Positions 1 to 64,000 of a stretch of 64,000 bases of DNA are shown piece by piece. The notes below the pieces were generated by a model, which worked only from the letters and a program-made list of their open reading frames with translations, had not been told where the DNA came from and did no database searches. The position numbers and the translations under genes were made by a program. The stretch comes from Pontiella agarivorans (lineage in GTDB: Bacteria > Verrucomicrobiota > Kiritimatiellia > Kiritimatiellales > Pontiellaceae): positions 1 to 64,000 of the forward strand of contig NZ_JARVCO010000008.1 of assembly GCF_034531395.1 (NCBI RefSeq). Reading direction: 5' to 3'. How positions within the stretch are numbered: position 1 is the stretch's first letter; each line of letters begins with the position of its first letter.

Positions 1-397
1 CTTGCGGTCGGGTGCTTTGAATGTGGAGTGCATGAGCACGTTTGAGACTGTGCCTGATGGGGGTGGAAGTTTCAAATTATAAAACATGCTATTCTTTGCA
101 ATACTGCGCTTTTTAGATAAAATCCGATTTTGTTTTATGCGCGGATGGTTTCGAGGATGAGGGGAGGGGGGATTCGGGGGGAGGGGGAGATGCTGAAGGC
201 GGTTTTCAGGAGTTGGGAAAGCTGTTCCGTGTTTTCGCGGCTGTTGGAGTGGAAAAAGTGCTGGCGAATTAACGTATGTTTTAAACAAATTTCTGACTAT
301 CGCTTCTGAGGTTCAACCGATTACATCTATAATTCATTTTGGTGTTGAAAGCCGGAGACGGTTTTCTGGTTTGTAATCAGTGCACAGGAGCGATTGA
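1..397. other. intergenic region with G-rich tract
   Basis: No convincing gene is visible here. A G-rich stretch at 161-187 has four runs of four or more G separated by one to four bases, which fits a G-quadruplex pattern on the plus strand. The remainder is AT-richer DNA upstream of the first sulfatase. It presumably holds that operon's promoter, but I could not pick a convincing -35/-10 pair. Confidence 0.5.
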
Positions 398-400
398 GTG

Positions 401-1780
401 ATGAAGAGATGTTTTATAGTCGGGCTGGTTTGGTTTGCAGTTTTGCAGGTTCTGGCTGCTAAACCGAATGTGATTTTTATTCTGGCGGATGATTTGGGCT
501 ATGGGGATCTGAGTTGTTATGGCCAGACGAAGTTTGAAACGCCGAATATTGATGCGCTGGCGAAAAGGGGTATGCGGTTTACCAATCATTATTCTGGGTC
601 GACGGTTTGCGCGCCGTCGCGCTGTTCGTTGCTGACGGGGTATCATATGGGTCACGCGGCTGTTCGCGGAAATGCGGAGCTTGTTCCGGAGGGGCAGCAG
701 CCGATGCCGGCGGATACGTATACGGTGGCGCATCATTTTAAGAAGGCGGGCTATAAAACGGGGGTGTTCGGAAAATGGGGGCTGGGTATGGCCGGGTCGA
801 CGAGTGATCCGAAGAGCATGGGTTTTGACCGGTTTTACGGCTATAACTGTCAGCGTATGGCGCACTGTTATTATCCGGCCTGGCTATGGAGCGATAATGA
901 GCGGGAATTCCTGTGGGGCAATGTGGGTTCGTTTAGCAAGGATTATGCTCCGGATCTTATTCATGATGAAGCGCTGAAGTTTATGCGGGCCCATAAAGAT
1001 GAGCCGTTTTTTATGTATTATGCTGCTGTACAGCCGCATGCTGATATGATTGCTCCGGAAGAGTATATGGAGAAACACCGGGGAAAATATCTGCCAGAGC
1101 TGAATTATGAAGAGGATTATTATAGGGGCCAGCCGGAGGGTCATGCGGCTTTTGCGGCGATGGTGAATGTGCTCGATGATTATGTCGGGGATGTGATGGC
1201 GGAGCTGAAGAAACTGGGGTTGGCGGATAATACACTGGTGATTTTTACGTCGGATAACGGTGCGCATGAAGAGGGGGGTGCTGATCCGGAATATTTTGAT
1301 TCCAACGGGATTTTCAAGGGGTTCAAGCGGGATCTGTATGAAGGTGGAATTCATGTGCCGTTTATTGCTGCTTGGCCCGGAAGGATTCAGGAGGGCGTTG
1401 TGAATGATCATCTGTCGACTTTCTGGGATTTTCTGCCGACTGTGGCGGATTTGACCGGTGTGCCGCTGGATGAAAAGGTGGATGGTCAATCCTATCTGCC
1501 AACCTTGCTGGGGAAACCGGGTCAGCAGGAACATGATTGGCTCTATTGGGAATTTACGATGAAGGGGGGGCGGAAAGCGATCCGTAAAGGAAAGTGGAAG
1601 GGTGTTATTTATGATATAAATAAACATTCGGATGCCGCGCTGGAGCTGTATGACCTGGAAAAGGATCCTGGCGAAACACGGAATCTTGCCAAAGAGTATC
1701 CGGAAGTGGTGGATGAACTGAACATGCTGATTCAGAAGAGCCGGAAGCCGTCGCATCTGGATAAGTGGAATTTTAATTAA
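401..1780 (+). CDS. secreted formylglycine-dependent sulfatase (S1 family)
   Basis: Type I sulfatase, 459 residues, hydrolysing a sulfate ester, presumably on a polysaccharide. A hydrophobic N-terminal signal (about residues 5-19) ends before AKPNVIF. The Ca-binding Asp pair is at 30-31. The C-A-P-S-R motif at 70-74 carries the cysteine that matures to formylglycine. An SDNG metal-site motif lies near 284 and a sulfatase-type C-terminal subdomain follows. An AGGAG at 386-390 precedes both GTG 398 (7 nt away) and ATG 401 (10 nt away). I chose ATG but the GTG is possible. It is first in a run with a second sulfatase 21 bp downstream and a GH2 enzyme. Exact substrate and S1 subfamily cannot be told from sequence alone. 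Confidence 0.93.
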   Translation: MKRCFIVGLVWFAVLQVLAAKPNVIFILADDLGYGDLSCYGQTKFETPNIDALAKRGMRFTNHYSGSTVCAPSRCSLLTGYHMGHAAVRGNAELVPEGQQPMPADTYTVAHHFKKAGYKTGVFGKWGLGMAGSTSDPKSMGFDRFYGYNCQRMAHCYYPAWLWSDNEREFLWGNVGSFSKDYAPDLIHDEALKFMRAHKDEPFFMYYAAVQPHADMIAPEEYMEKHRGKYLPELNYEEDYYRGQPEGHAAFAAMVNVLDDYVGDVMAELKKLGLADNTLVIFTSDNGAHEEGGADPEYFDSNGIFKGFKRDLYEGGIHVPFIAAWPGRIQEGVVNDHLSTFWDFLPTVADLTGVPLDEKVDGQSYLPTLLGKPGQQEHDWLYWEFTMKGGRKAIRKGKWKGVIYDINKHSDAALELYDLEKDPGETRNLAKEYPEVVDELNMLIQKSRKPSHLDKWNFN

Positions 1781-1801
1781 TCTTAACCTGAAGTTATTGA
1801 T

Positions 1802-3184
1802 ATGAAAAAACGGATAGTGATTCTTTCTTTGCTGGCAGGGATAACTGTGCTGGCGGAGAAAAAACCGAATATTGTAGTTCTGCTGGCTGATGACATGGGC
1901 TATGGGGAATTGGGATGCTACGGACAGGAAATCATTAAAACGCCGACGATTGATGCGTTGGCCGAGCAGGGGGTGCGTTTTACTGATTTCTATGCGGGGT
2001 GCTCTGTGTGTTCGCCATCGCGCGGGGTTTTGATGACCGGGATTCATGCCGGGAAGGCTACAATCCGGGGCAACAAAGCCTTTGTGACCGTTGGTGGAAA
2101 GTGGGACCGCATTGCGCTGAAAAAATCGGAAGTCACGCTGGCAGAAATGCTGAAGGGCGCGGGGTATCAGACGGCGTTTGTCGGAAAATGGCATTTGGGC
2201 ATTCCGGAGGATGTTTCGACCTGGGCCTGTAACCGCGGTTTTGATTTTGCGGTGCAGGAGCAGTGGGGGCCTAAGCCGGGTGGCGGCGTCTATGATGAGC
2301 GTTATCATTTGAAAAACGGCAATACGGAAGAGATTTTCCATGATTACACAAAGTGGAGTTGCCTGGATGAATTCCGCACGGAGATTGCGCTCGATTATCT
2401 GGATTCTGAGTATGACAAAGAAAAGCCGCTGTTTCTTTTCATGTCTTATCGCAGTCCGCATGCGCATGAGTTTTTCCTGAGTGAATATGACAATTATAAG
2501 GATGAGATGCGTGATGGGTATCGCTGGCCTGAGATTGAACGGCGGCATGCCTCGCGTATTTCGATGCTGGATCAGCAGATTAAACGGCTGCTGGATAAAC
2601 TTGAGGCCATGGGCGAACTGGAAAATACCTTTATTCTGTTTGCTTCGGATAACGGACCGACGGTGGAAAATCATCATGACCGGTTTTTCTTCCAGAGTTC
2701 GGGGGGGCTGAAGGGATATAAGCGTGATATGTATGAAGGGGGTGTGCGTGTTCCTGGGATTGCGGTGTGGCCGGCGAAGGGCTTGAAGGGCAAAGTGACG
2801 GATCATCAGGCCACGTTTTATGATGTGATGCCGACCTTCGCCGAAATTGCGGGCATTCAGCCGCCGGAGCAGACCGATGGTATTTCGTTCCTTCCGGAAG
2901 TGCTCGGCAAGGAACAGCCGAAACATGATCATATCTATTTTGAAATTATTGAAAGCCCTCATGATAAAGCATTCCGTCAGGCGACCCGGATGGGTAAGTG
3001 GAAGGCGGTGCGTTATGGGGTTTCTGGAAAAGTGGAGCTGTATGATCTCGAAAAGGATCTTTATGAAACCAGAAATGTGGCCGGTGAATATCCTGAAATT
3101 CTGATGCGCATGAAGAAGATTCTCGAGACCGAAAGCACAACCACCCCGCATTATCCCATGGCGGGACAGCCGATAAAGAACTGA
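1802..3184 (+). CDS. secreted formylglycine-dependent sulfatase (S1 family)
   Basis: Type I sulfatase of 460 residues with a signal peptide (about 1-18). The Asp pair is at 30-31, the maturation motif C-S-P-S-R at 70-74, and an SDNG motif near 282. The C-terminal part contains the usual VELYDLEKD stretch. The start follows the previous sulfatase by 21 bp. No strong Shine-Dalgarno is visible before ATG 1802, so it may be translated by coupling or leaderless-like initiation. The next gene (GH2) starts 8 bp after the stop. The same strand and short gaps argue for one transcript that desulfates and then cleaves one glycan. Confidence 0.93.
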   Translation: MKKRIVILSLLAGITVLAEKKPNIVVLLADDMGYGELGCYGQEIIKTPTIDALAEQGVRFTDFYAGCSVCSPSRGVLMTGIHAGKATIRGNKAFVTVGGKWDRIALKKSEVTLAEMLKGAGYQTAFVGKWHLGIPEDVSTWACNRGFDFAVQEQWGPKPGGGVYDERYHLKNGNTEEIFHDYTKWSCLDEFRTEIALDYLDSEYDKEKPLFLFMSYRSPHAHEFFLSEYDNYKDEMRDGYRWPEIERRHASRISMLDQQIKRLLDKLEAMGELENTFILFASDNGPTVENHHDRFFFQSSGGLKGYKRDMYEGGVRVPGIAVWPAKGLKGKVTDHQATFYDVMPTFAEIAGIQPPEQTDGISFLPEVLGKEQPKHDHIYFEIIESPHDKAFRQATRMGKWKAVRYGVSGKVELYDLEKDLYETRNVAGEYPEILMRMKKILETESTTTPHYPMAGQPIKN

Positions 3185-3192
3185 GGACAAAA

Positions 3193-5538
3193 ATGAAAAA
3201 AAACTTCTTATGGATAACCCTGTTGGCTGCAGCCGGTCTGATGGCCGGATGCAAGGAAGTGGATGAACACACCATGACCGTGAACCGGGACTGGAAATTC
3301 CAACGTTTGGAAAATCCGGACGATCCGGCTGACGGTTTCCAGGCATTGGAATTTGATGATTCGGCCTGGACCACAGTGGACCTTCCGCATTCCGGCTATC
3401 TGGAGCCACTGGTCATTACGGATCAGTGGCAGGGTGTGGTGTGGTACCGCAAGGATTTCGAGGTGGACGAAAGTCTGGCCGATAAAAAAATCTGGCTGAC
3501 GCTGGAAGGGGCGATGAGCCAGTCGAAGATCTGGATCAACGGCGAGCTGGCCAAAGAACGCGAAGGCGGTTATCTGCCGGTCGTCGTGGATGCCACGGAC
3601 TATGTGAAACCCGGGCAAAAGAATACGGTGGCGATTCGGCTCGATAGCCGGGACAATCCGTACACCGGGCCGAAACCGATGAAACGTCTTGATTTCTGCA
3701 TGTACAGCGGGCTCTACCGCAATGTGCTGGTGACGATGAAGGAGAAGGTCTACATTTCGCATCCGGTATTGGCCGATAAAGAGGCCGGCGGGGGTATCTT
3801 TATTACATATCCCGAGGTTTCCGCGGCGAAGTCGACGGTTCAGGTGAAAACACATGTGGTGAATGAAAAAGCCGGTCCGCAGACGATTCAGGTTGCGCAG
3901 AAAGTTCTTTTCAAGGGAAAAACGGTGGCGGAAAAAGTCTCGGAGCCGGTGGTGCTTAAAACCGGCAAAGACGTGGAGCTGACCGAAAGTTTCCAGCTGT
4001 CGGATGCACCGCTGTGGTCGGTGGATGAGCCGAATTTGCATACCATGAAAACGACGGTGCTGGTGGACGGAAAAGCGGTTGATTCGGAAACAACGCGTTT
4101 CGGTATCCGCAAACTGGAGTTTCGCAACGGGCATGAATTCTATCTGAACGGGAAGAAAATGTATTTGCGCGGCACCAACCGTCATCAGGATTATCCGTTC
4201 ATAGGTTATGCACTTTCCGATGCGGCACAGTATCGGGATGCGAAGAAAATCAAAGAAGCCGGTTTCAATGTGGTTCGTCTTTCGCATTATCCGCATTCGC
4301 CGGCGTTCATGGATGCGTGTGATGAGCTGGGTCTGCTGACGCTGGATGCCATCATGGGCTGGCAGTATTATCTGGATGATGACCGCTTCCGTGAATACTG
4401 CTATCGCTCTTCACGAGAACTGGTTCGTCGGGACCGGAATCGTCCGAGTGTGCTGGCCTGGGAGGTTTCGCTGAATGAAACGAAGGATATGCCGGACTCC
4501 TTTATTGAAGAGCTGCATCGGCTGGCCCATGCGGAATATCCGGGAGACAATACCTTTACTGCGGGCTGGATTGATCATGCCTGGGATATTTTCCTGCAGG
4601 CACGTCAGCACCGTATTATGCATGATTATCACAAAAACCTGGATAAGCCTTATTTCGTTTCGGAGTACGGGGACTGGGAATATTATTCCAATAACGCCGG
4701 GCTGAATCAGGATCGGCTGGATAAAGACCGCCGTCTTGAGATGAGCAGCCGGCAGGCGCGCGGGTTCGGCGAAGCGCGTTTGCTTCAGCAGGCGCATAAC
4801 CTGCAGGAAGCATATAACGATAATCTGAATACGCATGCCTTCGGAGACGGCTACTGGGTGTTTAACGATTATAACCGCGGTTACGCCGAAGATATCGAGT
4901 ATTCCGGCGTGGTGGATATTTTCCGCATTCCGAAGTTTGCTTATTATTTCTACCAGAGCCAGCGTGATCCGGCACAGGGAGCCATGGCACACGTTGCAAG
5001 TTGGTGGACCAAGGATTCGCCGCTGAATGTCAAAGTCTTCAGCAACTGCGATGAGGTGGAACTTTTCCTGAACGGGGCTTCACTTGGAAAACAGAAACCG
5101 GATACCGGAAAAAATACTGAAAATCTGGGCCATCCGCCGTTTACTTTTGCGCTCAGTACATTCAAGCCGGGCACACTGAAAGCGGTCGGATATATCAATG
5201 GAAAACCGGCGGCAGAGCATCTGGTTCGTACTCCGGGAAAACCGGTTAAGCTTGAGATTGTCATCGATGAAAGCGGAATCGCTCCGCAGGCCGGTGTGAA
5301 TGATACGGTATTTGCCTACATTCAGGCGGTGGATGAACATGGAACGGTGGATCCGACTTATGCGGATGTGGTGATGGTTGAAATGGACGGCGATGCCACG
5401 GTGCTTAATACGGATGCTCTTATGGCGGAAGCCGGCATTGCCACCGCCTTGCTGCAAATCGAAGACGGTGAAGGGGATATTACGCTGACGGCTTCATCAG
5501 GAAATCTGAGTGGAAGTCTGACGTTTAAGGCGGAGTAA
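3193..5538 (+). CDS. glycoside hydrolase family 2 lipoprotein (beta-galactosidase-like)
   Basis: Retaining GH2 glycosidase, 781 residues. The lipobox L-M-A-G-C20 predicts a lipoprotein anchored outside the cytoplasm. Domains: jelly-roll sugar-binding domain (about 25-185), Ig-like domain (187-305), TIM barrel (306-590), then beta domains including a C-terminal bacterial-Ig-like unit (695-781). The acid/base Glu is in LNE429T and the nucleophile is in S-E491-Y-G-D-W. GAGGA at 3183-3187 overlaps the preceding stop and sets ATG 3193. Family knowledge allows beta-galactosidase, beta-glucuronidase or beta-mannosidase activity. The anhydrogalactose-type genes nearby make beta-galactosidase on sulfated galactan oligosaccharides the best inference. 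Two copies of the dispersed palindrome sit at 3298 and 3337. Confidence 0.92.
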   Translation: MKKNFLWITLLAAAGLMAGCKEVDEHTMTVNRDWKFQRLENPDDPADGFQALEFDDSAWTTVDLPHSGYLEPLVITDQWQGVVWYRKDFEVDESLADKKIWLTLEGAMSQSKIWINGELAKEREGGYLPVVVDATDYVKPGQKNTVAIRLDSRDNPYTGPKPMKRLDFCMYSGLYRNVLVTMKEKVYISHPVLADKEAGGGIFITYPEVSAAKSTVQVKTHVVNEKAGPQTIQVAQKVLFKGKTVAEKVSEPVVLKTGKDVELTESFQLSDAPLWSVDEPNLHTMKTTVLVDGKAVDSETTRFGIRKLEFRNGHEFYLNGKKMYLRGTNRHQDYPFIGYALSDAAQYRDAKKIKEAGFNVVRLSHYPHSPAFMDACDELGLLTLDAIMGWQYYLDDDRFREYCYRSSRELVRRDRNRPSVLAWEVSLNETKDMPDSFIEELHRLAHAEYPGDNTFTAGWIDHAWDIFLQARQHRIMHDYHKNLDKPYFVSEYGDWEYYSNNAGLNQDRLDKDRRLEMSSRQARGFGEARLLQQAHNLQEAYNDNLNTHAFGDGYWVFNDYNRGYAEDIEYSGVVDIFRIPKFAYYFYQSQRDPAQGAMAHVASWWTKDSPLNVKVFSNCDEVELFLNGASLGKQKPDTGKNTENLGHPPFTFALSTFKPGTLKAVGYINGKPAAEHLVRTPGKPVKLEIVIDESGIAPQAGVNDTVFAYIQAVDEHGTVDPTYADVVMVEMDGDATVLNTDALMAEAGIATALLQIEDGEGDITLTASSGNLSGSLTFKAE

Positions 5539-5564
5539 AAACAAAAACGTTTGCATCAAGCCGG

Positions 5565-5596
5565 ACGGAGCCGTGTGAAATCACGGCTCCGTTTTT
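5565..5596. terminator. bidirectional intrinsic terminator
   Basis: An 11-bp perfect stem (5565-5575 with 5582-5592) around a six-base loop is followed by a T run to 5596. It lies between the convergent GH2 gene and class II aldolase. An A-rich stretch upstream gives some U tract on the minus transcript as well. Confidence 0.85.
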
Positions 5597-5615
5597 GGTT
5601 GATGGAGCGAATCTT

Positions 5616-6476
5616 TCAGGCTTTTCCGTTGCTGCGGAAGCGGGTCAGGGTTTCGGCAATATCGTCGCGAATGGCTTCGATTGCCCATACCGAAATATCG
5701 TGGTAGTAGGTTTTGCCCTCGGCCTCGTTAAGTTTGCACTGGATGGTCTGCGCAACGGAATAGACCATGTTGCTGTAATAGTTTATTTTTTTGACGCCGC
5801 GGTCGATGGCCGCATGGAAATCCGCCGGTTCCAGTCCGGAGCCGCCGTGCATCACCAGCGGTGCTCCGGTTTTATTCCGGATTTCCTGCAGACGGTCGAA
5901 ATCGAGCACCGGCTGTTTGGCATAGACCCCATGCGCCGTGCCGAAAGCCACAGCCAGGGCGTCAATTCCGGTTTCATGATAAAAACGGATCGCTTCTTCG
6001 GGGTCGGTATAGAGATCCGGATTTTCCTCAAGGTCTTCATCGTCGCAACCTTCGGGACGGGTGAGCTGCCCCAGTTCAGCTTCCACGGAAACTCCGAGCG
6101 CCTGGGCAACCTGGACAATTTCTTTTGTGGTTCGGATGTTTTCCTCCAACGGAAGGTGGGATCCGTCATACATCACGGAAGTAAATCCGGCTTTCATTGC
6201 ACGGATGATCGAGCTGTAGGTTTCGCCGTGGTCAAAATGTACGCAGACCGGCACCGTGGCGCGGCGGGCACAATCGACCATGATGGCCCCGAGTTCTTCA
6301 ATGCTGACCAGCGCTTCGTGCACTTCGGCCAGCATCAGGATCACCGGTGCGTTGGCTTTTTCGGCTCCGGCGATCACACCGCGTACCATATCCTGGTTCA
6401 TGACGTCGACGGCACCGATGGCCCAGTTTTCATTTTTATTCAGTTCCAGCAGTTCAGTGAGGGTTACTAAAGGCAT
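5616..6476 (-). CDS. class II (zinc) ketose-bisphosphate aldolase family protein
   Basis: Class II aldolase of the FbaA/GatY/KbaY family, 286 residues, cytoplasmic, cleaving a phosphorylated ketose to two C3 fragments. Visible motifs: H80-F-D82-H83-G (catalytic Asp and zinc His), E134, A-H182-G and V-M-H210-GGSG (zinc ligands). The segment normally reading K-I-N-x-x-T is here KINYYSNM from 230, which may mark altered substrate choice. AAGGAG-type ribosome site just upstream. Last of a minus-strand isomerase-kinase-aldolase operon, starting 3 bp after the kinase stop. A housekeeping fructose-bisphosphate role is less likely given the operon; a tagatose, fuculose-like or sulfo-sugar bisphosphate substrate is possible. 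Confidence 0.88.
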   Translation of the reverse strand: MPLVTLTELLELNKNENWAIGAVDVMNQDMVRGVIAGAEKANAPVILMLAEVHEALVSIEELGAIMVDCARRATVPVCVHFDHGETYSSIIRAMKAGFTSVMYDGSHLPLEENIRTTKEIVQVAQALGVSVEAELGQLTRPEGCDDEDLEENPDLYTDPEEAIRFYHETGIDALAVAFGTAHGVYAKQPVLDFDRLQEIRNKTGAPLVMHGGSGLEPADFHAAIDRGVKKINYYSNMVYSVAQTIQCKLNEAEGKTYYHDISVWAIEAIRDDIAETLTRFRSNGKA

Positions 6477-6479
6477 GGT

Positions 6480-7427
6480 TTACTCCTTGTTTCGGATATA
6501 CTGTTTGAGTTCTGAGGATAAACCGGAGAGATCTTCGGCTTTGAGTGATGCGGGATTCGGAAGCTGTGTCCGTCCGCCGAACTGCAGCGCGACACGGGAT
6601 GCAAAAAAAGCGGCAAATTCCATTCGCAGATTCAGCGGCAGTCCGTCCAGCAGGGCAGATGCATAGCCGGCATGATAGGCATCACCGCAGCCGGTGGTAT
6701 CCACCGCCTGCACGCTGAAGGCCGGCTGATGGATAAGTTCCTGCTCGTTCAGGGTCCAGCTTCCCTTAATGCCGTCAGTAATGATGACACGGCCGTCGGT
6801 CCAGCCGGAGAGTTCGTATAAAGCGGCATCCATGGTCTCGCATCCGGTCAGTTCGAGTGCGCCGGATAGGGGCAGAATGGTATCGGTGCCGAGTTTCATC
6901 GCTTTTCGCATCAGTTCCGCGTCGCCGGTTTCAATGTCAAGTACCGACGGAATACCGTATTTATGGGCAATTCTGAGGGCTTCGAGCGCTCCTTCTGTCT
7001 CATACCCATCCACCAAAAGCAGTCCAGCCTCTTTGATGGCTTCCGTGGGGATGTCGCCTGGCGTTAACTTTTCATAACCGGCAAGGCTGTAGTACACCGT
7101 GCGTTCACCCTGCTGATCAATCGCTACCACTGCGATGGCGGGCTGTGCCTTTTCCGATTTGATCAGCAGACTTTCGGAAACGTTGTACATTTGCAACTCG
7201 GTGCGGGAAATGCTGCTCAATGTGTTGTTCCCCAGTTTTCCGACGAAGCCGGTTTTCCAGCCCATGGAAGCCAGGCCGCAGGCGGCATTGCCGGCGGGAG
7301 CACCGCCCTGGATCACCAGACGGGAAACTTCGTGCTTTTCGCCTTCGGTGATTTTATCCGGCCGTTCGAACAAAATGTCGATGACATTAAGGCCGACCAC
7401 CACAGCATCATATTTTTTTCCAGACAT
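6480..7427 (-). CDS. PfkB-family sugar kinase
   Basis: Ribokinase/PfkB fold kinase, 315 residues, ATP-dependent phosphorylation of a sugar or ketose. The N-terminal GGAPAGNAA motif (about 41-49) and the C-terminal signature DTTGCGDAYHAG with catalytic D249 are intact. The start is set at ATG 7427 because GGAGG lies at 7434-7439 in the 16-bp gap after the upstream isomerase stop. A longer frame reaching 7502 overlaps the isomerase and lacks support. Within the operon it should act on the ketose made by the isomerase and feed the aldolase. The exact sugar is not determinable here. One copy of the dispersed palindrome is at 7255. Confidence 0.88.
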   Translation of the reverse strand: MSGKKYDAVVVGLNVIDILFERPDKITEGEKHEVSRLVIQGGAPAGNAACGLASMGWKTGFVGKLGNNTLSSISRTELQMYNVSESLLIKSEKAQPAIAVVAIDQQGERTVYYSLAGYEKLTPGDIPTEAIKEAGLLLVDGYETEGALEALRIAHKYGIPSVLDIETGDAELMRKAMKLGTDTILPLSGALELTGCETMDAALYELSGWTDGRVIITDGIKGSWTLNEQELIHQPAFSVQAVDTTGCGDAYHAGYASALLDGLPLNLRMEFAAFFASRVALQFGGRTQLPNPASLKAEDLSGLSSELKQYIRNKE

Positions 7428-7443
7428 GGGAAACCTCCATTCT

Positions 7444-8964
7444 TCAGCAGGCGCTGAATCCAGACATTCCGCCGGGATTTGTATGTTTGATTTCTTCAAC
7501 ATCCAGCCAGTGATTCATCATGCGGATATCCTCCAGCCAGTGGCCGTAGCCCAGGGACCAGTGATGATCGAGCCCGTTGTCGAAAATGGTGCCCATAATC
7601 GTATCTGCCGTGAGAGGAGCTTTCGGTTCGAGTTCCGCATAGGAGCCGCGGAAGGCGGCTTCGCATTCCTGAAGGCTTCCTTCCCAGCCATACATGGCGG
7701 CCGACGCCGGGCTCTGGTAGCGCAGCATGGTGACTTCGCCCAGTTCGAGCAAAAATTCCAGCATCATGCCCACGGCGGTTTCCGGGTCGGCATTTTCGAG
7801 AATGGAGTGGGTGCGCGATTCGAAGCAGGTGCCTTTGCGCAGCAGACGGGTGGCACTGGATCCGCAGTGCCAGATGCCCAGCCGGTTCTTCACGGTATCG
7901 GCAATCGAAATATCCATCATCGTCGGAATGGCTTTTCCTTCCGAGATCAGGAAAAGGGCCATGGAGGACATCAGGCCGTTCATATCGCTTTCTTCTGTAG
8001 TACACAGGCCGAAATCATTCAGCAGCGAAACCGCACCGTCTGAGGCACAGCCATAGACATCGAACATTTCCGGCCAGCTCTTCACGGCACAGCCGATGTA
8101 GTTGTTTTCTGCCGCAAGGTCCAGCGTGCCGAGTGCCAGACGCAGTGTCTGGAAAACCTGTTCCTCGGAAACCGTGTTGGATGCGCATCGCGGAGATTCC
8201 AGGAGCGCATCGCGCACGGCTTTTAAATCGTCATCGCTGAACTTGCGGGCACGGTCGAAAATGACATCAATGCCGACCCGGTCTACGCGAATCCCGTAAC
8301 GTTTCATTACACTGAGTTCATCCAGTTCGCAGTCGTAGAAGCCGGGGACGCGGGCGGCTCCGAGCGACAGCAGTTTGCCGGTTTTGAACCGCGAAACCGC
8401 ACGGACACTGCGGGCAAACCGCGGAACCATCGGATGAATCTCCTCTTCAAGCGCTTGTTGGAACCAGGCATATTTCACCCCCAGCGTATTGAAAATTCCG
8501 AGCAGGAAATTCTGACAGCACATGCTGTTGGCGGAAAGCCGTTCACCGCGCTCATCCGGAAACGACCAGCTGAGCAGGGGAACATGGTTCATGCTCAGCC
8601 AGCGGCCCAGAATCGCCCCCAGTTCGCCCGTGGTGTAGGAGGCATGGAATAGTATCAGTCCATCGATTCCATCCTGCATTCGACGGTTGAGGAATTCTGT
8701 CATCAGGTCTGCATCTTCAAACGGGGTTTCGGCCCGGATAATTTCAAAAAGTCCGGAATCTACGGATGTTTCGACCATAGCCACAGCTTCGTTATAGCGG
8801 CGGCACGCTTCATCCCACGGAAAGTGGGCGCGGACTCCGCATCCCAACACGACAATGCGCGTTCGCCGTGGTTCAGGAAAGGCAGGAATCAATTTGATGA
8901 TCCCATCGTGGGCAATGCCGGTTTTGGGCAGATCGAGATAAGACGGTGTGTTTTCCTGTTTCAT
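7444..8964 (-). CDS. L-fucose/L-arabinose isomerase family protein
   Basis: Aldose-ketose isomerase of the FucI/AraA superfamily, 506 residues, cytoplasmic, metal-dependent. The N-terminal Rossmann-like half contains the GLILFHASYTTGE region. The C-terminal half keeps the expected metal/catalytic positions: acidic cluster TEESD around E325, MMD351 and W-H366-C-G. First gene of the isomerase-kinase-aldolase operon and divergent from an AraC regulator 153 bp away. Ribosome site is weak (AAAAGGT). Members of this family isomerise L-fucose, D-arabinose and related sugars, and some act on sulfoquinovose in sulfoglycolysis. The substrate here is open. Family call is solid, specificity is not. Confidence 0.85.
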   Translation of the reverse strand: MKQENTPSYLDLPKTGIAHDGIIKLIPAFPEPRRTRIVVLGCGVRAHFPWDEACRRYNEAVAMVETSVDSGLFEIIRAETPFEDADLMTEFLNRRMQDGIDGLILFHASYTTGELGAILGRWLSMNHVPLLSWSFPDERGERLSANSMCCQNFLLGIFNTLGVKYAWFQQALEEEIHPMVPRFARSVRAVSRFKTGKLLSLGAARVPGFYDCELDELSVMKRYGIRVDRVGIDVIFDRARKFSDDDLKAVRDALLESPRCASNTVSEEQVFQTLRLALGTLDLAAENNYIGCAVKSWPEMFDVYGCASDGAVSLLNDFGLCTTEESDMNGLMSSMALFLISEGKAIPTMMDISIADTVKNRLGIWHCGSSATRLLRKGTCFESRTHSILENADPETAVGMMLEFLLELGEVTMLRYQSPASAAMYGWEGSLQECEAAFRGSYAELEPKAPLTADTIMGTIFDNGLDHHWSLGYGHWLEDIRMMNHWLDVEEIKHTNPGGMSGFSAC

Positions 8965-9117
8965 AGCTCATACCTTTTCGGGGTTCAATTGAGCCATCCA
9001 TGGTACGGAATAAAACCGATGCCGCTACGCCCGGAATGATCAATAATGATACTATATTGATATTGTTTGAAAACTGCTTTAGAACCGGTTTCTCACTTTT
9101 AACGGAAGAAAACGACG
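8965..9117. promoter_or_regulatory. divergent control region, isomerase operon / AraC gene
   Basis: This 153-bp gap separates the divergent isomerase and AraC genes. TGAT is repeated three times at 10-11 bp steps around 9037-9060, a possible regulator site. A candidate promoter for the AraC gene is TTGATA at 9057-9062, a 17-bp spacer and TAGAAC at 9080-9085. The -10 match is weak. No clear promoter for the minus-strand operon was identified. Confidence 0.4.
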
Positions 9118-9972
9118 ATGAAACTGGCCTATGAACATATCCGAAAAGATGTGGGAACCTCTTTTTATGCCCATCGGTTTGAGGACCGGGACTTTGTGCA
9201 CTCCTATCATGTTCATGAAGAGGCGGAGCTGATTTATATTAAAGCCGGGCGGGGCCGCCTGGTGGCAGGCGATTATTCCGGGCGTTTCGAAGCCGGTGAG
9301 CTTTTTCTGTTTGGAGAAAATCTGCCGCATGCCTTTTTCAGCGATACCCTGCAGGAGAAGCAGCCGCAGCGGGTGTGCTCGTTATATGTTCAATTTCGGC
9401 CCAGCTGTCTGGGGGAGCATTTTTTTGATCTGCCCGAGATGGAGGACCTTCGCCGGGTTTTGGCCAAATCGAAGCGGGGACTTAAATTTTCCGGTTTTGA
9501 TTCCCGGCGAATTGAGGCCCTGTTTGACGATGTGCTGCAGGCCCGGCCGGTCCGACGGATTGCCTGTTTTATTGAGATTCAGGATGAAATTTCGAGGTGC
9601 CGAAACCGGATGCTGGCCTCCCGTCAATATTTACGTGCCGAGGTGCATCATGACAGTGAACGGCTGAACCGGGCCATTGATTATATTCACCGGAAGTTTA
9701 CTGAGGCGGTTACGCTTGATGAAATCGCTGCCGCCGCCCATTTGTCACCGGAGGCATTCAGTCGTTTTTTCAAAAAATATATGGGCATTCCATTCATCGA
9801 ATATGTCATTCAGCTTCGTCTGAGTGAGGCCTGCCGGATGCTGCTCGAAACAGATCTGCCGATCACGGAAATTGCTTTTTCGGTGGGTTTTCGAAATCTG
9901 TCGAATTTTAATCGGCAGTTCCTGAAACACAAAGGGAGCTCGCCCCGGGATTTCCGGAAAGTTGAGCGTTAA
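9118..9972 (+). CDS. AraC-family transcriptional regulator
   Basis: 284 residues. The N-terminal cupin-like sensor contains H-V-H-E-E-A-E, typical of sugar-sensing AraC proteins (about 15-110). The C-terminal double helix-turn-helix spans about 184-284 and ends SVGFRNLSNFNRQFLKHKGSSPRDFR, the AraC signature split here by position (from about 255). A GGAAG site nine bases before ATG 9118 supports the start. Position divergent from the isomerase operon suggests it activates that operon in response to a sugar or its phosphate. This is inference from arrangement. Confidence 0.92.
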   Translation: MKLAYEHIRKDVGTSFYAHRFEDRDFVHSYHVHEEAELIYIKAGRGRLVAGDYSGRFEAGELFLFGENLPHAFFSDTLQEKQPQRVCSLYVQFRPSCLGEHFFDLPEMEDLRRVLAKSKRGLKFSGFDSRRIEALFDDVLQARPVRRIACFIEIQDEISRCRNRMLASRQYLRAEVHHDSERLNRAIDYIHRKFTEAVTLDEIAAAAHLSPEAFSRFFKKYMGIPFIEYVIQLRLSEACRMLLETDLPITEIAFSVGFRNLSNFNRQFLKHKGSSPRDFRKVER

Positions 9973-9994
9973 ATCAGGAGTACCGAAAAATCAT

Positions 9995-10285
9995 TCAGTC
10001 TTCCGCCTGATGTAATTCATCGAGCGTAGTGGCCGGTGTTTTGTGTTTCACTTTCCGGAAATCGTGTTCGCAGGTTTTTCCGGGGTGAAGTTTTTTCCAT
10101 TCGGCATACGTTCCGTATTCATCGAATTCATAGACCGACCATGCAGGAATCACTTTTCGGGCAATGCCGCGTTCAATCTGCTGAACCCCGCATTGGCTGC
10201 ACTGTGTCCATTCCGTGGTGGGGCGGAAATAGATGATTCCAACAATCACAACAAACATGAGAATGAAAAGGATGCGTTTTTTCAT
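9995..10285 (-). CDS. small membrane-anchored protein with CxxC
   Basis: 96 residues, family not recognised. A lysine-arginine start is followed by one hydrophobic segment (about 5-22), then a soluble region with W-T-Q-C-S-Q-C-G, a possible metal-binding or redox CxxC, and a charged C-terminus. The start at ATG 10285 is chosen because it begins directly at the membrane segment. A longer frame to 10417 overlaps the neighbouring DUF1593 gene in another frame and looks non-coding there. No Shine-Dalgarno is evident. It starts 49 bp after the DUF1593 gene and may share its transcript. Confidence 0.6.
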   Translation of the reverse strand: MKKRILFILMFVVIVGIIYFRPTTEWTQCSQCGVQQIERGIARKVIPAWSVYEFDEYGTYAEWKKLHPGKTCEHDFRKVKHKTPATTLDELHQAED

Positions 10286-10334
10286 GCGAAGGATTTGGCG
10301 GAATTTGCCGCTGGATGTCAAATTCGGACTGCGT

Positions 10335-11351
10335 CTATTTAATTCCCGCCGCGGCATTGGATCGGTGCAGCAGCTCGTTTCGCATGGCCGCAGAAGCCTT
10401 GAAAAAGGCTTTTTCATTACGCTGTTCGGTTTCGGGGGTATTGGTGCCGTCAGAGGCGATATCGTCGAGCGTCACACCGTGTGTTCCCAGCAGAACCCAG
10501 AAGGTTGCGGAGTCGGAGTCATCAACCGTTTTCAGCCCTTTAGGGAATTTTCCCCGTCGGTACACGCGCCCGAGGTGCGAGGCTGTAAACGCCTCATAAA
10601 ACTCAGCACCGCGCGGGCTGCCTTCCACGATGCCGGCCTGACCGATGGCGGCACACTCGTAAAAAACAACCGCTCCGGCTTCGGCCTGTTTTTTTACATA
10701 AGCAGTGGCCTCTTCGTCAGCCCAGGCATTATGAGTACGCCATGGTTTTTCCATGGTGCCGACGTGGAAATAGGAGTTGGTCCAGTGCGAGATAAAGACC
10801 GCTTTTTTCAACAGGTCTTCACGGCCGGAAGCCAGGCAGTGATTGATCAGCAGGGCCGGTTCCGACTGTGTGCCCCAGCAGAGAATATACAGTGTGCCAT
10901 CCGTTTTTTCCAGTTCCTGGAAAAGGGCTTGGACCGACGGATAGTTTTCCAGAGAACGGTAGGTTTTTGCGGGATCGTATTTTTCAGGATTTTTCCAGGC
11001 ATAGGATTCTACAAAACGGATGTTTTCCGGATAGCCGCCGACCATTTTGTTCAGATTCGGCAGATCGGCGAGATAGGCCGTCAGAAAAAGATCGTCAGCC
11101 CATTTTTTCATGCTGAGTTCACGCTGATGCGGCTGCGAGTTCAGATTGCCGCCCACGACGATGGCTCGGGTGTCGAATTCATTAGCCATCAGCAGGTAGG
11201 CCGCAATGGCCGAAATGTCATCCGGATCGGTGATGTATTTGCCCGGTGCGCTCCGCAGCGTTTTATCCGCACCGTCACTGATAATCCAGACGGATGGTTT
11301 TGCGGCAAACGCCGCCGTACATAAAAACAGAGCCGCAATCAGTTTGATCAT
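10335..11351 (-). CDS. secreted DUF1593 / nucleoside-hydrolase-like protein
   Basis: 338 residues with a signal peptide (about 1-17, AFA before AKPS). Residues 41-60 contain T-D-P-D-D-I-S-A, the acidic Ca-site motif of nucleoside-hydrolase-like folds, followed by the glycine-rich VVGGNLNSQPHQ segment. This matches DUF1593 proteins (the Sde182 type), often found beside glycan-degradation genes and of uncertain activity. GGAGA eight bases before ATG 11351 sets the start. It lies just past the terminator of the anhydrosugar operon, so it is probably a separate unit. One palindrome copy is at 10908. I would not assign a true nucleosidase function. Confidence 0.75.
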   Translation of the reverse strand: MIKLIAALFLCTAAFAAKPSVWIISDGADKTLRSAPGKYITDPDDISAIAAYLLMANEFDTRAIVVGGNLNSQPHQRELSMKKWADDLFLTAYLADLPNLNKMVGGYPENIRFVESYAWKNPEKYDPAKTYRSLENYPSVQALFQELEKTDGTLYILCWGTQSEPALLINHCLASGREDLLKKAVFISHWTNSYFHVGTMEKPWRTHNAWADEEATAYVKKQAEAGAVVFYECAAIGQAGIVEGSPRGAEFYEAFTASHLGRVYRRGKFPKGLKTVDDSDSATFWVLLGTHGVTLDDIASDGTNTPETEQRNEKAFFKASAAMRNELLHRSNAAAGIK

Positions 11352-11441
11352 AATTAATTCTCCAAAAGCGGGAGAATATCAAAAGGGCGGATGTTTCGTA
11401 ATGCGGGATAGCGTAAAAACTATGCCGTTTTCTGCCATACA

Positions 11442-11474
11442 GAAAAGGCCGTTTTCCAAGAATGGAAAACGGCC
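11442..11474 (-). terminator. intrinsic terminator of the KDG kinase operon
   Basis: A 12-bp perfect stem (11447-11458 with 11463-11474) with a four-base loop is followed on the minus strand by TTTTCT. It lies 14 bp beyond the kinase stop. The stem contains TTCCA and TGGAA arms separated by four bases, close to the dispersed palindrome described elsewhere in this window. Confidence 0.85.
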
Positions 11475-11487
11475 CGCAATTTCCGGA

Positions 11488-12579
11488 TCAGCGAACAACG
11501 CGGCCGGAAGCGGATCCGCCCATGAGGGCTTCCACTTCGGCGCGCGTGGAAAAGTTAAAGTCGCCTTTAATGGAATGCTTCAGGCAGGACGCGGCCACGG
11601 CATATCGAATGGCATCGGCCGGATTGCTGAGTTCGGGGGTCGTGAGAGAAAAAATCAGCCCGCCGGCAAATGAATCGCCACCGCCGACGCGGTCGACGAT
11701 GTTTTTGATTGGATACGGCTGATAATTTCCATCGGCATCCAACGGGGCGAAATGTGCGGTTTCCGAGGCGGCATCATAGAGCATGGCGCCCCAGTTGTTA
11801 TGATTGGCGGAATAGCTTTCACGCAGTGTGATCGCCACCTTGGAAATATTGGGAAACCGGGCAATTACCTGTTTTGCAACATCGGGATAGCGTGCGGTGT
11901 CAAGCGCTCCGGCGTGCACATCCGTATCGCCGGCGCGAATGCCGAGTACATCGTGACAGTCTTCTTCATTGGCAATGACCACATCGATGAACGGCAGGAT
12001 CTTACGCATGGTTTCCTGCGCGAGTTCACGGGCGGATTTGGAGGCATCCCATTTCCAGAGTTTTCCGCGGAAGTTAAGATCGATGGATACCATCGCCCCG
12101 GCGTCTTTGGCTTTCTGTGCAGCCACGAAGGTGGCTTCGGCCGCAGTTTTCGAGAGAGCTGGTGTAATGCCGCTGAGGTGCAGCCATCCGGCATTTTCGA
12201 AAATTCCGGTCCAGTCATACTGATCTGCTGGGGTGATGGAGACGGCGGAGTCGGCGCGATCATAAATTACATTGCTCGGCCGCTGGTTGGCGCCGGTTTC
12301 AAGAAAGTAGAGGCCGAGCCGGCCTTCGTCAGTACGCAGCACAAAATCGGTATCGATGCCGACGGCGCGTACGGAATCCATAGTGGCTTCGGCAAGGGCG
12401 TGTTTGGGCAGGGCGGTGACATAGCGGGCTTTTCCGCCGAAGTTGCAGATCGATGCCGCCACGCTGGCCTCGGCCCCGGCATAGGTGACCTCCAGCTCGC
12501 GGGTTTGGCGCAGCCTGAGATTCTGTGGTGCCGCCATTCGGCCCATAATTTCTCCAAAGGTTACAACGATTTTGCTCAT
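11488..12579 (-). CDS. kdgK: 2-keto-3-deoxygluconate/galactonate kinase (PfkB family)
   Basis: Cytoplasmic PfkB kinase, 363 residues, phosphorylating 2-keto-3-deoxy sugar acids at C6. The substrate-type motif D-L-N-F-R-G-K-L-W (167-175) is characteristic of KDG kinases. The ATP/catalytic signature is D-R-V-G-G-G-D302-S-F-A-G-G. Its start overlaps the aldolase stop as TGATG, so the two are translationally coupled. Last gene of the five-gene minus-strand operon and followed by a terminator. In an anhydrogalactose pathway it would make 2-keto-3-deoxy-6-phosphogalactonate or the gluconate epimer. Confidence 0.88.
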   Translation of the reverse strand: MSKIVVTFGEIMGRMAAPQNLRLRQTRELEVTYAGAEASVAASICNFGGKARYVTALPKHALAEATMDSVRAVGIDTDFVLRTDEGRLGLYFLETGANQRPSNVIYDRADSAVSITPADQYDWTGIFENAGWLHLSGITPALSKTAAEATFVAAQKAKDAGAMVSIDLNFRGKLWKWDASKSARELAQETMRKILPFIDVVIANEEDCHDVLGIRAGDTDVHAGALDTARYPDVAKQVIARFPNISKVAITLRESYSANHNNWGAMLYDAASETAHFAPLDADGNYQPYPIKNIVDRVGGGDSFAGGLIFSLTTPELSNPADAIRYAVAASCLKHSIKGDFNFSTRAEVEALMGGSASGRVVR

Positions 12580-13235
12580 CAGTTTTTCAATCCTTTTTGA
12601 ACGGTTTCAATTACTTCGGCGGCCCGGGCGGTGATGCCTTTCCAATCGCCGGCATTGACAAGATCCTGTTTCACAATCCATGAACCTCCAATGGTTGGAA
12701 CATTCGGCTCTTTGAGATAGTCGACCATGTTTGCGGAGTTCAGACCGCCGAGCGGGAAATATTGAATGCCGAGGTGTTTGTAGGGTGCGCCCATGCTGCG
12801 CAGGTAGGGGATTCCGCCGGCCGCTTCGGCCGGGAAAAACTTTACAAACCGGCAACCGAGTTCAATGGCGGCTTCCAGATCGGACGGGGTGGAAATGCCG
12901 GGAGCGAAGGGAACTCCGGCCTCGGTGGCCGCCCGAATGACGCGGGGGTTCATTCCCGGAGAAACCGCGAAATGGGCTCCGGCTTCTTTGACCTGCTGTA
13001 CCTGTTCCGGTGTCAGGATGGTGCCGACACCAATCAGCATCTGCGGAACCTGATCGGCAATGGCTTTCAGAGCATCGAGCGCCGACGGGGTACGGAAGGT
13101 CAGTTCAATGGCTTCAATGCCGCCTTCCAGCAGGGCGTTGGCCAGCGGGACGGCATGTTCCGTTTTTTCGATGGAAAAACCGGCCACGATGCCGGTTTTT
13201 TCCAAACGTTGGATCATTTTATCGGGAAAAATCAT
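12579..13235 (-). CDS. eda: KDPG/KDPGal aldolase (class I, Eda family)
   Basis: 218-residue class I aldolase cleaving 2-keto-3-deoxy-6-phospho-sugar acid to pyruvate and glyceraldehyde 3-phosphate. E44 in E-L-T-F-R and Schiff-base K132 in F-V-K132-F-F-P-A-E are both present, and length is normal. It starts 15 bp after the aldehyde dehydrogenase stop and overlaps the kinase start by one base. Whether it prefers the gluconate or galactonate form cannot be read from the sequence. With the other genes of the operon it completes a route to central metabolism. Confidence 0.9.
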   Translation of the reverse strand: MIFPDKMIQRLEKTGIVAGFSIEKTEHAVPLANALLEGGIEAIELTFRTPSALDALKAIADQVPQMLIGVGTILTPEQVQQVKEAGAHFAVSPGMNPRVIRAATEAGVPFAPGISTPSDLEAAIELGCRFVKFFPAEAAGGIPYLRSMGAPYKHLGIQYFPLGGLNSANMVDYLKEPNVPTIGGSWIVKQDLVNAGDWKGITARAAEVIETVQKGLKN

Positions 13236-13250
13236 GCGTTGTTTCTCCGG

Positions 13251-14651
13251 TTACTTATCGATCAGCACGGATACGCGCTTAATCGTGAGATATTCCTCAA
13301 GGCTGTAGCGTGAGCAGTCTTTTCCGAGTCCGCTCTGTTTCAGGCCGCCGTGCGGAAGCTGTACGGAATAGTGCGGTTCGTTTACGCAAACGCTGCCGGC
13401 TTGAATATCGCGTGCGGCGCGCAGCCCGTTGGAAAGGCTGGATGTGAAAACGTAAGCGGCGAGACCGTAAACGGTGTCATTCGCCAGCGCGATTTCGTCG
13501 TCGTTGTCGGTATATTTGATAATCGGCAGAACCGGCCCGAAAATCTCTTCGTAAGCCACTTTCATTTTGGAAACGACGTTGGAAAGGATGGTCGGTTCCA
13601 TAAAGAAGCCGTCGCCCTCAATTGCTTTACCACCGCAAACCACTTCGGCTCCGTCGGCCACAGCGGATTCGACCAGGCCGAGGACATACTGTCGGGCTTT
13701 ATCGGAAACCAGCGGCCCCATTTCGAGGGATGCGGCGCGCTCCCGTGCGGCGGCCACAAATTCATCGTAGACTGATTCGTGCACAAAACAGCGGTTGGGG
13801 GATACGCAGACCTGTCCGCAGTTGGCAAATTTGAGGTCTACTGTCTTATTTGCGGCATCAACGATGTCGGCATCCGGATACACGACTACCGGGGCATTTC
13901 CACCGAGTTCCACCGAAAAGTGCTTGATGCTGGTGGTGGAGGAATTCATGACTTCCAGCCCGCCCCGGGTGGAGCCGATCATGGTGACCATGGCGGGAAT
14001 GCCGCTGGACAGCAGTCCCTGAGTTACATGATGATCGGTACTGGTGATCATGTTGATGACGCCATCCGGAATGCCGGCTTCTTTGGCCAGATAAGCCACT
14101 TCCAGGGAAGCGAGCGGGGTGTAGCTGGACGGTTTCAGAATGACAGAACAGCCGGAGGCCAGAACGGGACCGATTTTGTAGGCGACATTCAGCAGAGGAA
14201 AATTCCAGGCCAGCATTCCGACGGCTACACCGAGCGGCTGACGCTGGATGTAGTGCAGAAACCGGTCGTCGGGATCGTGCAGAACAGGCTGATCGAGCCG
14301 TTCGAATTCTTCGACAAAAAAGCGGAGGCAGTTGTCGAGCATGCCGAAATCATATTCTGCATTATCGCGCGGTTTGCCGGTTTCAGCCATGAGCAGTTTG
14401 ATGATGCGCTCGCTGTTTTCGGCCAGAATGTCGGCATACTTCAGGATAATGGTTTTACGTTCTGCCGGAGTTTTGGCTGACCAGACGTCAAATCCGGCTT
14501 TCGCCGATTTCAGCACATACTGCACATTGTCCGTGTCAATTTCCGGGGCCTTTCCGAGGAGCTGTCCGGTGGAAGGGTTCAGGACATCAAACGATTTCCT
14601 GGTGGTGATCTTTTCGCCGTTGATCAGCATGGGATAAATTGTTTCCGACAT
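13251..14651 (-). CDS. NAD(P)-dependent aldehyde dehydrogenase (candidate anhydrogalactose dehydrogenase)
   Basis: 466 residues, ALDH superfamily, cytoplasmic. Oxyanion N150 in A-W-N-F-P, cofactor K173, general base E248 in V-E-L-G-G and nucleophile C282 in N-C-G-Q-V-C are all visible. The start at ATG 14651 is preferred because GGAG lies eight bases upstream and the protein begins with the family's usual MLINGEK-type strand. This start makes it overlap the upstream enolase-superfamily gene by 65 bp. Succinate-semialdehyde, lactaldehyde and 3,6-anhydrogalactose dehydrogenases share this fold. The pairing with the cycloisomerase-like enzyme favours anhydrogalactose oxidation. Confidence 0.87.
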   Translation of the reverse strand: MSETIYPMLINGEKITTRKSFDVLNPSTGQLLGKAPEIDTDNVQYVLKSAKAGFDVWSAKTPAERKTIILKYADILAENSERIIKLLMAETGKPRDNAEYDFGMLDNCLRFFVEEFERLDQPVLHDPDDRFLHYIQRQPLGVAVGMLAWNFPLLNVAYKIGPVLASGCSVILKPSSYTPLASLEVAYLAKEAGIPDGVINMITSTDHHVTQGLLSSGIPAMVTMIGSTRGGLEVMNSSTTSIKHFSVELGGNAPVVVYPDADIVDAANKTVDLKFANCGQVCVSPNRCFVHESVYDEFVAAARERAASLEMGPLVSDKARQYVLGLVESAVADGAEVVCGGKAIEGDGFFMEPTILSNVVSKMKVAYEEIFGPVLPIIKYTDNDDEIALANDTVYGLAAYVFTSSLSNGLRAARDIQAGSVCVNEPHYSVQLPHGGLKQSGLGKDCSRYSLEEYLTIKRVSVLIDK

Positions 14652-15798
14652 AGTTTTTCTCCGTTTTCTGTACACAGTAACGATCCAGCACGGTGCGATC
14701 GGGCTCAACGCCGAGGCCGGGTGCGGTCGGAACCTTTGCGGTTCCGTTCACAATTTCCACTTCCACGGCATACATTTCGTCACGCATCGGGTTGGGGGTT
14801 AAATCTCGTTCAAGCAGGGGTTCGGTCACTTCAGCGCGCCCCGGTTCGATATAGGTGGTGGCCAGGAAGTGCACGGCACTGGCCAGATTGAGCTGGGTGC
14901 CCCAGCAGTGGGCAATGGTGTTGATCCCCATCGATGCGGCGATTGCCCGGATTTTCAATGCCTCGGTGGGACCGCCGCAGTAGGCGAGATCGGGCTGGGC
15001 AATCTGAACTCCGCCGTGTTTGAGCAGATTCTGAAAACCGTAGCGGGTCTGTTCGCATTCGCCGGTGGCGATCGGGATATTCACTTTGTCTGAAAGTTGA
15101 CGGAAGAGTTCCGGATGAATCGGGGAAAGCGGTTCCTCGAACCATTTATAGTCATGCTCTGCAAGTACATGTCCGATTTCGATGGCTTCCGGCAGGTCAT
15201 AGGCGTGGTTGGAGTCGGCCATCAGACGGGTGTCGGGAAAAGTTTCGCGAAAAGCGATGGCCATTTTTTTGTCGAAGGCCATATTTTTTCCGACTTTGAT
15301 TTTCATGGCTTTATATCCATTGCGAACATAATCGCCGGCTTCCTGCAGGATCGTTTCAAGCAGCTGCTCCTCCGGTTGTCTGCGGAAATACATGCCGGTT
15401 GCATAACACTCCACGGAATCACGCTGCCGCCCGCCCATCAGTTCGGAAACCGAGGTGCAGAGCCGCTTTCCTTTCAGGTCCATCAGCGCCATATCGATGC
15501 CGGAAATCGCTCCCATCATGGGGCCCTTCATCGCGAAATCAAGCGAGGCGCGCCAGCAGTGCTGCCAGGCGGCTTCGTTTTTCAGTGGGTCCCATCCCAG
15601 CAGCAACGGGGCGTAGAAGGTGTCGATGGCATTTTGTGTGATGGTTGCCGGACCGTAGCATTCCCCCCAGCCGACTGCGCCCGACTGATCGATGATCTCA
15701 ACGAGGAGCTGATTCCGTGTGTCGTAGTGCCACTGTGAGAATCCGAAGGATTCATTCAGTTTGTGTTGCAGCCGATAGGTTCTGATACATTCAATCAT
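14587..15798 (-). CDS. enolase-superfamily (mandelate racemase type) enzyme, candidate anhydrogalactonate cycloisomerase
   Basis: 403 residues. The MR/MLE fold shows K166-I-K168, metal ligands D195 (A-D-S-N), E221 (F-E-E-P) and E247 (T-G-E), and H297 in A-H-C-W. This is a complete catalytic set for proton abstraction next to a carboxylate. Sugar-acid dehydratases share these residues, but the operon (aldehyde dehydrogenase, KDG kinase, KDPG aldolase) fits the 3,6-anhydrogalactonate cycloisomerase, which makes 2-keto-3-deoxygalactonate. The last about 25 residues are a tail not expected for the family and overlap the next gene. It starts 15 bp after the transporter stop, with a weak ribosome site. 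Confidence 0.82.
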   Translation of the reverse strand: MIECIRTYRLQHKLNESFGFSQWHYDTRNQLLVEIIDQSGAVGWGECYGPATITQNAIDTFYAPLLLGWDPLKNEAAWQHCWRASLDFAMKGPMMGAISGIDMALMDLKGKRLCTSVSELMGGRQRDSVECYATGMYFRRQPEEQLLETILQEAGDYVRNGYKAMKIKVGKNMAFDKKMAIAFRETFPDTRLMADSNHAYDLPEAIEIGHVLAEHDYKWFEEPLSPIHPELFRQLSDKVNIPIATGECEQTRYGFQNLLKHGGVQIAQPDLAYCGGPTEALKIRAIAASMGINTIAHCWGTQLNLASAVHFLATTYIEPGRAEVTEPLLERDLTPNPMRDEMYAVEVEIVNGTAKVPTAPGLGVEPDRTVLDRYCVQKTEKNYVGNNLSHADQRRKDHHQEIV

Positions 15799-15813
15799 GG
15801 TTTTCTTTCGTTG

Positions 15814-16839
15814 TTAAAGCATCGAGGCATAGGACATGAGTACGGTGGCTGCGATGATGACGATAACACCGCCGATCATGATGTTAAACGGGCCTTTCAT
15901 GCCTTTCCACTCGCCGGTGATCATTGCCGCAATATTGCTTACAATCAAAGAAAGACCAAGCATCACAGGCCAGCAGATCATGGTTCCGATTTCGCCCATA
16001 AGCGCAACACCCTGACCATATGTGCCCAATGCGGCAAACCAAAGCAGGCCGGCGATTATGGACCATTTAAGCGCTTTAAACATGCCGGGAGACTTGAAGG
16101 AACGGAACGATTTGTTTTTGAAAAGAAGAAACAGAGCGTAGCCGGCGTTCATGAGGTAGGCTCCGGCCAGCACCACCACCCAGCGGGCGAGGGCTGTATT
16201 GCGCTGAAGTGCTCCGGCATTTTCAGCCAGCTTGCCGATTTCCATGGTATTATCAAATCCGATGGCCAGCATGGCGGATAGAATTCCGCTGGCGGAAGCG
16301 ATGAGCAGACCGACCTTGAATTCTTTTCCTTTTTTAATGCCCTGTATTTCGCCGCCGGCTTCGGCCAGTGCTTTATCGCGTTTCAGACCGGCGACCGTAA
16401 TGATGAAGACTGCAATAGCGAGCAGAGCAAGTCCGGCGAGAATGAATGGAATGCCGGCTGCGTTGATGGAGTTGAAGCGGAGGAAAAAGGGGACCAGAGC
16501 TCCGGCGATGGAGCACAGCCCCATGACGATACCGTAGGTCAGTGACATTCCGATATAGCCGACCGAGACTCCGAACATAATGCCGCCGATTCCCCAGCCG
16601 AATCCCAGTGCTGCCCCGGCTGTGATTTCTTTTGCCGGTGCCTGAGCCAGAACGTGGCCCAGATCGGGAACCACCAGGAGGGCCCAGATGAGCGGGAACA
16701 GTACCATGGCGACTGTAGCATGCACGAGCCACCAAGCCTCCCAGGCCATCGGTTTAACATATTTCATTCCAAGGCCGAAGGTGCCCTGAAAAACACTGGC
16801 CAGAATAATTATCAGAATGGGTAGAATCAGTTCGTTCAT
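15814..16839 (-). CDS. RhaT-family sugar:proton symporter
   Basis: 341 residues with about ten hydrophobic helices spread over the whole length, matching the L-rhamnose:proton symporter (RhaT, DMT superfamily) type. The motif GFGWGIGGIMFGVSVGYIG (about 79-97) in the third-fourth helices is typical. AGGAG lies nine bases before ATG 16839. First gene of the operon, so it probably imports the sugar that the downstream enzymes oxidise. In other bacteria RhaT homologues sit with deoxy- or anhydro-sugar genes. Rhamnose itself is unlikely because no RhaA/B/D genes follow. Confidence 0.85.
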   Translation of the reverse strand: MNELILPILIIILASVFQGTFGLGMKYVKPMAWEAWWLVHATVAMVLFPLIWALLVVPDLGHVLAQAPAKEITAGAALGFGWGIGGIMFGVSVGYIGMSLTYGIVMGLCSIAGALVPFFLRFNSINAAGIPFILAGLALLAIAVFIITVAGLKRDKALAEAGGEIQGIKKGKEFKVGLLIASASGILSAMLAIGFDNTMEIGKLAENAGALQRNTALARWVVVLAGAYLMNAGYALFLLFKNKSFRSFKSPGMFKALKWSIIAGLLWFAALGTYGQGVALMGEIGTMICWPVMLGLSLIVSNIAAMITGEWKGMKGPFNIMIGGVIVIIAATVLMSYASML

Positions 16840-17171
16840 AGTTTCTCCTGTAGAATGACAAAAATAAGGTTACATACGGCAAAAGATGGTAACATAGCCG
16901 ATCTTGTAATTTAGTATGTGCTTATTGTACCGAAAGGGAGGGGGGTATATTTTTCGGTCTGATGCCGGGAGACTGCTTAAGCCATTTGTATTTTGAGTGG
17001 TCCGGGTTTTCTGAAACCGCCGGTTACAACGGGATAAACTCGACGGATTTTACACGGAAACCGTTACCTATTCACCTGACTAGTGGCACCTGTTCCGGGG
17101 TTTTACTATTTTTACTGCTCAAACTAGGCGTTGCGGCTGCACGGCAGCATCGGCATAAAAGGAGAGTAAAA
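16840..17171. promoter_or_regulatory. divergent control region with direct-repeat operator candidate
   Basis: This 332-bp gap lies between the symporter and an AraC gene. GGTTACATA (16868-16876) and GGTAACATA (16888-16896) are direct repeats 20 bp apart, about two helical turns, as expected for AraC-type half-sites. They sit about 30-57 bp upstream of the symporter start. Apart from this I see no gene. An in-frame extension of the AraC gene back to 16962 looks non-coding. Confidence 0.45.
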
Positions 17172-18134
17172 ATGAGTCTGGTAAAATCGGGTGCAATCTT
17201 CGATGCGATGTCTTTTCCCGTACATGTGGACCGTGTGGAAAATCGCGCGCTCCGGATCAACGAGCTGCATCGTCATGAATATTTTGAGCTGCTCTATGTG
17301 AAGAAGGGATCGTTGTCCTGTTGCTTCAAAAGCCGGACGGAAGTCCTGAAAAGGGGCGAGATCCTCATTATCAAGCCCTATGTGCTGCACATGCTGGAAG
17401 ACCGGGACGTGGCGAACAGCTGTTCCTATTTCTGCAGTTTTCTTCCGCAGGTGGTGGACCTGAATATCCAGTCTTTGGAACGACTCCGGGGGTCGAAATC
17501 GCCAAATGCCTATTTCTTCAAATCGCTAATGTCGTTGCTGGACAGGGATTCTGCGGCGGTGAAAATGAAACTCGATGCTGAGTTGCAGCATGCAATGCAG
17601 GATGTTCTTGAATTGCTGAAGGTTCACGCCCACACCTCATCCGAGAAAAGTCATGCTCTCTGCCGGTTTCATTTTCTGGAACTGATGGCGTTGATGTCGG
17701 AACAGCATGAACGTGCATCGGAGAGTCGGCATACGGTGAAACAGAAAGTGAACGTTTCCGTGTCAAAGTGCATGCAGGGGTTGCGTACGGTACTTAATTA
17801 TATTCACGATCATTATAACGACGATCTGACGCTGGAGTCCATGGCACGTATGTGCGGAACGGCGGAACCCTATTTTTGCCGGCTGTTTAAAAATGAAACC
17901 GGTACCACGTTTATGAATTATCTTAATGGGTTGCGGATCCGTAAAGCCTGTGAACTGTTGCGCGATACATCGGATACTGCGCTTGAAATCTGTTATCAGG
18001 TTGGTTTCAGCAACTACCCCCGGTTCTTACGGCAGTTTAAAAAGAATATCGGTCGGTCTCCGGTGGAATTCCGTCGCGAACAGAGTCGCGGCCGCAGGAA
18101 TCGCCGTATGCCTGTTCCGGCAAAGTGGAATTAA
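17172..18134 (+). CDS. AraC-family transcriptional regulator
   Basis: 320 residues. The N-terminal cupin-like sensor has E-L-H-R-H-E-Y-F-E-L near residues 36-45. The C-terminal AraC DNA-binding domain (about 200-305) contains two helix-turn-helices, with VGFSNYPRFLRQFKK in the second. GGAGAG six to seven bases before ATG 17172 sets the start, and the upstream in-frame extension to 16962 is rejected. It is divergent from the symporter-led operon and is the likely local activator. The sensor half differs clearly from that of the AraC protein at 9118, so the two modules probably answer to different sugars. Confidence 0.9.
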   Translation: MSLVKSGAIFDAMSFPVHVDRVENRALRINELHRHEYFELLYVKKGSLSCCFKSRTEVLKRGEILIIKPYVLHMLEDRDVANSCSYFCSFLPQVVDLNIQSLERLRGSKSPNAYFFKSLMSLLDRDSAAVKMKLDAELQHAMQDVLELLKVHAHTSSEKSHALCRFHFLELMALMSEQHERASESRHTVKQKVNVSVSKCMQGLRTVLNYIHDHYNDDLTLESMARMCGTAEPYFCRLFKNETGTTFMNYLNGLRIRKACELLRDTSDTALEICYQVGFSNYPRFLRQFKKNIGRSPVEFRREQSRGRRNRRMPVPAKWN

Positions 18135-18223
18135 TGAGGGGTCAAATGCAGTATCGGCCGAGACAAGTTCCCGCCTGATTCTGTAGACCTGTTCAATCGA
18201 ATCTTTAACCCGTGAGGATGATT

Positions 18224-19825
<1,602 letters not shown>

Positions 19826-19836
19826 GAAAGAATACC

Positions 19837-21513
19837 ATGTACCTGAAGATACTCGTTGCCGGCCTGATTACAGCCGCGGCAGCAATGGCTGCACCGTGCC
19901 CGAATATTCTAGTGATTCTCTGCGATGACCTGGGTTATGCCGATGTGGGATTCAATGGAGCCGAAGACATCAAAACGCCGCATTTGGACCGGTTGGCTGA
20001 AGCCGGTACCATCTGCACATCGGCCTATGTGGCTCATCCGTTCTGCGGGCCGAGCCGTATGGGACTGATGACCGGACGGTATCCGCATGAATATGGCGGA
20101 CAGTTTAATCATCCGCCGTTTCAGGAGGGGCTGACGGAATATGACGGTCTCGGTGTTCCTGTGGAGGAAACACTGATTGCTGAAGTGCTTCAAAAGGCGG
20201 GCTATTTTACCGGAGCAATTGGCAAATGGCATCTGGGTACGGCGGATTATGCGCATCCGAATGTTCGTGGTTTTGATGAGTTCTATGGATTTCTCGGTGG
20301 CGGTCATATGTACTTTCCCGAAAAATATGAGCCGGCATATCAGCGCCAGAAAAAGAAAGGCATTGAGCGGATTAATGAATATCTCCATCCGTTGGAATAC
20401 AACGGAAAAGCGGTAACGGGCAAGGGATATCTTACCGATGAACTGACCGGCGAAGCCGTTCGGTTTGTCACTGAAGCCGCCGGCAAACAAAATCCGTTTT
20501 TTCTCTATCTGGCCTACAACGCACCGCATGCGCCTATGGAGGCCACGCCGGAGGATCTCGCCGTTTTTTCGGATATTGAAAACCCGAAACGCCGGACTTA
20601 TGCCGCCATGGTGTATGCCGTCGATCGCGGCATTGCGCGGATAGTGGAAACGCTGAAAAAGAACGGGCAGCTTGAAGATACATTAATTATCTTTCTGAGT
20701 GATAACGGCGGAAAACCATCGCAAGGCGCATCAAACAAACCGTTGCGCGGGCGTAAAGGCGATACATGGGAGGGGGGATTCCGGGTGCCGATGATGTGGT
20801 ATTGGCCCGGAAAAATTCCGGCCGGAACAGTGGATTTCCCCGTTTCATCGCTCGATTTTTACCCCACCTTTGCAGCACTGGCCGGAGGGCAGATTCCTCC
20901 GGGAAAGAAGCTCGATGGAAAAAACATTTTCCAGGCCTTGGAAACCCGTGAAAACCCGAGAAAAGGGGAAATGATTTATGCGGCACGGCACCGCAGTTCC
21001 TATACCGATATTGCTGCACGCCGCGATGAATGGAAGATTACAAAATACGGCAACCAGCCATGGCGTCTTTATAAAATTACCGAAGATCCGGGGGAAGAGA
21101 ACGACTTGGCACAACAGTATCCGGAACGGGTGAAGGAGATGGTCAGGACTGCGAAAAAATGGAGCACCACTCATGCCGAACCGCTCTTTTTTCATGCGGC
21201 CGGTCAGCGCGATTCCTGGGCGAAGTTTACTATGCCGAATTTTGATCGCGATTTCGTTCCCGCCATCGGTGCGCCGGCGTTGGCCCCTCCTGCCCATATT
21301 ACGGATCAACCCGGCAGGGGTTCCGGAATAAAACTGAAAAAGGGCGATTCAACACTGGAGCAGTATATTGCCCGTGAAAAAATAAAATGGGCCTCCAAAG
21401 GCTGGAAGTGGGACCAGGATGCGGTGATCGATACATTCCGGCAAATCGACACGAATGGGGACGGCATCATCAGCGGGGTTGAAAAGAAGATCTATTGGTC
21501 AAAAGAAGAATAA
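19837..21513 (+). CDS. secreted sulfatase with C-terminal EF-hand-like motif
   Basis: 558 residues. Signal peptide about 1-18, Asp pair 30-31, maturation motif C70-G-P-S-R74, LSDNGG near 287. The C-terminus carries an EF-hand-like calcium loop D-T-N-G-D-G-I-I-S-G-V-E at about 538-549, unusual for a sulfatase and reminiscent of dockerin-like ends. The maturation region H-P-F-C-G-P-S-R-M-G-L and later segments closely resemble the sulfatase part of the next gene, indicating an old duplication. One palindrome copy is at 20929. Confidence 0.92.
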   Translation: MYLKILVAGLITAAAAMAAPCPNILVILCDDLGYADVGFNGAEDIKTPHLDRLAEAGTICTSAYVAHPFCGPSRMGLMTGRYPHEYGGQFNHPPFQEGLTEYDGLGVPVEETLIAEVLQKAGYFTGAIGKWHLGTADYAHPNVRGFDEFYGFLGGGHMYFPEKYEPAYQRQKKKGIERINEYLHPLEYNGKAVTGKGYLTDELTGEAVRFVTEAAGKQNPFFLYLAYNAPHAPMEATPEDLAVFSDIENPKRRTYAAMVYAVDRGIARIVETLKKNGQLEDTLIIFLSDNGGKPSQGASNKPLRGRKGDTWEGGFRVPMMWYWPGKIPAGTVDFPVSSLDFYPTFAALAGGQIPPGKKLDGKNIFQALETRENPRKGEMIYAARHRSSYTDIAARRDEWKITKYGNQPWRLYKITEDPGEENDLAQQYPERVKEMVRTAKKWSTTHAEPLFFHAAGQRDSWAKFTMPNFDRDFVPAIGAPALAPPAHITDQPGRGSGIKLKKGDSTLEQYIAREKIKWASKGWKWDQDAVIDTFRQIDTNGDGIISGVEKKIYWSKEE

Positions 21514-21549
21514 CCGGTGATCGGAAGAAAAATAAGAGGAGATGCGACG

Positions 21550-24500
21550 GTGAAACATACTATTATATCCATGCTGATTCTGAGCGCAGCCTGCGCGGAA
21601 GCATCGGTTATTGTGCAGTGGGGGGAATCCGGAGGGCATAATGCGGTGGTCAGCAGTTCGGCAAACTTTGTCGACGGTTCGATCACCACCAATTATTCCG
21701 GCAGTCAGCCGGATGTTTACATCGATTCGGGATATTATGAGCTTAACACCGCATCGCGTTCTCCTATGTTTCAGGTGTCGGCCAGTCTGAGTTCATTCGA
21801 CAGTGCCCAGACGCAGAACAACAGTGGGTTCGATCGCATCCGACTCGTCGCCGATGTCACTCATATGGAAACCATGTTTGTATGGGATGACTTTTTAACA
21901 ACGGATGACCTGGTTACCGGTTTCAGCTGGTATGGCTACGCTGCGGGAGAAAGCAGTGCCGATCTTTATTTTCTCATTCATAAAGACGGAGCCTGGTATG
22001 CCGCGCTGGGATCAGACCGCGTCAACGGTGCGGGCGGAGTCGATCTGCCTGATGCGACGGCTGCAACCTGGTATGCCTTCACTCCCATCACCAACGGGGC
22101 CGCTGCAATCGGTCCGGAGGTATCCGTTGATTTGTCGGGGGTCACCGCTGTCGGGTGCTATATCGTGCTGCCCAGCGGTTCGGGAACGAACATCGGACCG
22201 TATATGGGCTATTTTCAGGTCACGGCCGTCAGCAGTATCGGCGGTCCGCCGGCGTTTATTGCAGATTCTGTGATTAAATCAAATGCCATGGAAGGCGTGG
22301 CCTATACCAACAGTATTGCAGGGGATGCATCGGATCCCGACGGCGATCCAATGACGTTTTATAAAACCGGGGGTCCGGCCTGGCTGAACGTTGAGACCAA
22401 TGGTCAGATTACCGGAACGCCGGGGGTATTTGATACCGGAACCAATACCTTTACTGTTGAAGTAAGCGCAGTGGGAGGAACGGACAGTGCCATCCTTGAA
22501 ATCGTTGTGGACGGAGCTCCGGCAGTGGGCAGCCCGCCGGCATTTTCCAACGATCCGATCATCAAGCCGAATGCAACCCGGGGCTTGGGATATACCAACA
22601 GTATTGCCTTGGAAGCCAGCGATCCGGAAGGTGATCCCATGACCTTTTCCAAAGGAAGCGGTCCGGCGTGGCTGTCGGTGGATCCGGATGGCACCATTTA
22701 CGGCACGCCGGCCGAATCCGATGAGGGGTTGAATGAATTTACGGTTCAGGTCATTGCGGCCGGAGGTGCTGATTCGGCGACATTGAACATCACCGTTGAA
22801 CGTCCACCGGTGCCGTGGAATCCACACAGCGTGATGGTCGACTTCACGATTGATCAGGGCTATGTGGATGGAGATGTAAACAACAGTTCGAACTGGGTGG
22901 CTATGGGGGCGAATACGGTGAATACCCATGCTTCCGGTTATGACGGTGGGGAAGGGGTGCTTGTTTTTGATCCGGATACAACGTACCGCGATGCCGTATT
23001 CAATTCCTATGCACTGCTTGCCGAGGGCGAACGTATTACATCGGAATCGGTGTTCCGTTTCAACAGCACGAACACGGGCTCTTCAGCAACAAGCTACATT
23101 TTGTATGCCCATCTCTATTCGGATGAATGGTCGGTTGACGCAAATGAGGTTCAGGTGCGGTTGCGGCGCGTGAAAACGGCCCCGGATATATTCAGCATCC
23201 AGACGCTTTCTCGCGATGATTCAAATGCATCGCAATTTGAATATTCAGCAGAATTTTCCGGCAGTGTCCTCGGTCTGTCGTCCGGAATCGGTCAGTCGGA
23301 CTGGCTGAAAATGACATCGGTTTTAACCAAAGGAGCCGATGCTTCGTCCTGGAGCCTTTCGCTCAGGCTGGAAAACCTCGCTACTGCTTTTACGGTGGTT
23401 GATGAAACGCTGACCGGTATTGTCACTGCGTCGGATTTTTATAATGCGGGGCCGGTGTATCCCGGTCTCACCTCGGGCAACACGGATGAACAGCTTCAGG
23501 TGGCAACCGGCAGCCGCGAAGTGGATACATTCAATTCCTTCACCGATTCCGTTCCGCTCGTAGGGCATCCGCCGGCATTTACGCTGGATCCGATTCAGAA
23601 GCCCGTGGCGACCGTGGATACGGGCTATACCAACAGTATTGCATTGGATGCCGTTGATCCGGAAGGGGATCCGCTGACGTTCAGCAAACTGTCCGGCCCC
23701 GCGTGGCTGACTGTGGAAACGAACGGGGTGATTTGGGGAACGCCGCAGTCTCCGGATCTGGGGACCAACCGTTTTACTGTTCAGGTGAGTGCCGTGGGCG
23801 GAACAGATACGGCCGCACTGGAGATTGAGGTTGAGTCCGTCCCGGTTGTGAAGACCGGGTGGCAGGAATTTTATGAAAACTACGCACTCAGTGGAAATAA
23901 AGATGCCGACTTTGATATGGACGGAGCATCCGATGTTGCCGAATTTGCTTTCGGCGGAAATCCCGTAAATGCGGAAAGCCGACCGATGGAAGCCTATCTT
24001 GAATTCGACGGGATCAATGCTGTTACGTTCTATTCCGTGGAAACAGCGCATACGAATCCGGGAATTTCCTATGTCTGGGAATGGACCGACAGCCTGACTT
24101 CCAATGTCTGGAACACCGAATGGGCATCGACCAATTTTGCCGCGTCGACCTTGGCGGGGTATAACGAGGTCAACCGACAGCTTGATATTACCGGTATGGA
24201 TAATCTCTATTTCCGAAATCGGCTTTTCCGTCGACCGCAACCGAATATTCTAATGATTCTTATGGATGATCTCGGCTATTGTGATGTCGGGTTTATGGCA
24301 GATATTTTCGGGGAGGCGCGACCGTTGAGTCCTTCCACCCCGAATATTGATTCACTGGCAGGAAACGGCATTATCTGCTCACAGGCTTATGTGCCGCATC
24401 CGTTTTGTGGCCCGAGTCGTATGGGACTGCTGACCGGACGCTATCCGCATCATTTCGGGGGCTCAAAAAATCATCCCTACGAAACAGCTGATCGGCCGTC

Positions 24501-25698
24501 GCAGGCTTTTCTTGATGCTTATCCGCAATATGAAAAAGCAAATGAAGTGGGGATGCATACCAATGAAACCACTATTGCCAAGGTGCTGCAGTGGGCGGGG
24601 TATCACACCGGTGCCATCGGAAAATGGCATTGCGGAGTGGCCGAAGAATATCATCCGAACAACCGGGGTTTCGACTACTGGTACGGCATGCTCGGCGGCG
24701 GGCATAACTATTATTCCGATGGATGGATGTCCAAAACCAATCCGGCCGTCGTCAATGATTACCAGTTCTGGCTGACCCGTAACGGTGAGGAGGTTGATCC
24801 GGCTGTGGATCCAGGGCCGGGACGGCATTACATCACGGATATTTTTTCGGATGACGCCGTGGCATTCATTAAAAACCGACCGGCCGACCGGCCGTTTTTC
24901 CTCTACCTCTGTTATAACGCACCGCATGCACCGATGCAGGGCAAGGCGGAGGATCTGATTGAATTGTTCGGCGGGGATGGGGATGAAGATAACTATACCC
25001 GCGAGCAGAACGGAATCGCCATGATGCATGCGGTCGATCGTGGCGTCAGCAATATCATTGAAACGCTTACGCTGCAGGGAGAGCTCGATAATACCCTGAT
25101 CGTTTTTCTCAGCGATAACGGCGGAAAAGAACGCGATGCTGCAGATAACGAAAACGAGGCCGATAACGGACCGCTCAAAGGGGGCAAAGGCGATACCTAT
25201 GAAGGGGGGGTACGCTCGCCGATGTTTATCCATTATCCGGCGGAAATTACAGAGCCCGGAATGTATGAGCATCCGATCTATCCATACGATCTTTATCCCA
25301 CGCTGGCGCGTCTCGCTGATGCTTCGGTGCCGGGCGGGAAGGTTCTTTCGGGAAAGGATGTCTGGACTCAGATTCTGGCCAGCCGGGATGCGCATAACGA
25401 TGACGCCGTAATCTGGCTGCGGCACAACAGCGGAGCAAACCATGTTTCGATTCGTAAAGGCCGCTATAAAGCCAACCGGCTGAATAATGGGGGCTGGAAG
25501 CTGTATGACATTGTGACGGACTATAGCGAATCCAACGATATCGTCTCCGGAAACGAGACCATACTTGATGATATGATTGCGGATGGATTGATCTGGACTA
25601 ATGATACTGTGGATCCGCTGTGGCATGATACCGAAGCGGGATATTGGAATTGGGAAACCAATAATATGCCGAATTATGATGCCACCTTCAGCCGCTAA
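21550..25698 (+). CDS. giant secreted protein: jelly-roll/putative-Ig repeats fused to a sulfatase
   Basis: 1382 residues from GTG 21550, chosen for the AGAGGAG site seven bases upstream and the following signal peptide. Order: beta-rich N-terminal domain (about 20-230), putative-Ig repeats at 233-325 and 329-420, a second jelly-roll-like region (about 425-670), a third Ig repeat at 674-765, an acidic D-x-D-x-D-G-like linker (about 785-800), a further beta domain, then a complete sulfatase from about 896 with C953-G-P-S-R and LSDNGG near 1187. The sulfatase part is a paralogue of the preceding gene. The N-terminal region probably tethers the enzyme to glycan or cell surface. The enzyme-last order is unusual. 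Confidence 0.9.
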   Translation: MKHTIISMLILSAACAEASVIVQWGESGGHNAVVSSSANFVDGSITTNYSGSQPDVYIDSGYYELNTASRSPMFQVSASLSSFDSAQTQNNSGFDRIRLVADVTHMETMFVWDDFLTTDDLVTGFSWYGYAAGESSADLYFLIHKDGAWYAALGSDRVNGAGGVDLPDATAATWYAFTPITNGAAAIGPEVSVDLSGVTAVGCYIVLPSGSGTNIGPYMGYFQVTAVSSIGGPPAFIADSVIKSNAMEGVAYTNSIAGDASDPDGDPMTFYKTGGPAWLNVETNGQITGTPGVFDTGTNTFTVEVSAVGGTDSAILEIVVDGAPAVGSPPAFSNDPIIKPNATRGLGYTNSIALEASDPEGDPMTFSKGSGPAWLSVDPDGTIYGTPAESDEGLNEFTVQVIAAGGADSATLNITVERPPVPWNPHSVMVDFTIDQGYVDGDVNNSSNWVAMGANTVNTHASGYDGGEGVLVFDPDTTYRDAVFNSYALLAEGERITSESVFRFNSTNTGSSATSYILYAHLYSDEWSVDANEVQVRLRRVKTAPDIFSIQTLSRDDSNASQFEYSAEFSGSVLGLSSGIGQSDWLKMTSVLTKGADASSWSLSLRLENLATAFTVVDETLTGIVTASDFYNAGPVYPGLTSGNTDEQLQVATGSREVDTFNSFTDSVPLVGHPPAFTLDPIQKPVATVDTGYTNSIALDAVDPEGDPLTFSKLSGPAWLTVETNGVIWGTPQSPDLGTNRFTVQVSAVGGTDTAALEIEVESVPVVKTGWQEFYENYALSGNKDADFDMDGASDVAEFAFGGNPVNAESRPMEAYLEFDGINAVTFYSVETAHTNPGISYVWEWTDSLTSNVWNTEWASTNFAASTLAGYNEVNRQLDITGMDNLYFRNRLFRRPQPNILMILMDDLGYCDVGFMADIFGEARPLSPSTPNIDSLAGNGIICSQAYVPHPFCGPSRMGLLTGRYPHHFGGSKNHPYETADRPSQAFLDAYPQYEKANEVGMHTNETTIAKVLQWAGYHTGAIGKWHCGVAEEYHPNNRGFDYWYGMLGGGHNYYSDGWMSKTNPAVVNDYQFWLTRNGEEVDPAVDPGPGRHYITDIFSDDAVAFIKNRPADRPFFLYLCYNAPHAPMQGKAEDLIELFGGDGDEDNYTREQNGIAMMHAVDRGVSNIIETLTLQGELDNTLIVFLSDNGGKERDAADNENEADNGPLKGGKGDTYEGGVRSPMFIHYPAEITEPGMYEHPIYPYDLYPTLARLADASVPGGKVLSGKDVWTQILASRDAHNDDAVIWLRHNSGANHVSIRKGRYKANRLNNGGWKLYDIVTDYSESNDIVSGNETILDDMIADGLIWTNDTVDPLWHDTEAGYWNWETNNMPNYDATFSR
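22246..23838 (+). repeat. three putative-Ig repeats inside the sulfatase fusion
   Basis: Three homologous units begin at 22246, 22534 and 23569, each about 270-288 bp. Each opens with P-P-A-F, carries G-Y/A-Y-T-N-S-I-A, D-P-x-G-D-P-x-T-F, G-P-A-W-L and G-T-P, and ends near S-A-V-G-G-T-D. The first two are adjacent. The third is separated by about 765 bp encoding a different beta-rich domain. Confidence 0.85.
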
Positions 25699-25893
25699 GG
25701 TCCCGGCGCGGAAAATCCTGCGTTCTGCGCCGCGGAAGCGGATGCGGCTCATTCGCAGGCTTTGCGGAACCTTCGATTTTTTTATCTTTTTCCGGGCATT
25801 TTCAGTGCCTGGAAAACCCGCGAAAAAAAGTTTGAGAAATGGCCTTGCCAAGGCCGGAGTGTTTAACTATCTTCCTCACCTCTTATCACCGAT
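25699..25893. promoter_or_regulatory. intergenic region with tRNA promoter candidate
   Basis: No gene seen. TTGCCA (25845-25850), a 17-bp spacer and TATCTT (25868-25873) form a plausible promoter about 20 bp upstream of the tRNA. The -35 lies inside a 15-bp palindrome GGCCTTGCCAAGGCC (25841-25855). Confidence 0.4.
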
Positions 25894-25970
25894 GGCTGAG
25901 TAGCTCAGTTGGTCAGAGCAGTGGAATCATAATCCACGTGCCGGGGGTTCAAGTCCCTCCTCAGCCACCA
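25894..25970 (+). tRNA. tRNA-Met (anticodon CAT)
   Basis: A full cloverleaf is visible. Acceptor GGCTGAG (25894-25900) pairs with CTCAGCC (25960-25966). The D-arm contains AGCTCAGTTGGTCAGAGC, the anticodon stem GTGGA/TCCAC encloses CAT at 25928-25930, and the T-arm has GGTTCAAGTCC. The 3' CCA is encoded (25968-25970). CAT can also mark tRNA-Ile2 with a modified C. The first acceptor pair is G-C, so it is not the initiator type with an unpaired 1-72. Confidence 0.95.
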
Positions 25971-25976
25971 TTTTTC

Positions 25977-25999
25977 AAGCCGCGCATGCGGCTTTTTTT
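25977..25999 (+). terminator. intrinsic terminator after tRNA-Met
   Basis: A seven-base stem AAGCCGC/GCGGCTT with a four-base loop is followed by a T run. It lies seven bases after the tRNA CCA end and separates it from the zinc-finger miniprotein gene. Confidence 0.85.
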
Positions 26000-26015
26000 G
26001 TAGCTGGAGATCGTT

Positions 26016-26159
26016 ATGAACTGTTCATTCTGCGGAAGATCTGAAGACGAGGTCGATGTGATTGTTGCGGCCACCGAGCAGAATGTGGCGATCTGCGATG
26101 AGTGCGTCGAAATCTGCAATCAGGTCATTGCCGAGGAGCGCGCGAAAGCGAGCGAATAG
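26016..26159 (+). CDS. stand-alone ClpX-type C4 zinc-finger miniprotein
   Basis: 47 residues. C3-x-x-C6 near the start and C27-x-x-C30 form the C4 zinc site seen at the N-terminus of ClpX (C-x-F-C-G-R...I-C-D-E-C-V). The hydrophobic V-x-V-I-V-A spacing between the pairs also matches, and a short charged helix follows. GGAGA five bases before ATG 26016 is a good ribosome site. It is not a ClpX fragment in an operon: no AAA+ domain follows. Its last 35 bp overlap the 3' end of the convergent GDYXXLXY-type gene. In ClpX this domain dimerises and binds adaptors, so an adaptor or decoy role is conceivable but unproven. Confidence 0.75.
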   Translation: MNCSFCGRSEDEVDVIVAATEQNVAICDECVEICNQVIAEERAKASE

Positions 26160-26700
26160 ATTCGCCCTCCACATAGACGTCTTCGATCACGGCCCGGCCG
26201 TTGAGAATCCGCACATCCACCCAGCAGTCGCCCCGGCGCGAAGCGTCCGCAGCGATTCTTTCCGCCCGCGGGGCTTTGTCCTCCTCCATATAAAACCGGT
26301 TGAAGGGAAGCTGCAGCCCAACCTTGCAGGTTTCTGAGTCGCGGACCGCGGTGTATCCGCCGCGCGTCCGGGTTTTCAGGTAGGCGGAGGATTCAGGGAT
26401 TTCCTGCAAGCCTTCGGTGAACCGGGCATAGCCGTCCTCATCCACCTCAATGGCGGCATAAATCCGCTGCTTTCCGCGGAAGTCCGCCGCTTTTTCTTGC
26501 GGGACCGTGCAGTAGTCATCCTGGATCTGCAACCGGACAAAGCGCCCCTGGAACGGATCGGCCGGATCGATCGGCCGGGTTTTAAAGCTGAATCGCTCGC
26601 CGTCGCGCAGCACTTTTTCGCGGTTGAGTATCATGCGGACCGGCACAGCCAGCTGAATGAACACGGTGAGCAGCAGGACGAGGAGATAGATTTTCTTCAT
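26125..26700 (-). CDS. GDYXXLXY-type membrane-anchored protein
   Basis: 191 residues with an N-terminal hydrophobic anchor (about 4-22) and an extracytoplasmic domain. R-P-I-D-P-A-D-P-F-Q-G-R-F-V-R-L matches the conserved block of the GDYXXLXY family in a degenerate form (G-R-F-V-R-L instead of G-D-Y-x-x-L). Its ATG overlaps the DUF2157 gene stop as ATGA, the usual partner of this family. Function of the family is unknown. Last gene of the sigma-54 operon. The 3' end overlaps the convergent miniprotein gene. Confidence 0.8.
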   Translation of the reverse strand: MKKIYLLVLLLTVFIQLAVPVRMILNREKVLRDGERFSFKTRPIDPADPFQGRFVRLQIQDDYCTVPQEKAADFRGKQRIYAAIEVDEDGYARFTEGLQEIPESSAYLKTRTRGGYTAVRDSETCKVGLQLPFNRFYMEEDKAPRAERIAADASRRGDCWVDVRILNGRAVIEDVYVEGESIRSLSRAPRQ

Positions 26701-28028
26701 GATACCGCCTCCTGTTGTTTTTTGCGTTTCAGTATCACCCCGTTGGCCGCGAGAAAACTGAAGCCGAGCAGGATGAAGATGATGCCGCGCGCGACGAACG
26801 AAAAGCGGTGGTCGAAGAAGCGCGTGATCAGCAGGAGCGATACCACGGCCATGCCGCCGTTGAGCTGACGCAGCCGGACGTTGCGGCAGCCGAGCACGAT
26901 GTAGAGGATGCCGAAAAACAGCATGAAGCCGTTAAAGATCAGCCCGCTGGCGGTCGCAGCAGAGGTTCCGCCGGAAACACCGAACAGGAAGCAGAGTATA
27001 CCAAGGACTGGAAATGCGGCGGGCACGAGGGTTTCGGTGGTGCGGGTTCGGATGGTGCTGAAAGTTGCGGCCAGCCAGATGAGGATAAAGACCAGCGTGA
27101 TGGATATGTCGAAGGTTTGGCCCCACGGTTTGTAGTTCCAGCTGTGCCGGACATAGCTCCATCCGATGTCGTCCCAGAAATAGGTCCAGGTGAACAGATA
27201 GCTGAGCAGGGCGATTCCGATGATGCCGACGGTTTTGGGAGGATTGCTCCAGCCCTCTTCGCTGCCGTACAGTTTCAGCCCGGCCAGCGCGATGCCGCTG
27301 AGCAGCGCCGAGTAGGCGACGATCCAGAGGCCCGGCACCGTCTTTTCAAAAACCACGCCGGTGGAAATCAGTACCGCAATCAGCAGTCCGTAGAATGAGA
27401 TGAGGGTGTCGGGCGCGTGGCGTTTGACCTTGATCATGCCCCAGAGTTTTCCAAGGGCCGGAAGCAGCAGCAGCCAATAGGCTGCCGCCTGGCCGAGATC
27501 GGCCTGGGCGGCGACGGACCAGCCGCCGATGAGCCCCAGGTAAATCAGATAGGCCCCGGTGGAGCTGAGCAGAAACTGCAGCGGAAGGGCCAGCAGGGCC
27601 CAGGTGAGCATGAAGTCGGGGGCGTCGCCGGGCAGATGATAGGTCTGGCCGATGAGGGCAATGGATGCGCCCACCATGAGCGAGTGGAAAATGCCGGCCG
27701 CTTCCCGCAGGGCGGGGCCGTCGCTTTTCAGCAGGGCGGCCGTGCTCAGCAGCGCCCCGGCAATCAGCGGGCAGAACGACAGTACGGCGCGGGCGGGGCG
27801 GCTCAGATCGTCCCAGTTGTGCGCAAAGAGCAGAATGATGCCGCTCCCGATGAGCAGGGAGCCGAGTGCGGCAAACGCAATGACCGCCCAGTGCAGGCCG
27901 CTCACGGTCTGGGTCCGGTAGTAGGATTTGATCCGCCCCGCGGTTTCGGCCGAAATTACATCGGCCTTTTTCAGGATGGGCAGTTCCTTTTCCAGCCATT
28001 GGATATTTTTTGATGAGACTTTTCGCAT
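26697..28028 (-). CDS. DUF2157 polytopic membrane protein
   Basis: 443 residues. An N-terminal soluble helical segment (about 1-45, with DVISAETAGRIKSYY) typical of DUF2157 is followed by about 12-13 hydrophobic helices to the C-terminus. AGGAG lies eight bases before ATG 28028. It starts 15 bp after the radical SAM gene stop and overlaps the next gene by four bases. DUF2157 proteins are widespread inner-membrane proteins without assigned function. The pairing with a GDYXXLXY-type protein is common in other genomes. Confidence 0.82.
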   Translation of the reverse strand: MRKVSSKNIQWLEKELPILKKADVISAETAGRIKSYYRTQTVSGLHWAVIAFAALGSLLIGSGIILLFAHNWDDLSRPARAVLSFCPLIAGALLSTAALLKSDGPALREAAGIFHSLMVGASIALIGQTYHLPGDAPDFMLTWALLALPLQFLLSSTGAYLIYLGLIGGWSVAAQADLGQAAAYWLLLLPALGKLWGMIKVKRHAPDTLISFYGLLIAVLISTGVVFEKTVPGLWIVAYSALLSGIALAGLKLYGSEEGWSNPPKTVGIIGIALLSYLFTWTYFWDDIGWSYVRHSWNYKPWGQTFDISITLVFILIWLAATFSTIRTRTTETLVPAAFPVLGILCFLFGVSGGTSAATASGLIFNGFMLFFGILYIVLGCRNVRLRQLNGGMAVVSLLLITRFFDHRFSFVARGIIFILLGFSFLAANGVILKRKKQQEAVS

Positions 28029-28043
28029 AATCCGCTCCTTGGC

Positions 28044-29372
28044 CTAGGCACTGATCCGCTCAAGGCGGGCGGATTTCCTGAGGTTGGTTTTAAAGGTGTC
28101 CCGCCGCCATCCGGTGAATGCCTCCGAATAGAGTTTTACACCAAGCTGCCGGAATCCGCTCGTTAATTCTTCGGCGGTCATATTCCGCGGCCGGAAGTTC
28201 AGATCGAACAGGGTGCACTTCCGCCAGTTGGTCGGTTCGATCAGCCGGTGCTCCTGTTTGAGCTGTTCATACAGCGGCGTGCTGGGGAAGGCCGTGAGGA
28301 TCGTGATCTGGACTTCATAGAGTTCAGTCTCTTTCACAAACGTGAAGATGTCATCAAACACCGCGGAGGTCTGGCCGTCGAGCCCGACAATAAAACAGCC
28401 GTTCACCGTGATGCCGTGCGACTGAATGGACAGAATTGCTTTTTTATATGCTGCGAATCGGCCGCGCTTCCAGTTGGCGTTGATTTCCAGATGGTCCAGC
28501 GGGCCGGGCGTCGGACTTTCAAGCCCGATCAGCACCTGGGCGCATCCGGATTCCCGCATCAGGCGCAGCAACTCGGGATCTTCGGCGACGGACAGGTCGG
28601 TTTCAGTAAACCATTTGATGCGCCGCTTTTTCAGTTCGGGCAGCAGCGCCTTCCAATAGGCTTTATTCACAAAGCTGTTGTCATCCGCAAACTCGATGAA
28701 CGGGTGGGGCCAGATGGCGCAGATTCTGTCAATCTCCGCCAGCACCTTCGCGGCCGGCTTCTGCTTATACCGGTTGCAGATCAGGTTGGAACCGGCGCAG
28801 AACGAGCAGTTATGCGGGCAGCCCCGGCTGGTCTGCACCGTGAGGCGGTTATACTTTTCGATGTCCAGCAGCTCAAAGGCGGGCATCGGGGCATCGGCCA
28901 GATCAAAGTCGAGGCCGCGCGCATCGTAAAACACCTTGAGTTTTCCCTGTTCCGCATCGGCCAGAATCTCATGCCATACCGGTTCCCCCTCGCCGATGAC
29001 CACCGAGGTGCAGAATTTACGGGCCTCATGCGGCCGGGCGGTCACGTGCGGTCCGCCGATGACGGTCGGCACGCCCATGGCCCGGTAACGTGCGGACAGT
29101 TCGTAGGCTTCGTTGATCTGTGCGCTGAAGCTGGAAATCGCGACCAGGTCGAATTTTTTCAGTTCGTTCGGCTCGGCGGTGATATCCGGCACTTCCATAT
29201 AGCAGACGTCATGATGTGATGGGGTCATGCCCGCGAGGGTCAGCAGGCCGAGGCTGGGCAGCGAAGCAATCTGTTTGCTGCGTTCGACAAAGCCCGGGAG
29301 GGTGAGTCCGAGTTCAAGCAGTTCGGGGTCGCAGGCCCGAATGCCGCTCATGGCGATGAATGCAATTTTCAT
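28044..29372 (-). CDS. B12-binding-domain radical SAM enzyme
   Basis: 442 residues. The N-terminal part (about 35-145) has the cobalamin-binding Rossmann pattern, with V-P-T-V-I-G-G-P-H-V-T and G-E-G-E-P, though no clear D-x-H-x-x-G cobalt-ligand motif. The radical SAM core has C185-x-x-x-C189-x-x-C192 binding the 4Fe-4S cluster. No SPASM-type C-terminal cysteine set is seen, so it is not an anaerobic sulfatase-maturing enzyme. Members of this class methylate, cyclise or rearrange unreactive carbons, several on lipids or tetrapyrroles. The lipid-related neighbours suggest a lipid substrate. Its start overlaps the preceding stop as ATGA. Confidence 0.85.
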   Translation of the reverse strand: MKIAFIAMSGIRACDPELLELGLTLPGFVERSKQIASLPSLGLLTLAGMTPSHHDVCYMEVPDITAEPNELKKFDLVAISSFSAQINEAYELSARYRAMGVPTVIGGPHVTARPHEARKFCTSVVIGEGEPVWHEILADAEQGKLKVFYDARGLDFDLADAPMPAFELLDIEKYNRLTVQTSRGCPHNCSFCAGSNLICNRYKQKPAAKVLAEIDRICAIWPHPFIEFADDNSFVNKAYWKALLPELKKRRIKWFTETDLSVAEDPELLRLMRESGCAQVLIGLESPTPGPLDHLEINANWKRGRFAAYKKAILSIQSHGITVNGCFIVGLDGQTSAVFDDIFTFVKETELYEVQITILTAFPSTPLYEQLKQEHRLIEPTNWRKCTLFDLNFRPRNMTAEELTSGFRQLGVKLYSEAFTGWRRDTFKTNLRKSARLERISA

Positions 29373-29827
29373 GGTGTGGCTCCTTTCTGGAACGTAGACG
29401 AAGCTTCAAGCTTCGTGGTGGAAATTGGGGATTCCTGCTGGGAGTGCATGACGGAGGAGGATGCTCCGTCTACGTGAATGATGAACAGAATGATGGCAAT
29501 CAGGACGGCGCCGGCGGGAATGAAAAACAGGTGCCGGAACGCCGGTTTGAAGGCGCTGAGGTAGCAGACCGTCGGCATCATGACCGCACCGGCCATCATC
29601 AGAACGGATGAAGCGCCGGGGTTCAGGTCCAGTGCACGGGCGGTAAGCCCGAGCCCGAGATTCAGGAAGCCGATGCCGAAGAACGAAATGTGAGCCAGCC
29701 TGATCAGGCGCCTCGGCCACGAGGTATAGCCGCCCAGCCAGTCCGGCCGGTGAAAAAACAGGCCGGGAATAGCGCCGGAAACCGCTCCGAGCGCAAAGCC
29801 GATCCATGCTGCCGTGATATTGATCAT
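29369..29827 (-). CDS. small polytopic membrane protein, unknown family
   Basis: 152 residues with four hydrophobic segments (about 5-25, 42-62, 73-93, 100-118) and a polar, Ser/Thr/Gln-rich C-terminal tail. Not recognised. It overlaps the lipase stop and the radical SAM start by four bases each, so it is tightly coupled within the lipid-type operon. A membrane partner of the neighbouring enzymes is the simplest guess. Confidence 0.72.
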   Translation of the reverse strand: MINITAAWIGFALGAVSGAIPGLFFHRPDWLGGYTSWPRRLIRLAHISFFGIGFLNLGLGLTARALDLNPGASSVLMMAGAVMMPTVCYLSAFKPAFRHLFFIPAGAVLIAIILFIIHVDGASSSVMHSQQESPISTTKLEASSTFQKGATP

Positions 29828-30606
29828 GCCGGGCCTCCGGGGGGCTGTTTGGTTGGAGGGTGCTCAATGGAGCAGGATGATTGGCCTGCGGTGAAGCGGC
29901 CGGATTCCAGAAAGAGGACGGTCTGCTCAATCACCGTCCGGTTCCACATCATCGTGGCGTGCGTGGTGTGGAGCTGGAGGTAATCGGTGTAGGCGGCAGG
30001 TTTCACCCGGGCAAGCGCGACCTTGCCATCGTCCGGGCCGGGAATCAGCATGGAGAGAATCGGGTTGATCGAGCGGTCGCCCGCCACAATGCCCAGTTCA
30101 AACTCCGGAGCCTTCAGCCGGAGCGGGTGGCCGTTGGTACCCAGCTGATTCCCGGCCGGACCGTTGATCCATTGATAAAGAAAGACGCCGCCGAGTTTAT
30201 CGGTCACCTCGCTGCCGCGGCTCGGCGGTGCCAGCATGACGACTCTTCCAAGGTTTGGAAGATCGTGGTCTTCCAGGTATTCGCGCAGAATGATCCCGCC
30301 CATGGAATGGGTCACAAAATGCACCCGTGCGGCCGGACAGATCTGCGGTTCCAGGGATTGGAAAATATCGGCCGTCAGTTTTTCGATGGTTGCGGAGGTT
30401 GAAGGATAGTCGTGATTGATGACGGTATACCCCTCGGCCGTCAGTTTTTTCTCCAGCTTGTTCATGGCTTTGGACGAACGGGCGAGCCCGTGAAGCAGCA
30501 CGACGGTTTCCTGTTTTTTCACACTTGCGCAAGTGTGAAATCCGGGGGTTCCATACAGAAGAAACGCGGTCATAATCAGAATTCCGGTCAGCAGAATAAT
30601 TTTCAT
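29824..30606 (-). CDS. secreted/anchored alpha/beta-hydrolase (lipase-like)
   Basis: 260 residues. N-terminal hydrophobic signal or anchor (about 2-19). Oxyanion block V-V-L-L-H-G-L-A-R near 35-43, nucleophile elbow V-T-H-S101-M-G-G, acidic residues in P-G-P-D-D and a late H-T-T-H segment as candidate catalytic His. This fits a triacylglycerol-lipase/PGAP1-like esterase. It overlaps the acyltransferase fusion stop by four bases (ATGA). Two palindrome copies (30246, 30349) lie inside. Role inferred: releasing acyl chains or processing an acylated product in the envelope. Confidence 0.83.
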   Translation of the reverse strand: MKIILLTGILIMTAFLLYGTPGFHTCASVKKQETVVLLHGLARSSKAMNKLEKKLTAEGYTVINHDYPSTSATIEKLTADIFQSLEPQICPAARVHFVTHSMGGIILREYLEDHDLPNLGRVVMLAPPSRGSEVTDKLGGVFLYQWINGPAGNQLGTNGHPLRLKAPEFELGIVAGDRSINPILSMLIPGPDDGKVALARVKPAAYTDYLQLHTTHATMMWNRTVIEQTVLFLESGRFTAGQSSCSIEHPPTKQPPGGPA

Positions 30607-33600
30607 GATGCCCTCACGGTTTTATAGACGGACTGGAGATCGAGTTTACCGGTTCCAAGGGTTGGAAGTTCCGGCAGGTGGAAAAAGTTGGCGGCGCGCG
30701 GAATCCACAGGTTCGGAAGGCCCAGGTTCCGGAGTTTGGAAATCAGGTTTTCCGGATCGCCGGCGGCCGGGGTAATGCAGACGGCGAGCTGTTCGCCTTT
30801 GGCCCGGTCTTCGACACCGACCACCGCGACGCACGGCTCCTCGGATTCGGCCACCTGCTGCAGGGCTTCCTCGACGGCTCCGTGCGGAACCATCTCGCCG
30901 CCGATTTTACTGAAGCGCGAAAGGCGGCCGCTGATGCTGACGTATCCGCGCGGGTCCATGGTGGCGATATCGCCGGTGTTGTACCATCCGTCCTGCAGGA
31001 CTTCGGCGGTTTTTTCCGGCTGGTTCAGATAGCCCTGCATGACATTGGGGCCCTTGATCAGCATGAGACCTGCTTCGCCGTCGGCCAGCGTTTCGCGGGT
31101 TTCCGGGTTTACGATACGCACGGCGACGCCCGGCAGCGGCTGGCCGGCGGCGCCGGCGCGGTATCCGTTTTTCAGGCTGAGCAGGGCTACAGGCGAAAGC
31201 TCGGTGCATCCGTAGCCCTCCAGCGGCTGGAGATCAAATTTTGCTTTAAACGCGTCGGCCACATCGGTGCGCAGTTTTTCGCCGCCGGTGATTACATGTT
31301 CCAATGATTGGAAATCTTCGGCGGCCGCTTTCCGGGTGTAGGCCTGCAGGAAGGTCGGCGTGGCCAGCAGGGCTGTCAGCTGTTCTTCTTTAATCAGTCG
31401 GATTACGCGGGCGGTCTGCAGCGGGTTGGGGTGATAGGCCGTGCGGATGCCCTTGAGCAGCGGCCACCACATCAGGCCCAGATAGCCGAAGGCATGAAAC
31501 AGCGGAAGGATGGCGCACATGGAATCTTTTTTGGTGAAGGCCTGAACCGCCTGCGTGGATTCCACGTTCGAGAGAATGTTGGCGTGGCTGAGCATGACGC
31601 CCTTCGGCATACCGGTGGTGCCGGAGGAAAAAATGATGGTGGCGAGGTCGCCCGGCTGCGGTTCGCGTCCGCCGGCCAGGTGCTGCGGTGAGGCGAACAG
31701 CGCGGCGCGGAGGGCGCGGAACTTTTCAACGCGGCCCAGGTTTTTCAGCAGGTCTTCGAGGTAGATCCGGCGTACCGGAAGGTCCGGGGCCCCGGTTTTC
31801 TGCAGGAAGCGGCGCGACGTGATGACATATTTTATTTTTGCCTGTTTCACGGCCGAGACCTGGGCGTCTGCAGATGCGGTCCAGTTCAGGTTAACGGCGG
31901 TTTTTCCGGAGAGGGTCAGCGCCAGATTTGCCAGCACATTGCCCACGGAGGTCGGCAGGAAGATGCCGATGTTCTGGTGATTTTTTATCTGCGGTTTCAT
32001 GCGGTTGGCCAACGCAACCGATCCGGTCAGCAGTTTGCCATAGGTTGCTTTCTGTCCGAGCGTGTCGGAGATGATCGGCCGGAACCAGTTGCGGCGGGCC
32101 TGGGCGATGAATTTATGAGCCAGCGTATTGCCGGGTTTCAGGCTTTGTTCGGTGGCATAGTTGGCGCCGAGTTCGGCGATCACGCAGCGGGCTTCATCGG
32201 CCGGAGTGTCGGTCGGCAGGGCCTGGCCGAAACGCACTGAGACCGGGCGGGGGAACTGCTCCGGTTTACGGAGGCCCGGCTTGCCGTTTTTAAAGCTGAA
32301 GATGCTGCCCCAGATATTTCCGATATGCGCCGGAATAATCGGGCATCCGCTGTTGCGGGCAATCTTTTCGAACCCCTTGTTGAATTTCATCAGGTTGCCG
32401 TTGGTGGTCAGGGCGCCTTCCGGAAAGACGCCGACGATGGCGCCGGCTTCCATGGCTTCGCGCGCTTCTTTTAGCGACCGGGCGAGGGCGCGCGGTCCGT
32501 CGGAGGTATGAATCGGAATGCAGTCGGTGAGTTTGAAGAAGGGGTAGGCCCATTTCCAGGTTTTGAACACATCGCGCGACATGACAAAGCGGATCGGGCG
32601 GCCGGTGGCGGCCTGCAGCAGCAGGGCATCGGCATAGGCGGTGTGGTTGCAGATCAGCAGGGCGCCGCCTTCGCGCGGCAGATTTTCCAATCCCTGGAAA
32701 CGGATTTTATAGAGGCGGTTCACCAGGCGGATCAGCCAGAAGCGCGTGAAGAAGCCCGGCAGGCGCAGGCAGGCGATTACAGCCGGCACTGCGGCGATCA
32801 GTCCGGTCACAAGCACGCAGCCGCGGGCGTTCATGTGGAAAACGTTGGTGAGCAGATAAAAGAGGCCGGAGGCCGCCACCATGGTGGAGAAACTCAGAAA
32901 ATCGGTGGCTCCGAAAACCGCGCCGCGTTTATCGGCCGGAACGCGCTGCTGCAGGAAGGCGTTGAGTGGAACCAGATACATGCCGCAGCCCATGCCCAGG
33001 AAAACAATCCATCCGCCGATTACGATAGGGCCGGTTGCCAGCGAAAGGCCGATGGCGCTGAGCATCACACCCAGGGCACCGACCGGAATCAGGCCGATTT
33101 CAATCGTGTGCTTCGACAGTTTTCCGGTCAGCAGCGCGCCGAGTCCGATGCCGACGGCGGCCAGCGGGAAAAGCATCGGTGCGCGCTCCACGGTGAGGCC
33201 GAGGGCTTCGCGGCCATAGAGCACGAGGGTCTGCTGAAACAGGGCGGTGATGCCGCCGAAGAGCACGAGGCCGAGCATGGCCTGCTTGGCCCAGTTGTCG
33301 GTTTTGATCGATTTAACCGCATGCACAACATCGGGAATAATCCACGGCGAGGTGTGGCGCGTTTTTCCAAAGGCCGGAACGTCGGCCATTTTATAGGAAG
33401 CAAAGGCACCGGTCAGGGCCAGCGCGGCGCAGACTGCCAGCACCAGCAGGGGGCTCAGCCCGAGATAACCGACCATCAGCGCGGGCAGCGCAGTGCCCAG
33501 AATGATGGCAACATAGGTGGCGGCGGTGAGGAAGCCGTTGGCGCGGGAGAGCTCTTCGTCGTTCACCAGTTCCGGCACAATGCCGCGTTTGGCAGGACCG

Positions 33601-33941
33601 AAGAGGGCACTCTGGGTGCAGAGCAGAAAGAGCAGCGCATAGACCGGCCAGACCAGACCGGAAATCAGGGTGGGAACCGAGATGGCCAGCAGCTCGACTT
33701 CCATCCATTTGCTGACGATGATGATGTTTTTCTTGCTGAACCGGTCGGCCAAAGAGCCGGCGGCATTGGAGAAGAGGATAAAAGGGATAACGAAGAGTGC
33801 TGAGCAGATGGCGATGACGGTCGGCAGGCTCTGATCGCCCAGCAGGGAAACCAGCACGATGACCGCCGTCATCTTAAAGGCATTGTCGTTAAAGGCCCCG
33901 GTGGCCTGACTGATATTTAACCATTTGAATGTATTTTTCAT
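30603..33941 (-). CDS. LplT/Aas-like fusion: MFS transporter + acyltransferase + acyl-ACP/CoA ligase
   Basis: 1112 residues from ATG 33941, chosen for AGGAG six bases upstream. Three modules: an MFS transporter with about 12 helices (1-400, LplT-like), a PlsC-type acyltransferase with N-H433-T-A-Y-A-D438 and F-P-E-G 506-509, and an AMP-forming ligase with S-S-G-T-T-G-M-P-K near 772-780. E. coli LplT and Aas do the same jobs as two proteins: lysophospholipid flipping and re-acylation. First gene of the six-gene operon, directly behind a sigma-54 promoter. Three palindrome copies lie inside. Substrate could be a lysolipid or another acyl acceptor. Confidence 0.9.
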   Translation of the reverse strand: MKNTFKWLNISQATGAFNDNAFKMTAVIVLVSLLGDQSLPTVIAICSALFVIPFILFSNAAGSLADRFSKKNIIIVSKWMEVELLAISVPTLISGLVWPVYALLFLLCTQSALFGPAKRGIVPELVNDEELSRANGFLTAATYVAIILGTALPALMVGYLGLSPLLVLAVCAALALTGAFASYKMADVPAFGKTRHTSPWIIPDVVHAVKSIKTDNWAKQAMLGLVLFGGITALFQQTLVLYGREALGLTVERAPMLFPLAAVGIGLGALLTGKLSKHTIEIGLIPVGALGVMLSAIGLSLATGPIVIGGWIVFLGMGCGMYLVPLNAFLQQRVPADKRGAVFGATDFLSFSTMVAASGLFYLLTNVFHMNARGCVLVTGLIAAVPAVIACLRLPGFFTRFWLIRLVNRLYKIRFQGLENLPREGGALLICNHTAYADALLLQAATGRPIRFVMSRDVFKTWKWAYPFFKLTDCIPIHTSDGPRALARSLKEAREAMEAGAIVGVFPEGALTTNGNLMKFNKGFEKIARNSGCPIIPAHIGNIWGSIFSFKNGKPGLRKPEQFPRPVSVRFGQALPTDTPADEARCVIAELGANYATEQSLKPGNTLAHKFIAQARRNWFRPIISDTLGQKATYGKLLTGSVALANRMKPQIKNHQNIGIFLPTSVGNVLANLALTLSGKTAVNLNWTASADAQVSAVKQAKIKYVITSRRFLQKTGAPDLPVRRIYLEDLLKNLGRVEKFRALRAALFASPQHLAGGREPQPGDLATIIFSSGTTGMPKGVMLSHANILSNVESTQAVQAFTKKDSMCAILPLFHAFGYLGLMWWPLLKGIRTAYHPNPLQTARVIRLIKEEQLTALLATPTFLQAYTRKAAAEDFQSLEHVITGGEKLRTDVADAFKAKFDLQPLEGYGCTELSPVALLSLKNGYRAGAAGQPLPGVAVRIVNPETRETLADGEAGLMLIKGPNVMQGYLNQPEKTAEVLQDGWYNTGDIATMDPRGYVSISGRLSRFSKIGGEMVPHGAVEEALQQVAESEEPCVAVVGVEDRAKGEQLAVCITPAAGDPENLISKLRNLGLPNLWIPRAANFFHLPELPTLGTGKLDLQSVYKTVRAS

Positions 33942-33981
33942 TTCCGCTCCTGAAGGTTGGTTGTTCAACAACTCCCCTTAA

Positions 33982-33997
33982 TGCACAGGGTGTGCCA
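33982..33997 (-). promoter_or_regulatory. sigma-54 (-24/-12) promoter
   Basis: On the minus strand the sequence TGGCACACCCTGTGCA (33997 to 33982) matches the TGGCAC-N5-TTGCA consensus with one mismatch in TTGC. The GG and GC doublets have the exact required spacing. The predicted start is near 33970, about 30 bp before the acyltransferase ATG at 33941. The divergent gene encodes a sigma-54 activator, which strongly supports the call. Confidence 0.8.
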
Positions 33998-34020
33998 GCG
34001 GAATTCGGATTGGTGTAAGT

Positions 34021-34104
34021 GTATGTATACATGCGAATAACGAATATCGGCTTGTTTTATATATTTTTGTATGTGGACATTAAATGCATGATGGATATAC
34101 ATAC
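34021..34104. promoter_or_regulatory. candidate upstream activator sites (GTATGT/ACATAC)
   Basis: The palindrome ATGTATACAT (34023-34032) and the inverted pair GTATGT (34069-34074) and ACATAC (34099-34104) lie 25-110 bp upstream of the -24 element and just before the activator start. They are plausible enhancer sites for the divergent sigma-54 activator and would also allow autoregulation. Confidence 0.45.
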
Positions 34105-34109
34105 TACGT

Positions 34110-35540
34110 ATGGATAAAAACTTTTTTAAAATGGTATCGCAGGCGGCGTTCAGTAATCCGTTCGGCGAAAAACGGGTGGATATTGACCGGCAGATTGTCG
34201 GGGCGGACGAGACAGCCGACTGGCATTCCATGCTTCAGCCGCTGCTGACGCGGCTGGAGGAGGAGATCGGGCAGCTCAGGGAATCCGGGGAGCTTGTGAT
34301 TGACCGGGACGGAGGCGAAGAGGTCCGGGCGGTGGGCGTCAGTATTCTGTTCCACATTTTCCATCGTTACATGGATCAGTTCGACCGGCTGATCGAGGAG
34401 CAGATCGCAGCGGGTGATGAATCGCTGCGCGCACCTTTTGCCTTCCAATGTCTGGAAGACCTGACGGGGTTCGGCTTCGGGCGCGAGGATGCGCGGCGGT
34501 ATGTGGCGATGTTTTATCAGATCCGGCGCGCCTATTATTTTATTTCAACCGGCCTGGTCGGGGAATCCCCGGCGATGAAGCAGCTGCGGGCCCGGCTCTG
34601 GGATAATATTTTTACGCACGAAATTGCGTGGTATGAATCGTGTTTATGGAACCGCATGGAAGATTTTTCCACGCTGCTGCTGGGCGAGACCGGGACGGGC
34701 AAGGGCGCGGCCGCGGCGGCGATCGGTCGGTCGGGCTATATTCCGTTTAATCCCCAGGCGCAGAAGTTTGAGGAGAGTTTTACCCGCGCGTTTGTTGCGA
34801 TCAACCTGTCGCAATATCCGGCCGCGCTGATTGAGTCGGAGCTGTTCGGGCATCGGAAGGGCGCGTTTACCGGGGCGATCGAAAAGCATGAGGGTATTTT
34901 TTCGCGGTGCAGTGCCTACGGGGCCATTTTTCTGGATGAAATCGGAGATGTGAGCATTCCGATTCAGATCAAGCTGCTGCAGGTGCTGCAGGAGCGCACC
35001 TTCTCGCCGGTGGGCAGTCACGAAAAGCTGCGCTTTAACGGGCGGGTGATTGCCGCCACCAACAAATCCATCGACGAACTGCGGAAGGCGGGCGAGTTCC
35101 GGGATGATTTTTATTATCGGCTCTGCTCCGACATCATCACGGTTCCGCCGCTGCGCGAGCGGATCCGGCAGACACCGAAAGAGCTGGAAATGCTCGCCGG
35201 ACATCTGATGGAGCGGATCTGCGGGGCGGACCTGAAATTTCCAATCCTTGGAAAACTCAAGGAGGACGTGGGGCGCAATTATGCTTGGCCCGGCAATGTC
35301 CGTGAGCTGGAGCAGGCGATCCGCAGGGTGATGATTACGGGGTCGTATTCGGGCGATGCTTCCGCAGATTCCCCTGCCGATGAGGGACTGGAGCAGGCGA
35401 TGGTTTCCGGCAGCCTGACGGCCCGGGAGGTGGTTGAAACATATTGCCGGGAGCTCTATGCCGTCTATGGAAACTACGGGGAGGTGGCCCGCCGCACCGG
35501 CCTCGACTGGCGGACGGTGAAGAAGAATGTGAGTGCATAA
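34110..35540 (+). CDS. sigma-54-dependent transcriptional activator (NtrC-type AAA+)
   Basis: 476 residues. An N-terminal region (1-185) without a receiver domain, family not recognised, possibly the sensor. AAA+ core: Walker A G-E-T-G-T-G-K-G 192-199, the sigma-54 contact loop G-A-F-T-G-A 251-256, Walker B I-F-L-D-E near 273-277, and R-x-D-F-Y-Y-R-L. The C-terminal part ends with a Fis-type helix-turn-helix (V-A-R-R-T-G-L-D-W-R-T-V-K-K). No Shine-Dalgarno precedes ATG 34110. Divergent from the lipid-type operon that has a -24/-12 promoter. Palindrome copies at 34443 and 35239. Confidence 0.92.
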   Translation: MDKNFFKMVSQAAFSNPFGEKRVDIDRQIVGADETADWHSMLQPLLTRLEEEIGQLRESGELVIDRDGGEEVRAVGVSILFHIFHRYMDQFDRLIEEQIAAGDESLRAPFAFQCLEDLTGFGFGREDARRYVAMFYQIRRAYYFISTGLVGESPAMKQLRARLWDNIFTHEIAWYESCLWNRMEDFSTLLLGETGTGKGAAAAAIGRSGYIPFNPQAQKFEESFTRAFVAINLSQYPAALIESELFGHRKGAFTGAIEKHEGIFSRCSAYGAIFLDEIGDVSIPIQIKLLQVLQERTFSPVGSHEKLRFNGRVIAATNKSIDELRKAGEFRDDFYYRLCSDIITVPPLRERIRQTPKELEMLAGHLMERICGADLKFPILGKLKEDVGRNYAWPGNVRELEQAIRRVMITGSYSGDASADSPADEGLEQAMVSGSLTAREVVETYCRELYAVYGNYGEVARRTGLDWRTVKKNVSA

Positions 35541-35541
35541 A

Positions 35542-35568
35542 AAAAGCCCGTCGTGATGACGGGCTTTT
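35542..35568. terminator. bidirectional intrinsic terminator
   Basis: An 11-bp stem AAAAGCCCGTC/GACGGGCTTTT with a five-base loop lies between the convergent activator gene and tsf. Flanking A and T runs serve both strands. Confidence 0.88.
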
Positions 35569-35592
35569 CTGCATTCAATCGCGAGGATTGAA

Positions 35593-36429
35593 TTATGCGC
35601 CGAGCTGGTAGCGGATGTAGCGTTTCACCGTGATGGTGTCGCCCAGTTCTTTGCCTTTTTCTTCCAGCAGCTTGGTGATGGAGACTTTGTCTTCTTTAAC
35701 AAAGCCCTGCTCCAGGAAGCAGATCAGGCTGTAGAATTTGTTCGCCTTGCCCTTGAGGATGCCTTCCATGATATTTTCCGGCTTTCCTGCGAGCTGTTTG
35801 CGGGCGATGTCCATTTCTTCTTCCAGCATTTCGGCCGGAACTTCGTCGCGGTTCAGGTAGGCCGGAGCAGCCGCTGCAACGTGCAGGGTCAGGTCCTTGG
35901 CCAGTTCCTTATAAACCGGAGACGCTGCGGTTTCTTCTTTTTCGAAACCGAGTTCGAGCAGAACGCCGACCTTGCCGCCCATGTGGATGTAGGTGGCGAT
36001 GGCGCCGATGCCTTCCACGTCCCATTTGACGTTGCGGCGAAGCTGAATTTTTTCGCCGATCGAGGCGATTTTTTCTTCAACTTTATCTTTCACGTCTTCG
36101 GCCATTTTGTCGGATTCGTGATTCAGTGCGTCGAGGCGCATTTCTTCAACAAACGCCTGGAAGTCTTCGTTACGGGTAACGAAGTCGGTTTCGCAGTTGA
36201 TTTCGAGCATACCGGCCGATTTGGCATCGTCGGCGACGAGCGAGGCGACCATGCCTTCTTTAGCTTCTTTGGAGGCGCGTTTGGCGGCAACGGCCGCGCC
36301 TTTTTCACGAAGGATTTTAACGGCTGCATCAAAATCACCGTCGGTTTGTTCGAGGGCTTTTTTGCAGTCGTTGATGCCCATGCTGGTGGCATCGCGAAGT
36401 TCTTTAATCATTGAAGTGGTAATAGCCAT
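35593..36429 (-). CDS. tsf: translation elongation factor Ts
   Basis: 278 residues, a normal length. The N-terminal UBA-like domain has LRDATSMGINDCKKAL, and T-D-F-V-T-R-N occurs in the core. It is the guanine-nucleotide exchange factor for EF-Tu. It follows rpsB by 19 bp, the standard bacterial rpsB-tsf order. AGGAG nine to ten bases before ATG 36429 sets the start. Confidence 0.97.
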   Translation of the reverse strand: MAITTSMIKELRDATSMGINDCKKALEQTDGDFDAAVKILREKGAAVAAKRASKEAKEGMVASLVADDAKSAGMLEINCETDFVTRNEDFQAFVEEMRLDALNHESDKMAEDVKDKVEEKIASIGEKIQLRRNVKWDVEGIGAIATYIHMGGKVGVLLELGFEKEETAASPVYKELAKDLTLHVAAAAPAYLNRDEVPAEMLEEEMDIARKQLAGKPENIMEGILKGKANKFYSLICFLEQGFVKEDKVSITKLLEEKGKELGDTITVKRYIRYQLGA

Positions 36430-36448
36430 TTCTTAAGTCTCCTGAAAG

Positions 36449-37495
36449 TTAGTCTTCTTTTTTCTCTTCAGATTCTTCAGCGGCAGCTTCCGGAGCTTCT
36501 TCGGCTTTCGGTGCTTCTTCGGCTTTCGGAGCTTCTTCGGCTTTCGGTGCTTCAGCTTTCGGCTCTTCGGCTTTAGCTTCTTTTACTTCTTCAGCCGGAG
36601 CAGCGGCTTCCGCTTCGGCCTTTTTGGCTTCGTCGGCTTTTTTCTTCTGCTCTTTGATTTTCTTCAGCACTTCTTCGCGCTTCTTCTTATCTTCGGCTTC
36701 TTTTTTCTGGCGCTCTTCGCGTGCAGCTTTAGCTTTTGCGCGTTCTTCGGCTTCAGCGGCTTCGCGTTTTTCGCGCTCAGCTTTGGCTTTGGCGGTGTAT
36801 TCGGCATCGGCGGCTTTCATGGTCTCGCCGAGTACTTCGCAGATCAGGCCGATGGAGCGAAGTGAGTCGTCGTTGCCCGGGATCGGGTAATCCACGAGGT
36901 CCGGATCCGCATTGGTATCAACCAGGGCTACAATCGGAATGTTCAGACGCTTGGCTTCCGCCAGGGCCAGACGTTCACGCTTGAGGTCAACCACAAAAAG
37001 GGCACCCGGCTTTTTGTCCATCTGGGCAATACCGGTCAGGTTGCGTTCCAGTTTGTTGAGCTCGCGGCGAAGTACGGAAACTTCCTTTTTCGGCAGTTTG
37101 TCCATGGAACCGTCTTTTTCCATCTTCTGCAGTTCACGCATACGGCTTACCGAAGAACGGATGGTTTTATTGTTGGTCAGCATGCCGCCGAGCCAGCGAT
37201 GTACTACGTAGGGCTGGTTTGTATCTTCGGCACAGCCCTGGAAAATTTCACGAGCCTGTTTTTTGGTGCCGACGAACAGAATTTTTTCGCCGCGCAGAAT
37301 GACATCGTTCAGGAAGGTTTTCGCCAGCTCCAGCTGGGACATCGTTTTATTCAGGTCGATGATGTAGATCCCGTTTTTCGCGCTGTGGATATAGCGCTTC
37401 ATTTTCGGGTTCCAGCGTTTGGTCTGGTGACCAAAGTGCAGACCTGCATCGAGCAGATCCTGTACAGACACAGTCTTAGTGAATGAATCAGCCAT
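36449..37495 (-). CDS. rpsB: ribosomal protein uS2 with long charged C-terminal tail
   Basis: 348 residues. Residues 1 to about 235 are a complete uS2 ([15 protein letters not shown] at the start, then V-D-T-N-A-D-P near 195). The last about 110 residues are an added tail: a Lys/Glu/Ala-rich likely helix followed by Ala-Pro-Glu-Lys repeats containing K-A-E-E-A-P units. The tail is acidic at its end (E-E-K-K-E-D). AGGAG before ATG 37495. Extra tails on S2 occur in several phyla. A function is not known to me. Confidence 0.97.
36486..36560 (-). repeat. 18-bp tandem repeat coding KAEEAP in rpsB tail
   Basis: About three to four near-identical 18-bp units encode Lys-Ala-Glu-Glu-Ala-Pro in the uS2 tail. 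The unit differs only at a wobble base (GGT/GGA on the plus strand). Such a repeat can change copy number by slippage without breaking frame. Confidence 0.75.
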
Positions 37496-37944
37496 TTTGC
37501 CTCTCCTTATAGTTTACTCTATTTAGTTAAACAATCCGCTTTGACATGCCCGAGGCGCGGGCAGCCTTCGCTTCTAACCGGTACTTCCGGTTAATTAAGC
37601 CGCGCAATATACGGATGCGCTCAGGCTTGGGCAAGGGGTTTTTGGCGGTTTTTTGACGAGTGAGGGCTCTGCGTCGGTACGTGATGAGCAGGATCGGGCC
37701 GGCGGTGCAGGGTCGCGAGGTCGAGGACCTCGACTGCAGGGCCTGCAGAGCGGGGGCCGTGGCGCCGCCGGGGTGCAGGGATTTTTTGGTAAAAGGATTC
37801 AGTATTAAAACATCTTTGAGCGTGACGGGAATTTCAGCATACGAATCATCTGGGAATAAAACTAAAAGAGTACGATATTGTTGGTGTAGAAAACGGTGCA
37901 GATCGCTATTTATTAGCGAAGCCGGCCAACAGGACGCGAAAACC
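37496..37944. other. intergenic region between rpsB and YyaL-type gene, with twin palindromes
   Basis: 449 bp without a supported gene. It holds the rpsB 5' region and, at 37720-37748, two abutting 15-bp odd palindromes, GTCGAGGACCTCGAC and CTGCAGGGCCTGCAG, sharing one C, in a GC-rich island (37690-37780). An in-frame upstream extension of the YyaL-type gene to 37660 crosses this island and is not believable as protein. Confidence 0.5.
37720..37748. repeat. twin 15-bp palindromes (extragenic)
   Basis: Two perfect 7+1+7 palindromes share a single C at 37734. They lie outside genes in a GC-rich patch. They could be a repetitive extragenic element or protein-binding site. No second copy of either was noticed in this window. 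Confidence 0.6.
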
Positions 37945-40038
37945 ATGACCGAATCTGAAAATCACTCCTTCACCAACCGCCTGATTCATGAAAAAAGCCC
38001 GTATCTGCTGCAGCATGCGCAAAATCCGGTGGACTGGTATCCGTGGGGCGATGAGGCGTTTGAGGTTGCGAAGGCCGCGGATAAACCCATTTTTCTTTCC
38101 ATCGGATATGCGACGTGTCACTGGTGCCATGTGATGGAGCATGAATCGTTCGAAAATGCTGAAATTGCCCAACTGATGAACGAGGCGTTTATTTGCATCA
38201 AAGTCGACCGCGAGGAACGGCCCGATATTGATCACATATATATGAGGGTCTGCCAGATGATGACCGGGCAGGGGGGCTGGCCGCTGACGATTATGATGAC
38301 GCCTGATAAAGCCCCTTTTCATGCAGCAACGTATGTGCCACCGGCTCAGCGTCATGGACGGATGGGGATGAAACAGTTGGTGCAGCGAATTTCCAATGTC
38401 TGGAACAATCAGCGTAAGAAGGTGCTCGAGTCCGCCGGGCAGATCACCGATGTGCTTACACAGCAGCAAGGGGAGGGCGACGGATCGGAACTGGAGCCCG
38501 GGTTACTGGAGGCCGGTTATCATGAACTGATGAATCAGTATGATAAGCCGTTCGGCGGTTTCGGACTTCAGCCCAAGTTTCCTTCGCCGCACCGGCTGTT
38601 TTTTCTATTGCGTCAGGGAAAAGCGGAGGGTGTGGCTGCGGCCGAGCACACGCTTTCGGCCATGCGGAAAGGCGGAGTGTTTGATCAGGTCGGCTTCGGC
38701 TTTCACCGCTATTCAACGGACCGGAGATGGCTTTTGCCGCATTTTGAAAAAATGCTCTATGATCAGGCGCTACTGGCGATGGCTTATACCGAGGCCTATG
38801 AGTTGACCGGGAAACCGTTTTATAAGCAGGTGACCGAAGAGATTCTTGAATATGTGATGCGCGACATGACGGTGCCCGATGAGCCATCCCGCCATTCGGG
38901 GGGCGCATTTTATTCGGCGGAGGATGCGGACTCTGAAGGTGAAGAGGGGCGGTTTTATATTTGGACCGCGGAGGAGATGAAATCAGTCCTCGGTGACGAT
39001 TATCATTTTGTTTCCAAGCATTGGAATGTGAAGGATAGCGGTAATTTTCGTGATGAAGCTTCCGGTCAGCAGCGTCCCGAGAATATTCCGTATTTATCTG
39101 AGTGGTTGTCCGATGAAGATGCTGTGCGGATTTCCGAATCCCGGAAAAAGTTGTTTGCGGTTCGTGAGAAACGGATTCATCCCTTAAAAGATACCAAAGT
39201 GCTGGCGGACTGGAACGGACTGATGATTGCTGCGTTGGCCAAAGCCGGCCGCGCATTCGGGACGGAGCACTATATTCGGGCTGCTGAGCGCGCGGCGACT
39301 TTTATTGCTGCGGAAATGCAGAGTGAAGACGGCAGACTTCAGCATCGCTGGCGGGAGGGGCATACGGCGGTACCGGGGCAGCTGGAAGATTATGCCTTTA
39401 TGATTTTCGGTTTGCTGGAGCTCTATGACAGCACACTGGATTTCCAGTATCTGGAAAAGGCTCTGAATTATCAGACGATTCTTGATGAACACTTTGCTGA
39501 TGATGCGGGGGGCGGATATTTTATGACGGCTGACGATGCCGAAGCACTGATAGTTCGGCCGAAGGAGCTGTATGACGGTGCAATTCCTTCCGGAAATTCT
39601 GTGCAGTTGTATAATCTGCTGAAACTGGCGAGGCTGACCGGTAATCCGAAACTGGAGCAAAAGGCATTGAAAACCGGAGCGGCGTTCTGCGGCGTGATTG
39701 AAAGGTCACCTTCCAGCTTTGCCCAGGCTCTGACCGCACTGCAGTTTGCGGTCGGAGAAACGGTTGAGGTCGTAGTTGTGGGGGGTAAGGAAGAGGCCCG
39801 ACCGATGATTGAATACCTGCATTCGGTTTATCAGCCGGGCAGAGTGATGCTGCACAAGGACGCAGACCATGCGGATCAACTTGCCGTGATCGCTCCGTTT
39901 ACCAAAGAACAGCAGATGATCGATGGGAAACCGACAGTTTATATCTGCCGGAATTTTGCCTGCGAAAAACCGGTTAATACGCTTGAGGAACTGAAAGGGC
40001 GGATTACAGCGATGCGTAGGAATCCTCGTAGGTCATGA
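37945..40038 (+). CDS. YyaL/SSP411-type thioredoxin-domain protein (DUF255)
   Basis: 697 residues from ATG 37945, where the family's N-terminus ([14 protein letters not shown]) begins. The N-terminal DUF255 thioredoxin-like domain has C58-H-W-C61. The rest is an (alpha/alpha)6 barrel resembling N-acylglucosamine 2-epimerases or six-hairpin glycosidases. Widespread in bacteria and animals (SPATA20) but of unproven activity. The 3' end overlaps the convergent anti-sigma gene by 35 bp. Palindromes at 38391 and 39442. Confidence 0.92.
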
Positions 40039-40480
40039 GGAAGTTGAAGGCGAGATCGTCCTCGGAAAAGCCTTCATACATCATACTGGTGACACGAGTT
40101 TCGGTATCCATCAGCTGGGTTTCGGTCATAACCAGTTCCATGCCCACTTTATCGGGGGAATACAATCCGGAAAAGAGGCCCAGCAAAATGACAACGGAGG
40201 CGGCAAGCGGAATAAGCTGTCGGGTTCCAGGTATTGGAAGCCGAAATCTTTTCTTTTCGGGCACATTTTTTCGCGCTTCCCGCAGCACATTCTGCATCAC
40301 AGTGGCCGAGGGTTCCGCTTCCAGGCTGTGGAAATGGGGTTTTGATTCGATGAGAGCAAACTGGAATTCGCGGCATGGTTCGCAATCGTGCAGATGCGCG
40401 GCGAGCTCGTTTGCGCGTTTTTCCGGCAGTTCGCCGGAGTCCTGTAACAGCATATATTTTTCAGCATCGTGACACTTCAT
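40004..40480 (-). CDS. membrane anti-sigma factor with zinc motif
   Basis: 158 residues. The N-terminal zinc-type anti-sigma motif is H29-x-x-x-C33-x-x-C36, with one membrane span (about 88-106) and a short extracytoplasmic part. Its ATG overlaps the stop of the sigma gene (ATGA), the classic pairing. It should hold the ECF sigma factor inactive until an envelope signal. Palindrome copies at 40225 and 40319. Confidence 0.85.
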
Positions 40481-41067
40481 GACATGGCCTCCTGAAGTTC
40501 TTCATATTCGTCCTTTAATATAGAACGTAATTTGCCCAATGCATATTGCATCCGGGCTAAACAAGTATTGATCGAGCACTTTTGCAGCCGGGCGATTTCC
40601 TTAAACGAAACGTTACCGTACATTCGGAGCATAAAGACTTCTTTCTGTTCCGGAGAAAGGGTGCTTACGGCCTGCTCAATTCGGCTGCCCAGCATCGTTC
40701 CGCCGGTTTCTTCTGCCGGGGTGATGCCCGGAGCGGCCAGATGGTCTTCCAGCGTGGAATTGCCATCGTCCCCGCCAGCTCCGCTCTGCATCGAGACATT
40801 TTTTCTGTTCCGGCGCGCACGGTCGATAACCAGATTGTGCGCAATACGAAAGAGCCAGTTGAGAAAGTTCTTATGTTTGAACTTATGTACGTTTTTGAGG
40901 GCCCGGAACCAGGTTTCCTGAAAAATCTCGTCGGCGTCTTCGCGGCCTTCAGTCATTTTCAGAATAAATGAATAGAGCGGACGTTTATATTTTTCCACCA
41001 TCGGCGCGAGTGCATCTGCATCGCCGCCAAGATAGGCTTTTATACAATCAATGTCCGAAATATCCAT
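40477..41067 (-). CDS. ECF-type RNA polymerase sigma factor
   Basis: 196 residues. Region 2 with D-E-I-F-Q-E-T-W-F-R-A-L (about 46-57) and R-I-A-H-N-L-V-I-D-R-A-R-R; region 4 with L-S-P-E-Q-K-E-V-F and a helix-turn-helix S-F-K-E-I-A-R-L-Q-K-C-S. An alternative sigma factor released by the downstream anti-sigma protein. It lies 68 bp after the pseudopilin genes on the same strand, so they may share regulation. Confidence 0.92.
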   Translation of the reverse strand: MDISDIDCIKAYLGGDADALAPMVEKYKRPLYSFILKMTEGREDADEIFQETWFRALKNVHKFKHKNFLNWLFRIAHNLVIDRARRNRKNVSMQSGAGGDDGNSTLEDHLAAPGITPAEETGGTMLGSRIEQAVSTLSPEQKEVFMLRMYGNVSFKEIARLQKCSINTCLARMQYALGKLRSILKDEYEELQEAMS

Positions 41068-41135
41068 AATGCGAAACGAGTACTGCGTATTGCGTTAATC
41101 TGCAAATCCAACCGATAAACGGACCATGCGCTAAT

Positions 41136-41717
41136 CTATTGCAGAAATTCTGAAGTAATTTTTCCGGAGATGGGATCGTTTTCCATGCGGATCGCGACAC
41201 CGCGTTTATCTTCGATCTCAATTTCAAACTTTTCGCACTGTCCATTCGGGAAGAAACGGATCAGGCAGAGGTCAGGATATTCATCGTCCTCTTCCGTCCA
41301 TTCCTTGTCGAATTCGCGGACTGTGAGTCCTTTAGGAAGAATTTTATGGACTTCTTTTTCAATGCCTGCAGTTTCGTCGGAGGTGCCTTCCCCGTCTTTA
41401 TAGCCCAGCCGTTTCAGGATATCCTGATCGATTTCGCCATCGGCTGAGTTGGTTTGAACCAGCTCGCCGCCGAGAAAGATTTCCATGGTTTCCTGGTTCA
41501 GCACAATCGTCATCATTTCTTCGCGCATAATCGCCATGCTTCGCGCATAGCGGCTCATGCGGCTGATGGTACGGGCGGTGGTTTTCAGACCGGCCCCTTT
41601 GATTGTTCCCGAAAAATAAGGCAGTGAAACACCGGTAATGATGGCGACAATCACAATGACAAGCATCACCTCCATAAGGGTGAATGCCCGTCTGCTCAAC
41701 TGGGTGTGCTTCGGCAA
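41136..41717 (-). CDS. type II secretion pseudopilin GspH-like (TTG start)
   Basis: About 194 residues. The prepilin-type segment is R-R-A/F-T-L-M-E-V-M-L-V-I-V-I-V-A-I-I, with the processing site expected between A and F rather than the usual G and F. Glu five residues into the mature form is kept. The C-terminal half is a beta-rich, acidic domain. No ATG lies in a suitable place. TTG 41717 or TTG 41699 gives a short basic leader right after the gspG stop. An extension to 41831 overlaps gspG in another frame and is not supported. Exact start is uncertain. Confidence 0.75.
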   Translation of the reverse strand: MPKHTQLSRRAFTLMEVMLVIVIVAIITGVSLPYFSGTIKGAGLKTTARTISRMSRYARSMAIMREEMMTIVLNQETMEIFLGGELVQTNSADGEIDQDILKRLGYKDGEGTSDETAGIEKEVHKILPKGLTVREFDKEWTEEDDEYPDLCLIRFFPNGQCEKFEIEIEDKRGVAIRMENDPISGKITSEFLQ

Positions 41718-41722
41718 CGGGA

Positions 41723-42133
41723 TCAATCCCAGTTGTTCGCCGATGCCTTTCCATCTTCCGAGGTGCAGGAGATGTCGAAGGTGTGCGTGTTGTGTGAACC
41801 CGGGGCCTGGTAGACAAAGGGTTTTCCCCACGGGTCTAACGGAATCTTTTTCTTCTGCAGGTACGGGCCGCCTTTGGATTCATCCAGCAGGCCGTCCAGA
41901 CTGCTTGGATAGGTTCCATTGATGATTTCGTACTGCTGAACGGCCATTGAGAGCGTTGCAATGGTAGACTTCGCAGCATTCAGGTCGGCCTGCTGTTTTT
42001 TTCCGCCGATATTCAGTCCGTTCATCGTGACGCCGGCAATAATGCCCAGAATCACTACCACCAAGATCACTTCAATCAGGGTGAATCCCGATTTTTTATT
42101 CAGATGTTTTTTTTTGCTCTCATCCATTTTCAT
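41723..42133 (-). CDS. gspG: major pseudopilin GspG
   Basis: 136 residues. Leader K-K-S-G/F-T-L-I-E-V with prepilin peptidase site after Gly16, hydrophobic helix, then the GspG-type D-P-W-G-K-P-F-V-Y motif near 100-110. AGGAGAG precedes ATG 42133; an in-frame ATG two codons later is also possible. It forms the pseudopilus of a type II secretion system. gspF precedes it by 16 bp. Confidence 0.92.
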   Translation of the reverse strand: MKMDESKKKHLNKKSGFTLIEVILVVVILGIIAGVTMNGLNIGGKKQQADLNAAKSTIATLSMAVQQYEIINGTYPSSLDGLLDESKGGPYLQKKKIPLDPWGKPFVYQAPGSHNTHTFDISCTSEDGKASANNWD

Positions 42134-42149
42134 TTCTGCTCTCCTTTAA

Positions 42150-43400
42150 TCAAAATCCACTCAGCGTATCCGTGAGCGTTAATACCGGCAGCATCAGGCA
42201 AATGGCCATACCACCGACGACCGCCGCAACCGCTACAATCAACAGGGGTTCCAGTACCGTTGTACACGTTTTAACCAGCTGATCCAGTTCAGAGTCATAC
42301 CGGCGTGTGATGTGAGAAAGGGCGTTGGGCATATCCCCGGTTTCCTCCCCGACTGCCAGCATATCGGTCAGCAGACGTGGAAATATCTTTCCCTGAGCCA
42401 GCGGTTTGGAAATGGTGGCTCCATCGGTAACTTTATCGCGTGCGCGGCCCACCTCGTCGGCAATAATGACATTGTCTATCGTTTTCTGGACAATGCCCAT
42501 TGCGGGCAATACGGCCACGCCGTTATGCAGCAATGTACCGAAGGTCCTGGAAAAATGAGCGTAGGCATTTGCGCGGATAATGGCTCCCATGATCGGGATC
42601 CGCAGCTGCAGCCGGTGCCACAGCGTTTTTCCCTGCATGGTTTTCAGCCAGCGTTTCAGGAAAATAATCAGCAGGACCATAACGCCCAGCACTGCAAGTC
42701 CGTATCTCAGGGTGAAATTGCTCATGGTCATGAGGACCTGGGTCGGGCGGGGGAGTTCGGCCCCCATTTCCTCAAAAGTATTTGCAAAACTCGGTACAAT
42801 GTAAATCATCAGCCCGATCACGGCGAGACCGCCGATGGTCATGACGATGGCCGGATAAATCAGCGCGGAGATCACTTTGCCCCGGGCTTCGTGTACGCGT
42901 TCGTAGTGAACACAGATATTTTCCAGCGCTCCGGGCAGATTACCCGATGCCTCACCGGCACGGACCAGATTGACATAAAGGGAGGAGAAGGTTTCCGGGT
43001 ACATTTCCAGGGCATCGGAGAGCGAGGTGCCCTGCACAATTTCATCGCGCAGAGTGTTTACAATCCGGCCGACGGCACTTTCATCTTTGCGGGCCGCGAG
43101 GGTGTGCAGTGCCCGTCCAATGGTCATCCCGGAGGCCACCAGATCCGAGAGCTCGCGTGAAAAGAGCAGCAGATCCTGCAGTTTCATCCGCGGTTTGCGT
43201 TTGAAGCCCAGCTGGAAATTCAAGCCTTTTCGGTCTTCGCCGCTCTCCTGCCGGTGTGTTTTGGTCGTTTCGGTGATGGAAACAGGAATGTGCCCCAGAG
43301 ATTCAATCACGCGGACCGCACCGGAACGGTCGTTCGATTCGACCACCCCCTCAACGCGCTCGCCGCTTTTCGAGCGACCGATATATTTAAAATGTGCCAT
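42150..43400 (-). CDS. gspF: type II secretion inner-membrane protein GspF
   Basis: 416 residues with two repeated GspF domains (about 75-200 and 280-400) and three membrane helices (about 178-200, 228-250, 380-405). An N-terminal cytoplasmic part begins M-A-H-F-K-Y-I-G-R-S-K-S-G. It is the platform protein of the secretion apparatus or a related type IV pilus. The ATPase GspE is not in the window. No Shine-Dalgarno is obvious. Confidence 0.92.
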   Translation of the reverse strand: MAHFKYIGRSKSGERVEGVVESNDRSGAVRVIESLGHIPVSITETTKTHRQESGEDRKGLNFQLGFKRKPRMKLQDLLLFSRELSDLVASGMTIGRALHTLAARKDESAVGRIVNTLRDEIVQGTSLSDALEMYPETFSSLYVNLVRAGEASGNLPGALENICVHYERVHEARGKVISALIYPAIVMTIGGLAVIGLMIYIVPSFANTFEEMGAELPRPTQVLMTMSNFTLRYGLAVLGVMVLLIIFLKRWLKTMQGKTLWHRLQLRIPIMGAIIRANAYAHFSRTFGTLLHNGVAVLPAMGIVQKTIDNVIIADEVGRARDKVTDGATISKPLAQGKIFPRLLTDMLAVGEETGDMPNALSHITRRYDSELDQLVKTCTTVLEPLLIVAVAAVVGGMAICLMLPVLTLTDTLSGF

Positions 43401-43507
43401 AGCAAGTTTCTGATTAACGGACCATTCGTGGAATTAATATGCAACAACCCGAAAAGAATAGAGAATGAAACGATTTTTTAAAGCCGCAAATGTAGACGAT
43501 ACGCGGG

Positions 43508-44395
43508 TCAGGCCCGGGGGTGAAACTGCTCGTGAATGGATTTCAGGCGGTTGGGGTCGACATGGGTATAGATCTGAGTGGTGGCGATGTCGGCGTGACC
43601 CAGCATTTCCTGGATCACGCGCAGAGGGGCACCGTTCTGCAGCAGATGGCTGGCAAACGAATGACGCAGGGTGTGCGGAGTGACATTTTTCATGATTCCG
43701 GCGTCTTTGGTATATTTCTTGATGATCTGCCAGAGGCGTTGCCGGCAGAGAGCGGTCTCGCGGCGCGAAACAAAAACATGCTGAAGATGCGGATTATCGC
43801 ACAGCATTGGGCGCACTTCCTCCAGATAGACGTGCAGCATATTGGCCGAATTTTCAGCCACGGGAATGACCCGCTCTTTCCGGCCTTTCCCGATAACCCG
43901 GATGTAGCCGTCATCGAGGTGGAGCGATGGGAGCTGCAGGTTGGCCAGTTCTGAAACGCGAAGACCGGAGGCATAAAACATTTCAAGGATGGCTCGGTCG
44001 CGCACGCCGAGCGGTTTCCGCATATCCGGGGCACTAAGCAACAGATCGACCTCTTTTTCAGAAAGGGTGTCGGGCAGGATTTTCCAGAGTTTGGGAGAAT
44101 CCATGGTATCCGTCACGTTTTTGTCGAGCAGGCCCTCCTGCTGGAGATATCGGAAGAATACTTTAATGGAAACCAGGTGTCGCGAAATGGAGTTGGTCGA
44201 CATCCCTTTTGCTTTCATGGCCATCAGATGATCCAGCACCTGCTTGCGGCTGACCTGATTTAAGGATGAAAGACCTTTCCGGGTAAGAAAATCAAGAAAC
44301 TGGCTGATATCATCGGCATAGGCTTTGCGCGTATTGATGCTAAGCCCGCGTTCCAGCGAAATATAATCGAGGAAAGATTCTAAGAAAGCGTTCAT
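43508..44395 (-). CDS. xerD: site-specific tyrosine recombinase XerD
   Basis: 295 residues, the normal XerC/D length. The core-binding SAM-like domain (about 1-85) is followed by the catalytic domain with R146, K170, H241-T-L-R244-H-S-F-A-S-H, H267 and Y276 in Q-I-Y-T-H-V. It resolves chromosome dimers at dif with XerC and FtsK. The start at ATG 44395 matches the family's N-terminus, and a long upstream in-frame extension to 44698 is rejected. No dif-like site was recognised nearby. Confidence 0.93.
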   Translation of the reverse strand: MNAFLESFLDYISLERGLSINTRKAYADDISQFLDFLTRKGLSSLNQVSRKQVLDHLMAMKAKGMSTNSISRHLVSIKVFFRYLQQEGLLDKNVTDTMDSPKLWKILPDTLSEKEVDLLLSAPDMRKPLGVRDRAILEMFYASGLRVSELANLQLPSLHLDDGYIRVIGKGRKERVIPVAENSANMLHVYLEEVRPMLCDNPHLQHVFVSRRETALCRQRLWQIIKKYTKDAGIMKNVTPHTLRHSFASHLLQNGAPLRVIQEMLGHADIATTQIYTHVDPNRLKSIHEQFHPRA

Positions 44396-44508
44396 CGGGT
44401 CACTGTAGCCGCTTGTTGGCGGCTGAACAAGTCTGCGGGGTTCGGTTGACGAAACCGTGCGGTGCGGGATCGGATTTGTGATGAATGAGGTCGGGAACCA
44501 CGGCCACC

Positions 44509-44538
44509 AAAAAAGGCCGCCAGATGCTGGCGGCCTTT
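44509..44538 (-). terminator. purC intrinsic terminator
   Basis: A 12-bp stem (44512-44523 with 44527-44538) has a three-base loop and is followed on the minus strand by a T run (complement of 44509-44514). It sits 20 bp past the purC stop. Confidence 0.88.
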
Positions 44539-44558
44539 GATGCGAGAAACCCGAGCAA

Positions 44559-45452
44559 TTAAACGTTGAGCTCTTCGCCGGTGAGAAGCTTGTAGGCTTC
44601 CAGATATTTGGCGCGGCTCTGCAGGAGCACGTCTTCCGGAATGGTCGGTCCGGGCGGAGTTTTGTCCCAGTCGAGCGTTTCGAGGTAGTCGCGGACAAAC
44701 TGTTTGTCGAACGAAAACGGCGAGGAACCCGGTTTATAGGAATCCGCCGGCCAGAAACGGGAGCTGTCGGGCGTCAGGACTTCGTCGATCAGGATCAGTT
44801 CGCCATCCACCATTCCGAACTCAAATTTGGTGTCGGCAATAATGATGCCCTTGGTGAGGGCATAGTCGGCCGCGGTCTGATAGAGCTCGAGGCTGACATC
44901 TTTCAGTTTATTCCCCAGCTCTTCACCGACAATTTCCTTCATCTGTTCAAACGAGATATTTTCATCATGGCCTTCGTCGGCCTTCGTGGACGGCGTGAAA
45001 ATCGGTTCATCAAGTTTGCCGGCCATTTCGTATCCATCGCGCAGCGGCATTCCGCCGATGGTGCCGGATTTCTGGTATTCCTTCCAGCCGGAGCCGATGA
45101 GGTAGCCGCGGACAATGCACTCCACCGGGAGCAACTCGGCTTTTTTCACGAGCATGGAACGGCCTTTCAGCAGTTCTTTGTGGTCCTGGAGTTCCGGCGG
45201 AAAATCTTCAACATCGGTGGAGATCATGTGGTTTTTCACCACATCGCCGGTGCGGTCGAACCAGAATTTTGAAATCATGTTCAGAACACGGCCTTTATCC
45301 GGAATGCCGTCGGGCATCACAACGTCGAATGCAGAAATGCGGTCGGAAGCAACGAAGAGATACTGATCGCCGAGATCATAGACTTCGCGGACTTTACCGG
45401 ATTTAAATTTTTCAATACCTGGAAGTTCAATTTTCGTAGCAGCTGGGGTCAT
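44559..45452 (-). CDS. purC: phosphoribosylaminoimidazole-succinocarboxamide synthase
   Basis: 297 residues. SAICAR synthetase of purine biosynthesis, joining CAIR and aspartate with ATP. Motifs: G-K-V-R-E-V-Y near the start, S-A-F-D-V-V-M-P, E-C-I-V-R-G-Y, I-I-A-D-T-K-F-E-F-G and D-E-V-L-T-P-D-S-S-R-F-W. GGAGG at 45458-45462 sets ATG 45452. In-frame ATG/GTG codons at 45464 and 45467 include this ribosome site and are less likely. Confidence 0.96.
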   Translation of the reverse strand: MTPAATKIELPGIEKFKSGKVREVYDLGDQYLFVASDRISAFDVVMPDGIPDKGRVLNMISKFWFDRTGDVVKNHMISTDVEDFPPELQDHKELLKGRSMLVKKAELLPVECIVRGYLIGSGWKEYQKSGTIGGMPLRDGYEMAGKLDEPIFTPSTKADEGHDENISFEQMKEIVGEELGNKLKDVSLELYQTAADYALTKGIIIADTKFEFGMVDGELILIDEVLTPDSSRFWPADSYKPGSSPFSFDKQFVRDYLETLDWDKTPPGPTIPEDVLLQSRAKYLEAYKLLTGEELNV

Positions 45453-45659
45453 TTTATCCTCCATCACGTTAGGGGTTCTTTAAAATTCGGGGCACTTTAC
45501 GGGCCCTTGATTAGGGGTGCAACCCAAACCGGACTAAATGAGTAGTAAATAGGCACTTTACTACGGAATACGTGCTTCTTTTTTTATTTTACCAAATACG
45601 GGTTTGGCGGTCGGGGCAGGGGAACGTATATTTGAAGCAATTGACTTTAGGGATTCAGC

Positions 45660-46499
45660 ATGATCGACCTGCACACACATTCCGTTTATTCCGACGGCAC
45701 GAACACCCCGGCGGAACTGATTCAAATGGCCGAAAAAAGAGGCCTTGCCGCCATGGCACTGACGGATCACGATACCGTCGGCGGCCTCGAACCGCTGTTC
45801 TCTGCTGCAGAAAAAACAGCGGTGGAGGCGGTTCCGGGGATTGAACTCAGCGCCGAATGCGCAAAAGGAACCATGCATATTCTGGGTTATTTTTTCGACC
45901 ACACGAATCGGGAGCTGCTCGAAAAAATCAATACCGTGCGCGAAGGCCGCGAAGAGCGGAATCAGGAAATTCTGAAACGGCTGAATAAACTGGGATATCG
46001 TCTGATGTGGACCGATGTGGAAAAGCAGGCCGGTGCCGATGTGGTGGGCCGTCCACATTTTGCTGAAGCCCTGATTGCAAAAGGTCTGGTGAAAAACCGT
46101 AAATCAGCCTTTGAACTTTTGCTGGCCAAAGGGCGTCCCGCTTACGCCGAACGCTACCGTTATACCGGCCGCGAATGTGTTGAGCTGATTCGCAAAGCCG
46201 GCGGAATTCCGGTGCTGGCACATCCGGCCACGATTTATCTGCCCGACGATCAGTTACGCGGTCTGATTATGGGGCTGGCGGAAGTCGGATTGGGCGGACT
46301 CGAAGTTTACTATGCCGAGCATCATCCCGAAAATATCAGGAAATTCAAACGCTGGGCCGATGAGCTGGGGCTCATCAGCACCGGCGGAACTGATTATCAC
46401 GGAAAAAATACACCGGACCTCAAGCTCGGCACCGGATTCGGCCAGCTGCGCGTTCCCGATGAGGCGCTGGAGCGGTTGAAAGTCGCCGCCGGCAAATAA
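45660..46499 (+). CDS. PHP-domain phosphoesterase (RNase AM/YciV family)
   Basis: 279 residues. PHP metal motifs: D-L-H5-T-H7 and S-D12-G-T at the start, T-D-H-D-T at 35-39, and late L-A-H-P-A and G-T-D-Y-H-G. It matches the family that hydrolyses 3',5'-nucleoside bisphosphates and trims 5' ends of RNA (YciV/RNase AM). It stands alone. ATG 45660 is at the family's usual N-terminus; ribosome site is weak. Confidence 0.9.
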   Translation: MIDLHTHSVYSDGTNTPAELIQMAEKRGLAAMALTDHDTVGGLEPLFSAAEKTAVEAVPGIELSAECAKGTMHILGYFFDHTNRELLEKINTVREGREERNQEILKRLNKLGYRLMWTDVEKQAGADVVGRPHFAEALIAKGLVKNRKSAFELLLAKGRPAYAERYRYTGRECVELIRKAGGIPVLAHPATIYLPDDQLRGLIMGLAEVGLGGLEVYYAEHHPENIRKFKRWADELGLISTGGTDYHGKNTPDLKLGTGFGQLRVPDEALERLKVAAGK

Positions 46500-46544
46500 C
46501 GGTTTCCGGATATACGAATGGGGCGCAGAGCGTGTGCCCCTCCG

Positions 46545-47435
46545 TCAGATCATTTCGAGCAGTTGATTCAACGAGGTGATGACGGCGTCCGGTTTCAGGT
46601 TTTTGCAGCGGTCGTCTGTTTCACGCAGTCGTAATGAACGTTTGTCTCCGGCGAAAAGGACGGTTTTGCATCCGGCCTGTTGAGCGGTGTAGATGTCGTT
46701 GAGCATATCGTTGCCGACATAGACGGTTTCCGAAAGTTTTATGCCGTGGTTCTTTTCCAGAAATTTTCCAGCCTTTGGAAACAGGTCGGCGGAAGGTTTG
46801 GCTTTCAGCTCTTTATAGGACCAGATGCAGCATTCCGGATCAAAGCCGATTTCTTCAAGAGCGCGCTCGAAGAACGCGGAAAAAATTATGGGGGTGTAAT
46901 ACTGCGCATTTGAGACAATGCCCATCGGCAGTCCGCGTTCCTTTAACCCATTTAGTAATTCTTTACATCCAGGCATTGGAAAAACCGGATTCACCCGGCA
47001 TTCGTATTCGATTCCGAGACGGCGGATCTGGTCGGCGGAAAATGCGTGTTTGCGCAGCGTTTCAGTTTTAGAAAGGTTTGCGATTATTTTGGTCCAGATT
47101 TTGGTGATTTCCACTTCCGGGAAATCGGCTCCGGCTTCATGTCCGGCTTTGTGCCATTCCTGAATCTCGGCTTTCATCATTTCTTTACCGATCACACCCG
47201 CCTGTTCCGCTTCTCCTTCGAAGCCGGAAACCACCAGCGCCTGAGTCAGTGCTTCCGCGGTATCGGTAGCGGTTGCTGTACCGACGTCGCCGGAACCTGA
47301 AATGATTAATGTGCCATAGACATCGAAGAGAACCGCTTTTACACCGTCGAGCTTTTCCAGTTGCGGTTTGGTTTCGGTAGGAATGGGCGACAGCGGCCCG
47401 CAGTTTTTGAGAATAATGTCTTCCAGTCTGTTCAT
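46545..47435 (-). CDS. HAD-superfamily hydrolase
   Basis: 296 residues. Motif I is F-D38-V-Y-G-T, with Tyr in place of the second Asp, a form known from haloacid-dehalogenase-type members. Motif II is G-I-V-S-N near 184, a Lys follows in A-K-P-S-A-D, and motif IV is Y-V-G-N-D-M-L-N-D near 249-257. The start at ATG 47435 is chosen because the upstream in-frame part to 47561 carries two palindrome copies and overlaps the next gene. Substrate not recognisable. Palindrome at 46766 inside the gene and 47448 in its leader. Confidence 0.85.
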   Translation of the reverse strand: MNRLEDIILKNCGPLSPIPTETKPQLEKLDGVKAVLFDVYGTLIISGSGDVGTATATDTAEALTQALVVSGFEGEAEQAGVIGKEMMKAEIQEWHKAGHEAGADFPEVEITKIWTKIIANLSKTETLRKHAFSADQIRRLGIEYECRVNPVFPMPGCKELLNGLKERGLPMGIVSNAQYYTPIIFSAFFERALEEIGFDPECCIWSYKELKAKPSADLFPKAGKFLEKNHGIKLSETVYVGNDMLNDIYTAQQAGCKTVLFAGDKRSLRLRETDDRCKNLKPDAVITSLNQLLEMI

Positions 47436-47517
47436 GCCCTTATCTTTTTCCAATCCCTGGAAATTTCCAAGCTTTGGATGCGATAAAGGGCAGAACAGAT
47501 TTCCTGAGAATGAAAAT

Positions 47518-48882
47518 TTACCGCTTGGCCGGATTGAGCGGCGGCGGGAGCGGATCAACAAAACTGCGGTATTTTCGCATGAGGCGCTCCACTATTTCGG
47601 GTTTGGCTTTGGCGAGATCATGCTGTTCGCCGAGATCTTCGGTCAGATTGTAGAGCCAGTGTTTATCCTGCCAGACGAGCAGTTTATAGTCGCCCTGAAC
47701 CACACAGCCGCTGTTATCGTGATACCAGTAGAGGGTTTCGTGCGGACGCCCTGTTTTCTCTCCCTTCAGAAAAGGCAGCAGATTGGTGCCGTCGAGGTGG
47801 GCGGAAGACGGAATATCGGCGTTACCGGCGGCGCAGAAAGTGGGATAGAGATCAAGGGTGCTGACGGCGTGATCATAAACCTGCCCCGCCGGCAGTTTAC
47901 CGGGCCAGCGGATGAGGTAGGGAATGCGGTTTCCGCCTTCATAGTTCGAACCTTTATTGCCGCGAAGGGGACCAACGCTGCCGAGCAGCTCCTTCGGCCA
48001 GTTTTCCGGCCAGTCTACATTATAGGCAAATGTTGCACCGTTGTCGGATGCGAATGCGACAAGGGTGTTTTCAGTGAGCCCGAGTTCATCGAGTTTATCT
48101 AAAACTTTTCCGATATTTTCATCCATGGAAAGCAGCATGGCTCCGTACATTTTGGTGGCTTCGGTTTTCAGGTGCGCCACTTGCGGTTTCAGGCTGGTTT
48201 TAGCCTGCATCGGTGAATGCGGGGCGTTGAAAGCCAGATAGTAGAAAAACGGTTTGTCTTTATGCCGTTCGATAAAACCGACGGCATGATCGCCAAGCCG
48301 GTCGGTCAGGTAGATATCGCCTTCGCGTTCCGGGCCCCAGAGAATACGTTTGTGTCCGCCGCGGGCGACGGATTCATCGACTCCGGCATAATGCCCGTTT
48401 TCATCGGGGAAATACTGTCCGCCGAAATGCATAATCCATTTATATTCATCAAATGTGGTCTCGGGATAACCGGGGAGGTTGTATTTTCCCGACATACCGG
48501 TCACATAGCCGGCACGGCTCAGGGCCTGATTAATCAGCAGCTGTCCTTCGGGGATACGGTTGTTTTCCAATGTTTCTTCGACTCCGTTTTTCAGGTCATC
48601 CCAGGTATCCTGATTCCACTGGATTCCGAATTTCTGCTGATACATGCCGGTGAGCAGGCCGAAGCGGCTTGGACCACAGGCCGAGGCGCTGACGTACCCC
48701 TGTGTGAAGCGAACGCCTTCCTTTGCGATGCGGTCAATATTGGGGGTCGGAACCAGATTGTCGTAGCCATAGCATCTGGCATCGCCGTACCCCATATCAT
48801 CGGCAAGAATCATGATGATATTAGGCTTTGATGCGTAAGCGGATATGATTGATGTGAATAGAACAAGAGCGATTCGTTTCAT
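47518..48882 (-). CDS. secreted sulfatase, fourth gene of sulfatase operon
   Basis: 454 residues from ATG 48882, where GAGGT overlaps the preceding TAG stop. Signal peptide about 1-17, Asp pair 28-29, maturation motif C69-G-P-S-R73, A-S-D-N-G near 278, and the C-terminal L-W-Y-H-D-N region typical of arylsulfatase-like S1 enzymes. One base separates it from the upstream gene's stop, so translation is coupled. Substrate unknown. Confidence 0.92.
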
Positions 48883-48883
48883 A

Positions 48884-50509
48884 CTACCTCGGTGCGTTGT
48901 ATTCTGTTTCGTAGATATTATTTTTTTCAAGAACTTTCAGGAGCATTTCCCGTTCTTCGCGATGCTGTTCGGAAACGCTGCCCCAGTCCTTAATTTCCGG
49001 AAAGCTGCAGTGATCTTCGGGCAGGACGGAGACATCCCACCATGTGCCGTAACCGTCGCGCAGCACCTTACGGCCGCGGGCCAGCTGTTTGTCTTTTTTA
49101 TAGGAGTAGATCCAGTCGTGCGGTTCCGGAGCGTCGGCTGTCAGGTAGGGCCAGAGGCTTTTCCCGTCCAGTTCATAGTTTTCCGGGATTTTTACGCCCA
49201 TGATATCCGCCAGCGTGGGGACCATATCAACCAGTGAAGCAAGCGCGTTGAGTTCTCCTTTTTTTGTTAAATTCGAGGCATGGATAATTAATGGTACATG
49301 CACCCCGCGCTGCTGATCGACCCTGGTTTTTCCAAATTTGTGTGAGCCGTTGTCGGCGGCAAAAATAAAAACGGTGTTTTCATAAATGCCGAGTGCTTTT
49401 GTTTTTTCGATGTAGCGCCACATGATGTAGTCGCAATAGTTGATGTGCCGATGCAGTCCGGGATCGGTGACGGTGCCGTGGGTATCATAAACCCCTTTGC
49501 TTCCGGTGATATCCGGTTCGGTCCGGTGATACCGTTTCCCGTCCCATTGAATAACCGGAGTGCCCGGCCATTTGTTGCCGGAATCGGGATTGAGCCAGTC
49601 AAAATCACCATGTCCGAGGTGGGTGGCATGATAGATGAGAAAGGGTTTCCCTGCTTTATGCTGTCGTTCCATGAAATCGAGACCGTAATCGGTTTCAATA
49701 TCCGGTCCATAGGTGTTCAGGCTGAATGATGCCTGGGCTTCGGGCGTATTCGGCCACCATTCAAGTCCGGCTTTTTTACCTTTTTCATTAACCACAACCT
49801 GATGCGGGTTGAAACCATAACTACGGCGGGCGAGTGGATATCCGGGGGCGAGTTTTCCGGAGTCGAGATTTTTAACAGCCGGTTTCCCATCGACATTCAC
49901 GATTGTTGTGCGAAAGCCGTATTTAAAGTTCCGGATATCCATTTCATCACCGGTTCCGATCATGCCTTCGGTAAAACCGAAACGCTGGAAATCCTCACCC
50001 TGTACCTGCATCTGGGTTTTTCCGGCCCAGACACTGGCATAACCGCCCATTAGCGCAATCTGTCCCATGCCGATCGGGGAGCTTTCGAAGAGATACCAGG
50101 TCCGTTCACCCTTCGGTGTACGGATTTTTCCTAAATCGCGGTTATCCCACCACTTGGTGCGTGTGGCGTAGCGGCCGGTCATCATCATGGCCCGGCTGGG
50201 CATGCAGACCGTGGCGCCCCAGACACTGTTGAGATAGCATCCTTCTGAGGCCAGCCGATCGAGCACCGGGGTGTGGGCGCGGTATTTCGGATCAGACGTA
50301 TCGCCGCCTTTCGGTTTGGTCCAGACGGAGCTTTGATAGACGGGGAGCTCGCGCGGGCTGATGTCATCCGCAAAAAGAATGATCACATTGGGCCGTGTTT
50401 CGCTGAAGCAGGTTAAAATGCTAAGAAAAGTGAGAACCGCAGCGATGACCAGCGTCCAGTAGACCGAGTGTGAAGGGATCGGAAGATTCTGTTTGTGCTG
50501 TATTTTCAT
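48884..50509 (-). CDS. secreted sulfatase with C-M-P-S-R maturation motif
   Basis: 541 residues with a long N-terminal hydrophobic signal/anchor (about 17-36). Asp pair 48-49, maturation motif C102-M-P-S-R106 with Met in the variable position, A-A-D-N-G near 382. It shares a long, distinctive layout with the next upstream gene (A-D-D-I-S-x-R-E-x-P, G-D-T-S, Y-R-A-x-[11 protein letters not shown]), showing tandem duplication. Its ATG overlaps the preceding stop as TAATG, with GGAG about 10 bases upstream. Confidence 0.9.
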
Positions 50510-52047
50510 TATTCATACTCCGGTAGAATGGTAAGCAGTTTTTCTCTTTCCGCACGGTGGACCTCTAGGACGCTGCCCCAATCCTTAATTTCCGGGTAGC
50601 TGATATAATCTTCAGGTTCTGAAGAAACATCCCACCAGCGGTTATTGCCATCCCGCATCACGTGGTGTCCGCGAATAATCTGATTCCGTTCCTGATACGT
50701 GTACACCCAGTCGCGGTGAGTCTGTTTGTCACCGAAAAGAAAGGGGACCATGCTGACCCCGTCATAGACATAGTTCTCCGGAATTTCGAAACCGGTCAGT
50801 TCGGCAATGGTCGGCCAAAGGTCGACGATGCCGGCCATGACATCCTGCCGTCCGTGCTTGGTCATGCCGGGGGCATAGATAATCATCGGAACATGACATC
50901 CTTTCTGGCGATCCGGGCTGTTTTTCCCGTATCCGCCCGTTCCGTTATCGGCTGTAATGATGAAGACGGTGTTGTCTAAAATATCCATCTCTTCAAATTT
51001 TTCGAGATACCGGCTGATCTGAAAATCGATATAGTTGATGTGATTATGCATGCCCGGTTCCGTAACCGTTCCGTGCGCATCGTATCGGCCTTTGTCACCA
51101 GTGATCTTCGGATCGGTTCGGTGATAACGTTTCCCATTCCAGTGAATTTTCGGCGTGCCCGGCCAGCTGGAGTCGGCACTGTTGCCGAGAAAGTCGTACT
51201 GGTCGTGCCCCAGGTGCGAGGCATGGTAGATGAAGAACGGTTTCTTTTCGTTCATTCTCCGGTCGATGAAGTCAAAAATAAATTCCATTTCCAGATCGGG
51301 ACCATATGTGCTGATTCCGAAATTTTCCTGTGATTCCGGTGTATTCGGCCACCAGACCAGTTTGCCCGGGGCCGACGGATCGTTCCAGAGGCGGACGTTG
51401 GGCTGCCAGTACCAGCTGTCCTGTGCATAGGTCTTTTTTTCAATGGGCTTCCCGGTATCCATATTGATCAGCACGCGTTTCCCGTTGATGGTTTTCGGAT
51501 CAAGCTGGAAATCGCTGTATGGATTGGTCGGCTCGGCGAGCAGGCCGGGAGTGATCATGGCTTCATCGAATCCGTATTTTCCGTAATCACCTGAAAGATG
51601 AAATTTTCCTGCCCAGTAGGTGGCATAGCCCGCCTGAGCGGCCACATGGCTCAGCAGAATGGGCGTGCTGTCATAAATGTGATAGGCCTCGTTCCAACCG
51701 CCGGCGTTTTTCACCTTGCCGATGTCCCGATTGCTCCACCAGGTCTGGCGGTGGGCAAACCGTCCGGTCAGCAGCATAGCCCGGCTCGGTTTGCACAGGG
51801 TCGCCGCCCAGGCGGAGGTGATCCAGCAGCCTTTTTCGGCCAGTTGATCCATTACCGGGGTGCGGGCCCGGTATTCAGGATTGGACGTGTCGCCGCGTTC
51901 CGGCGGGCTCCACTGCGGGGTTCCATAGATTGGAAACTCCCGTGCACTGATGTCGTCTGCAAAATAGAGTACGATATTGGGCTTAACGGGGACTGCAGCG
52001 ATGGCGGAGACCGCGGTGAAAAGAGAGATAAGCAACCCCTTATGCAT
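50509..52047 (-). CDS. secreted sulfatase with C-K-P-S-R maturation motif
   Basis: 512 residues. Signal peptide about 1-18, Asp pair 31-32, maturation motif C85-K-P-S-R89 with a basic Lys in the variable position, T-A-D-N-G near 363. It is the tandem paralogue of the following gene, with clearly diverged sequence between the shared blocks. Start and stop overlap neighbours by one base (TAATG) on both sides. One palindrome copy is at 51921. Confidence 0.9.
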
Positions 52048-53717
52048 TAATTGAATTCTCCGAAGGGATGGGGCATTTCGGCCAGATAGGTCGAAAGCTG
52101 TTTTTTCATTTCAGCCAAAATTTCGGCATAGGCCGGATCGTAGGCGAGGTTGTTCTGTTCAAACGGATCCTTTTCCAGGTCGTAAAGCTGATCAGCATCA
52201 AAATAAGCCGGATATTCCCGGTCACCATCCATGATGACGCCTTTGCTGACATTGTCGGGGGTGTTTTTCCGACCGTCCCAGGAAACGCGCCGGCGTCGTT
52301 TTTGTTCCAAAGCCTGGATGGCATCCTGTTTCATCGCTTCTTCAATTTCCGCCGGAGCGCGACAGGCAATGTATTTGAAGCGGTCGGTGACGATTCCGCG
52401 TGTATGCATAATTTCGAGATAGAGTGATTCCCGGGCGGTTGCGGATTCTCCGCTGAGCATTGGAGCAAAGCTTTGTCCGTCGAGGCCGACATCACCGGTG
52501 TTTTTGCTTTCAGAAAGGTCAAGAATGGTGCTTACGAGATCGACGTTAGAGCTGATGCCGGCCGCGCGCGTTCCTGCTTTTATTTTTTGGGGCCAGCGGA
52601 TCACGGTGGGTACTCGGGCGGTTTCGCCGATGGTGTTTTTGCCGCGGCTCTGGTGGTCGGAAGTGAATACAAAAAGTGTCTCTTCCGACATGCCGAGTTC
52701 ATCGAGTTTTTTTAATACGGTACCGAGCGCGTCATCAATGTGGGTTCCATAGGCATTCACCAGTGGCAGGCCGGCCTCTTCAACCCGCCGGACAACATCG
52801 GCATAGGAGGGCATACAACCGGGCACTTCGTCGAGCCAGCCGCCGGGCGAACCGTGAGGATCACGTTCGAACCAGAATGGCGCGTTGGGGTTGCGGGCCT
52901 GAGAGTCGTAATACTGCCGGTGCGGCAGAGGGAGGGCGATGTAGAGATAGAACGGTTTTTCGTTTTCTTTGGCTTTATCAAGAAAGTCCAATGCGCCCTG
53001 CATCACCCAGGGGAGGTTTTCGAGTCGGAGTTCTTTGGGAGCTTTAAGTGCGCCGACGTTGCCGATCTGGATACTGGCGGCAAAATCAAACCCCTGTTCT
53101 TTTTCCATGGTACGGCATTCAATACGCTGGGCTTCTTTCACTTTTTCATTCACGCCGGGATCAGAGAGTTTGGCGTTCCGGAGTTCCGCATTATACCTGC
53201 CCGCGCCATGCCCGTTGTGCCATTTGCCGACCATGCCGGTGAAGTAGCCGTTTTTTTGCAATACTTTCGGCAGCGTATTTTCTGTCGATGGCAATGTGGC
53301 ACTCCAGTCGACCGATGCCGGTTTTCCGGGTTTATACTTTCTCTGGAAGCCGGTGGACCGGCTGGCATAGCGTCCGGTCAGCATCGAGTAGCGGCTTGGC
53401 GTACAGACCGGAGAGGTGATGTAAAACCGGTCCAGCACCACGCCGTCCCGGGCCAGCTGTTCAAGATGGGGCATTAACATTTCGGGATTTTCAAAATAGT
53501 CGATTTGGGGCTGATCAAATTTCGGGAAATTATCTTCGTAAAACCCCTGCTGTTTCATGCCGGTATGGCTGGGAAAGAAATCCAGATCATAGAGGCTGCG
53601 CGGCACCTCATCGAAATCGAGATCATCGGTATAAAAAATAACAATATTCGGGCGGGCCTGTGCCAAAGCACCGGCTGCGATAAGCAGGGTAAAAAGAAAT
53701 GAGGTTGATTTTTTCAT
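52047..53717 (-). CDS. secreted sulfatase, first gene of sulfatase operon
   Basis: 556 residues. Signal peptide about 1-20, T-D-D-L at 30-33, maturation motif C105-T-P-S-R109, with an insertion of about 30 residues before it compared with its neighbours. T-S-D-H near 350 replaces the usual D-N. This layout is unlike the other three genes of the operon, so it probably removes a different sulfate. A weak AGGA precedes ATG 53717. Confidence 0.92.
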
Positions 53718-53961
53718 GGTCCTATTATCAGAGAGCGGCCTTTCCGGTGCTATGAGTCAATCTGCTGTATTTGTGTACATTTACGCCACACGGCTATTCT
53801 TTAGTTTATTCGGTGAATTACAGGAATATAACGCTATGGGACGATGCAAACCGGACGATCACTTTATCCCCCTTTCGGTGGAGGATTATGAAACTGAAAA
53901 CGGGGAAGATGAGGCTATAATCGTTGTTATTTTTGGGTGCATGCTCTAAGGGTCTTCTATT
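53718..53961. other. intergenic region between sulfatase operon and histidine kinase
   Basis: 244 bp between divergent transcripts, so it should hold both promoters. I could not fix a -35/-10 pair with confidence. A 37-codon open frame at 53836-53949 has an AGGA about 11 bases upstream and is acidic with a hydrophobic end. It resembles nothing I know and is probably chance. Confidence 0.45.
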
Positions 53962-56106
53962 GTGAAAAAATACAACATGACAGTTTGGACGGTTCTGCTT
54001 CTGGCGGTACTGCAGGTTTTCGGAGGTCCTTTAACGCGTATTCCCGATATTCGGGCGCTTGCTCCGGAGGCGGCTGCAGAGGCGAAAGTTGTCGACGTGG
54101 AGGCTCAGGTGGTCTGGGTGGATCCGGTGCGCAGCAGTTTTTTTCTGAATGACGGAGAGCAGGGCATCTATGTTTGCCGCCGAGTGAGGCCCTCTGGAAA
54201 AACGAATTTGAAACCGGGCGATACGGTGCGGGTTCGAGGCGTTACCGGTGCAGGAGGGTTTGCCGCCGAAATCATTGCGGAAAGCGTTCAGTTTCTGGAG
54301 CACCGCCCGCTTTCGAAAGGGCGTGCGCTGTGGCCGACTCATCTTAATTCGCCTGAAGTGGATTGTGACTGGTTCAATATGGCCGGCCGGCTGGTTTCCT
54401 ATGAGGTGATTGAAGAGTCGTTTGTGATTATGGCGGAAATGATCCGCGATGAGCAGACGATGTATTTGCAGATTCCTGATACGCCGGAAAATCGCAAGCG
54501 CATGGATGCACTGATGTTCCAATGGGTGGAATTCAATGCGGTTGCCGGAACGGTGAATAACAGCAACCGCCAGATTGTGGGGCGGATTTTCCATGTTTCG
54601 TCGGCGTCGGATTTCAAGGTGTCCGGGATTTCGCTGAAAGAGGCGCTGAGTGAAGTGAAAGAAGCGGTGCCGATTCATGAGCTGATGCGGCAGGGCATGA
54701 GACTCCACAGCATTGTGAAAACCTATGGAACGGTCACGCATGTTGGAAATCGTGAGCTTTTTCTGAGGGGAGAACGGGCGGCGCTGTATGTTCAGATTCA
54801 GGATCCGGGGGGCGTTGTGGTCGGAGACCGGGTTGAAGTGGTGGGCTTGGTCAGTCCGCATCCGGTATCGCCGGCCATGCGGGCCCATTCGGTACGCGTT
54901 ATCGGTCATGACGATCTGCCTGAACCCATCCGATTGGATTCTCTGTCGAATGTTACGGACCGTTATAATTTTGATTTAGTTCAAATGGACGCGAAACTGG
55001 TTGAAAGCGGAAGTTCGTTTCAATTGAGCAACGGTCAGGGAAATCCGAAAAAGCTGATCAAACTGCTTTGTCGATCCGGAAACCGTTTTTTTGAAGCGGA
55101 TCTGCAGACGGGTGAAGGGCTTCCGGAATCGATCAAGGCGGGGGCGGTTTTGCGTTTGAGCGGGTTGTGTCATGTGAACCGCGAAACGCGGCGGGCGTGG
55201 AATCTGGATATTCAGGGGATTCGGCTTGAACTGCGCAGTGCTGCGGATGTGCAGCTGCTCACTGCGGCACCGTGGTGGACCGTACAGCGGCTGCTGTGGG
55301 TGGCGGGAATTATTCTTCTGATTGCGCTGATTTTTCTGATCTGGGTATTGCTGCTGCGTAAAACGGTGGAGCGGCAGACCGGGATCATTGGAGAAAAAAT
55401 GGAACAGGAAGCGGTGCTGAATGAACGCCAGCGCATTGCGCGGGAACTGCACGATAATTTGGAACAGGGTCTTTCCGGGGCCATTTTCCGGTTGGGCGGA
55501 ATACGGTTTATGCTGCAAACGAATATGCAGGAAAATCAGAAACGATTCGAGCTGGTTGACGCGGAGAGGACTCCGTTTGAACCGCTTCATACCGCGTGGC
55601 GTGAAGGTGCGGAGAAAATTCATGAAGATCTGGAAGCGGTTGAGCATATGCTGAGTTACTGTTCTGCAGAATCGCGGACCTCCATCCTGGATTTGCGCGG
55701 GGGATTGTTGGAATCCATGGATTTGGTTGATGCGGCTGATGTGATGATTAAGAATTTGAATGAACAATGGAACGCCGCTGCTGAACTGCACGTTGCCGGA
55801 GAGCCGCGGCGTTTTTCCCGGGAGGCGGAGCGCAATGTTCTGCTGGTGATCAAGGAAGCGGTTTCCAATGCCATACGGCATGCGAATGCAGACGGTATTG
55901 AAGTGATGCTGGATTATTCTGATGGGCTTACGGTGGAAATTCACGACGACGGTTGCGGGTTTGAGGTGGAAACGGCGGAACAAAGCGGACGGTTCGGGCT
56001 CCGGGGGATGCGTGAGCGGATGAGGAATACGGGCGGTATACTGGTCGTACACAGTCATCCCGGCGAAGGAACAACTGTTTCGACAACGTTGGAGATGAAC
56101 AAATGA
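53962..56106 (+). CDS. membrane sensor histidine kinase with OB-fold-like sensor repeats
   Basis: 714 residues from GTG 53962 (ATG 53977 is the alternative). Signal/anchor about 7-20. The extracytoplasmic part (about 25-435) contains three related beta-rich units, each with a V-x-V-x-G-x-V pattern and a G-I-Y-V-like or L-Y-V-Q-like strand, resembling OB-fold sensor domains of PVC kinases. One membrane helix at 444-466. NarL-type kinase core: H497 in R-E-L-H-D-N, and the ATP domain with N-A-I-R-H-A-N-A, D-D-G-C-G-F and F-G-L-R-G-M. Partner regulator overlaps by four bases. It lies beside the sulfatase operon. Palindrome at 54517. Confidence 0.9.
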   Translation: MKKYNMTVWTVLLLAVLQVFGGPLTRIPDIRALAPEAAAEAKVVDVEAQVVWVDPVRSSFFLNDGEQGIYVCRRVRPSGKTNLKPGDTVRVRGVTGAGGFAAEIIAESVQFLEHRPLSKGRALWPTHLNSPEVDCDWFNMAGRLVSYEVIEESFVIMAEMIRDEQTMYLQIPDTPENRKRMDALMFQWVEFNAVAGTVNNSNRQIVGRIFHVSSASDFKVSGISLKEALSEVKEAVPIHELMRQGMRLHSIVKTYGTVTHVGNRELFLRGERAALYVQIQDPGGVVVGDRVEVVGLVSPHPVSPAMRAHSVRVIGHDDLPEPIRLDSLSNVTDRYNFDLVQMDAKLVESGSSFQLSNGQGNPKKLIKLLCRSGNRFFEADLQTGEGLPESIKAGAVLRLSGLCHVNRETRRAWNLDIQGIRLELRSAADVQLLTAAPWWTVQRLLWVAGIILLIALIFLIWVLLLRKTVERQTGIIGEKMEQEAVLNERQRIARELHDNLEQGLSGAIFRLGGIRFMLQTNMQENQKRFELVDAERTPFEPLHTAWREGAEKIHEDLEAVEHMLSYCSAESRTSILDLRGGLLESMDLVDAADVMIKNLNEQWNAAAELHVAGEPRRFSREAERNVLLVIKEAVSNAIRHANADGIEVMLDYSDGLTVEIHDDGCGFEVETAEQSGRFGLRGMRERMRNTGGILVVHSHPGEGTTVSTTLEMNK

Positions 56107-56735
56107 GCAGAAAGATCCGGATATTGATTGTGGATGATAATCAGATGATGCGGTTCGGGTTGAGCGGCAGTCTGGCGGCCATGCCCGATGTGACGGTGGT
56201 GGGCGAAGCGGCCAATGGGGAAGAAGCGCTGGCACTGGTGGAAGAGCAGCGCCCGGACATCGTCACGATGGATTATAAAATGCCGGGGGATAACGGCCTG
56301 ACGGTGACGGAAAAGATTTTGGCGCGCTATCCGGATACCCGGGTCATTCTGCTGTCGGCTTTTGATTCGGAAGAGGATATCTGGAATGCCGTCCAGGTGG
56401 GGGTGAAGGGCTATCTGACTAAAACCGCCGGCAATGTGAACGAGTTGCTGGCCGCTGTGAAAGCCGTTGCGGATGGCGAACGGTATTTCCCGGAGATCAT
56501 CGCTAACCGTTTAAAGGAGCGGCAGAAAGTTTCCGGCCTGAGTGCCCGTGAGGTGGAGGTGCTCAAATTGCTGGCCGCGGGAAAATCAAATCAGGAAATC
56601 GCGGATACGCTCGGTATTGCTCTGGAAACGACCAAATCGCATCTGCTGAATCTGCGCTCCAAACTGGGGGCGGCGGATCGCACGCAGGCGGTAGTGTTGG
56701 CGTATGAAAAAGGAATACTGCATCTGAATGAATAG
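56103..56735 (+). CDS. NarL/FixJ-type response regulator
   Basis: 210 residues. Receiver domain with D11-D12, phosphorylated D57 in T-M-D-Y-K-M-P, conserved S/A near 86 and K near 107. LuxR-type helix-turn-helix at about 143-205 ([20 protein letters not shown]). The ATG overlaps the kinase stop (ATGA), so it is the cognate partner. Targets may include the divergent sulfatase operon or the downstream oxidoreductase. Confidence 0.95.
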
Positions 56736-56859
56736 GGCTATCCCTCAAAAGGTGGATATCTTTATTCGGGGAAAAAATGCAAGCGTATCGTTATATGGTC
56801 AATCAGTATGTGGTTGGGCGGGGCATCGGGTCCTGTCAGGAGAAACAGTGGAGAGAGCG

Positions 56860-59800
56860 ATGAAAAAAACAGTTTTAACCTTATGTGCTTCCTTGGGGTG
56901 GTCTGCAATGCTATCGGCCGCAGCGGAAAAACCGCTGGCCAATTGGAGGTTTGATGATGGGGTCGGCAATACGGTGGCCGATTCTTCGGGCCATGGAAAT
57001 TCGGGAAAAATCGGTGAAATCAAATGGGTGATGGGGGCCGTGAATTCGGCCGGTCAGCTGGGCTATCAGGCGGGGGTGCAGATTGCCCACGATCCCAGTC
57101 TGCTTCCTGATAAGAGCTTTTCGGTACAGGCCTGGATTAAACCGTGGGCGCCGAAATATGATCAGCACCCGAATATTGTCCGCAAAAACGGGTCCTATGT
57201 GTTCAAGCTTGCGCCAAGCAAATCGCTCGCTTTGGTGCTTTGGCTGAACGGTGAAAAGAAAACCTTTGAATCGAAACATAAAGAATGGCCGAACGGAAAA
57301 TGGCAGCATGTGGCCGCGACGTATGACGGGAAGAAGGTTTGTCTCTATGTAAACGGAGGCCTTGATTCCACGTTTCCAGCCTCTGGAATAATTTCGGGCA
57401 GTGCATCAGACTGTTTTATCGGCGCCCAGAATAAGCAGTTCTTTTTTAATGGGACGCTTGATGAAGTCCGGTTGGACGGGGTTGCGCTGAGTTCGCGTGA
57501 TATTGCTGAGTCGAGCTATAAGGGACGGCTGGAAATGGCGCGTCGCGATAACCGGTTTACGGATTTTTATGAAAAAATTCAGAAGCGCAGCGGCGAAACG
57601 CAGGTGCCGGGGACGCTCTGGATTGATGCCGAGGATTTTTCGGATTACGGCGGCTGGTGGATGGATACCCAGTTTGTGCCGCAAATGGGATCGCCGTTTC
57701 TGATGGCGGCCGGCATTGGTACACCGGTTGAAAATGCAAAGACCACGATTAAGGTTCCGGAGTCTGGAACGTACCGGCTGTGGGTGCGAAATAAGAACTG
57801 GTATGGCAACCGCTATGCACCGGGTCAATTTGCGGTTTCCATTAACGGTAAAAAATCCGAAACCACCTTCGGTACCCGCGAACAGCGTGCATGGGTCTGG
57901 CAGGATGGCGGAACGTTTGAACTGAAAAAGGGTGAAACAGCCCTCGAGCTGGAGGACTTGACCGGCTGGTACGGCCGCTGCGATGCTCTGCTGCTGACGA
58001 AGGATCTGGAATTCTATCCGAAACAGGAGCAGAAGGACTATCTGCCCATGCGCGAAAAATTTGTCGGCACGATTCCGGTCAAAGACGCGGGACACTTTGA
58101 TTTTATTGTCGTCGGCGGCGGTGTTGCCGGATGCAATGCGGCCATTGCGGCGGCGCGCGGCGGCGCAAAAGTGGCCCTGATTCAGGATCGTCCGATGGTG
58201 GGCGGAAACAACAGTGCGGAAATGGGCGTGCCGGTTTCCGGCGGTTCGAGTCTTGGAAAAGGGCGTGAAACCGGATTGAACGAAGAGATCGGCCGGATTC
58301 ATTCCTACAATTTTCTGAGCAAGTGGGCCACCGGGGCTGAGCGGGTGATTGCTGATGAACCGAATATTACGCTGTTCCTCAATGAGCATGTTTTTGAAGC
58401 CGAAACGGACAAGGACAACCATATCAAGGCGGTGAAATCGTTTGATATGATCGACGGGCAGCATACCCGCTATACCGCCGATCTGTTTGCCGACTGCACG
58501 GGTGACGGCTGGCTGGGCTATTATGCCGGAGCGGACTGGATGCTCGGGCGTGAATCGAAAGAACAGTTCGGCGAAATGAATGCCAAGGATATTGCCGACA
58601 ATGTCACCATGAGCGGATCACTGATGCAAAATTCGATTCTGGGTTATCAGGCCATTGATACCGGTAAACCATATACGTTTGAAGGGGAAGACTGGTTCTA
58701 CGATCTTCGGATGAATGAAGAGGGTTATGTGAACCAGCGTCCGCGGTATGAAAGCGGAATCCGTGCCGGAAACTGGTGGACGGAAAATCATGGTCGCAAC
58801 GATGATCTGTGGGATCCGGAATGGACGCGGGATGATCTGATTCTGGTCAGTCTCTCCTATTACCACTGGATCAAGAATTATTCGCCGCTGGCTGAAAAAG
58901 CGAAAAACTATCAGCTGCGGTATATTCCCGTCACCAACGCGAAGCGTGAAACGCGCCGTCTGGTGGGGGATGTGATTGTGACGGAACACGATATACTCAA
59001 CCGTAAAGTGTTCCCGGACCGTGTGGGTTATTTTGTCTGGAAGCTGGATGTGCATCATCCGCTGGGCATCTTTTCGCCGGGCAGCCCGTATGACTATGAA
59101 AACAACATCTCTCCGGCAAGTATTCCGATGCGGATGCTCTATTCCAAAGATGTGCCGAATCTGTTTATGGCCGGGCGCCATGTTTCGGTCACACACGTTG
59201 CACTGGGTTCCGCACGGGTTCAGGGTACGACCGGTATGATGGGGCAGGCGGTCGGCGCGGCGGCGGCGATGTGTCTGAATTATGAGACCACCCCGCGGGG
59301 CATTGTGCAAAATCATATGTCGGAACTGCAGCAGCAATTGTTGAAGGATGATGTGACCATTCCGCATCTGCGCAATGAAGATCCGGATGACCTGGCGCTG
59401 ATGGCCAATGTGAAGGCGTCCAGTCATAAGTCATTGGAAGACGGCGTGCAGAATGTGATCAACGGCCTGACCCGTCCGATGGATGAGAATATGGAAATGT
59501 GGATCGGAAAAGTGCCGAACAATATGTGGATTTCCGATCCGAAACAGGCTATGCCGCAGTGGGTGGAACTTGATTTCGGGGGAAAAAAGAAGGTGAACTC
59601 GGTTTATCTTACGTTTGATACCAACCTGAAGGTTAAACGGTACACCAGCTGGGAGCAGAAACCGGAAGAACGCATGCCGCCGGAATGTGTACGTGATTAC
59701 CAGGTGCAGGTGCAGAAAAACGGAAAATGGGAAACGGTGGCGGATGTGACGAACAATTATCAGCGCCGGCGAGTGCATCATTTCCAAACATTGGAAACGT

Positions 59801-59880
59801 CCAAAGTACGGATTCTGATCACGGCAACCAACGGCGATCATTCAGCACGTATTTATGAAATCCGTGCGTATAACGAATAG
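56860..59880 (+). CDS. secreted LamG - FAD-dependent oxidoreductase - discoidin-like protein
   Basis: 1006 residues. ATG 56860 is chosen for GGAG six bases upstream and the signal peptide that follows (about 1-22). An in-frame extension to 56728 is not needed. Domains: concanavalin/LamG (about 25-235), a beta domain (about 270-395), an FAD-dependent oxidoreductase of the FAD_oxidored type with V-V-G-G-G-V-A-G about 417-424 and a late [15 protein letters not shown] segment, and a C-terminal F5/8-type domain (about 865-1005). Export of such a flavoprotein is unusual; substrate unknown. Palindromes at 57374 and 59782. Confidence 0.85.
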
Positions 59881-60220
59881 TTCTGTTTTCGTATAAGTCG
59901 GATAGAACCGATGCCCCTCGCTGTTTCCATGCAAGCGCGGGGCTTTTTTATTTCCTGATTTTTTCTACCTAATCTCGAACCCGGCCTGAAATGAATGAAA
60001 GTGAATGCCGCAAAAGCGAAGCGAATGATGACTGAACAAGAAAAGATTGAATATCTGCTGAAAGCGGTCGGTTACGGTTATGCGCGGGCAGTGCGCTGTG
60101 GCTATGGACAATGGCGGATATTGAAATGCTGACCAAAGACCATGCCGGTTTTTATGAATATAGAATGGTTATCTTGACAGGTGTTGATAAAGCGATTAAC
60201 TCTTCTGTAGAGGGGTTTCG
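59881..60220. other. intergenic region with terminator and decayed small frame
   Basis: 340 bp. After a terminator (59913-59949) come two short open frames in different registers, 60025-60132 (35 codons) and 60111-60224 (37 codons). Together they read like one small protein broken by a frameshift near 60090. Neither resembles a known family to me. The second ends by overlapping the next gene's start (ATGA). Confidence 0.45.
59913..59949 (+). terminator. intrinsic terminator after FAD oxidoreductase gene
   Basis: A nine-base stem GCCCCTCGC/GCGCGGGGC with one mismatch and a 13-base loop is followed by a run of six T. It lies 33 bp past the stop. Confidence 0.75.
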
Positions 60221-60224
60221 ATGA
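60025..60224 (+). pseudogene. possible frameshifted relic of a small gene
   Basis: An acidic start (M-T-E-Q-E-K-I-E-Y-L-L) continues in one frame to 60132. A second frame continues with M-A-D-I-E-M-L-T-K-D-H-A-G-F-Y-E-Y to 60224. A single-base shift near 60085-60100 would join them. Composition looks coding, but no homologue is recognised and chance cannot be excluded. Confidence 0.25.
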
Positions 60225-62101
60225 AAAGAAATGTTATGATGAACCGCGGTGTGGCTAAAGGGGCTCCGAGTGGATTGCTAATCAGCGTGCTGGTCCATGC
60301 CGCCGCCTTTCTGCTGGCTGGAATGTTCGTTGTGTTTACCGTGGTCAACAAATCGGAAAAAAAGTTTGTTCCTCCGAAGCCGATCGATCGCCCTAAAATG
60401 AAGCTCAGGAAGCCGAAGGTGAAGATTAAGAAGAGCGCTATGCCGAAGTCGACGACCCGCATCGTCACTAAGGTCAAACGTGCGAGTATGCCTGATATCC
60501 AGTTGCCGGAGATGAGCGGAACCATGGGGAATATCGACGGTAGTATCGGCGGATTTGAAATTATGCCTGATCTCGCCGAAATCTCAACATTTGGCAGCAG
60601 TCAAACGATCGGAAATGATTTCGTCGGGACGTTCTATGATACCAAACGTGATCGCCGCGGAAAGGATTTGCCGGAGAAAAGCCGTGAAGCGTTTATCGGC
60701 ATTCTGGAGCAGTTCCTTAAGAAGGGGTTCAGAAAGTCTCTTTTAAGTCCATATTACAAATCCCCTAAGAAGCTCTATACAACTACATTTGCGATGCCGC
60801 CTGATTTGTCGCTCATGGCGCCTCAGGCCTTTGGTGAAGATGATACGGTCGGATATTTCTGGCTTGCGCATTACGAAGGAAAACTTGTTTATCCGGAGGA
60901 TATCACCTTTCGTTTCTGGGGGGCCGGGGATGATGTTCTTGCGGTCAGGGTGGATGGTGAATATGTCCTGCTCTCTGTGGCCTGGTCGAATAACGGTGCA
61001 GATGCATTGAAGAATATCTGGCGATCCAGATCGGCGGATTCCGGCAAGTATCCTTTGGGGAATAAAGGAGCTGTTGTGGGAGACTGGATCACCTTGAAAG
61101 CTGGTGAGCCATTGGACATGGAGGTTGTTATTGCTGAAATTCCTGGCGGTAATTTTCAGGCGTTACTCTGTGTCGAGGTGCAGGGGGTGGACTATCCGCG
61201 TAATCCTTTCAGAAATGGTCCAACGCTGCCCATTTTCAAAACGGAAGAACCAACACTGGATTTGATGGAGGCTATTCATGCCTCCACTCATGAAGGAGAT
61301 CTAAGCGTTACGAACGGGCCGATATTCCGCGATTATATATCCGCGCCGAGAAAAATAACCATCCCCGAGATTGTATCAGGTTCCGTTGAGCCGGAGGAAC
61401 CGCCGAAACAAGATCAGTTACGCACTTGGACCGTTGATGGAGGAGCGCCGATTGAGGCTGAACTGGTTATGGGCATAGGCGATCTGGTCGTGTTAAAGAC
61501 CCGGAAGGGCAAGCAGGTTAAAGTTGAAAAAGAAAAGTTTAGCGGGGAAGATCTGCACTATATCTCCTTAGCCTCGCTCCCCGAATTTACAATAGATTTT
61601 AAAACAAACCGCCGGCAGGTCCCATCACCGGAACAGCCGCCCAATACCTGGGTACGGCCTATCACCATTTTTGAATATGAGTTTGGTGCAAAGATCAGCC
61701 AAAGGAGTTCCCGAGACTATCCGTATGAACTTACCGTCGAATTATTTGCGATTGGTGATGAGGTGGATGGGGATAACTATGTGCTGTTGGATCGTCAGGA
61801 ACAGACCTTCAGGCTTGCAGCGGAAAATAAAAAAAACTTTTTGTTCAAAGGAGATAAAGTCCGAACGATAAAGAAAGCCATTCTTCCGGACACGCCCCTG
61901 CATGGGGTTAACTACAGCGGGTATCTCGTCACGATTACTGATGAACTAGGACGCATCATTCAGTATACAGCGACACGTGAGTTTCTGTTTGAAAACCTTG
62001 ATGCCCTGAAACAGATTCCCATCGGAAAGCACTTTGACAAAAACTGCAACTATGCCAGCCCGCCACGTTTCACGTTCCGAGATCGGGAAAGTAGTTGGTA
62101 G
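60221..62101 (+). CDS. membrane-anchored PA14-like/SHD1-like protein
   Basis: 626 residues. A cytoplasmic start, one membrane helix (about 20-42), then a Lys/Pro-rich stretch (46-95) like the periplasmic spacer of TonB-type proteins, but no TonB C-terminal domain. The middle (about 130-350) has a PA14-like beta layout (D-D-V-L-A-V-R-V-D-G-E-Y). At about 405-450 an SHD1-like block reads R-T-W-T-V-D-G-G-A-P-I-E-A-E. A further beta region ends the protein. GAGGGG five bases before ATG 60221 supports the start. Function unknown; a spacer-borne sensor or binder at the outer envelope is plausible. Confidence 0.78.
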   Translation: MKRNVMMNRGVAKGAPSGLLISVLVHAAAFLLAGMFVVFTVVNKSEKKFVPPKPIDRPKMKLRKPKVKIKKSAMPKSTTRIVTKVKRASMPDIQLPEMSGTMGNIDGSIGGFEIMPDLAEISTFGSSQTIGNDFVGTFYDTKRDRRGKDLPEKSREAFIGILEQFLKKGFRKSLLSPYYKSPKKLYTTTFAMPPDLSLMAPQAFGEDDTVGYFWLAHYEGKLVYPEDITFRFWGAGDDVLAVRVDGEYVLLSVAWSNNGADALKNIWRSRSADSGKYPLGNKGAVVGDWITLKAGEPLDMEVVIAEIPGGNFQALLCVEVQGVDYPRNPFRNGPTLPIFKTEEPTLDLMEAIHASTHEGDLSVTNGPIFRDYISAPRKITIPEIVSGSVEPEEPPKQDQLRTWTVDGGAPIEAELVMGIGDLVVLKTRKGKQVKVEKEKFSGEDLHYISLASLPEFTIDFKTNRRQVPSPEQPPNTWVRPITIFEYEFGAKISQRSSRDYPYELTVELFAIGDEVDGDNYVLLDRQEQTFRLAAENKKNFLFKGDKVRTIKKAILPDTPLHGVNYSGYLVTITDELGRIIQYTATREFLFENLDALKQIPIGKHFDKNCNYASPPRFTFRDRESSW

Positions 62102-62327
62102 ACGCATAGTCATTTCCTGATTGAGAGACCTGTTGATCAGAATACGCATTTTTGGCGTTGCCTTACCGAAGGTATTCCGGCGTAAAAAACGGAGTTTTCA
62201 GGATGCTGTTATTCTCTGTTGCTGCGTTGGTCTCTTTCCGGAACGGTTTTGATGGATGGCGCAAATATGAATATTGTTTGCGTAAAACGCTGTATATATT
62301 CAGGAAGCAACCCATTCTACTCATTCT
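62102..62327. other. intergenic region with small upstream frame
   Basis: 226 bp. A 42-codon open frame (62203-62331) has GGAG eight bases upstream and overlaps the next gene's GTG start as GTGA, a coupling-like arrangement. The predicted peptide is basic and hydrophobic. It may be a leader peptide or chance. Nothing else seen. Confidence 0.35.
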
Positions 62328-64000
62328 GTGAAAAAGTGCAGAATTTATAAAGCAAGAGTGGGTATCGTTCTGCTCTGGAGCTTCCTGCTGTTGTTGGGTG
62401 CAACGGTATTCGGACAGGTACCCATTACTTCGATTCAGCAGATTCGCCGCCTATCTGCAAAACAGGCTGGACAGGGCTACCCGGTTCAGATCGAAGCACA
62501 GGTGCTGCGGGTAAATCCTTATAAAAACCATTTTTTTATGCATGACGGAGAAGTCGGTATTTTTGTCCGTGGAATAACGAATGACTCCTCTGTTGTAAAA
62601 TCTTTGAAAGCGGGCGATGAGGTGCTTGTCGGAGGCAAAACTACGGCGGGCACGTTTGTGCCGGATATTCAAGCTGCGTTTATACGGGTGCAGGGCAACC
62701 GGCCGCGGCCGGAGCCGATGCAGATTTATAATACTGATTTTGTGAGTCCGGCCAGCGACTGCAAGTGGGGCTGGATTCGGGGACGCCTGCTTTCCATGAA
62801 GGTTTCAGCAGATCAAACGGGTATTTTACTCGAATTGATTGATGTCGACAGCGAAGAGTATGTGGTGCATCTGCCGTATTCTGAATCCAATGAGCAGCGG
62901 ATCCGGGAGCTGATGTTCAGCTTTGTGAAGTTAAGTGCGGTCTGTGGAACCGTGGCCAATGAAAACCGGCAGATGATCGGTCGTATTTTTTATGCCCATT
63001 CCGCGGATGATTTTCTGCTGTCCGGAGAAGAGTGGTTGCTGAATACGGTTGATACGGGTGATATTCATGAACTGATGAGGCATAATGTTTCGTTCAACCG
63101 TCCTTTCCGAACACACGGTATTGTACTGTATTCCCGCGGAAAAGAGATGGTTCTTCGAGGAGAACGGGCTTGTCTGAAAGTGGCGCTGAATGATCCGGTT
63201 GACGTCCAGCCCGGCGCTGAAGTTTCATTAACCGGGTTCATTTGGTTGCAACCGGTCGGCCCCGCTTTCCGGGCCGGTGAGATTGAAATGATCGGCAAAG
63301 CAGAGCGTCCGGTTCCTGTGGTGCTCGATCTGCTGAACCCGCTTGACCCGCTGATGAATTATAATCTGATTCAGGTGGATGCTGAACTGGTTGAAATCAA
63401 GAAAGATTATGCCGATGGCGGCTCTGTTCCGCAGTATACCATGCGCTGCCGCTCGGCCGGTGAATTTTTTGAAGCGCGCCTGCCGGCGGGGATACAGCCG
63501 GAAGGCCGGGTTGAGCCGGGAGCCATGCTACGTCTTTCCGGTATATGTACTATGCAGCGGGATGATACGGAATTCCAGAATCTGGTGATCTCCGGCTTTT
63601 GGCTTCAGCTGCGCGGAACAGAGGATATTGAAGTGCTGAGTCCGCCACCCTGGTGGACAAAAGCCCGCCTGCTTATGCTGCTCGGCGTTGTGATGATTGT
63701 GACCATGATCTCCATGGTCTGGATTGTGATCCTGCGGAAAACCGTGGAACGTCAGACTCGTATTATCGCCGAAAAAGTGGAACGCGAATCGATCCATGAA
63801 GAGCGCCAGCGGATTGCCCGGGAACTGCACGATAATCTGGAACAGGGCCTGGCCGGGGCGATTTTTCATCTGGGAGGGGTTCGGCGTATTTTCCGGAAGA
63901 GTGCTGAAAGGAATTTCCGGCATCTGGACGATCTGATCACGGCAGGAAATATTGAGGGGGTCGGTACTTTTTCCAGAGAGTGGAAAACGGAAACGGATCA
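62328..64000 (+). CDS. second OB-sensor histidine kinase, truncated by window end
   Basis: An open frame of 557 codons from GTG 62328 runs off the window without a stop. It is a paralogue of the kinase at 53962: hydrophobic signal (about 10-29), three similar beta-rich sensor units (D-G-E-V-G-I-F-V; L-R-G-E-R-A; T-V-E-R-Q-T after the helix), a conserved P-P-W-W-T before the membrane helix (about 445-468), and the kinase start E-R-Q-R-I-A-R-E-L-H-D-N-L-E-Q-G with its phospho-accepting His near 500. ATP domain lies beyond the window. A palindrome copy is at 63971. Confidence 0.88.
   Translation, partial: MKKCRIYKARVGIVLLWSFLLLLGATVFGQVPITSIQQIRRLSAKQAGQGYPVQIEAQVLRVNPYKNHFFMHDGEVGIFVRGITNDSSVVKSLKAGDEVLVGGKTTAGTFVPDIQAAFIRVQGNRPRPEPMQIYNTDFVSPASDCKWGWIRGRLLSMKVSADQTGILLELIDVDSEEYVVHLPYSESNEQRIRELMFSFVKLSAVCGTVANENRQMIGRIFYAHSADDFLLSGEEWLLNTVDTGDIHELMRHNVSFNRPFRTHGIVLYSRGKEMVLRGERACLKVALNDPVDVQPGAEVSLTGFIWLQPVGPAFRAGEIEMIGKAERPVPVVLDLLNPLDPLMNYNLIQVDAELVEIKKDYADGGSVPQYTMRCRSAGEFFEARLPAGIQPEGRVEPGAMLRLSGICTMQRDDTEFQNLVISGFWLQLRGTEDIEVLSPPPWWTKARLLMLLGVVMIVTMISMVWIVILRKTVERQTRIIAEKVERESIHEERQRIARELHDNLEQGLAGAIFHLGGVRRIFRKSAERNFRHLDDLITAGNIEGVGTFSREWKTETD

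What the first reader, a model, noticed from the sequence alone, without database searches (positions are those of the whole stretch)
3298..63985. Dispersed palindrome TTCCA-N5-TGGAA at about 400 times random frequency
I counted 24 exact copies. Ten fixed bases in 64 kb predict about 0.06 by chance at equal base composition. The copies lie in unrelated genes (GH2, kinases, acyltransferase fusion, anti-sigma, YyaL, HAD, oxidoreductase, kinases), and 23 use all three reading frames with different amino acids. Protein conservation therefore cannot explain them. The density is highest from 30 to 40.4 kb (11 copies) and low in sulfatase runs, which would fit more recently acquired sulfatase blocks that have not yet gained sites. 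Candidate roles: binding site of a nucleoid or segregation protein (Noc, SlmA or KOPS-like), a DNA-uptake or repair-recombination site, a methylation target, or a mini-element that spreads within genes. I do not know a published description for this lineage.
Basis: partly seen in the sequence, partly recalled or inferred. Interest (0 to 1): 0.88.

Follow-up and report, generated by a model that had tools for sequence, protein, structure and literature searches.

The report
Genome-wide helically phased palindrome in Pontiella
The genome of the marine bacterium Pontiella agarivorans carries over a thousand copies of one gapped DNA palindrome that is conserved as DNA inside unrelated genes and, in relatives, is lined up in step with the turns of the double helix, as if an unidentified protein organises the whole chromosome with it.

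Summary
The window has 25 exact TTCCA-N5-TGGAA (0.02 expected). The genome has 1146 against 5 for the reversed pattern; its 4,436,865 bases in 12 contigs match Pontiella agarivorans NLcol2. High counts are patchy and, in the phylum sample, confined to one class; some ruminant-gut Bacteroidota also carry phased arrays.

In orthologous genes of three site-rich relatives (74-76% identical), 24 of 34 sites are kept exactly (about 10% expected). Constraint falls on the ten core bases, not on spacer or flanks, and no site-length insertion was seen. The closest relative keeps them only at the neutral level. In relatives, neighbouring sites tend to lie 2, 3, 4 or more helical turns apart. Spacer letters argue against a stem-loop.

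Best reading: the binding site of an unidentified homodimeric double-stranded-DNA-binding protein that assembles on one face of the helix and acts genome-wide, probably in chromosome organisation; biased DNA uptake is the main rival. AbrB/MazE, Lrp, MraZ, RAYT and ComEC do not track the sites. Fewer sites in sulfatase genes is not supported.

The parts
3298..3312 (.). TTCCA-N5-TGGAA site
   Evidence: exact match
3337..3351 (.). TTCCA-N5-TGGAA site
   Evidence: exact match; 39 bp from the previous site
7255..7269 (.). TTCCA-N5-TGGAA site
   Evidence: exact match
10908..10922 (.). TTCCA-N5-TGGAA site
   Evidence: exact match
20929..20943 (.). TTCCA-N5-TGGAA site
   Evidence: exact match
24099..24113 (.). 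TTCCA-N5-TGGAA site
   Evidence: exact match
30246..30260 (.). TTCCA-N5-TGGAA site
   Evidence: exact match; kept exactly in G001 and G009
30349..30363 (.). TTCCA-N5-TGGAA site
   Evidence: exact match; kept in G001, G009, G017
30653..30667 (.). TTCCA-N5-TGGAA site
   Evidence: exact match; kept in G009, G017, G022
31299..31313 (.). TTCCA-N5-TGGAA site
   Evidence: exact match; kept in G001, G017, G022
32685..32699 (.). TTCCA-N5-TGGAA site
   Evidence: exact match; kept in G001, G009, G017, G025
34443..34457 (.). TTCCA-N5-TGGAA site
   Evidence: exact match; kept in G001, G009, G017
35239..35253 (.). TTCCA-N5-TGGAA site
   Evidence: exact match; kept in G001, G009, G017
38391..38405 (.). TTCCA-N5-TGGAA site
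   Evidence: exact match; kept in G001
39012..39026 (.). TTCCA-N5-TGGAA site
   Evidence: exact match; kept in G001 and G025
39442..39456 (.). TTCCA-N5-TGGAA site
   Evidence: exact match; kept in G001, G009, G017
40225..40239 (.). TTCCA-N5-TGGAA site
   Evidence: exact match; no exact ortholog seen
40319..40333 (.). TTCCA-N5-TGGAA site
   Evidence: exact match; kept in G009 and G025
46766..46780 (.). TTCCA-N5-TGGAA site
   Evidence: exact match
47448..47462 (.). TTCCA-N5-TGGAA site
   Evidence: exact match
51921..51935 (.). TTCCA-N5-TGGAA site
   Evidence: exact match
54517..54531 (.). TTCCA-N5-TGGAA site
   Evidence: exact match
57374..57388 (.). TTCCA-N5-TGGAA site
   Evidence: exact match
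59782..59796 (.). TTCCA-N5-TGGAA site
   Evidence: exact match
63971..63985 (.). TTCCA-N5-TGGAA site
   Evidence: exact match

Best explanation
The palindrome (fuller consensus t-TTCCA-R-N-S-N-Y-TGGAA-a) is the binding site of a sequence-specific homodimeric protein that reads double-stranded DNA, one subunit per TGGAA half-site, with half-site centres 10 bp (one helical turn) apart. Dimers on neighbouring sites sit on the same face of the helix and probably contact each other, so pairs and arrays are kept at whole numbers of turns (2, 3, 4 and more). The protein acts genome-wide, inside genes and between them, most likely in chromosome organisation. The sites arise and are lost by point substitution, are held by selection or a site-level drive while the protein is present, and decay after its loss. 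Shown: enrichment, constraint limited to the ten core bases, loss in relatives, helical phasing in relatives, and no stem-loop signature in the spacer. Inferred: the protein, dimer-dimer contact and the role in chromosome organisation. The protein is not identified.
For: 1146 sites against 5 control sites. Of 12 sites in window 28-41 kb, 24 of 34 comparisons with G001, G009 and G017 keep all ten core bases against a 9-11% null; mismatch is 0-12% per core position, 24-50% in the spacer and mostly 20-40% in the flanks. In the nearest relative G025, 12 of 60 aligned sites are kept (null 16.7%), while 11 of 15 aligned G025 sites are sites in G000, so G025 is losing them. Adjacent spacings in 80 loci selected for spacings of 21-32: 21 (15), 22 (44), 30 (14), 31 (121), 32 (48), 14 others. 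Samples of G032 not selected for arrays: distances of 36-130 bp between sites with at most one mismatch, n = 28, R = 0.73 at 10.5 bp, p = 3e-8; exact sites n = 10, R = 0.89, p = 5e-5 (the test takes pairs as independent). Spacer positions 6 and 10 look independent: A..C 23, G..T 17, A..T 17, G..C 15, other 13 on the coding strand of G000. Of 201 distinct arrays, 66 lie in same-direction, 24 in convergent and 20 in divergent gaps, 52 inside predicted genes, 39 at contig or locus edges: no promoter bias (recount). The centre changes from R..Y to Y..R in several genera of f20, as expected for a protein that changes specificity.
Against: No binding protein was found. The best candidates by architecture (Lrp) or half-site (AbrB/MazE, MraZ) fail on distribution, sequence or promoters. 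In the window's own genome phasing is not significant (6 exact pairs, R = 0.54, p = 0.18; 21 pairs with one mismatch, p = 0.15) and no 3-site array exists. Conservation is not seen in every relative with many sites: G022 (829 sites) keeps 2 of 7 (p = 0.15) and G005 (670 sites) 0 of 12. Selection on about 1000 single sites each would be weak; a drive (uptake, repair) may fit better. No binding, expression or methylation data were seen.
Confidence: 0.6

Rival explanations
1. DNA uptake or recombination signal: DNA with the palindrome is preferentially taken up or recombined, so sites accumulate by molecular drive, as with Neisseria DUS or Haemophilus USS (recalled).
For: Density of about one per 2-4 kb in the richest relatives, sites in genes and gaps, exact retention among some site-rich relatives and decay elsewhere; sites denser in DNA aligned to the fetched G025 stretch than in DNA not aligned to it (0.37 against 0.14 per kb; coarse, since unaligned DNA may simply lie elsewhere in G025); ComEC in 46 of 48 genomes.
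Against: ComEC is present equally in site-poor G004 and G019 and in site-losing G025. The palindromic form and the whole-turn spacing of pairs and arrays are not predicted.
Confidence: 0.2
2. HIP-like by-product of a DNA methyltransferase plus biased repair, as proposed for cyanobacterial HIP1 (PMC4390886).
For: HIP1 is the closest known phenomenon, and its presence and replacement generally go with matching methyltransferases (abstract and first part of section 3.4 read). CCA-N5-TGG inside our site is a known type II specificity (recalled).
Against: The A of CCA is the most frequently replaced core base among one-mismatch copies in G000, G032 and G025 (in G048 the outermost base is), whereas in HIP1 deviations concentrate on the outer bases. 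Samples of eight site-poor genomes show no comparable replacement palindrome. Phasing is not predicted. No methyltransferase was searched for.
Confidence: 0.08
3. REP-like mobile repeats handled by a RAYT transposase.
For: P. agarivorans has RAYT-family genes; one (NF047646, 88.6 bits, cut-off 80) is missing at its place in site-losing G025. In G057 and G015 arrays recur with shared linkers.
Against: The family matches 70 of 80 genomes, rich and poor alike (G025 6, G004 4, G019 1 matches); none was found in site-rich G057 (88% complete) or in the array-bearing Bacteroidales G479, and only a weak one in rich G094. Intragenic sites arise by substitution. A..C at positions 6/10 is not avoided. 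A single RAYT subfamily was not tested apart.
Confidence: 0.06
4. Ordinary transcription-factor regulon or RNA elements (terminators, hairpins).
For: Arrays in some genomes sit just upstream of start codons; pheS is next to arrays in 4 distinct places.
Against: Most sites in this genome are inside genes, evenly along them (KS p = 0.87); distinct arrays occur as often in convergent (24) as in divergent gaps (20); no Rfam family matches four array loci up to E = 0.5.
Confidence: 0.04

Closest known systems
HIP1 and other highly iterated palindromes of cyanobacteria (Elhai 2015, PMC4390886; abstract and first part of section 3.4 read)
   Same: Short palindrome repeated genome-wide, lost in some relatives, not fully explained.
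   Different: Here the palindrome is gapped (5-5-5), occurs in helically phased pairs and arrays in relatives, has a different pattern of tolerated mismatches, and the site-poor relatives sampled show no comparable substitute palindrome.
Ss-LrpB and other Lrp/AsnC operators (recalled)
   Same: 15-bp 5-5-5 palindromes spaced by about three helical turns, wrapped by oligomers.
   Different: The Lrp of this class is found in rich and most poor genomes and its recognition helix is not conserved among site-rich genomes.
DUS/USS uptake sequences (recalled)
   Same: Over a thousand genome-wide sites, conserved while the system works.
   Different: Palindromic and helically phased here; ComEC does not track the sites.
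REP/REPIN-RAYT systems (recalled)
   Same: Palindromic genome-wide repeats, some as arrays between genes; RAYT-family genes present in the genome.
   Different: Mostly intragenic substitutions here, with dsDNA phasing in relatives and no tracking by the RAYT family.
NrdR box pairs (recalled; a paper search with NrdR terms returned nothing)
   Same: Tandem palindromes at 31-32 or 21 bp.
   Different: Even-length boxes at a few promoters, not a genome-wide site.

Membership tests
Highly iterated palindrome (HIP-like) | palindrome far above composition-based expectation across the genome | tested here: met
   1146 against 5 control; 25 against 0.02
Highly iterated palindrome (HIP-like) | matching methyltransferase in the genome | not tested
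   no methyltransferase search made; one-mismatch spectrum argues against CCA-N5-TGG as the target
Lrp/AsnC operator set | 15-bp 5-5-5 palindromes at whole helical turns | tested here: met
   in relatives; not significant in G000 itself; the defining architecture is recalled
Lrp/AsnC operator set | an Lrp with conserved recognition helix that tracks the sites | tested here: not met
   PF01037 in 32 of 32 rich and 20 of 26 poor genomes; recognition helix variable in the 52 loci aligned
MraZ or AbrB/MazE operator | family presence tracks the sites; own promoter carries the motif | tested here: not met
   PF04014 in 119 of 193, PF02381 in 43 of 51 genomes without tracking; 5 of 7 mraZ loci carry two or three TGGG at 10-bp steps upstream, and none of the 7 has the motif just upstream of mraZ
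REP/REPIN-RAYT | RAYT present where repeats are, absent where they are lost | tested here: not met
   a single RAYT subfamily was not tested apart
REP/REPIN-RAYT | copies inserted as units between genes | tested here: not met
   85 of 118 sites intragenic in G000; no site-length insertion in alignments; G057 and G015 arrays with shared linkers may be an exception
DNA uptake sequence | raises uptake of DNA that carries it | not testable with these tools
   ComEC present in 46 of 48 genomes, no tracking
KOPS/Chi-type polar site | strand polarity relative to replication | tested here: not met
   perfect palindrome has no polarity; no trend by eye in 21 samples along G032

The most novel reading that the evidence does not exclude
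A sequence-specific bacterial chromatin: an unknown oligomeric protein binds one 15-bp palindrome every 2-4 kb over the whole chromosome of site-rich species, inside genes as well as between them, and assembles along one face of the helix, so that the site has shaped coding sequence including amino acids. It is old in Kiritimatiellia, changes its DNA specificity between lineages, is repeatedly lost, and has a counterpart in ruminant-gut Bacteroidota.
Probability: 0.35. Interest if true: 0.93.

Novelty: new variant of a known kind. Interest (0 to 1): 0.82.

Why it matters
Few genome-wide iterated DNA motifs are known and HIP1, the closest, has no settled explanation in the paper I read. Here the constraint, the losses and the helical phasing can be read from sequence, and site-rich species are in culture (P. 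agarivorans; P. sulfatireligans), next to relatives that lost the sites. That gives a direct natural experiment on what maintains a genome-wide DNA motif and whether bacteria can have a sequence-specific chromatin.

Tried and rejected
AbrB/MazE (PF04014): absent in site-rich G032, G009, G057 and G037, present in many poor genomes. Lrp (PF01037): right architecture and in 32 of 32 rich genomes, but also in 20 of 26 poor ones; its recognition helix varies, and only 5 of 52 lrp loci hold any site, 4 of them within 200 bp upstream (52 of the listed matches were fetched, not all). ComEC, MraZ and RAYT: no tracking. A tandem-ArsR protein of G000 missing in the G025 stretch (C2:239791-240321) was found in no other fetched sequence, but only parts of the other genomes were held.

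Rfam search of four array loci: no match up to E = 0.5. Viral contigs: 25 stretches with paired sites in IMG/VR, not followed up. Genes next to arrays: no recurring family beyond pheS (5 loci, 4 distinct places) and a few small groups. Alternative palindromes in 40-53 kb samples of eight site-poor genomes: none comparable (largest count 11 against 3.0 expected in G079); the G053 sample was partly masked and unusable. Origin-terminus trend: none by eye. Papers: the searches listed no description of this motif in Kiritimatiellota (listings only); in PMC7356697 and PMC10880615 only passages were seen, and 'palindrom' occurs in neither. PMC5217627 (abstract and passages) scanned 569 genomes for spaced motifs; TTCCA and Kiritimatiella do not occur in its main text.

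Limits: gene calls were made with a simple ORF and codon-usage script of mine. The loci were selected for arrays with set gaps, so their spacing counts are conditional; the phase test uses samples not selected for arrays, except the first 80 kb of G048, taken because sites had been listed there. 'Rich' and 'poor' panels were chosen by me from site or array counts.
Full report
OBSERVATION. The window holds 25 exact copies of TTCCA-N5-TGGAA. A dinucleotide shuffle predicts 0.02, word frequencies 0.34, and a synonymous-codon shuffle of the genes 3.2 against 24 coding copies. Spacing five is specific: TTCCA/TGGAA pairs at gaps 0-8 other than 5 occur 0 or 1 times. From about 118 sites of this genome the fuller consensus is t-TTCCA-R-N-S-N-Y-TGGAA-a. 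The genome has 1146 copies against 5 of the reversed pattern. Its 4,436,865 bases in 12 contigs equal those printed for Pontiella agarivorans NLcol2 (PMC10880615, passage).

DISTRIBUTION. Within the genus, counts run from 5 (1.3 Mb) to 2297 (6.3 Mb), for example 20 in 4.3 Mb and 2237 in 5.4 Mb. In the phylum search (387 genomes) every genome with 50 or more sites, 44 by my count with G000, belongs to the window's class, and the highest count in another class is 30. Pontiella sulfatireligans has 829 and Pontiellaceae B12227 has 2297. Three-site arrays occur in 60 of 193 class genomes, with 0 control matches in the rows shown, and not in P. agarivorans itself. Four such genomes have 31, 53, 55 and 298 sites against 0-6 control; in the two whose places were listed most sites are in 22-bp arrays.

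EVOLUTION. The window stretch 28-41 kb has orthologous DNA in ten relatives. Among G001, G009 and G017, 24 of 34 aligned sites are exact, against 9-11% for other positions; G022 keeps 2 of 7, G025 3 of 12, and G005, G004, G019 and G024 none of 12, 12, 7 and 10. Per-position mismatch against the first three is 0-12% in the core, 24-50% in the spacer and mostly 20-40% in the flanks. No alignment shows a site-length insertion within 30 bp of a site. In G005, G004, G019 and G024 the core match at these positions is below average (5.1-6.7 against 7.0-7.3 of 10), so the sites stand where sequence is otherwise fairly conserved, and at some of them the amino acids differ between rich and poor species. 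Rich and poor species interleave on an unrooted tree. In 163 kb aligned to G025 only 12 of 60 aligned sites remain, the neutral level, while 11 of 15 aligned G025 sites are shared with G000. Exact to one-mismatch counts, background not subtracted, are 118:119 in G000, 126:108 in G032, 74:30 in G048 and 37:110 in G025.

GEOMETRY. In G048, 34 of 38 adjacent distances of 16-200 bp fall in 16-35 bp with R = 0.96 at 10.5 bp. In G032, sites with at most one mismatch at 36-130 bp give n = 28, R = 0.73, p = 3e-8, with phase about zero; exact sites n = 10, p = 5e-5. In G000 the test is not significant (exact n = 6, p = 0.18; one mismatch n = 21, p = 0.15), nor in decaying G025 (one mismatch n = 12, p = 0.53). 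Whole-turn spacing points to protein bound on one face of double-stranded DNA. The spacer positions that would close a stem look independent, with A..C as common as pairable combinations in G000.

LOCATION. In 464 kb of this genome 85 of 118 sites are inside genes, in all frames; density is 0.20 per kb in genes and 0.83 between genes. They are even along genes, and gaps over 150 bp fit a random spread in G000 and G032; G048, with its arrays, departs from both. Of 201 distinct arrays in relatives 66 lie in same-direction, 24 in convergent and 20 in divergent gaps, 52 inside predicted genes and 39 at edges. No origin-terminus trend was seen by eye in 21 samples of G032.

CANDIDATE PROTEINS. AbrB/MazE, Lrp, MraZ, ComEC and RAYT were tested across panels of 48 to 193 genomes and none tracks the sites. 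Lrp was the best match in architecture; all six panel genomes without it are site-poor, but 20 of 26 poor genomes have it and its recognition helix is not conserved among rich ones. The binder is unknown, and this is the main gap.

INTERPRETATION. I favour a genome-wide binding site of an oligomerising dimeric DNA-binding protein, probably organising the chromosome (0.6). Biased DNA uptake or recombination is the main rival (0.2). As a phenomenon it belongs with highly iterated palindromes such as HIP1 (PMC4390886, abstract and first part of section 3.4 read) and differs by its gapped form, its phased arrays and its mismatch spectrum.

Noticed in passing
G109 (phylum search): The reversed control pattern AAGGT-N5-ACCTT has 55 copies in this 2.4-Mb genome of family f44 and the forward pattern none; possibly another iterated palindrome.
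   Followed up: no
L225, L226, L230, L257, L260, L268, L272, L285: Prevotella and other Bacteroidales genomes from ruminants carry the same palindrome in arrays at 21 or 22 bp spacing; whole-genome counts 31-298 against 0-6 control in the four genomes counted.
   Followed up: partly
L169, L176 (G015): A Pontiella-genus bin has Y..R-type arrays, unlike G000; may be contamination from an f20-like genome.
   Followed up: no
L025-L029 (G057): Arrays with shared linkers recur in several places, like a dispersed repeat family built from the palindrome.
   Followed up: partly
G000:C2 about 322-345 kb (L017, L018): Several flagellin-like and other flagellar-type genes not aligned to the fetched G025 stretch (named by eye), although the species is listed as non-motile in PMC10880615.
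   Followed up: no
L349, L350, L351, L352, L353: mraZ loci with two or three TGGG at 10-bp steps upstream of the gene, resembling the MraZ operator known from other bacteria (recalled).
   Followed up: partly

Follow-up and report, generated by a model that had tools for sequence, protein, structure and literature searches.

Stand-alone ClpX-type zinc fingers in phages and bacteria

The zinc-binding domain (ZBD) of ClpX forms a dimer on which adaptors and some substrates dock. Its residues F16 and I46 belong to a side pocket and are needed for trigger-factor action; the pocket overlaps the lambda O site and lies in the region also used by SspB and RssB (PMC7804408). Stand-alone copies of this domain are a kind known by name, and their function is hardly studied in the literature found: a search on 'ClpX C4-type zinc finger', in which subscription journals were thinly covered, returned no functional paper. 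The RefSeq product name 'ClpX C4-type zinc finger protein' designates the P88 type, whose gene occurs in 109 of 5426 E. coli genomes and whose product belongs to phrog_6797, a family without functional annotation. A further small stand-alone treble clef is CsfB/Gin of Bacillus subtilis, an anti-sigma factor that is dimeric and resembles the ClpX ZBD (PMC5890618).

Here we describe a 47-residue protein of this kind encoded in the marine bacterium Pontiella agarivorans, within a 64,000-nucleotide stretch of the genome that we refer to as the window. Like the E. coli prophage/P88, D6 and PhiR41_1 proteins, it consists of a ZBD without AAA+ domain, whereas those forms carry some 60 extra N-terminal residues and are encoded in phage accessory or early regions. 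It resembles more closely the bare ZBDs of phages, such as those of Pantoea phage PdC23 and of the IMG/VR contigs L079, L141 and L143, which at 54-67 aa are essentially ZBD only but are phage-encoded, mostly keep the AGP loop and are about 46-57% identical to the mini-protein. The preliminary description of this locus had presented the gene as a free copy of the ClpX module; the gene is indeed genuine and selected, but it is less singular than this suggests, since annotation already has a name for such proteins and phages encode them frequently. What is unusual about it is its minimal size, its chromosomal site behind a tRNA terminator and its divergence from the ZBD of its host.

Among the best 80 virus-contig loci, we identified many AAA+-less ZBD proteins of 54-144 aa and some full ClpX, and two single-sequence scans of viral sequences added nothing new. 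A 69-aa stand-alone form is encoded on a Bradyrhizobium plasmid, and matches in genome contigs other than the Pontiellaceae copy were nearly all full ClpX. The 'C4-type zinc finger' of phage KS10 was set aside as belonging to the DksA/TraR type and not to the ClpX ZBD.

Several of these virus contigs presented features of their own. In Pantoea phage PdC23 (L110), a stand-alone ZBD ORF of 54-66 aa at 2965-3165, between a small ORF and rusA, is absent from the deposited annotation; ZBD mini-genes fall below usual length cut-offs, and here even a finished phage genome lacks the annotation. The ZBD proteins of phage D6 (NC_050154.1) and of L111 (2809-3141) are labelled 'carboxylate-amine ligase', an apparent propagated misannotation. 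In four phage ZBD proteins (L157, L163, L170 and L182), the zinc finger is preceded by a common N-terminal segment resembling 'KAKKYDELL', which may point to a second conserved module in the longer forms from phages. Many virus contigs, among them L146, L151-L156, L164-L165, L169 and L174-L177, also encode their own ClpX at full length (about 400 aa).

A 47-residue zinc-finger gene behind a tRNA-Met terminator

The locus comprises the following features, with G040 denoting the closest relative that carries the gene.

25845..25873, + strand: sigma-70-like promoter of the tRNA, TTGCCA-17-TATCTT (consensus scan)
25894..25970, + strand: tRNA-Met (CAT) (ARAGORN; Rfam tRNA, 68 bits)
25977..25999, + strand: intrinsic tRNA terminator, immediately 5' of the mini-gene (terminator scan)
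26006..26009, + strand: GGAG Shine-Dalgarno, 6 nt 5' of the ATG (direct reading; kept in G040)
26016..26159, + strand: stand-alone ClpX-type C4 zinc-finger gene, 47 aa (PF06689; third-position-biased divergence; AlphaFold)
26125..26700, - strand: convergent GDYXXLXY (PF14345) gene, a neighbour outside the mini-gene unit

The reading frame begins with ATG and encodes the 47-aa protein MNCSFCGRSEDEVDVIVAATEQNVAICDECVEICNQVIAEERAKASE. A Pfam search matched this protein to PF06689 (zf-C4_ClpX) with 56.6 bits (E 2.3e-15), well past the curated cut-off of 27 bits, with residues 2-40 aligned to profile positions 2-39 of 39 and no other family at E <= 1. There is no AAA+ domain in the frame, the score against the NCBIfam ClpX model (36 bits) is far below its cut-off of 359, and PADLOC returned no defence-family match. 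Judged on its sequence, the product is the C4 zinc finger of ClpX and nothing else. The preliminary description had thus picked out a genuine gene and identified its domain rightly, as a stand-alone ClpX zinc module of 47 residues with a ribosome site of its own, and it had also placed the gene rightly after the tRNA terminator.

The zinc ligands, C3, C6, C27 and C30, follow a CxxC...CxxC arrangement and are invariant among the homologues of the mini-protein, relatives included; loss of these cysteines in relatives had been named beforehand as a result that would speak against the gene. The protein most likely binds zinc and dimerises. Four zinc ligands within 47 residues could also suit a zinc reservoir or metal-handling microprotein, but a single zinc is expected per monomer, conservation reaches well past the cysteines and no metal transport or Zur-type context was noticed, so that we regard such a role as very unlikely.

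The terminator consists of the hairpin AAGCCGC-GCAT-GCGGCTT followed by a T-run, which ends 16 nt before the ATG of the mini-gene. The consensus scan found one promoter site, against 0.3 expected, and this tRNA promoter is the sole promoter-like site found for the mini-gene transcript. Since the 16-nt gap is too short for an ordinary promoter, the mini-gene is probably expressed at low level through read-through of the tRNA-Met terminator. In G040, both promoter hexamers, the terminator stem and the Shine-Dalgarno are kept, and the terminator loop is changed. The convergent GDYXXLXY gene overlaps the last 35 nt of the mini-gene and is missing at the corresponding place in G040, which has an unrelated convergent gene there instead.

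A similar sulfatase gene lies upstream in both genomes, whereas their downstream sides differ. In the window, a 1393-aa sulfatase (21517-25698), preceded by three Ig-like (He_PIG) domains, stands between that upstream sulfatase and the tRNA, and has no counterpart there in G040. Further along, at 30603-33971 on the minus strand, a 1122-aa ORF appears by eye to be a fusion of transporter, acyltransferase and AMP-forming ligase.

Selection, distribution and relationship to the host clpX

The order of tRNA, terminator and mini-gene is kept whole in G040, where the mini-protein is 91% identical. The two genes differ by 13 bases in 45 codons, 11 of them at third positions (P = 2e-4, equal rates), with 10 synonymous and 2 non-synonymous codons. 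A further copy, 74% identical, is present at another location and without tRNA in Pontiellaceae bacterium B12227 (G017), and here 28 of 37 differences fall at third positions (P = 2e-7). The third-position bias against both genomes indicates purifying selection on the protein, and on this coding evidence the mini-gene is real and selected as a protein, not a product of chance.

The distribution of the gene is patchy. Of 28 genomes from the genus, three carry it, and a second ZBD was present in seven of 384 genomes of the phylum, four of them outside the genus, one of which (G084) encodes it as a 52-aa protein. On the ClpX tree, the window genome and G040 are sisters and G017 is placed elsewhere, so that the tree as drawn implies at least two gains or losses of the mini-gene, although a single origin is still conceivable. 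Conserved synteny of tRNA-Met and mini-gene, which had been put forward as a check, holds in G040 but not for the copy without tRNA in G017 or for the genus at large. A general tRNA-mini-gene synteny was accordingly rejected, as related tRNAs were matched in other genomes of the genus with no such gene 3' of them.

This patchiness, with its two or more changes on the tree as drawn, would also be consistent with a captured phage or mobile-element gene of little or no host function, recently kept by chance beside the tRNA. tRNA genes are frequent insertion places, and the stand-alone ZBDs found here come mainly from phages. Clear purifying selection between genomes argues against such a capture, as does the fact that no phage gene family was found among the few neighbours scanned. 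Nor is there a tRNA-end repeat elsewhere in the window of the kind that a tRNA-linked integrative element might leave, no copy of the tRNA 3' end of at least 12 bases being found there, a search that a remnant could escape. The origin tree, built on a 44-column alignment that cannot place where the gene came from, is compatible with both a phage and a ClpX origin. Taken together, we consider capture without function distinctly unlikely.

The genome, of 4,436,865 bases on 12 contigs, has one clpP-clpX pair: on contig 12 (357250), an intact clpX complete with a ZBD adjoins clpP, so that a ZBD without AAA+ and a separate clpX occur in the same genome. Because this full clpX is on another contig, the mini-gene is neither part of a split ClpX nor a relic. 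The mini-protein does correspond to the N-terminus of ClpX, and a frameshift-relic relation to a full clpX at the same locus of relatives had been raised at the outset as a result that would undo its interpretation; the full clpX lies elsewhere and is intact. There is no AAA+ remnant downstream, the frame ends cleanly before a convergent gene, and the protein is only 44% identical to the host ZBD and selected as it stands. An origin as a broken clpX is thus exceedingly improbable, and we rejected it on the intact clpX elsewhere and the purifying selection.

Predicted fold and candidate partners

The AlphaFold2 model of the mini-protein, computed from an alignment of 29 rows that combined window proteins with retrieved ones, has a pLDDT of 95.3 and presents a treble clef with two short strands and a C-terminal helix. 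Its best match in the PDB is 2ds8_B (the E. coli ClpX ZBD with XB, the SspB tail peptide), at 0.6 A over 39 residues, and strong matches were to ClpX ZBDs only, with a structural Z of 7.1 for 2ds8_B, middling because the domain is tiny, against at most 3.6 for any non-ClpX chain. The mini-protein is thus predicted to fold as a ClpX-ZBD treble clef. It shares the full domain, the four cysteines and the predicted fold with the N-terminal ZBD of ClpX (PF06689; PDB 2DS5-2DS8, 1OVX), and in our alignment F16 and I46 of the latter map to F5 and V37.

Unlike the ClpX ZBD, the mini-protein has no AAA+ domain, is encoded by a separate gene, carries a two-residue insertion, has lost the AGP loop and is far more acidic. 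The host loop AGPG is replaced by AATEQN, two residues longer, and the basic KR of the hairpin by DV; the host ZBD has a net charge of -2, the mini-protein one of -8. No matching change was found in the host domain, and the ClpX ZBDs are alike in genomes with and without the mini-gene. These departures in loop, hairpin and charge suggest that the partners of the two domains may differ.

ClpX is our best guess for the target of the mini-protein, and we give about even chances to the mini-protein being a trans-acting modulator of ClpXP that mimics or pairs with the docking domain. Under this proposal, low-level synthesis through read-through of the tRNA-Met terminator would supply a free copy of the N-terminal docking domain, which would fold as a zinc treble clef, form homodimers or pair with the ZBD of the host ClpX, and alter the access of adaptors or substrates to ClpXP. 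Because adaptors dock on the ZBD dimer of ClpX, a free ZBD could act as a decoy that titrates them or could pair with the ZBDs of ClpX. The whole-domain match, the selection on the protein, the fit of the model to 2ds8 and the counterparts F5 and V37 of the two pocket residues support this proposal, as do the promoter and terminator scan and the single intact clpP-clpX pair available as target. The recurrence of AAA+-less ZBDs in the early or accessory regions of phages that infect several different hosts is likewise what would be expected of a trans-acting host modulator. Against ClpXP modulation stand the only 44% identity to the host ZBD, with the changed loop, hairpin and charge of the mini-protein, the likeness of ClpX ZBDs whether or not a genome has the mini-gene, and the precedent of CsfB, in which the same dimeric fold serves an unrelated target (PMC5890618).

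The main rival to ClpXP modulation is a CsfB/Gin-like use of the fold, in which the mini-protein would bind a sigma factor, RNA polymerase or another regulator. It is a live rival because CsfB inhibits sigma factors and ZBD-type fingers are fused to sigma factors: CsfB, a small homodimer with a treble-clef fold, is structurally closest to the ClpX ZBD (PMC5890618), and zf-C4_ClpX occurs as an accessory domain in some cyanobacterial sigma factors (PMC11119718). A non-ClpX partner would also suit the loop and charge of the mini-protein, which are unlike those of ClpX, and the LuxR-type response regulator gene upstream of the G017 copy, a region in which no structured-RNA family of Rfam was found. 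CsfB/Gin is, however, a different sequence family, without a match to the mini-protein in Pfam at E <= 1, and is about 20% identical to the ClpX ZBD (PMC5890618), against about 50% between the mini-protein and the E. coli ZBD; in addition, we noticed no sigma factor gene adjacent to it in any of the three genomes that carry the mini-gene. We consider a non-ClpX partner possible but rather unlikely.

ClpXP modulation by the mini-protein is directly testable, since fold, partner sites and assays are established. More speculatively, and in our estimation unlikely, the gene may represent a chromosomal free docking domain that is co-transcribed with tRNA-Met through a leaky terminator and works as a trans-acting dial on ClpXP, a counterpart of phage mimicry. 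ClpXP selects many of its substrates through the ZBD, and a bare ZBD encoded separately by cells and by many unrelated phages would be a simple and general means of retuning or blocking the protease. If this is true, the mini-gene would be the cellular counterpart of a widespread hijacking or blocking of ClpX by phages through domain mimicry.
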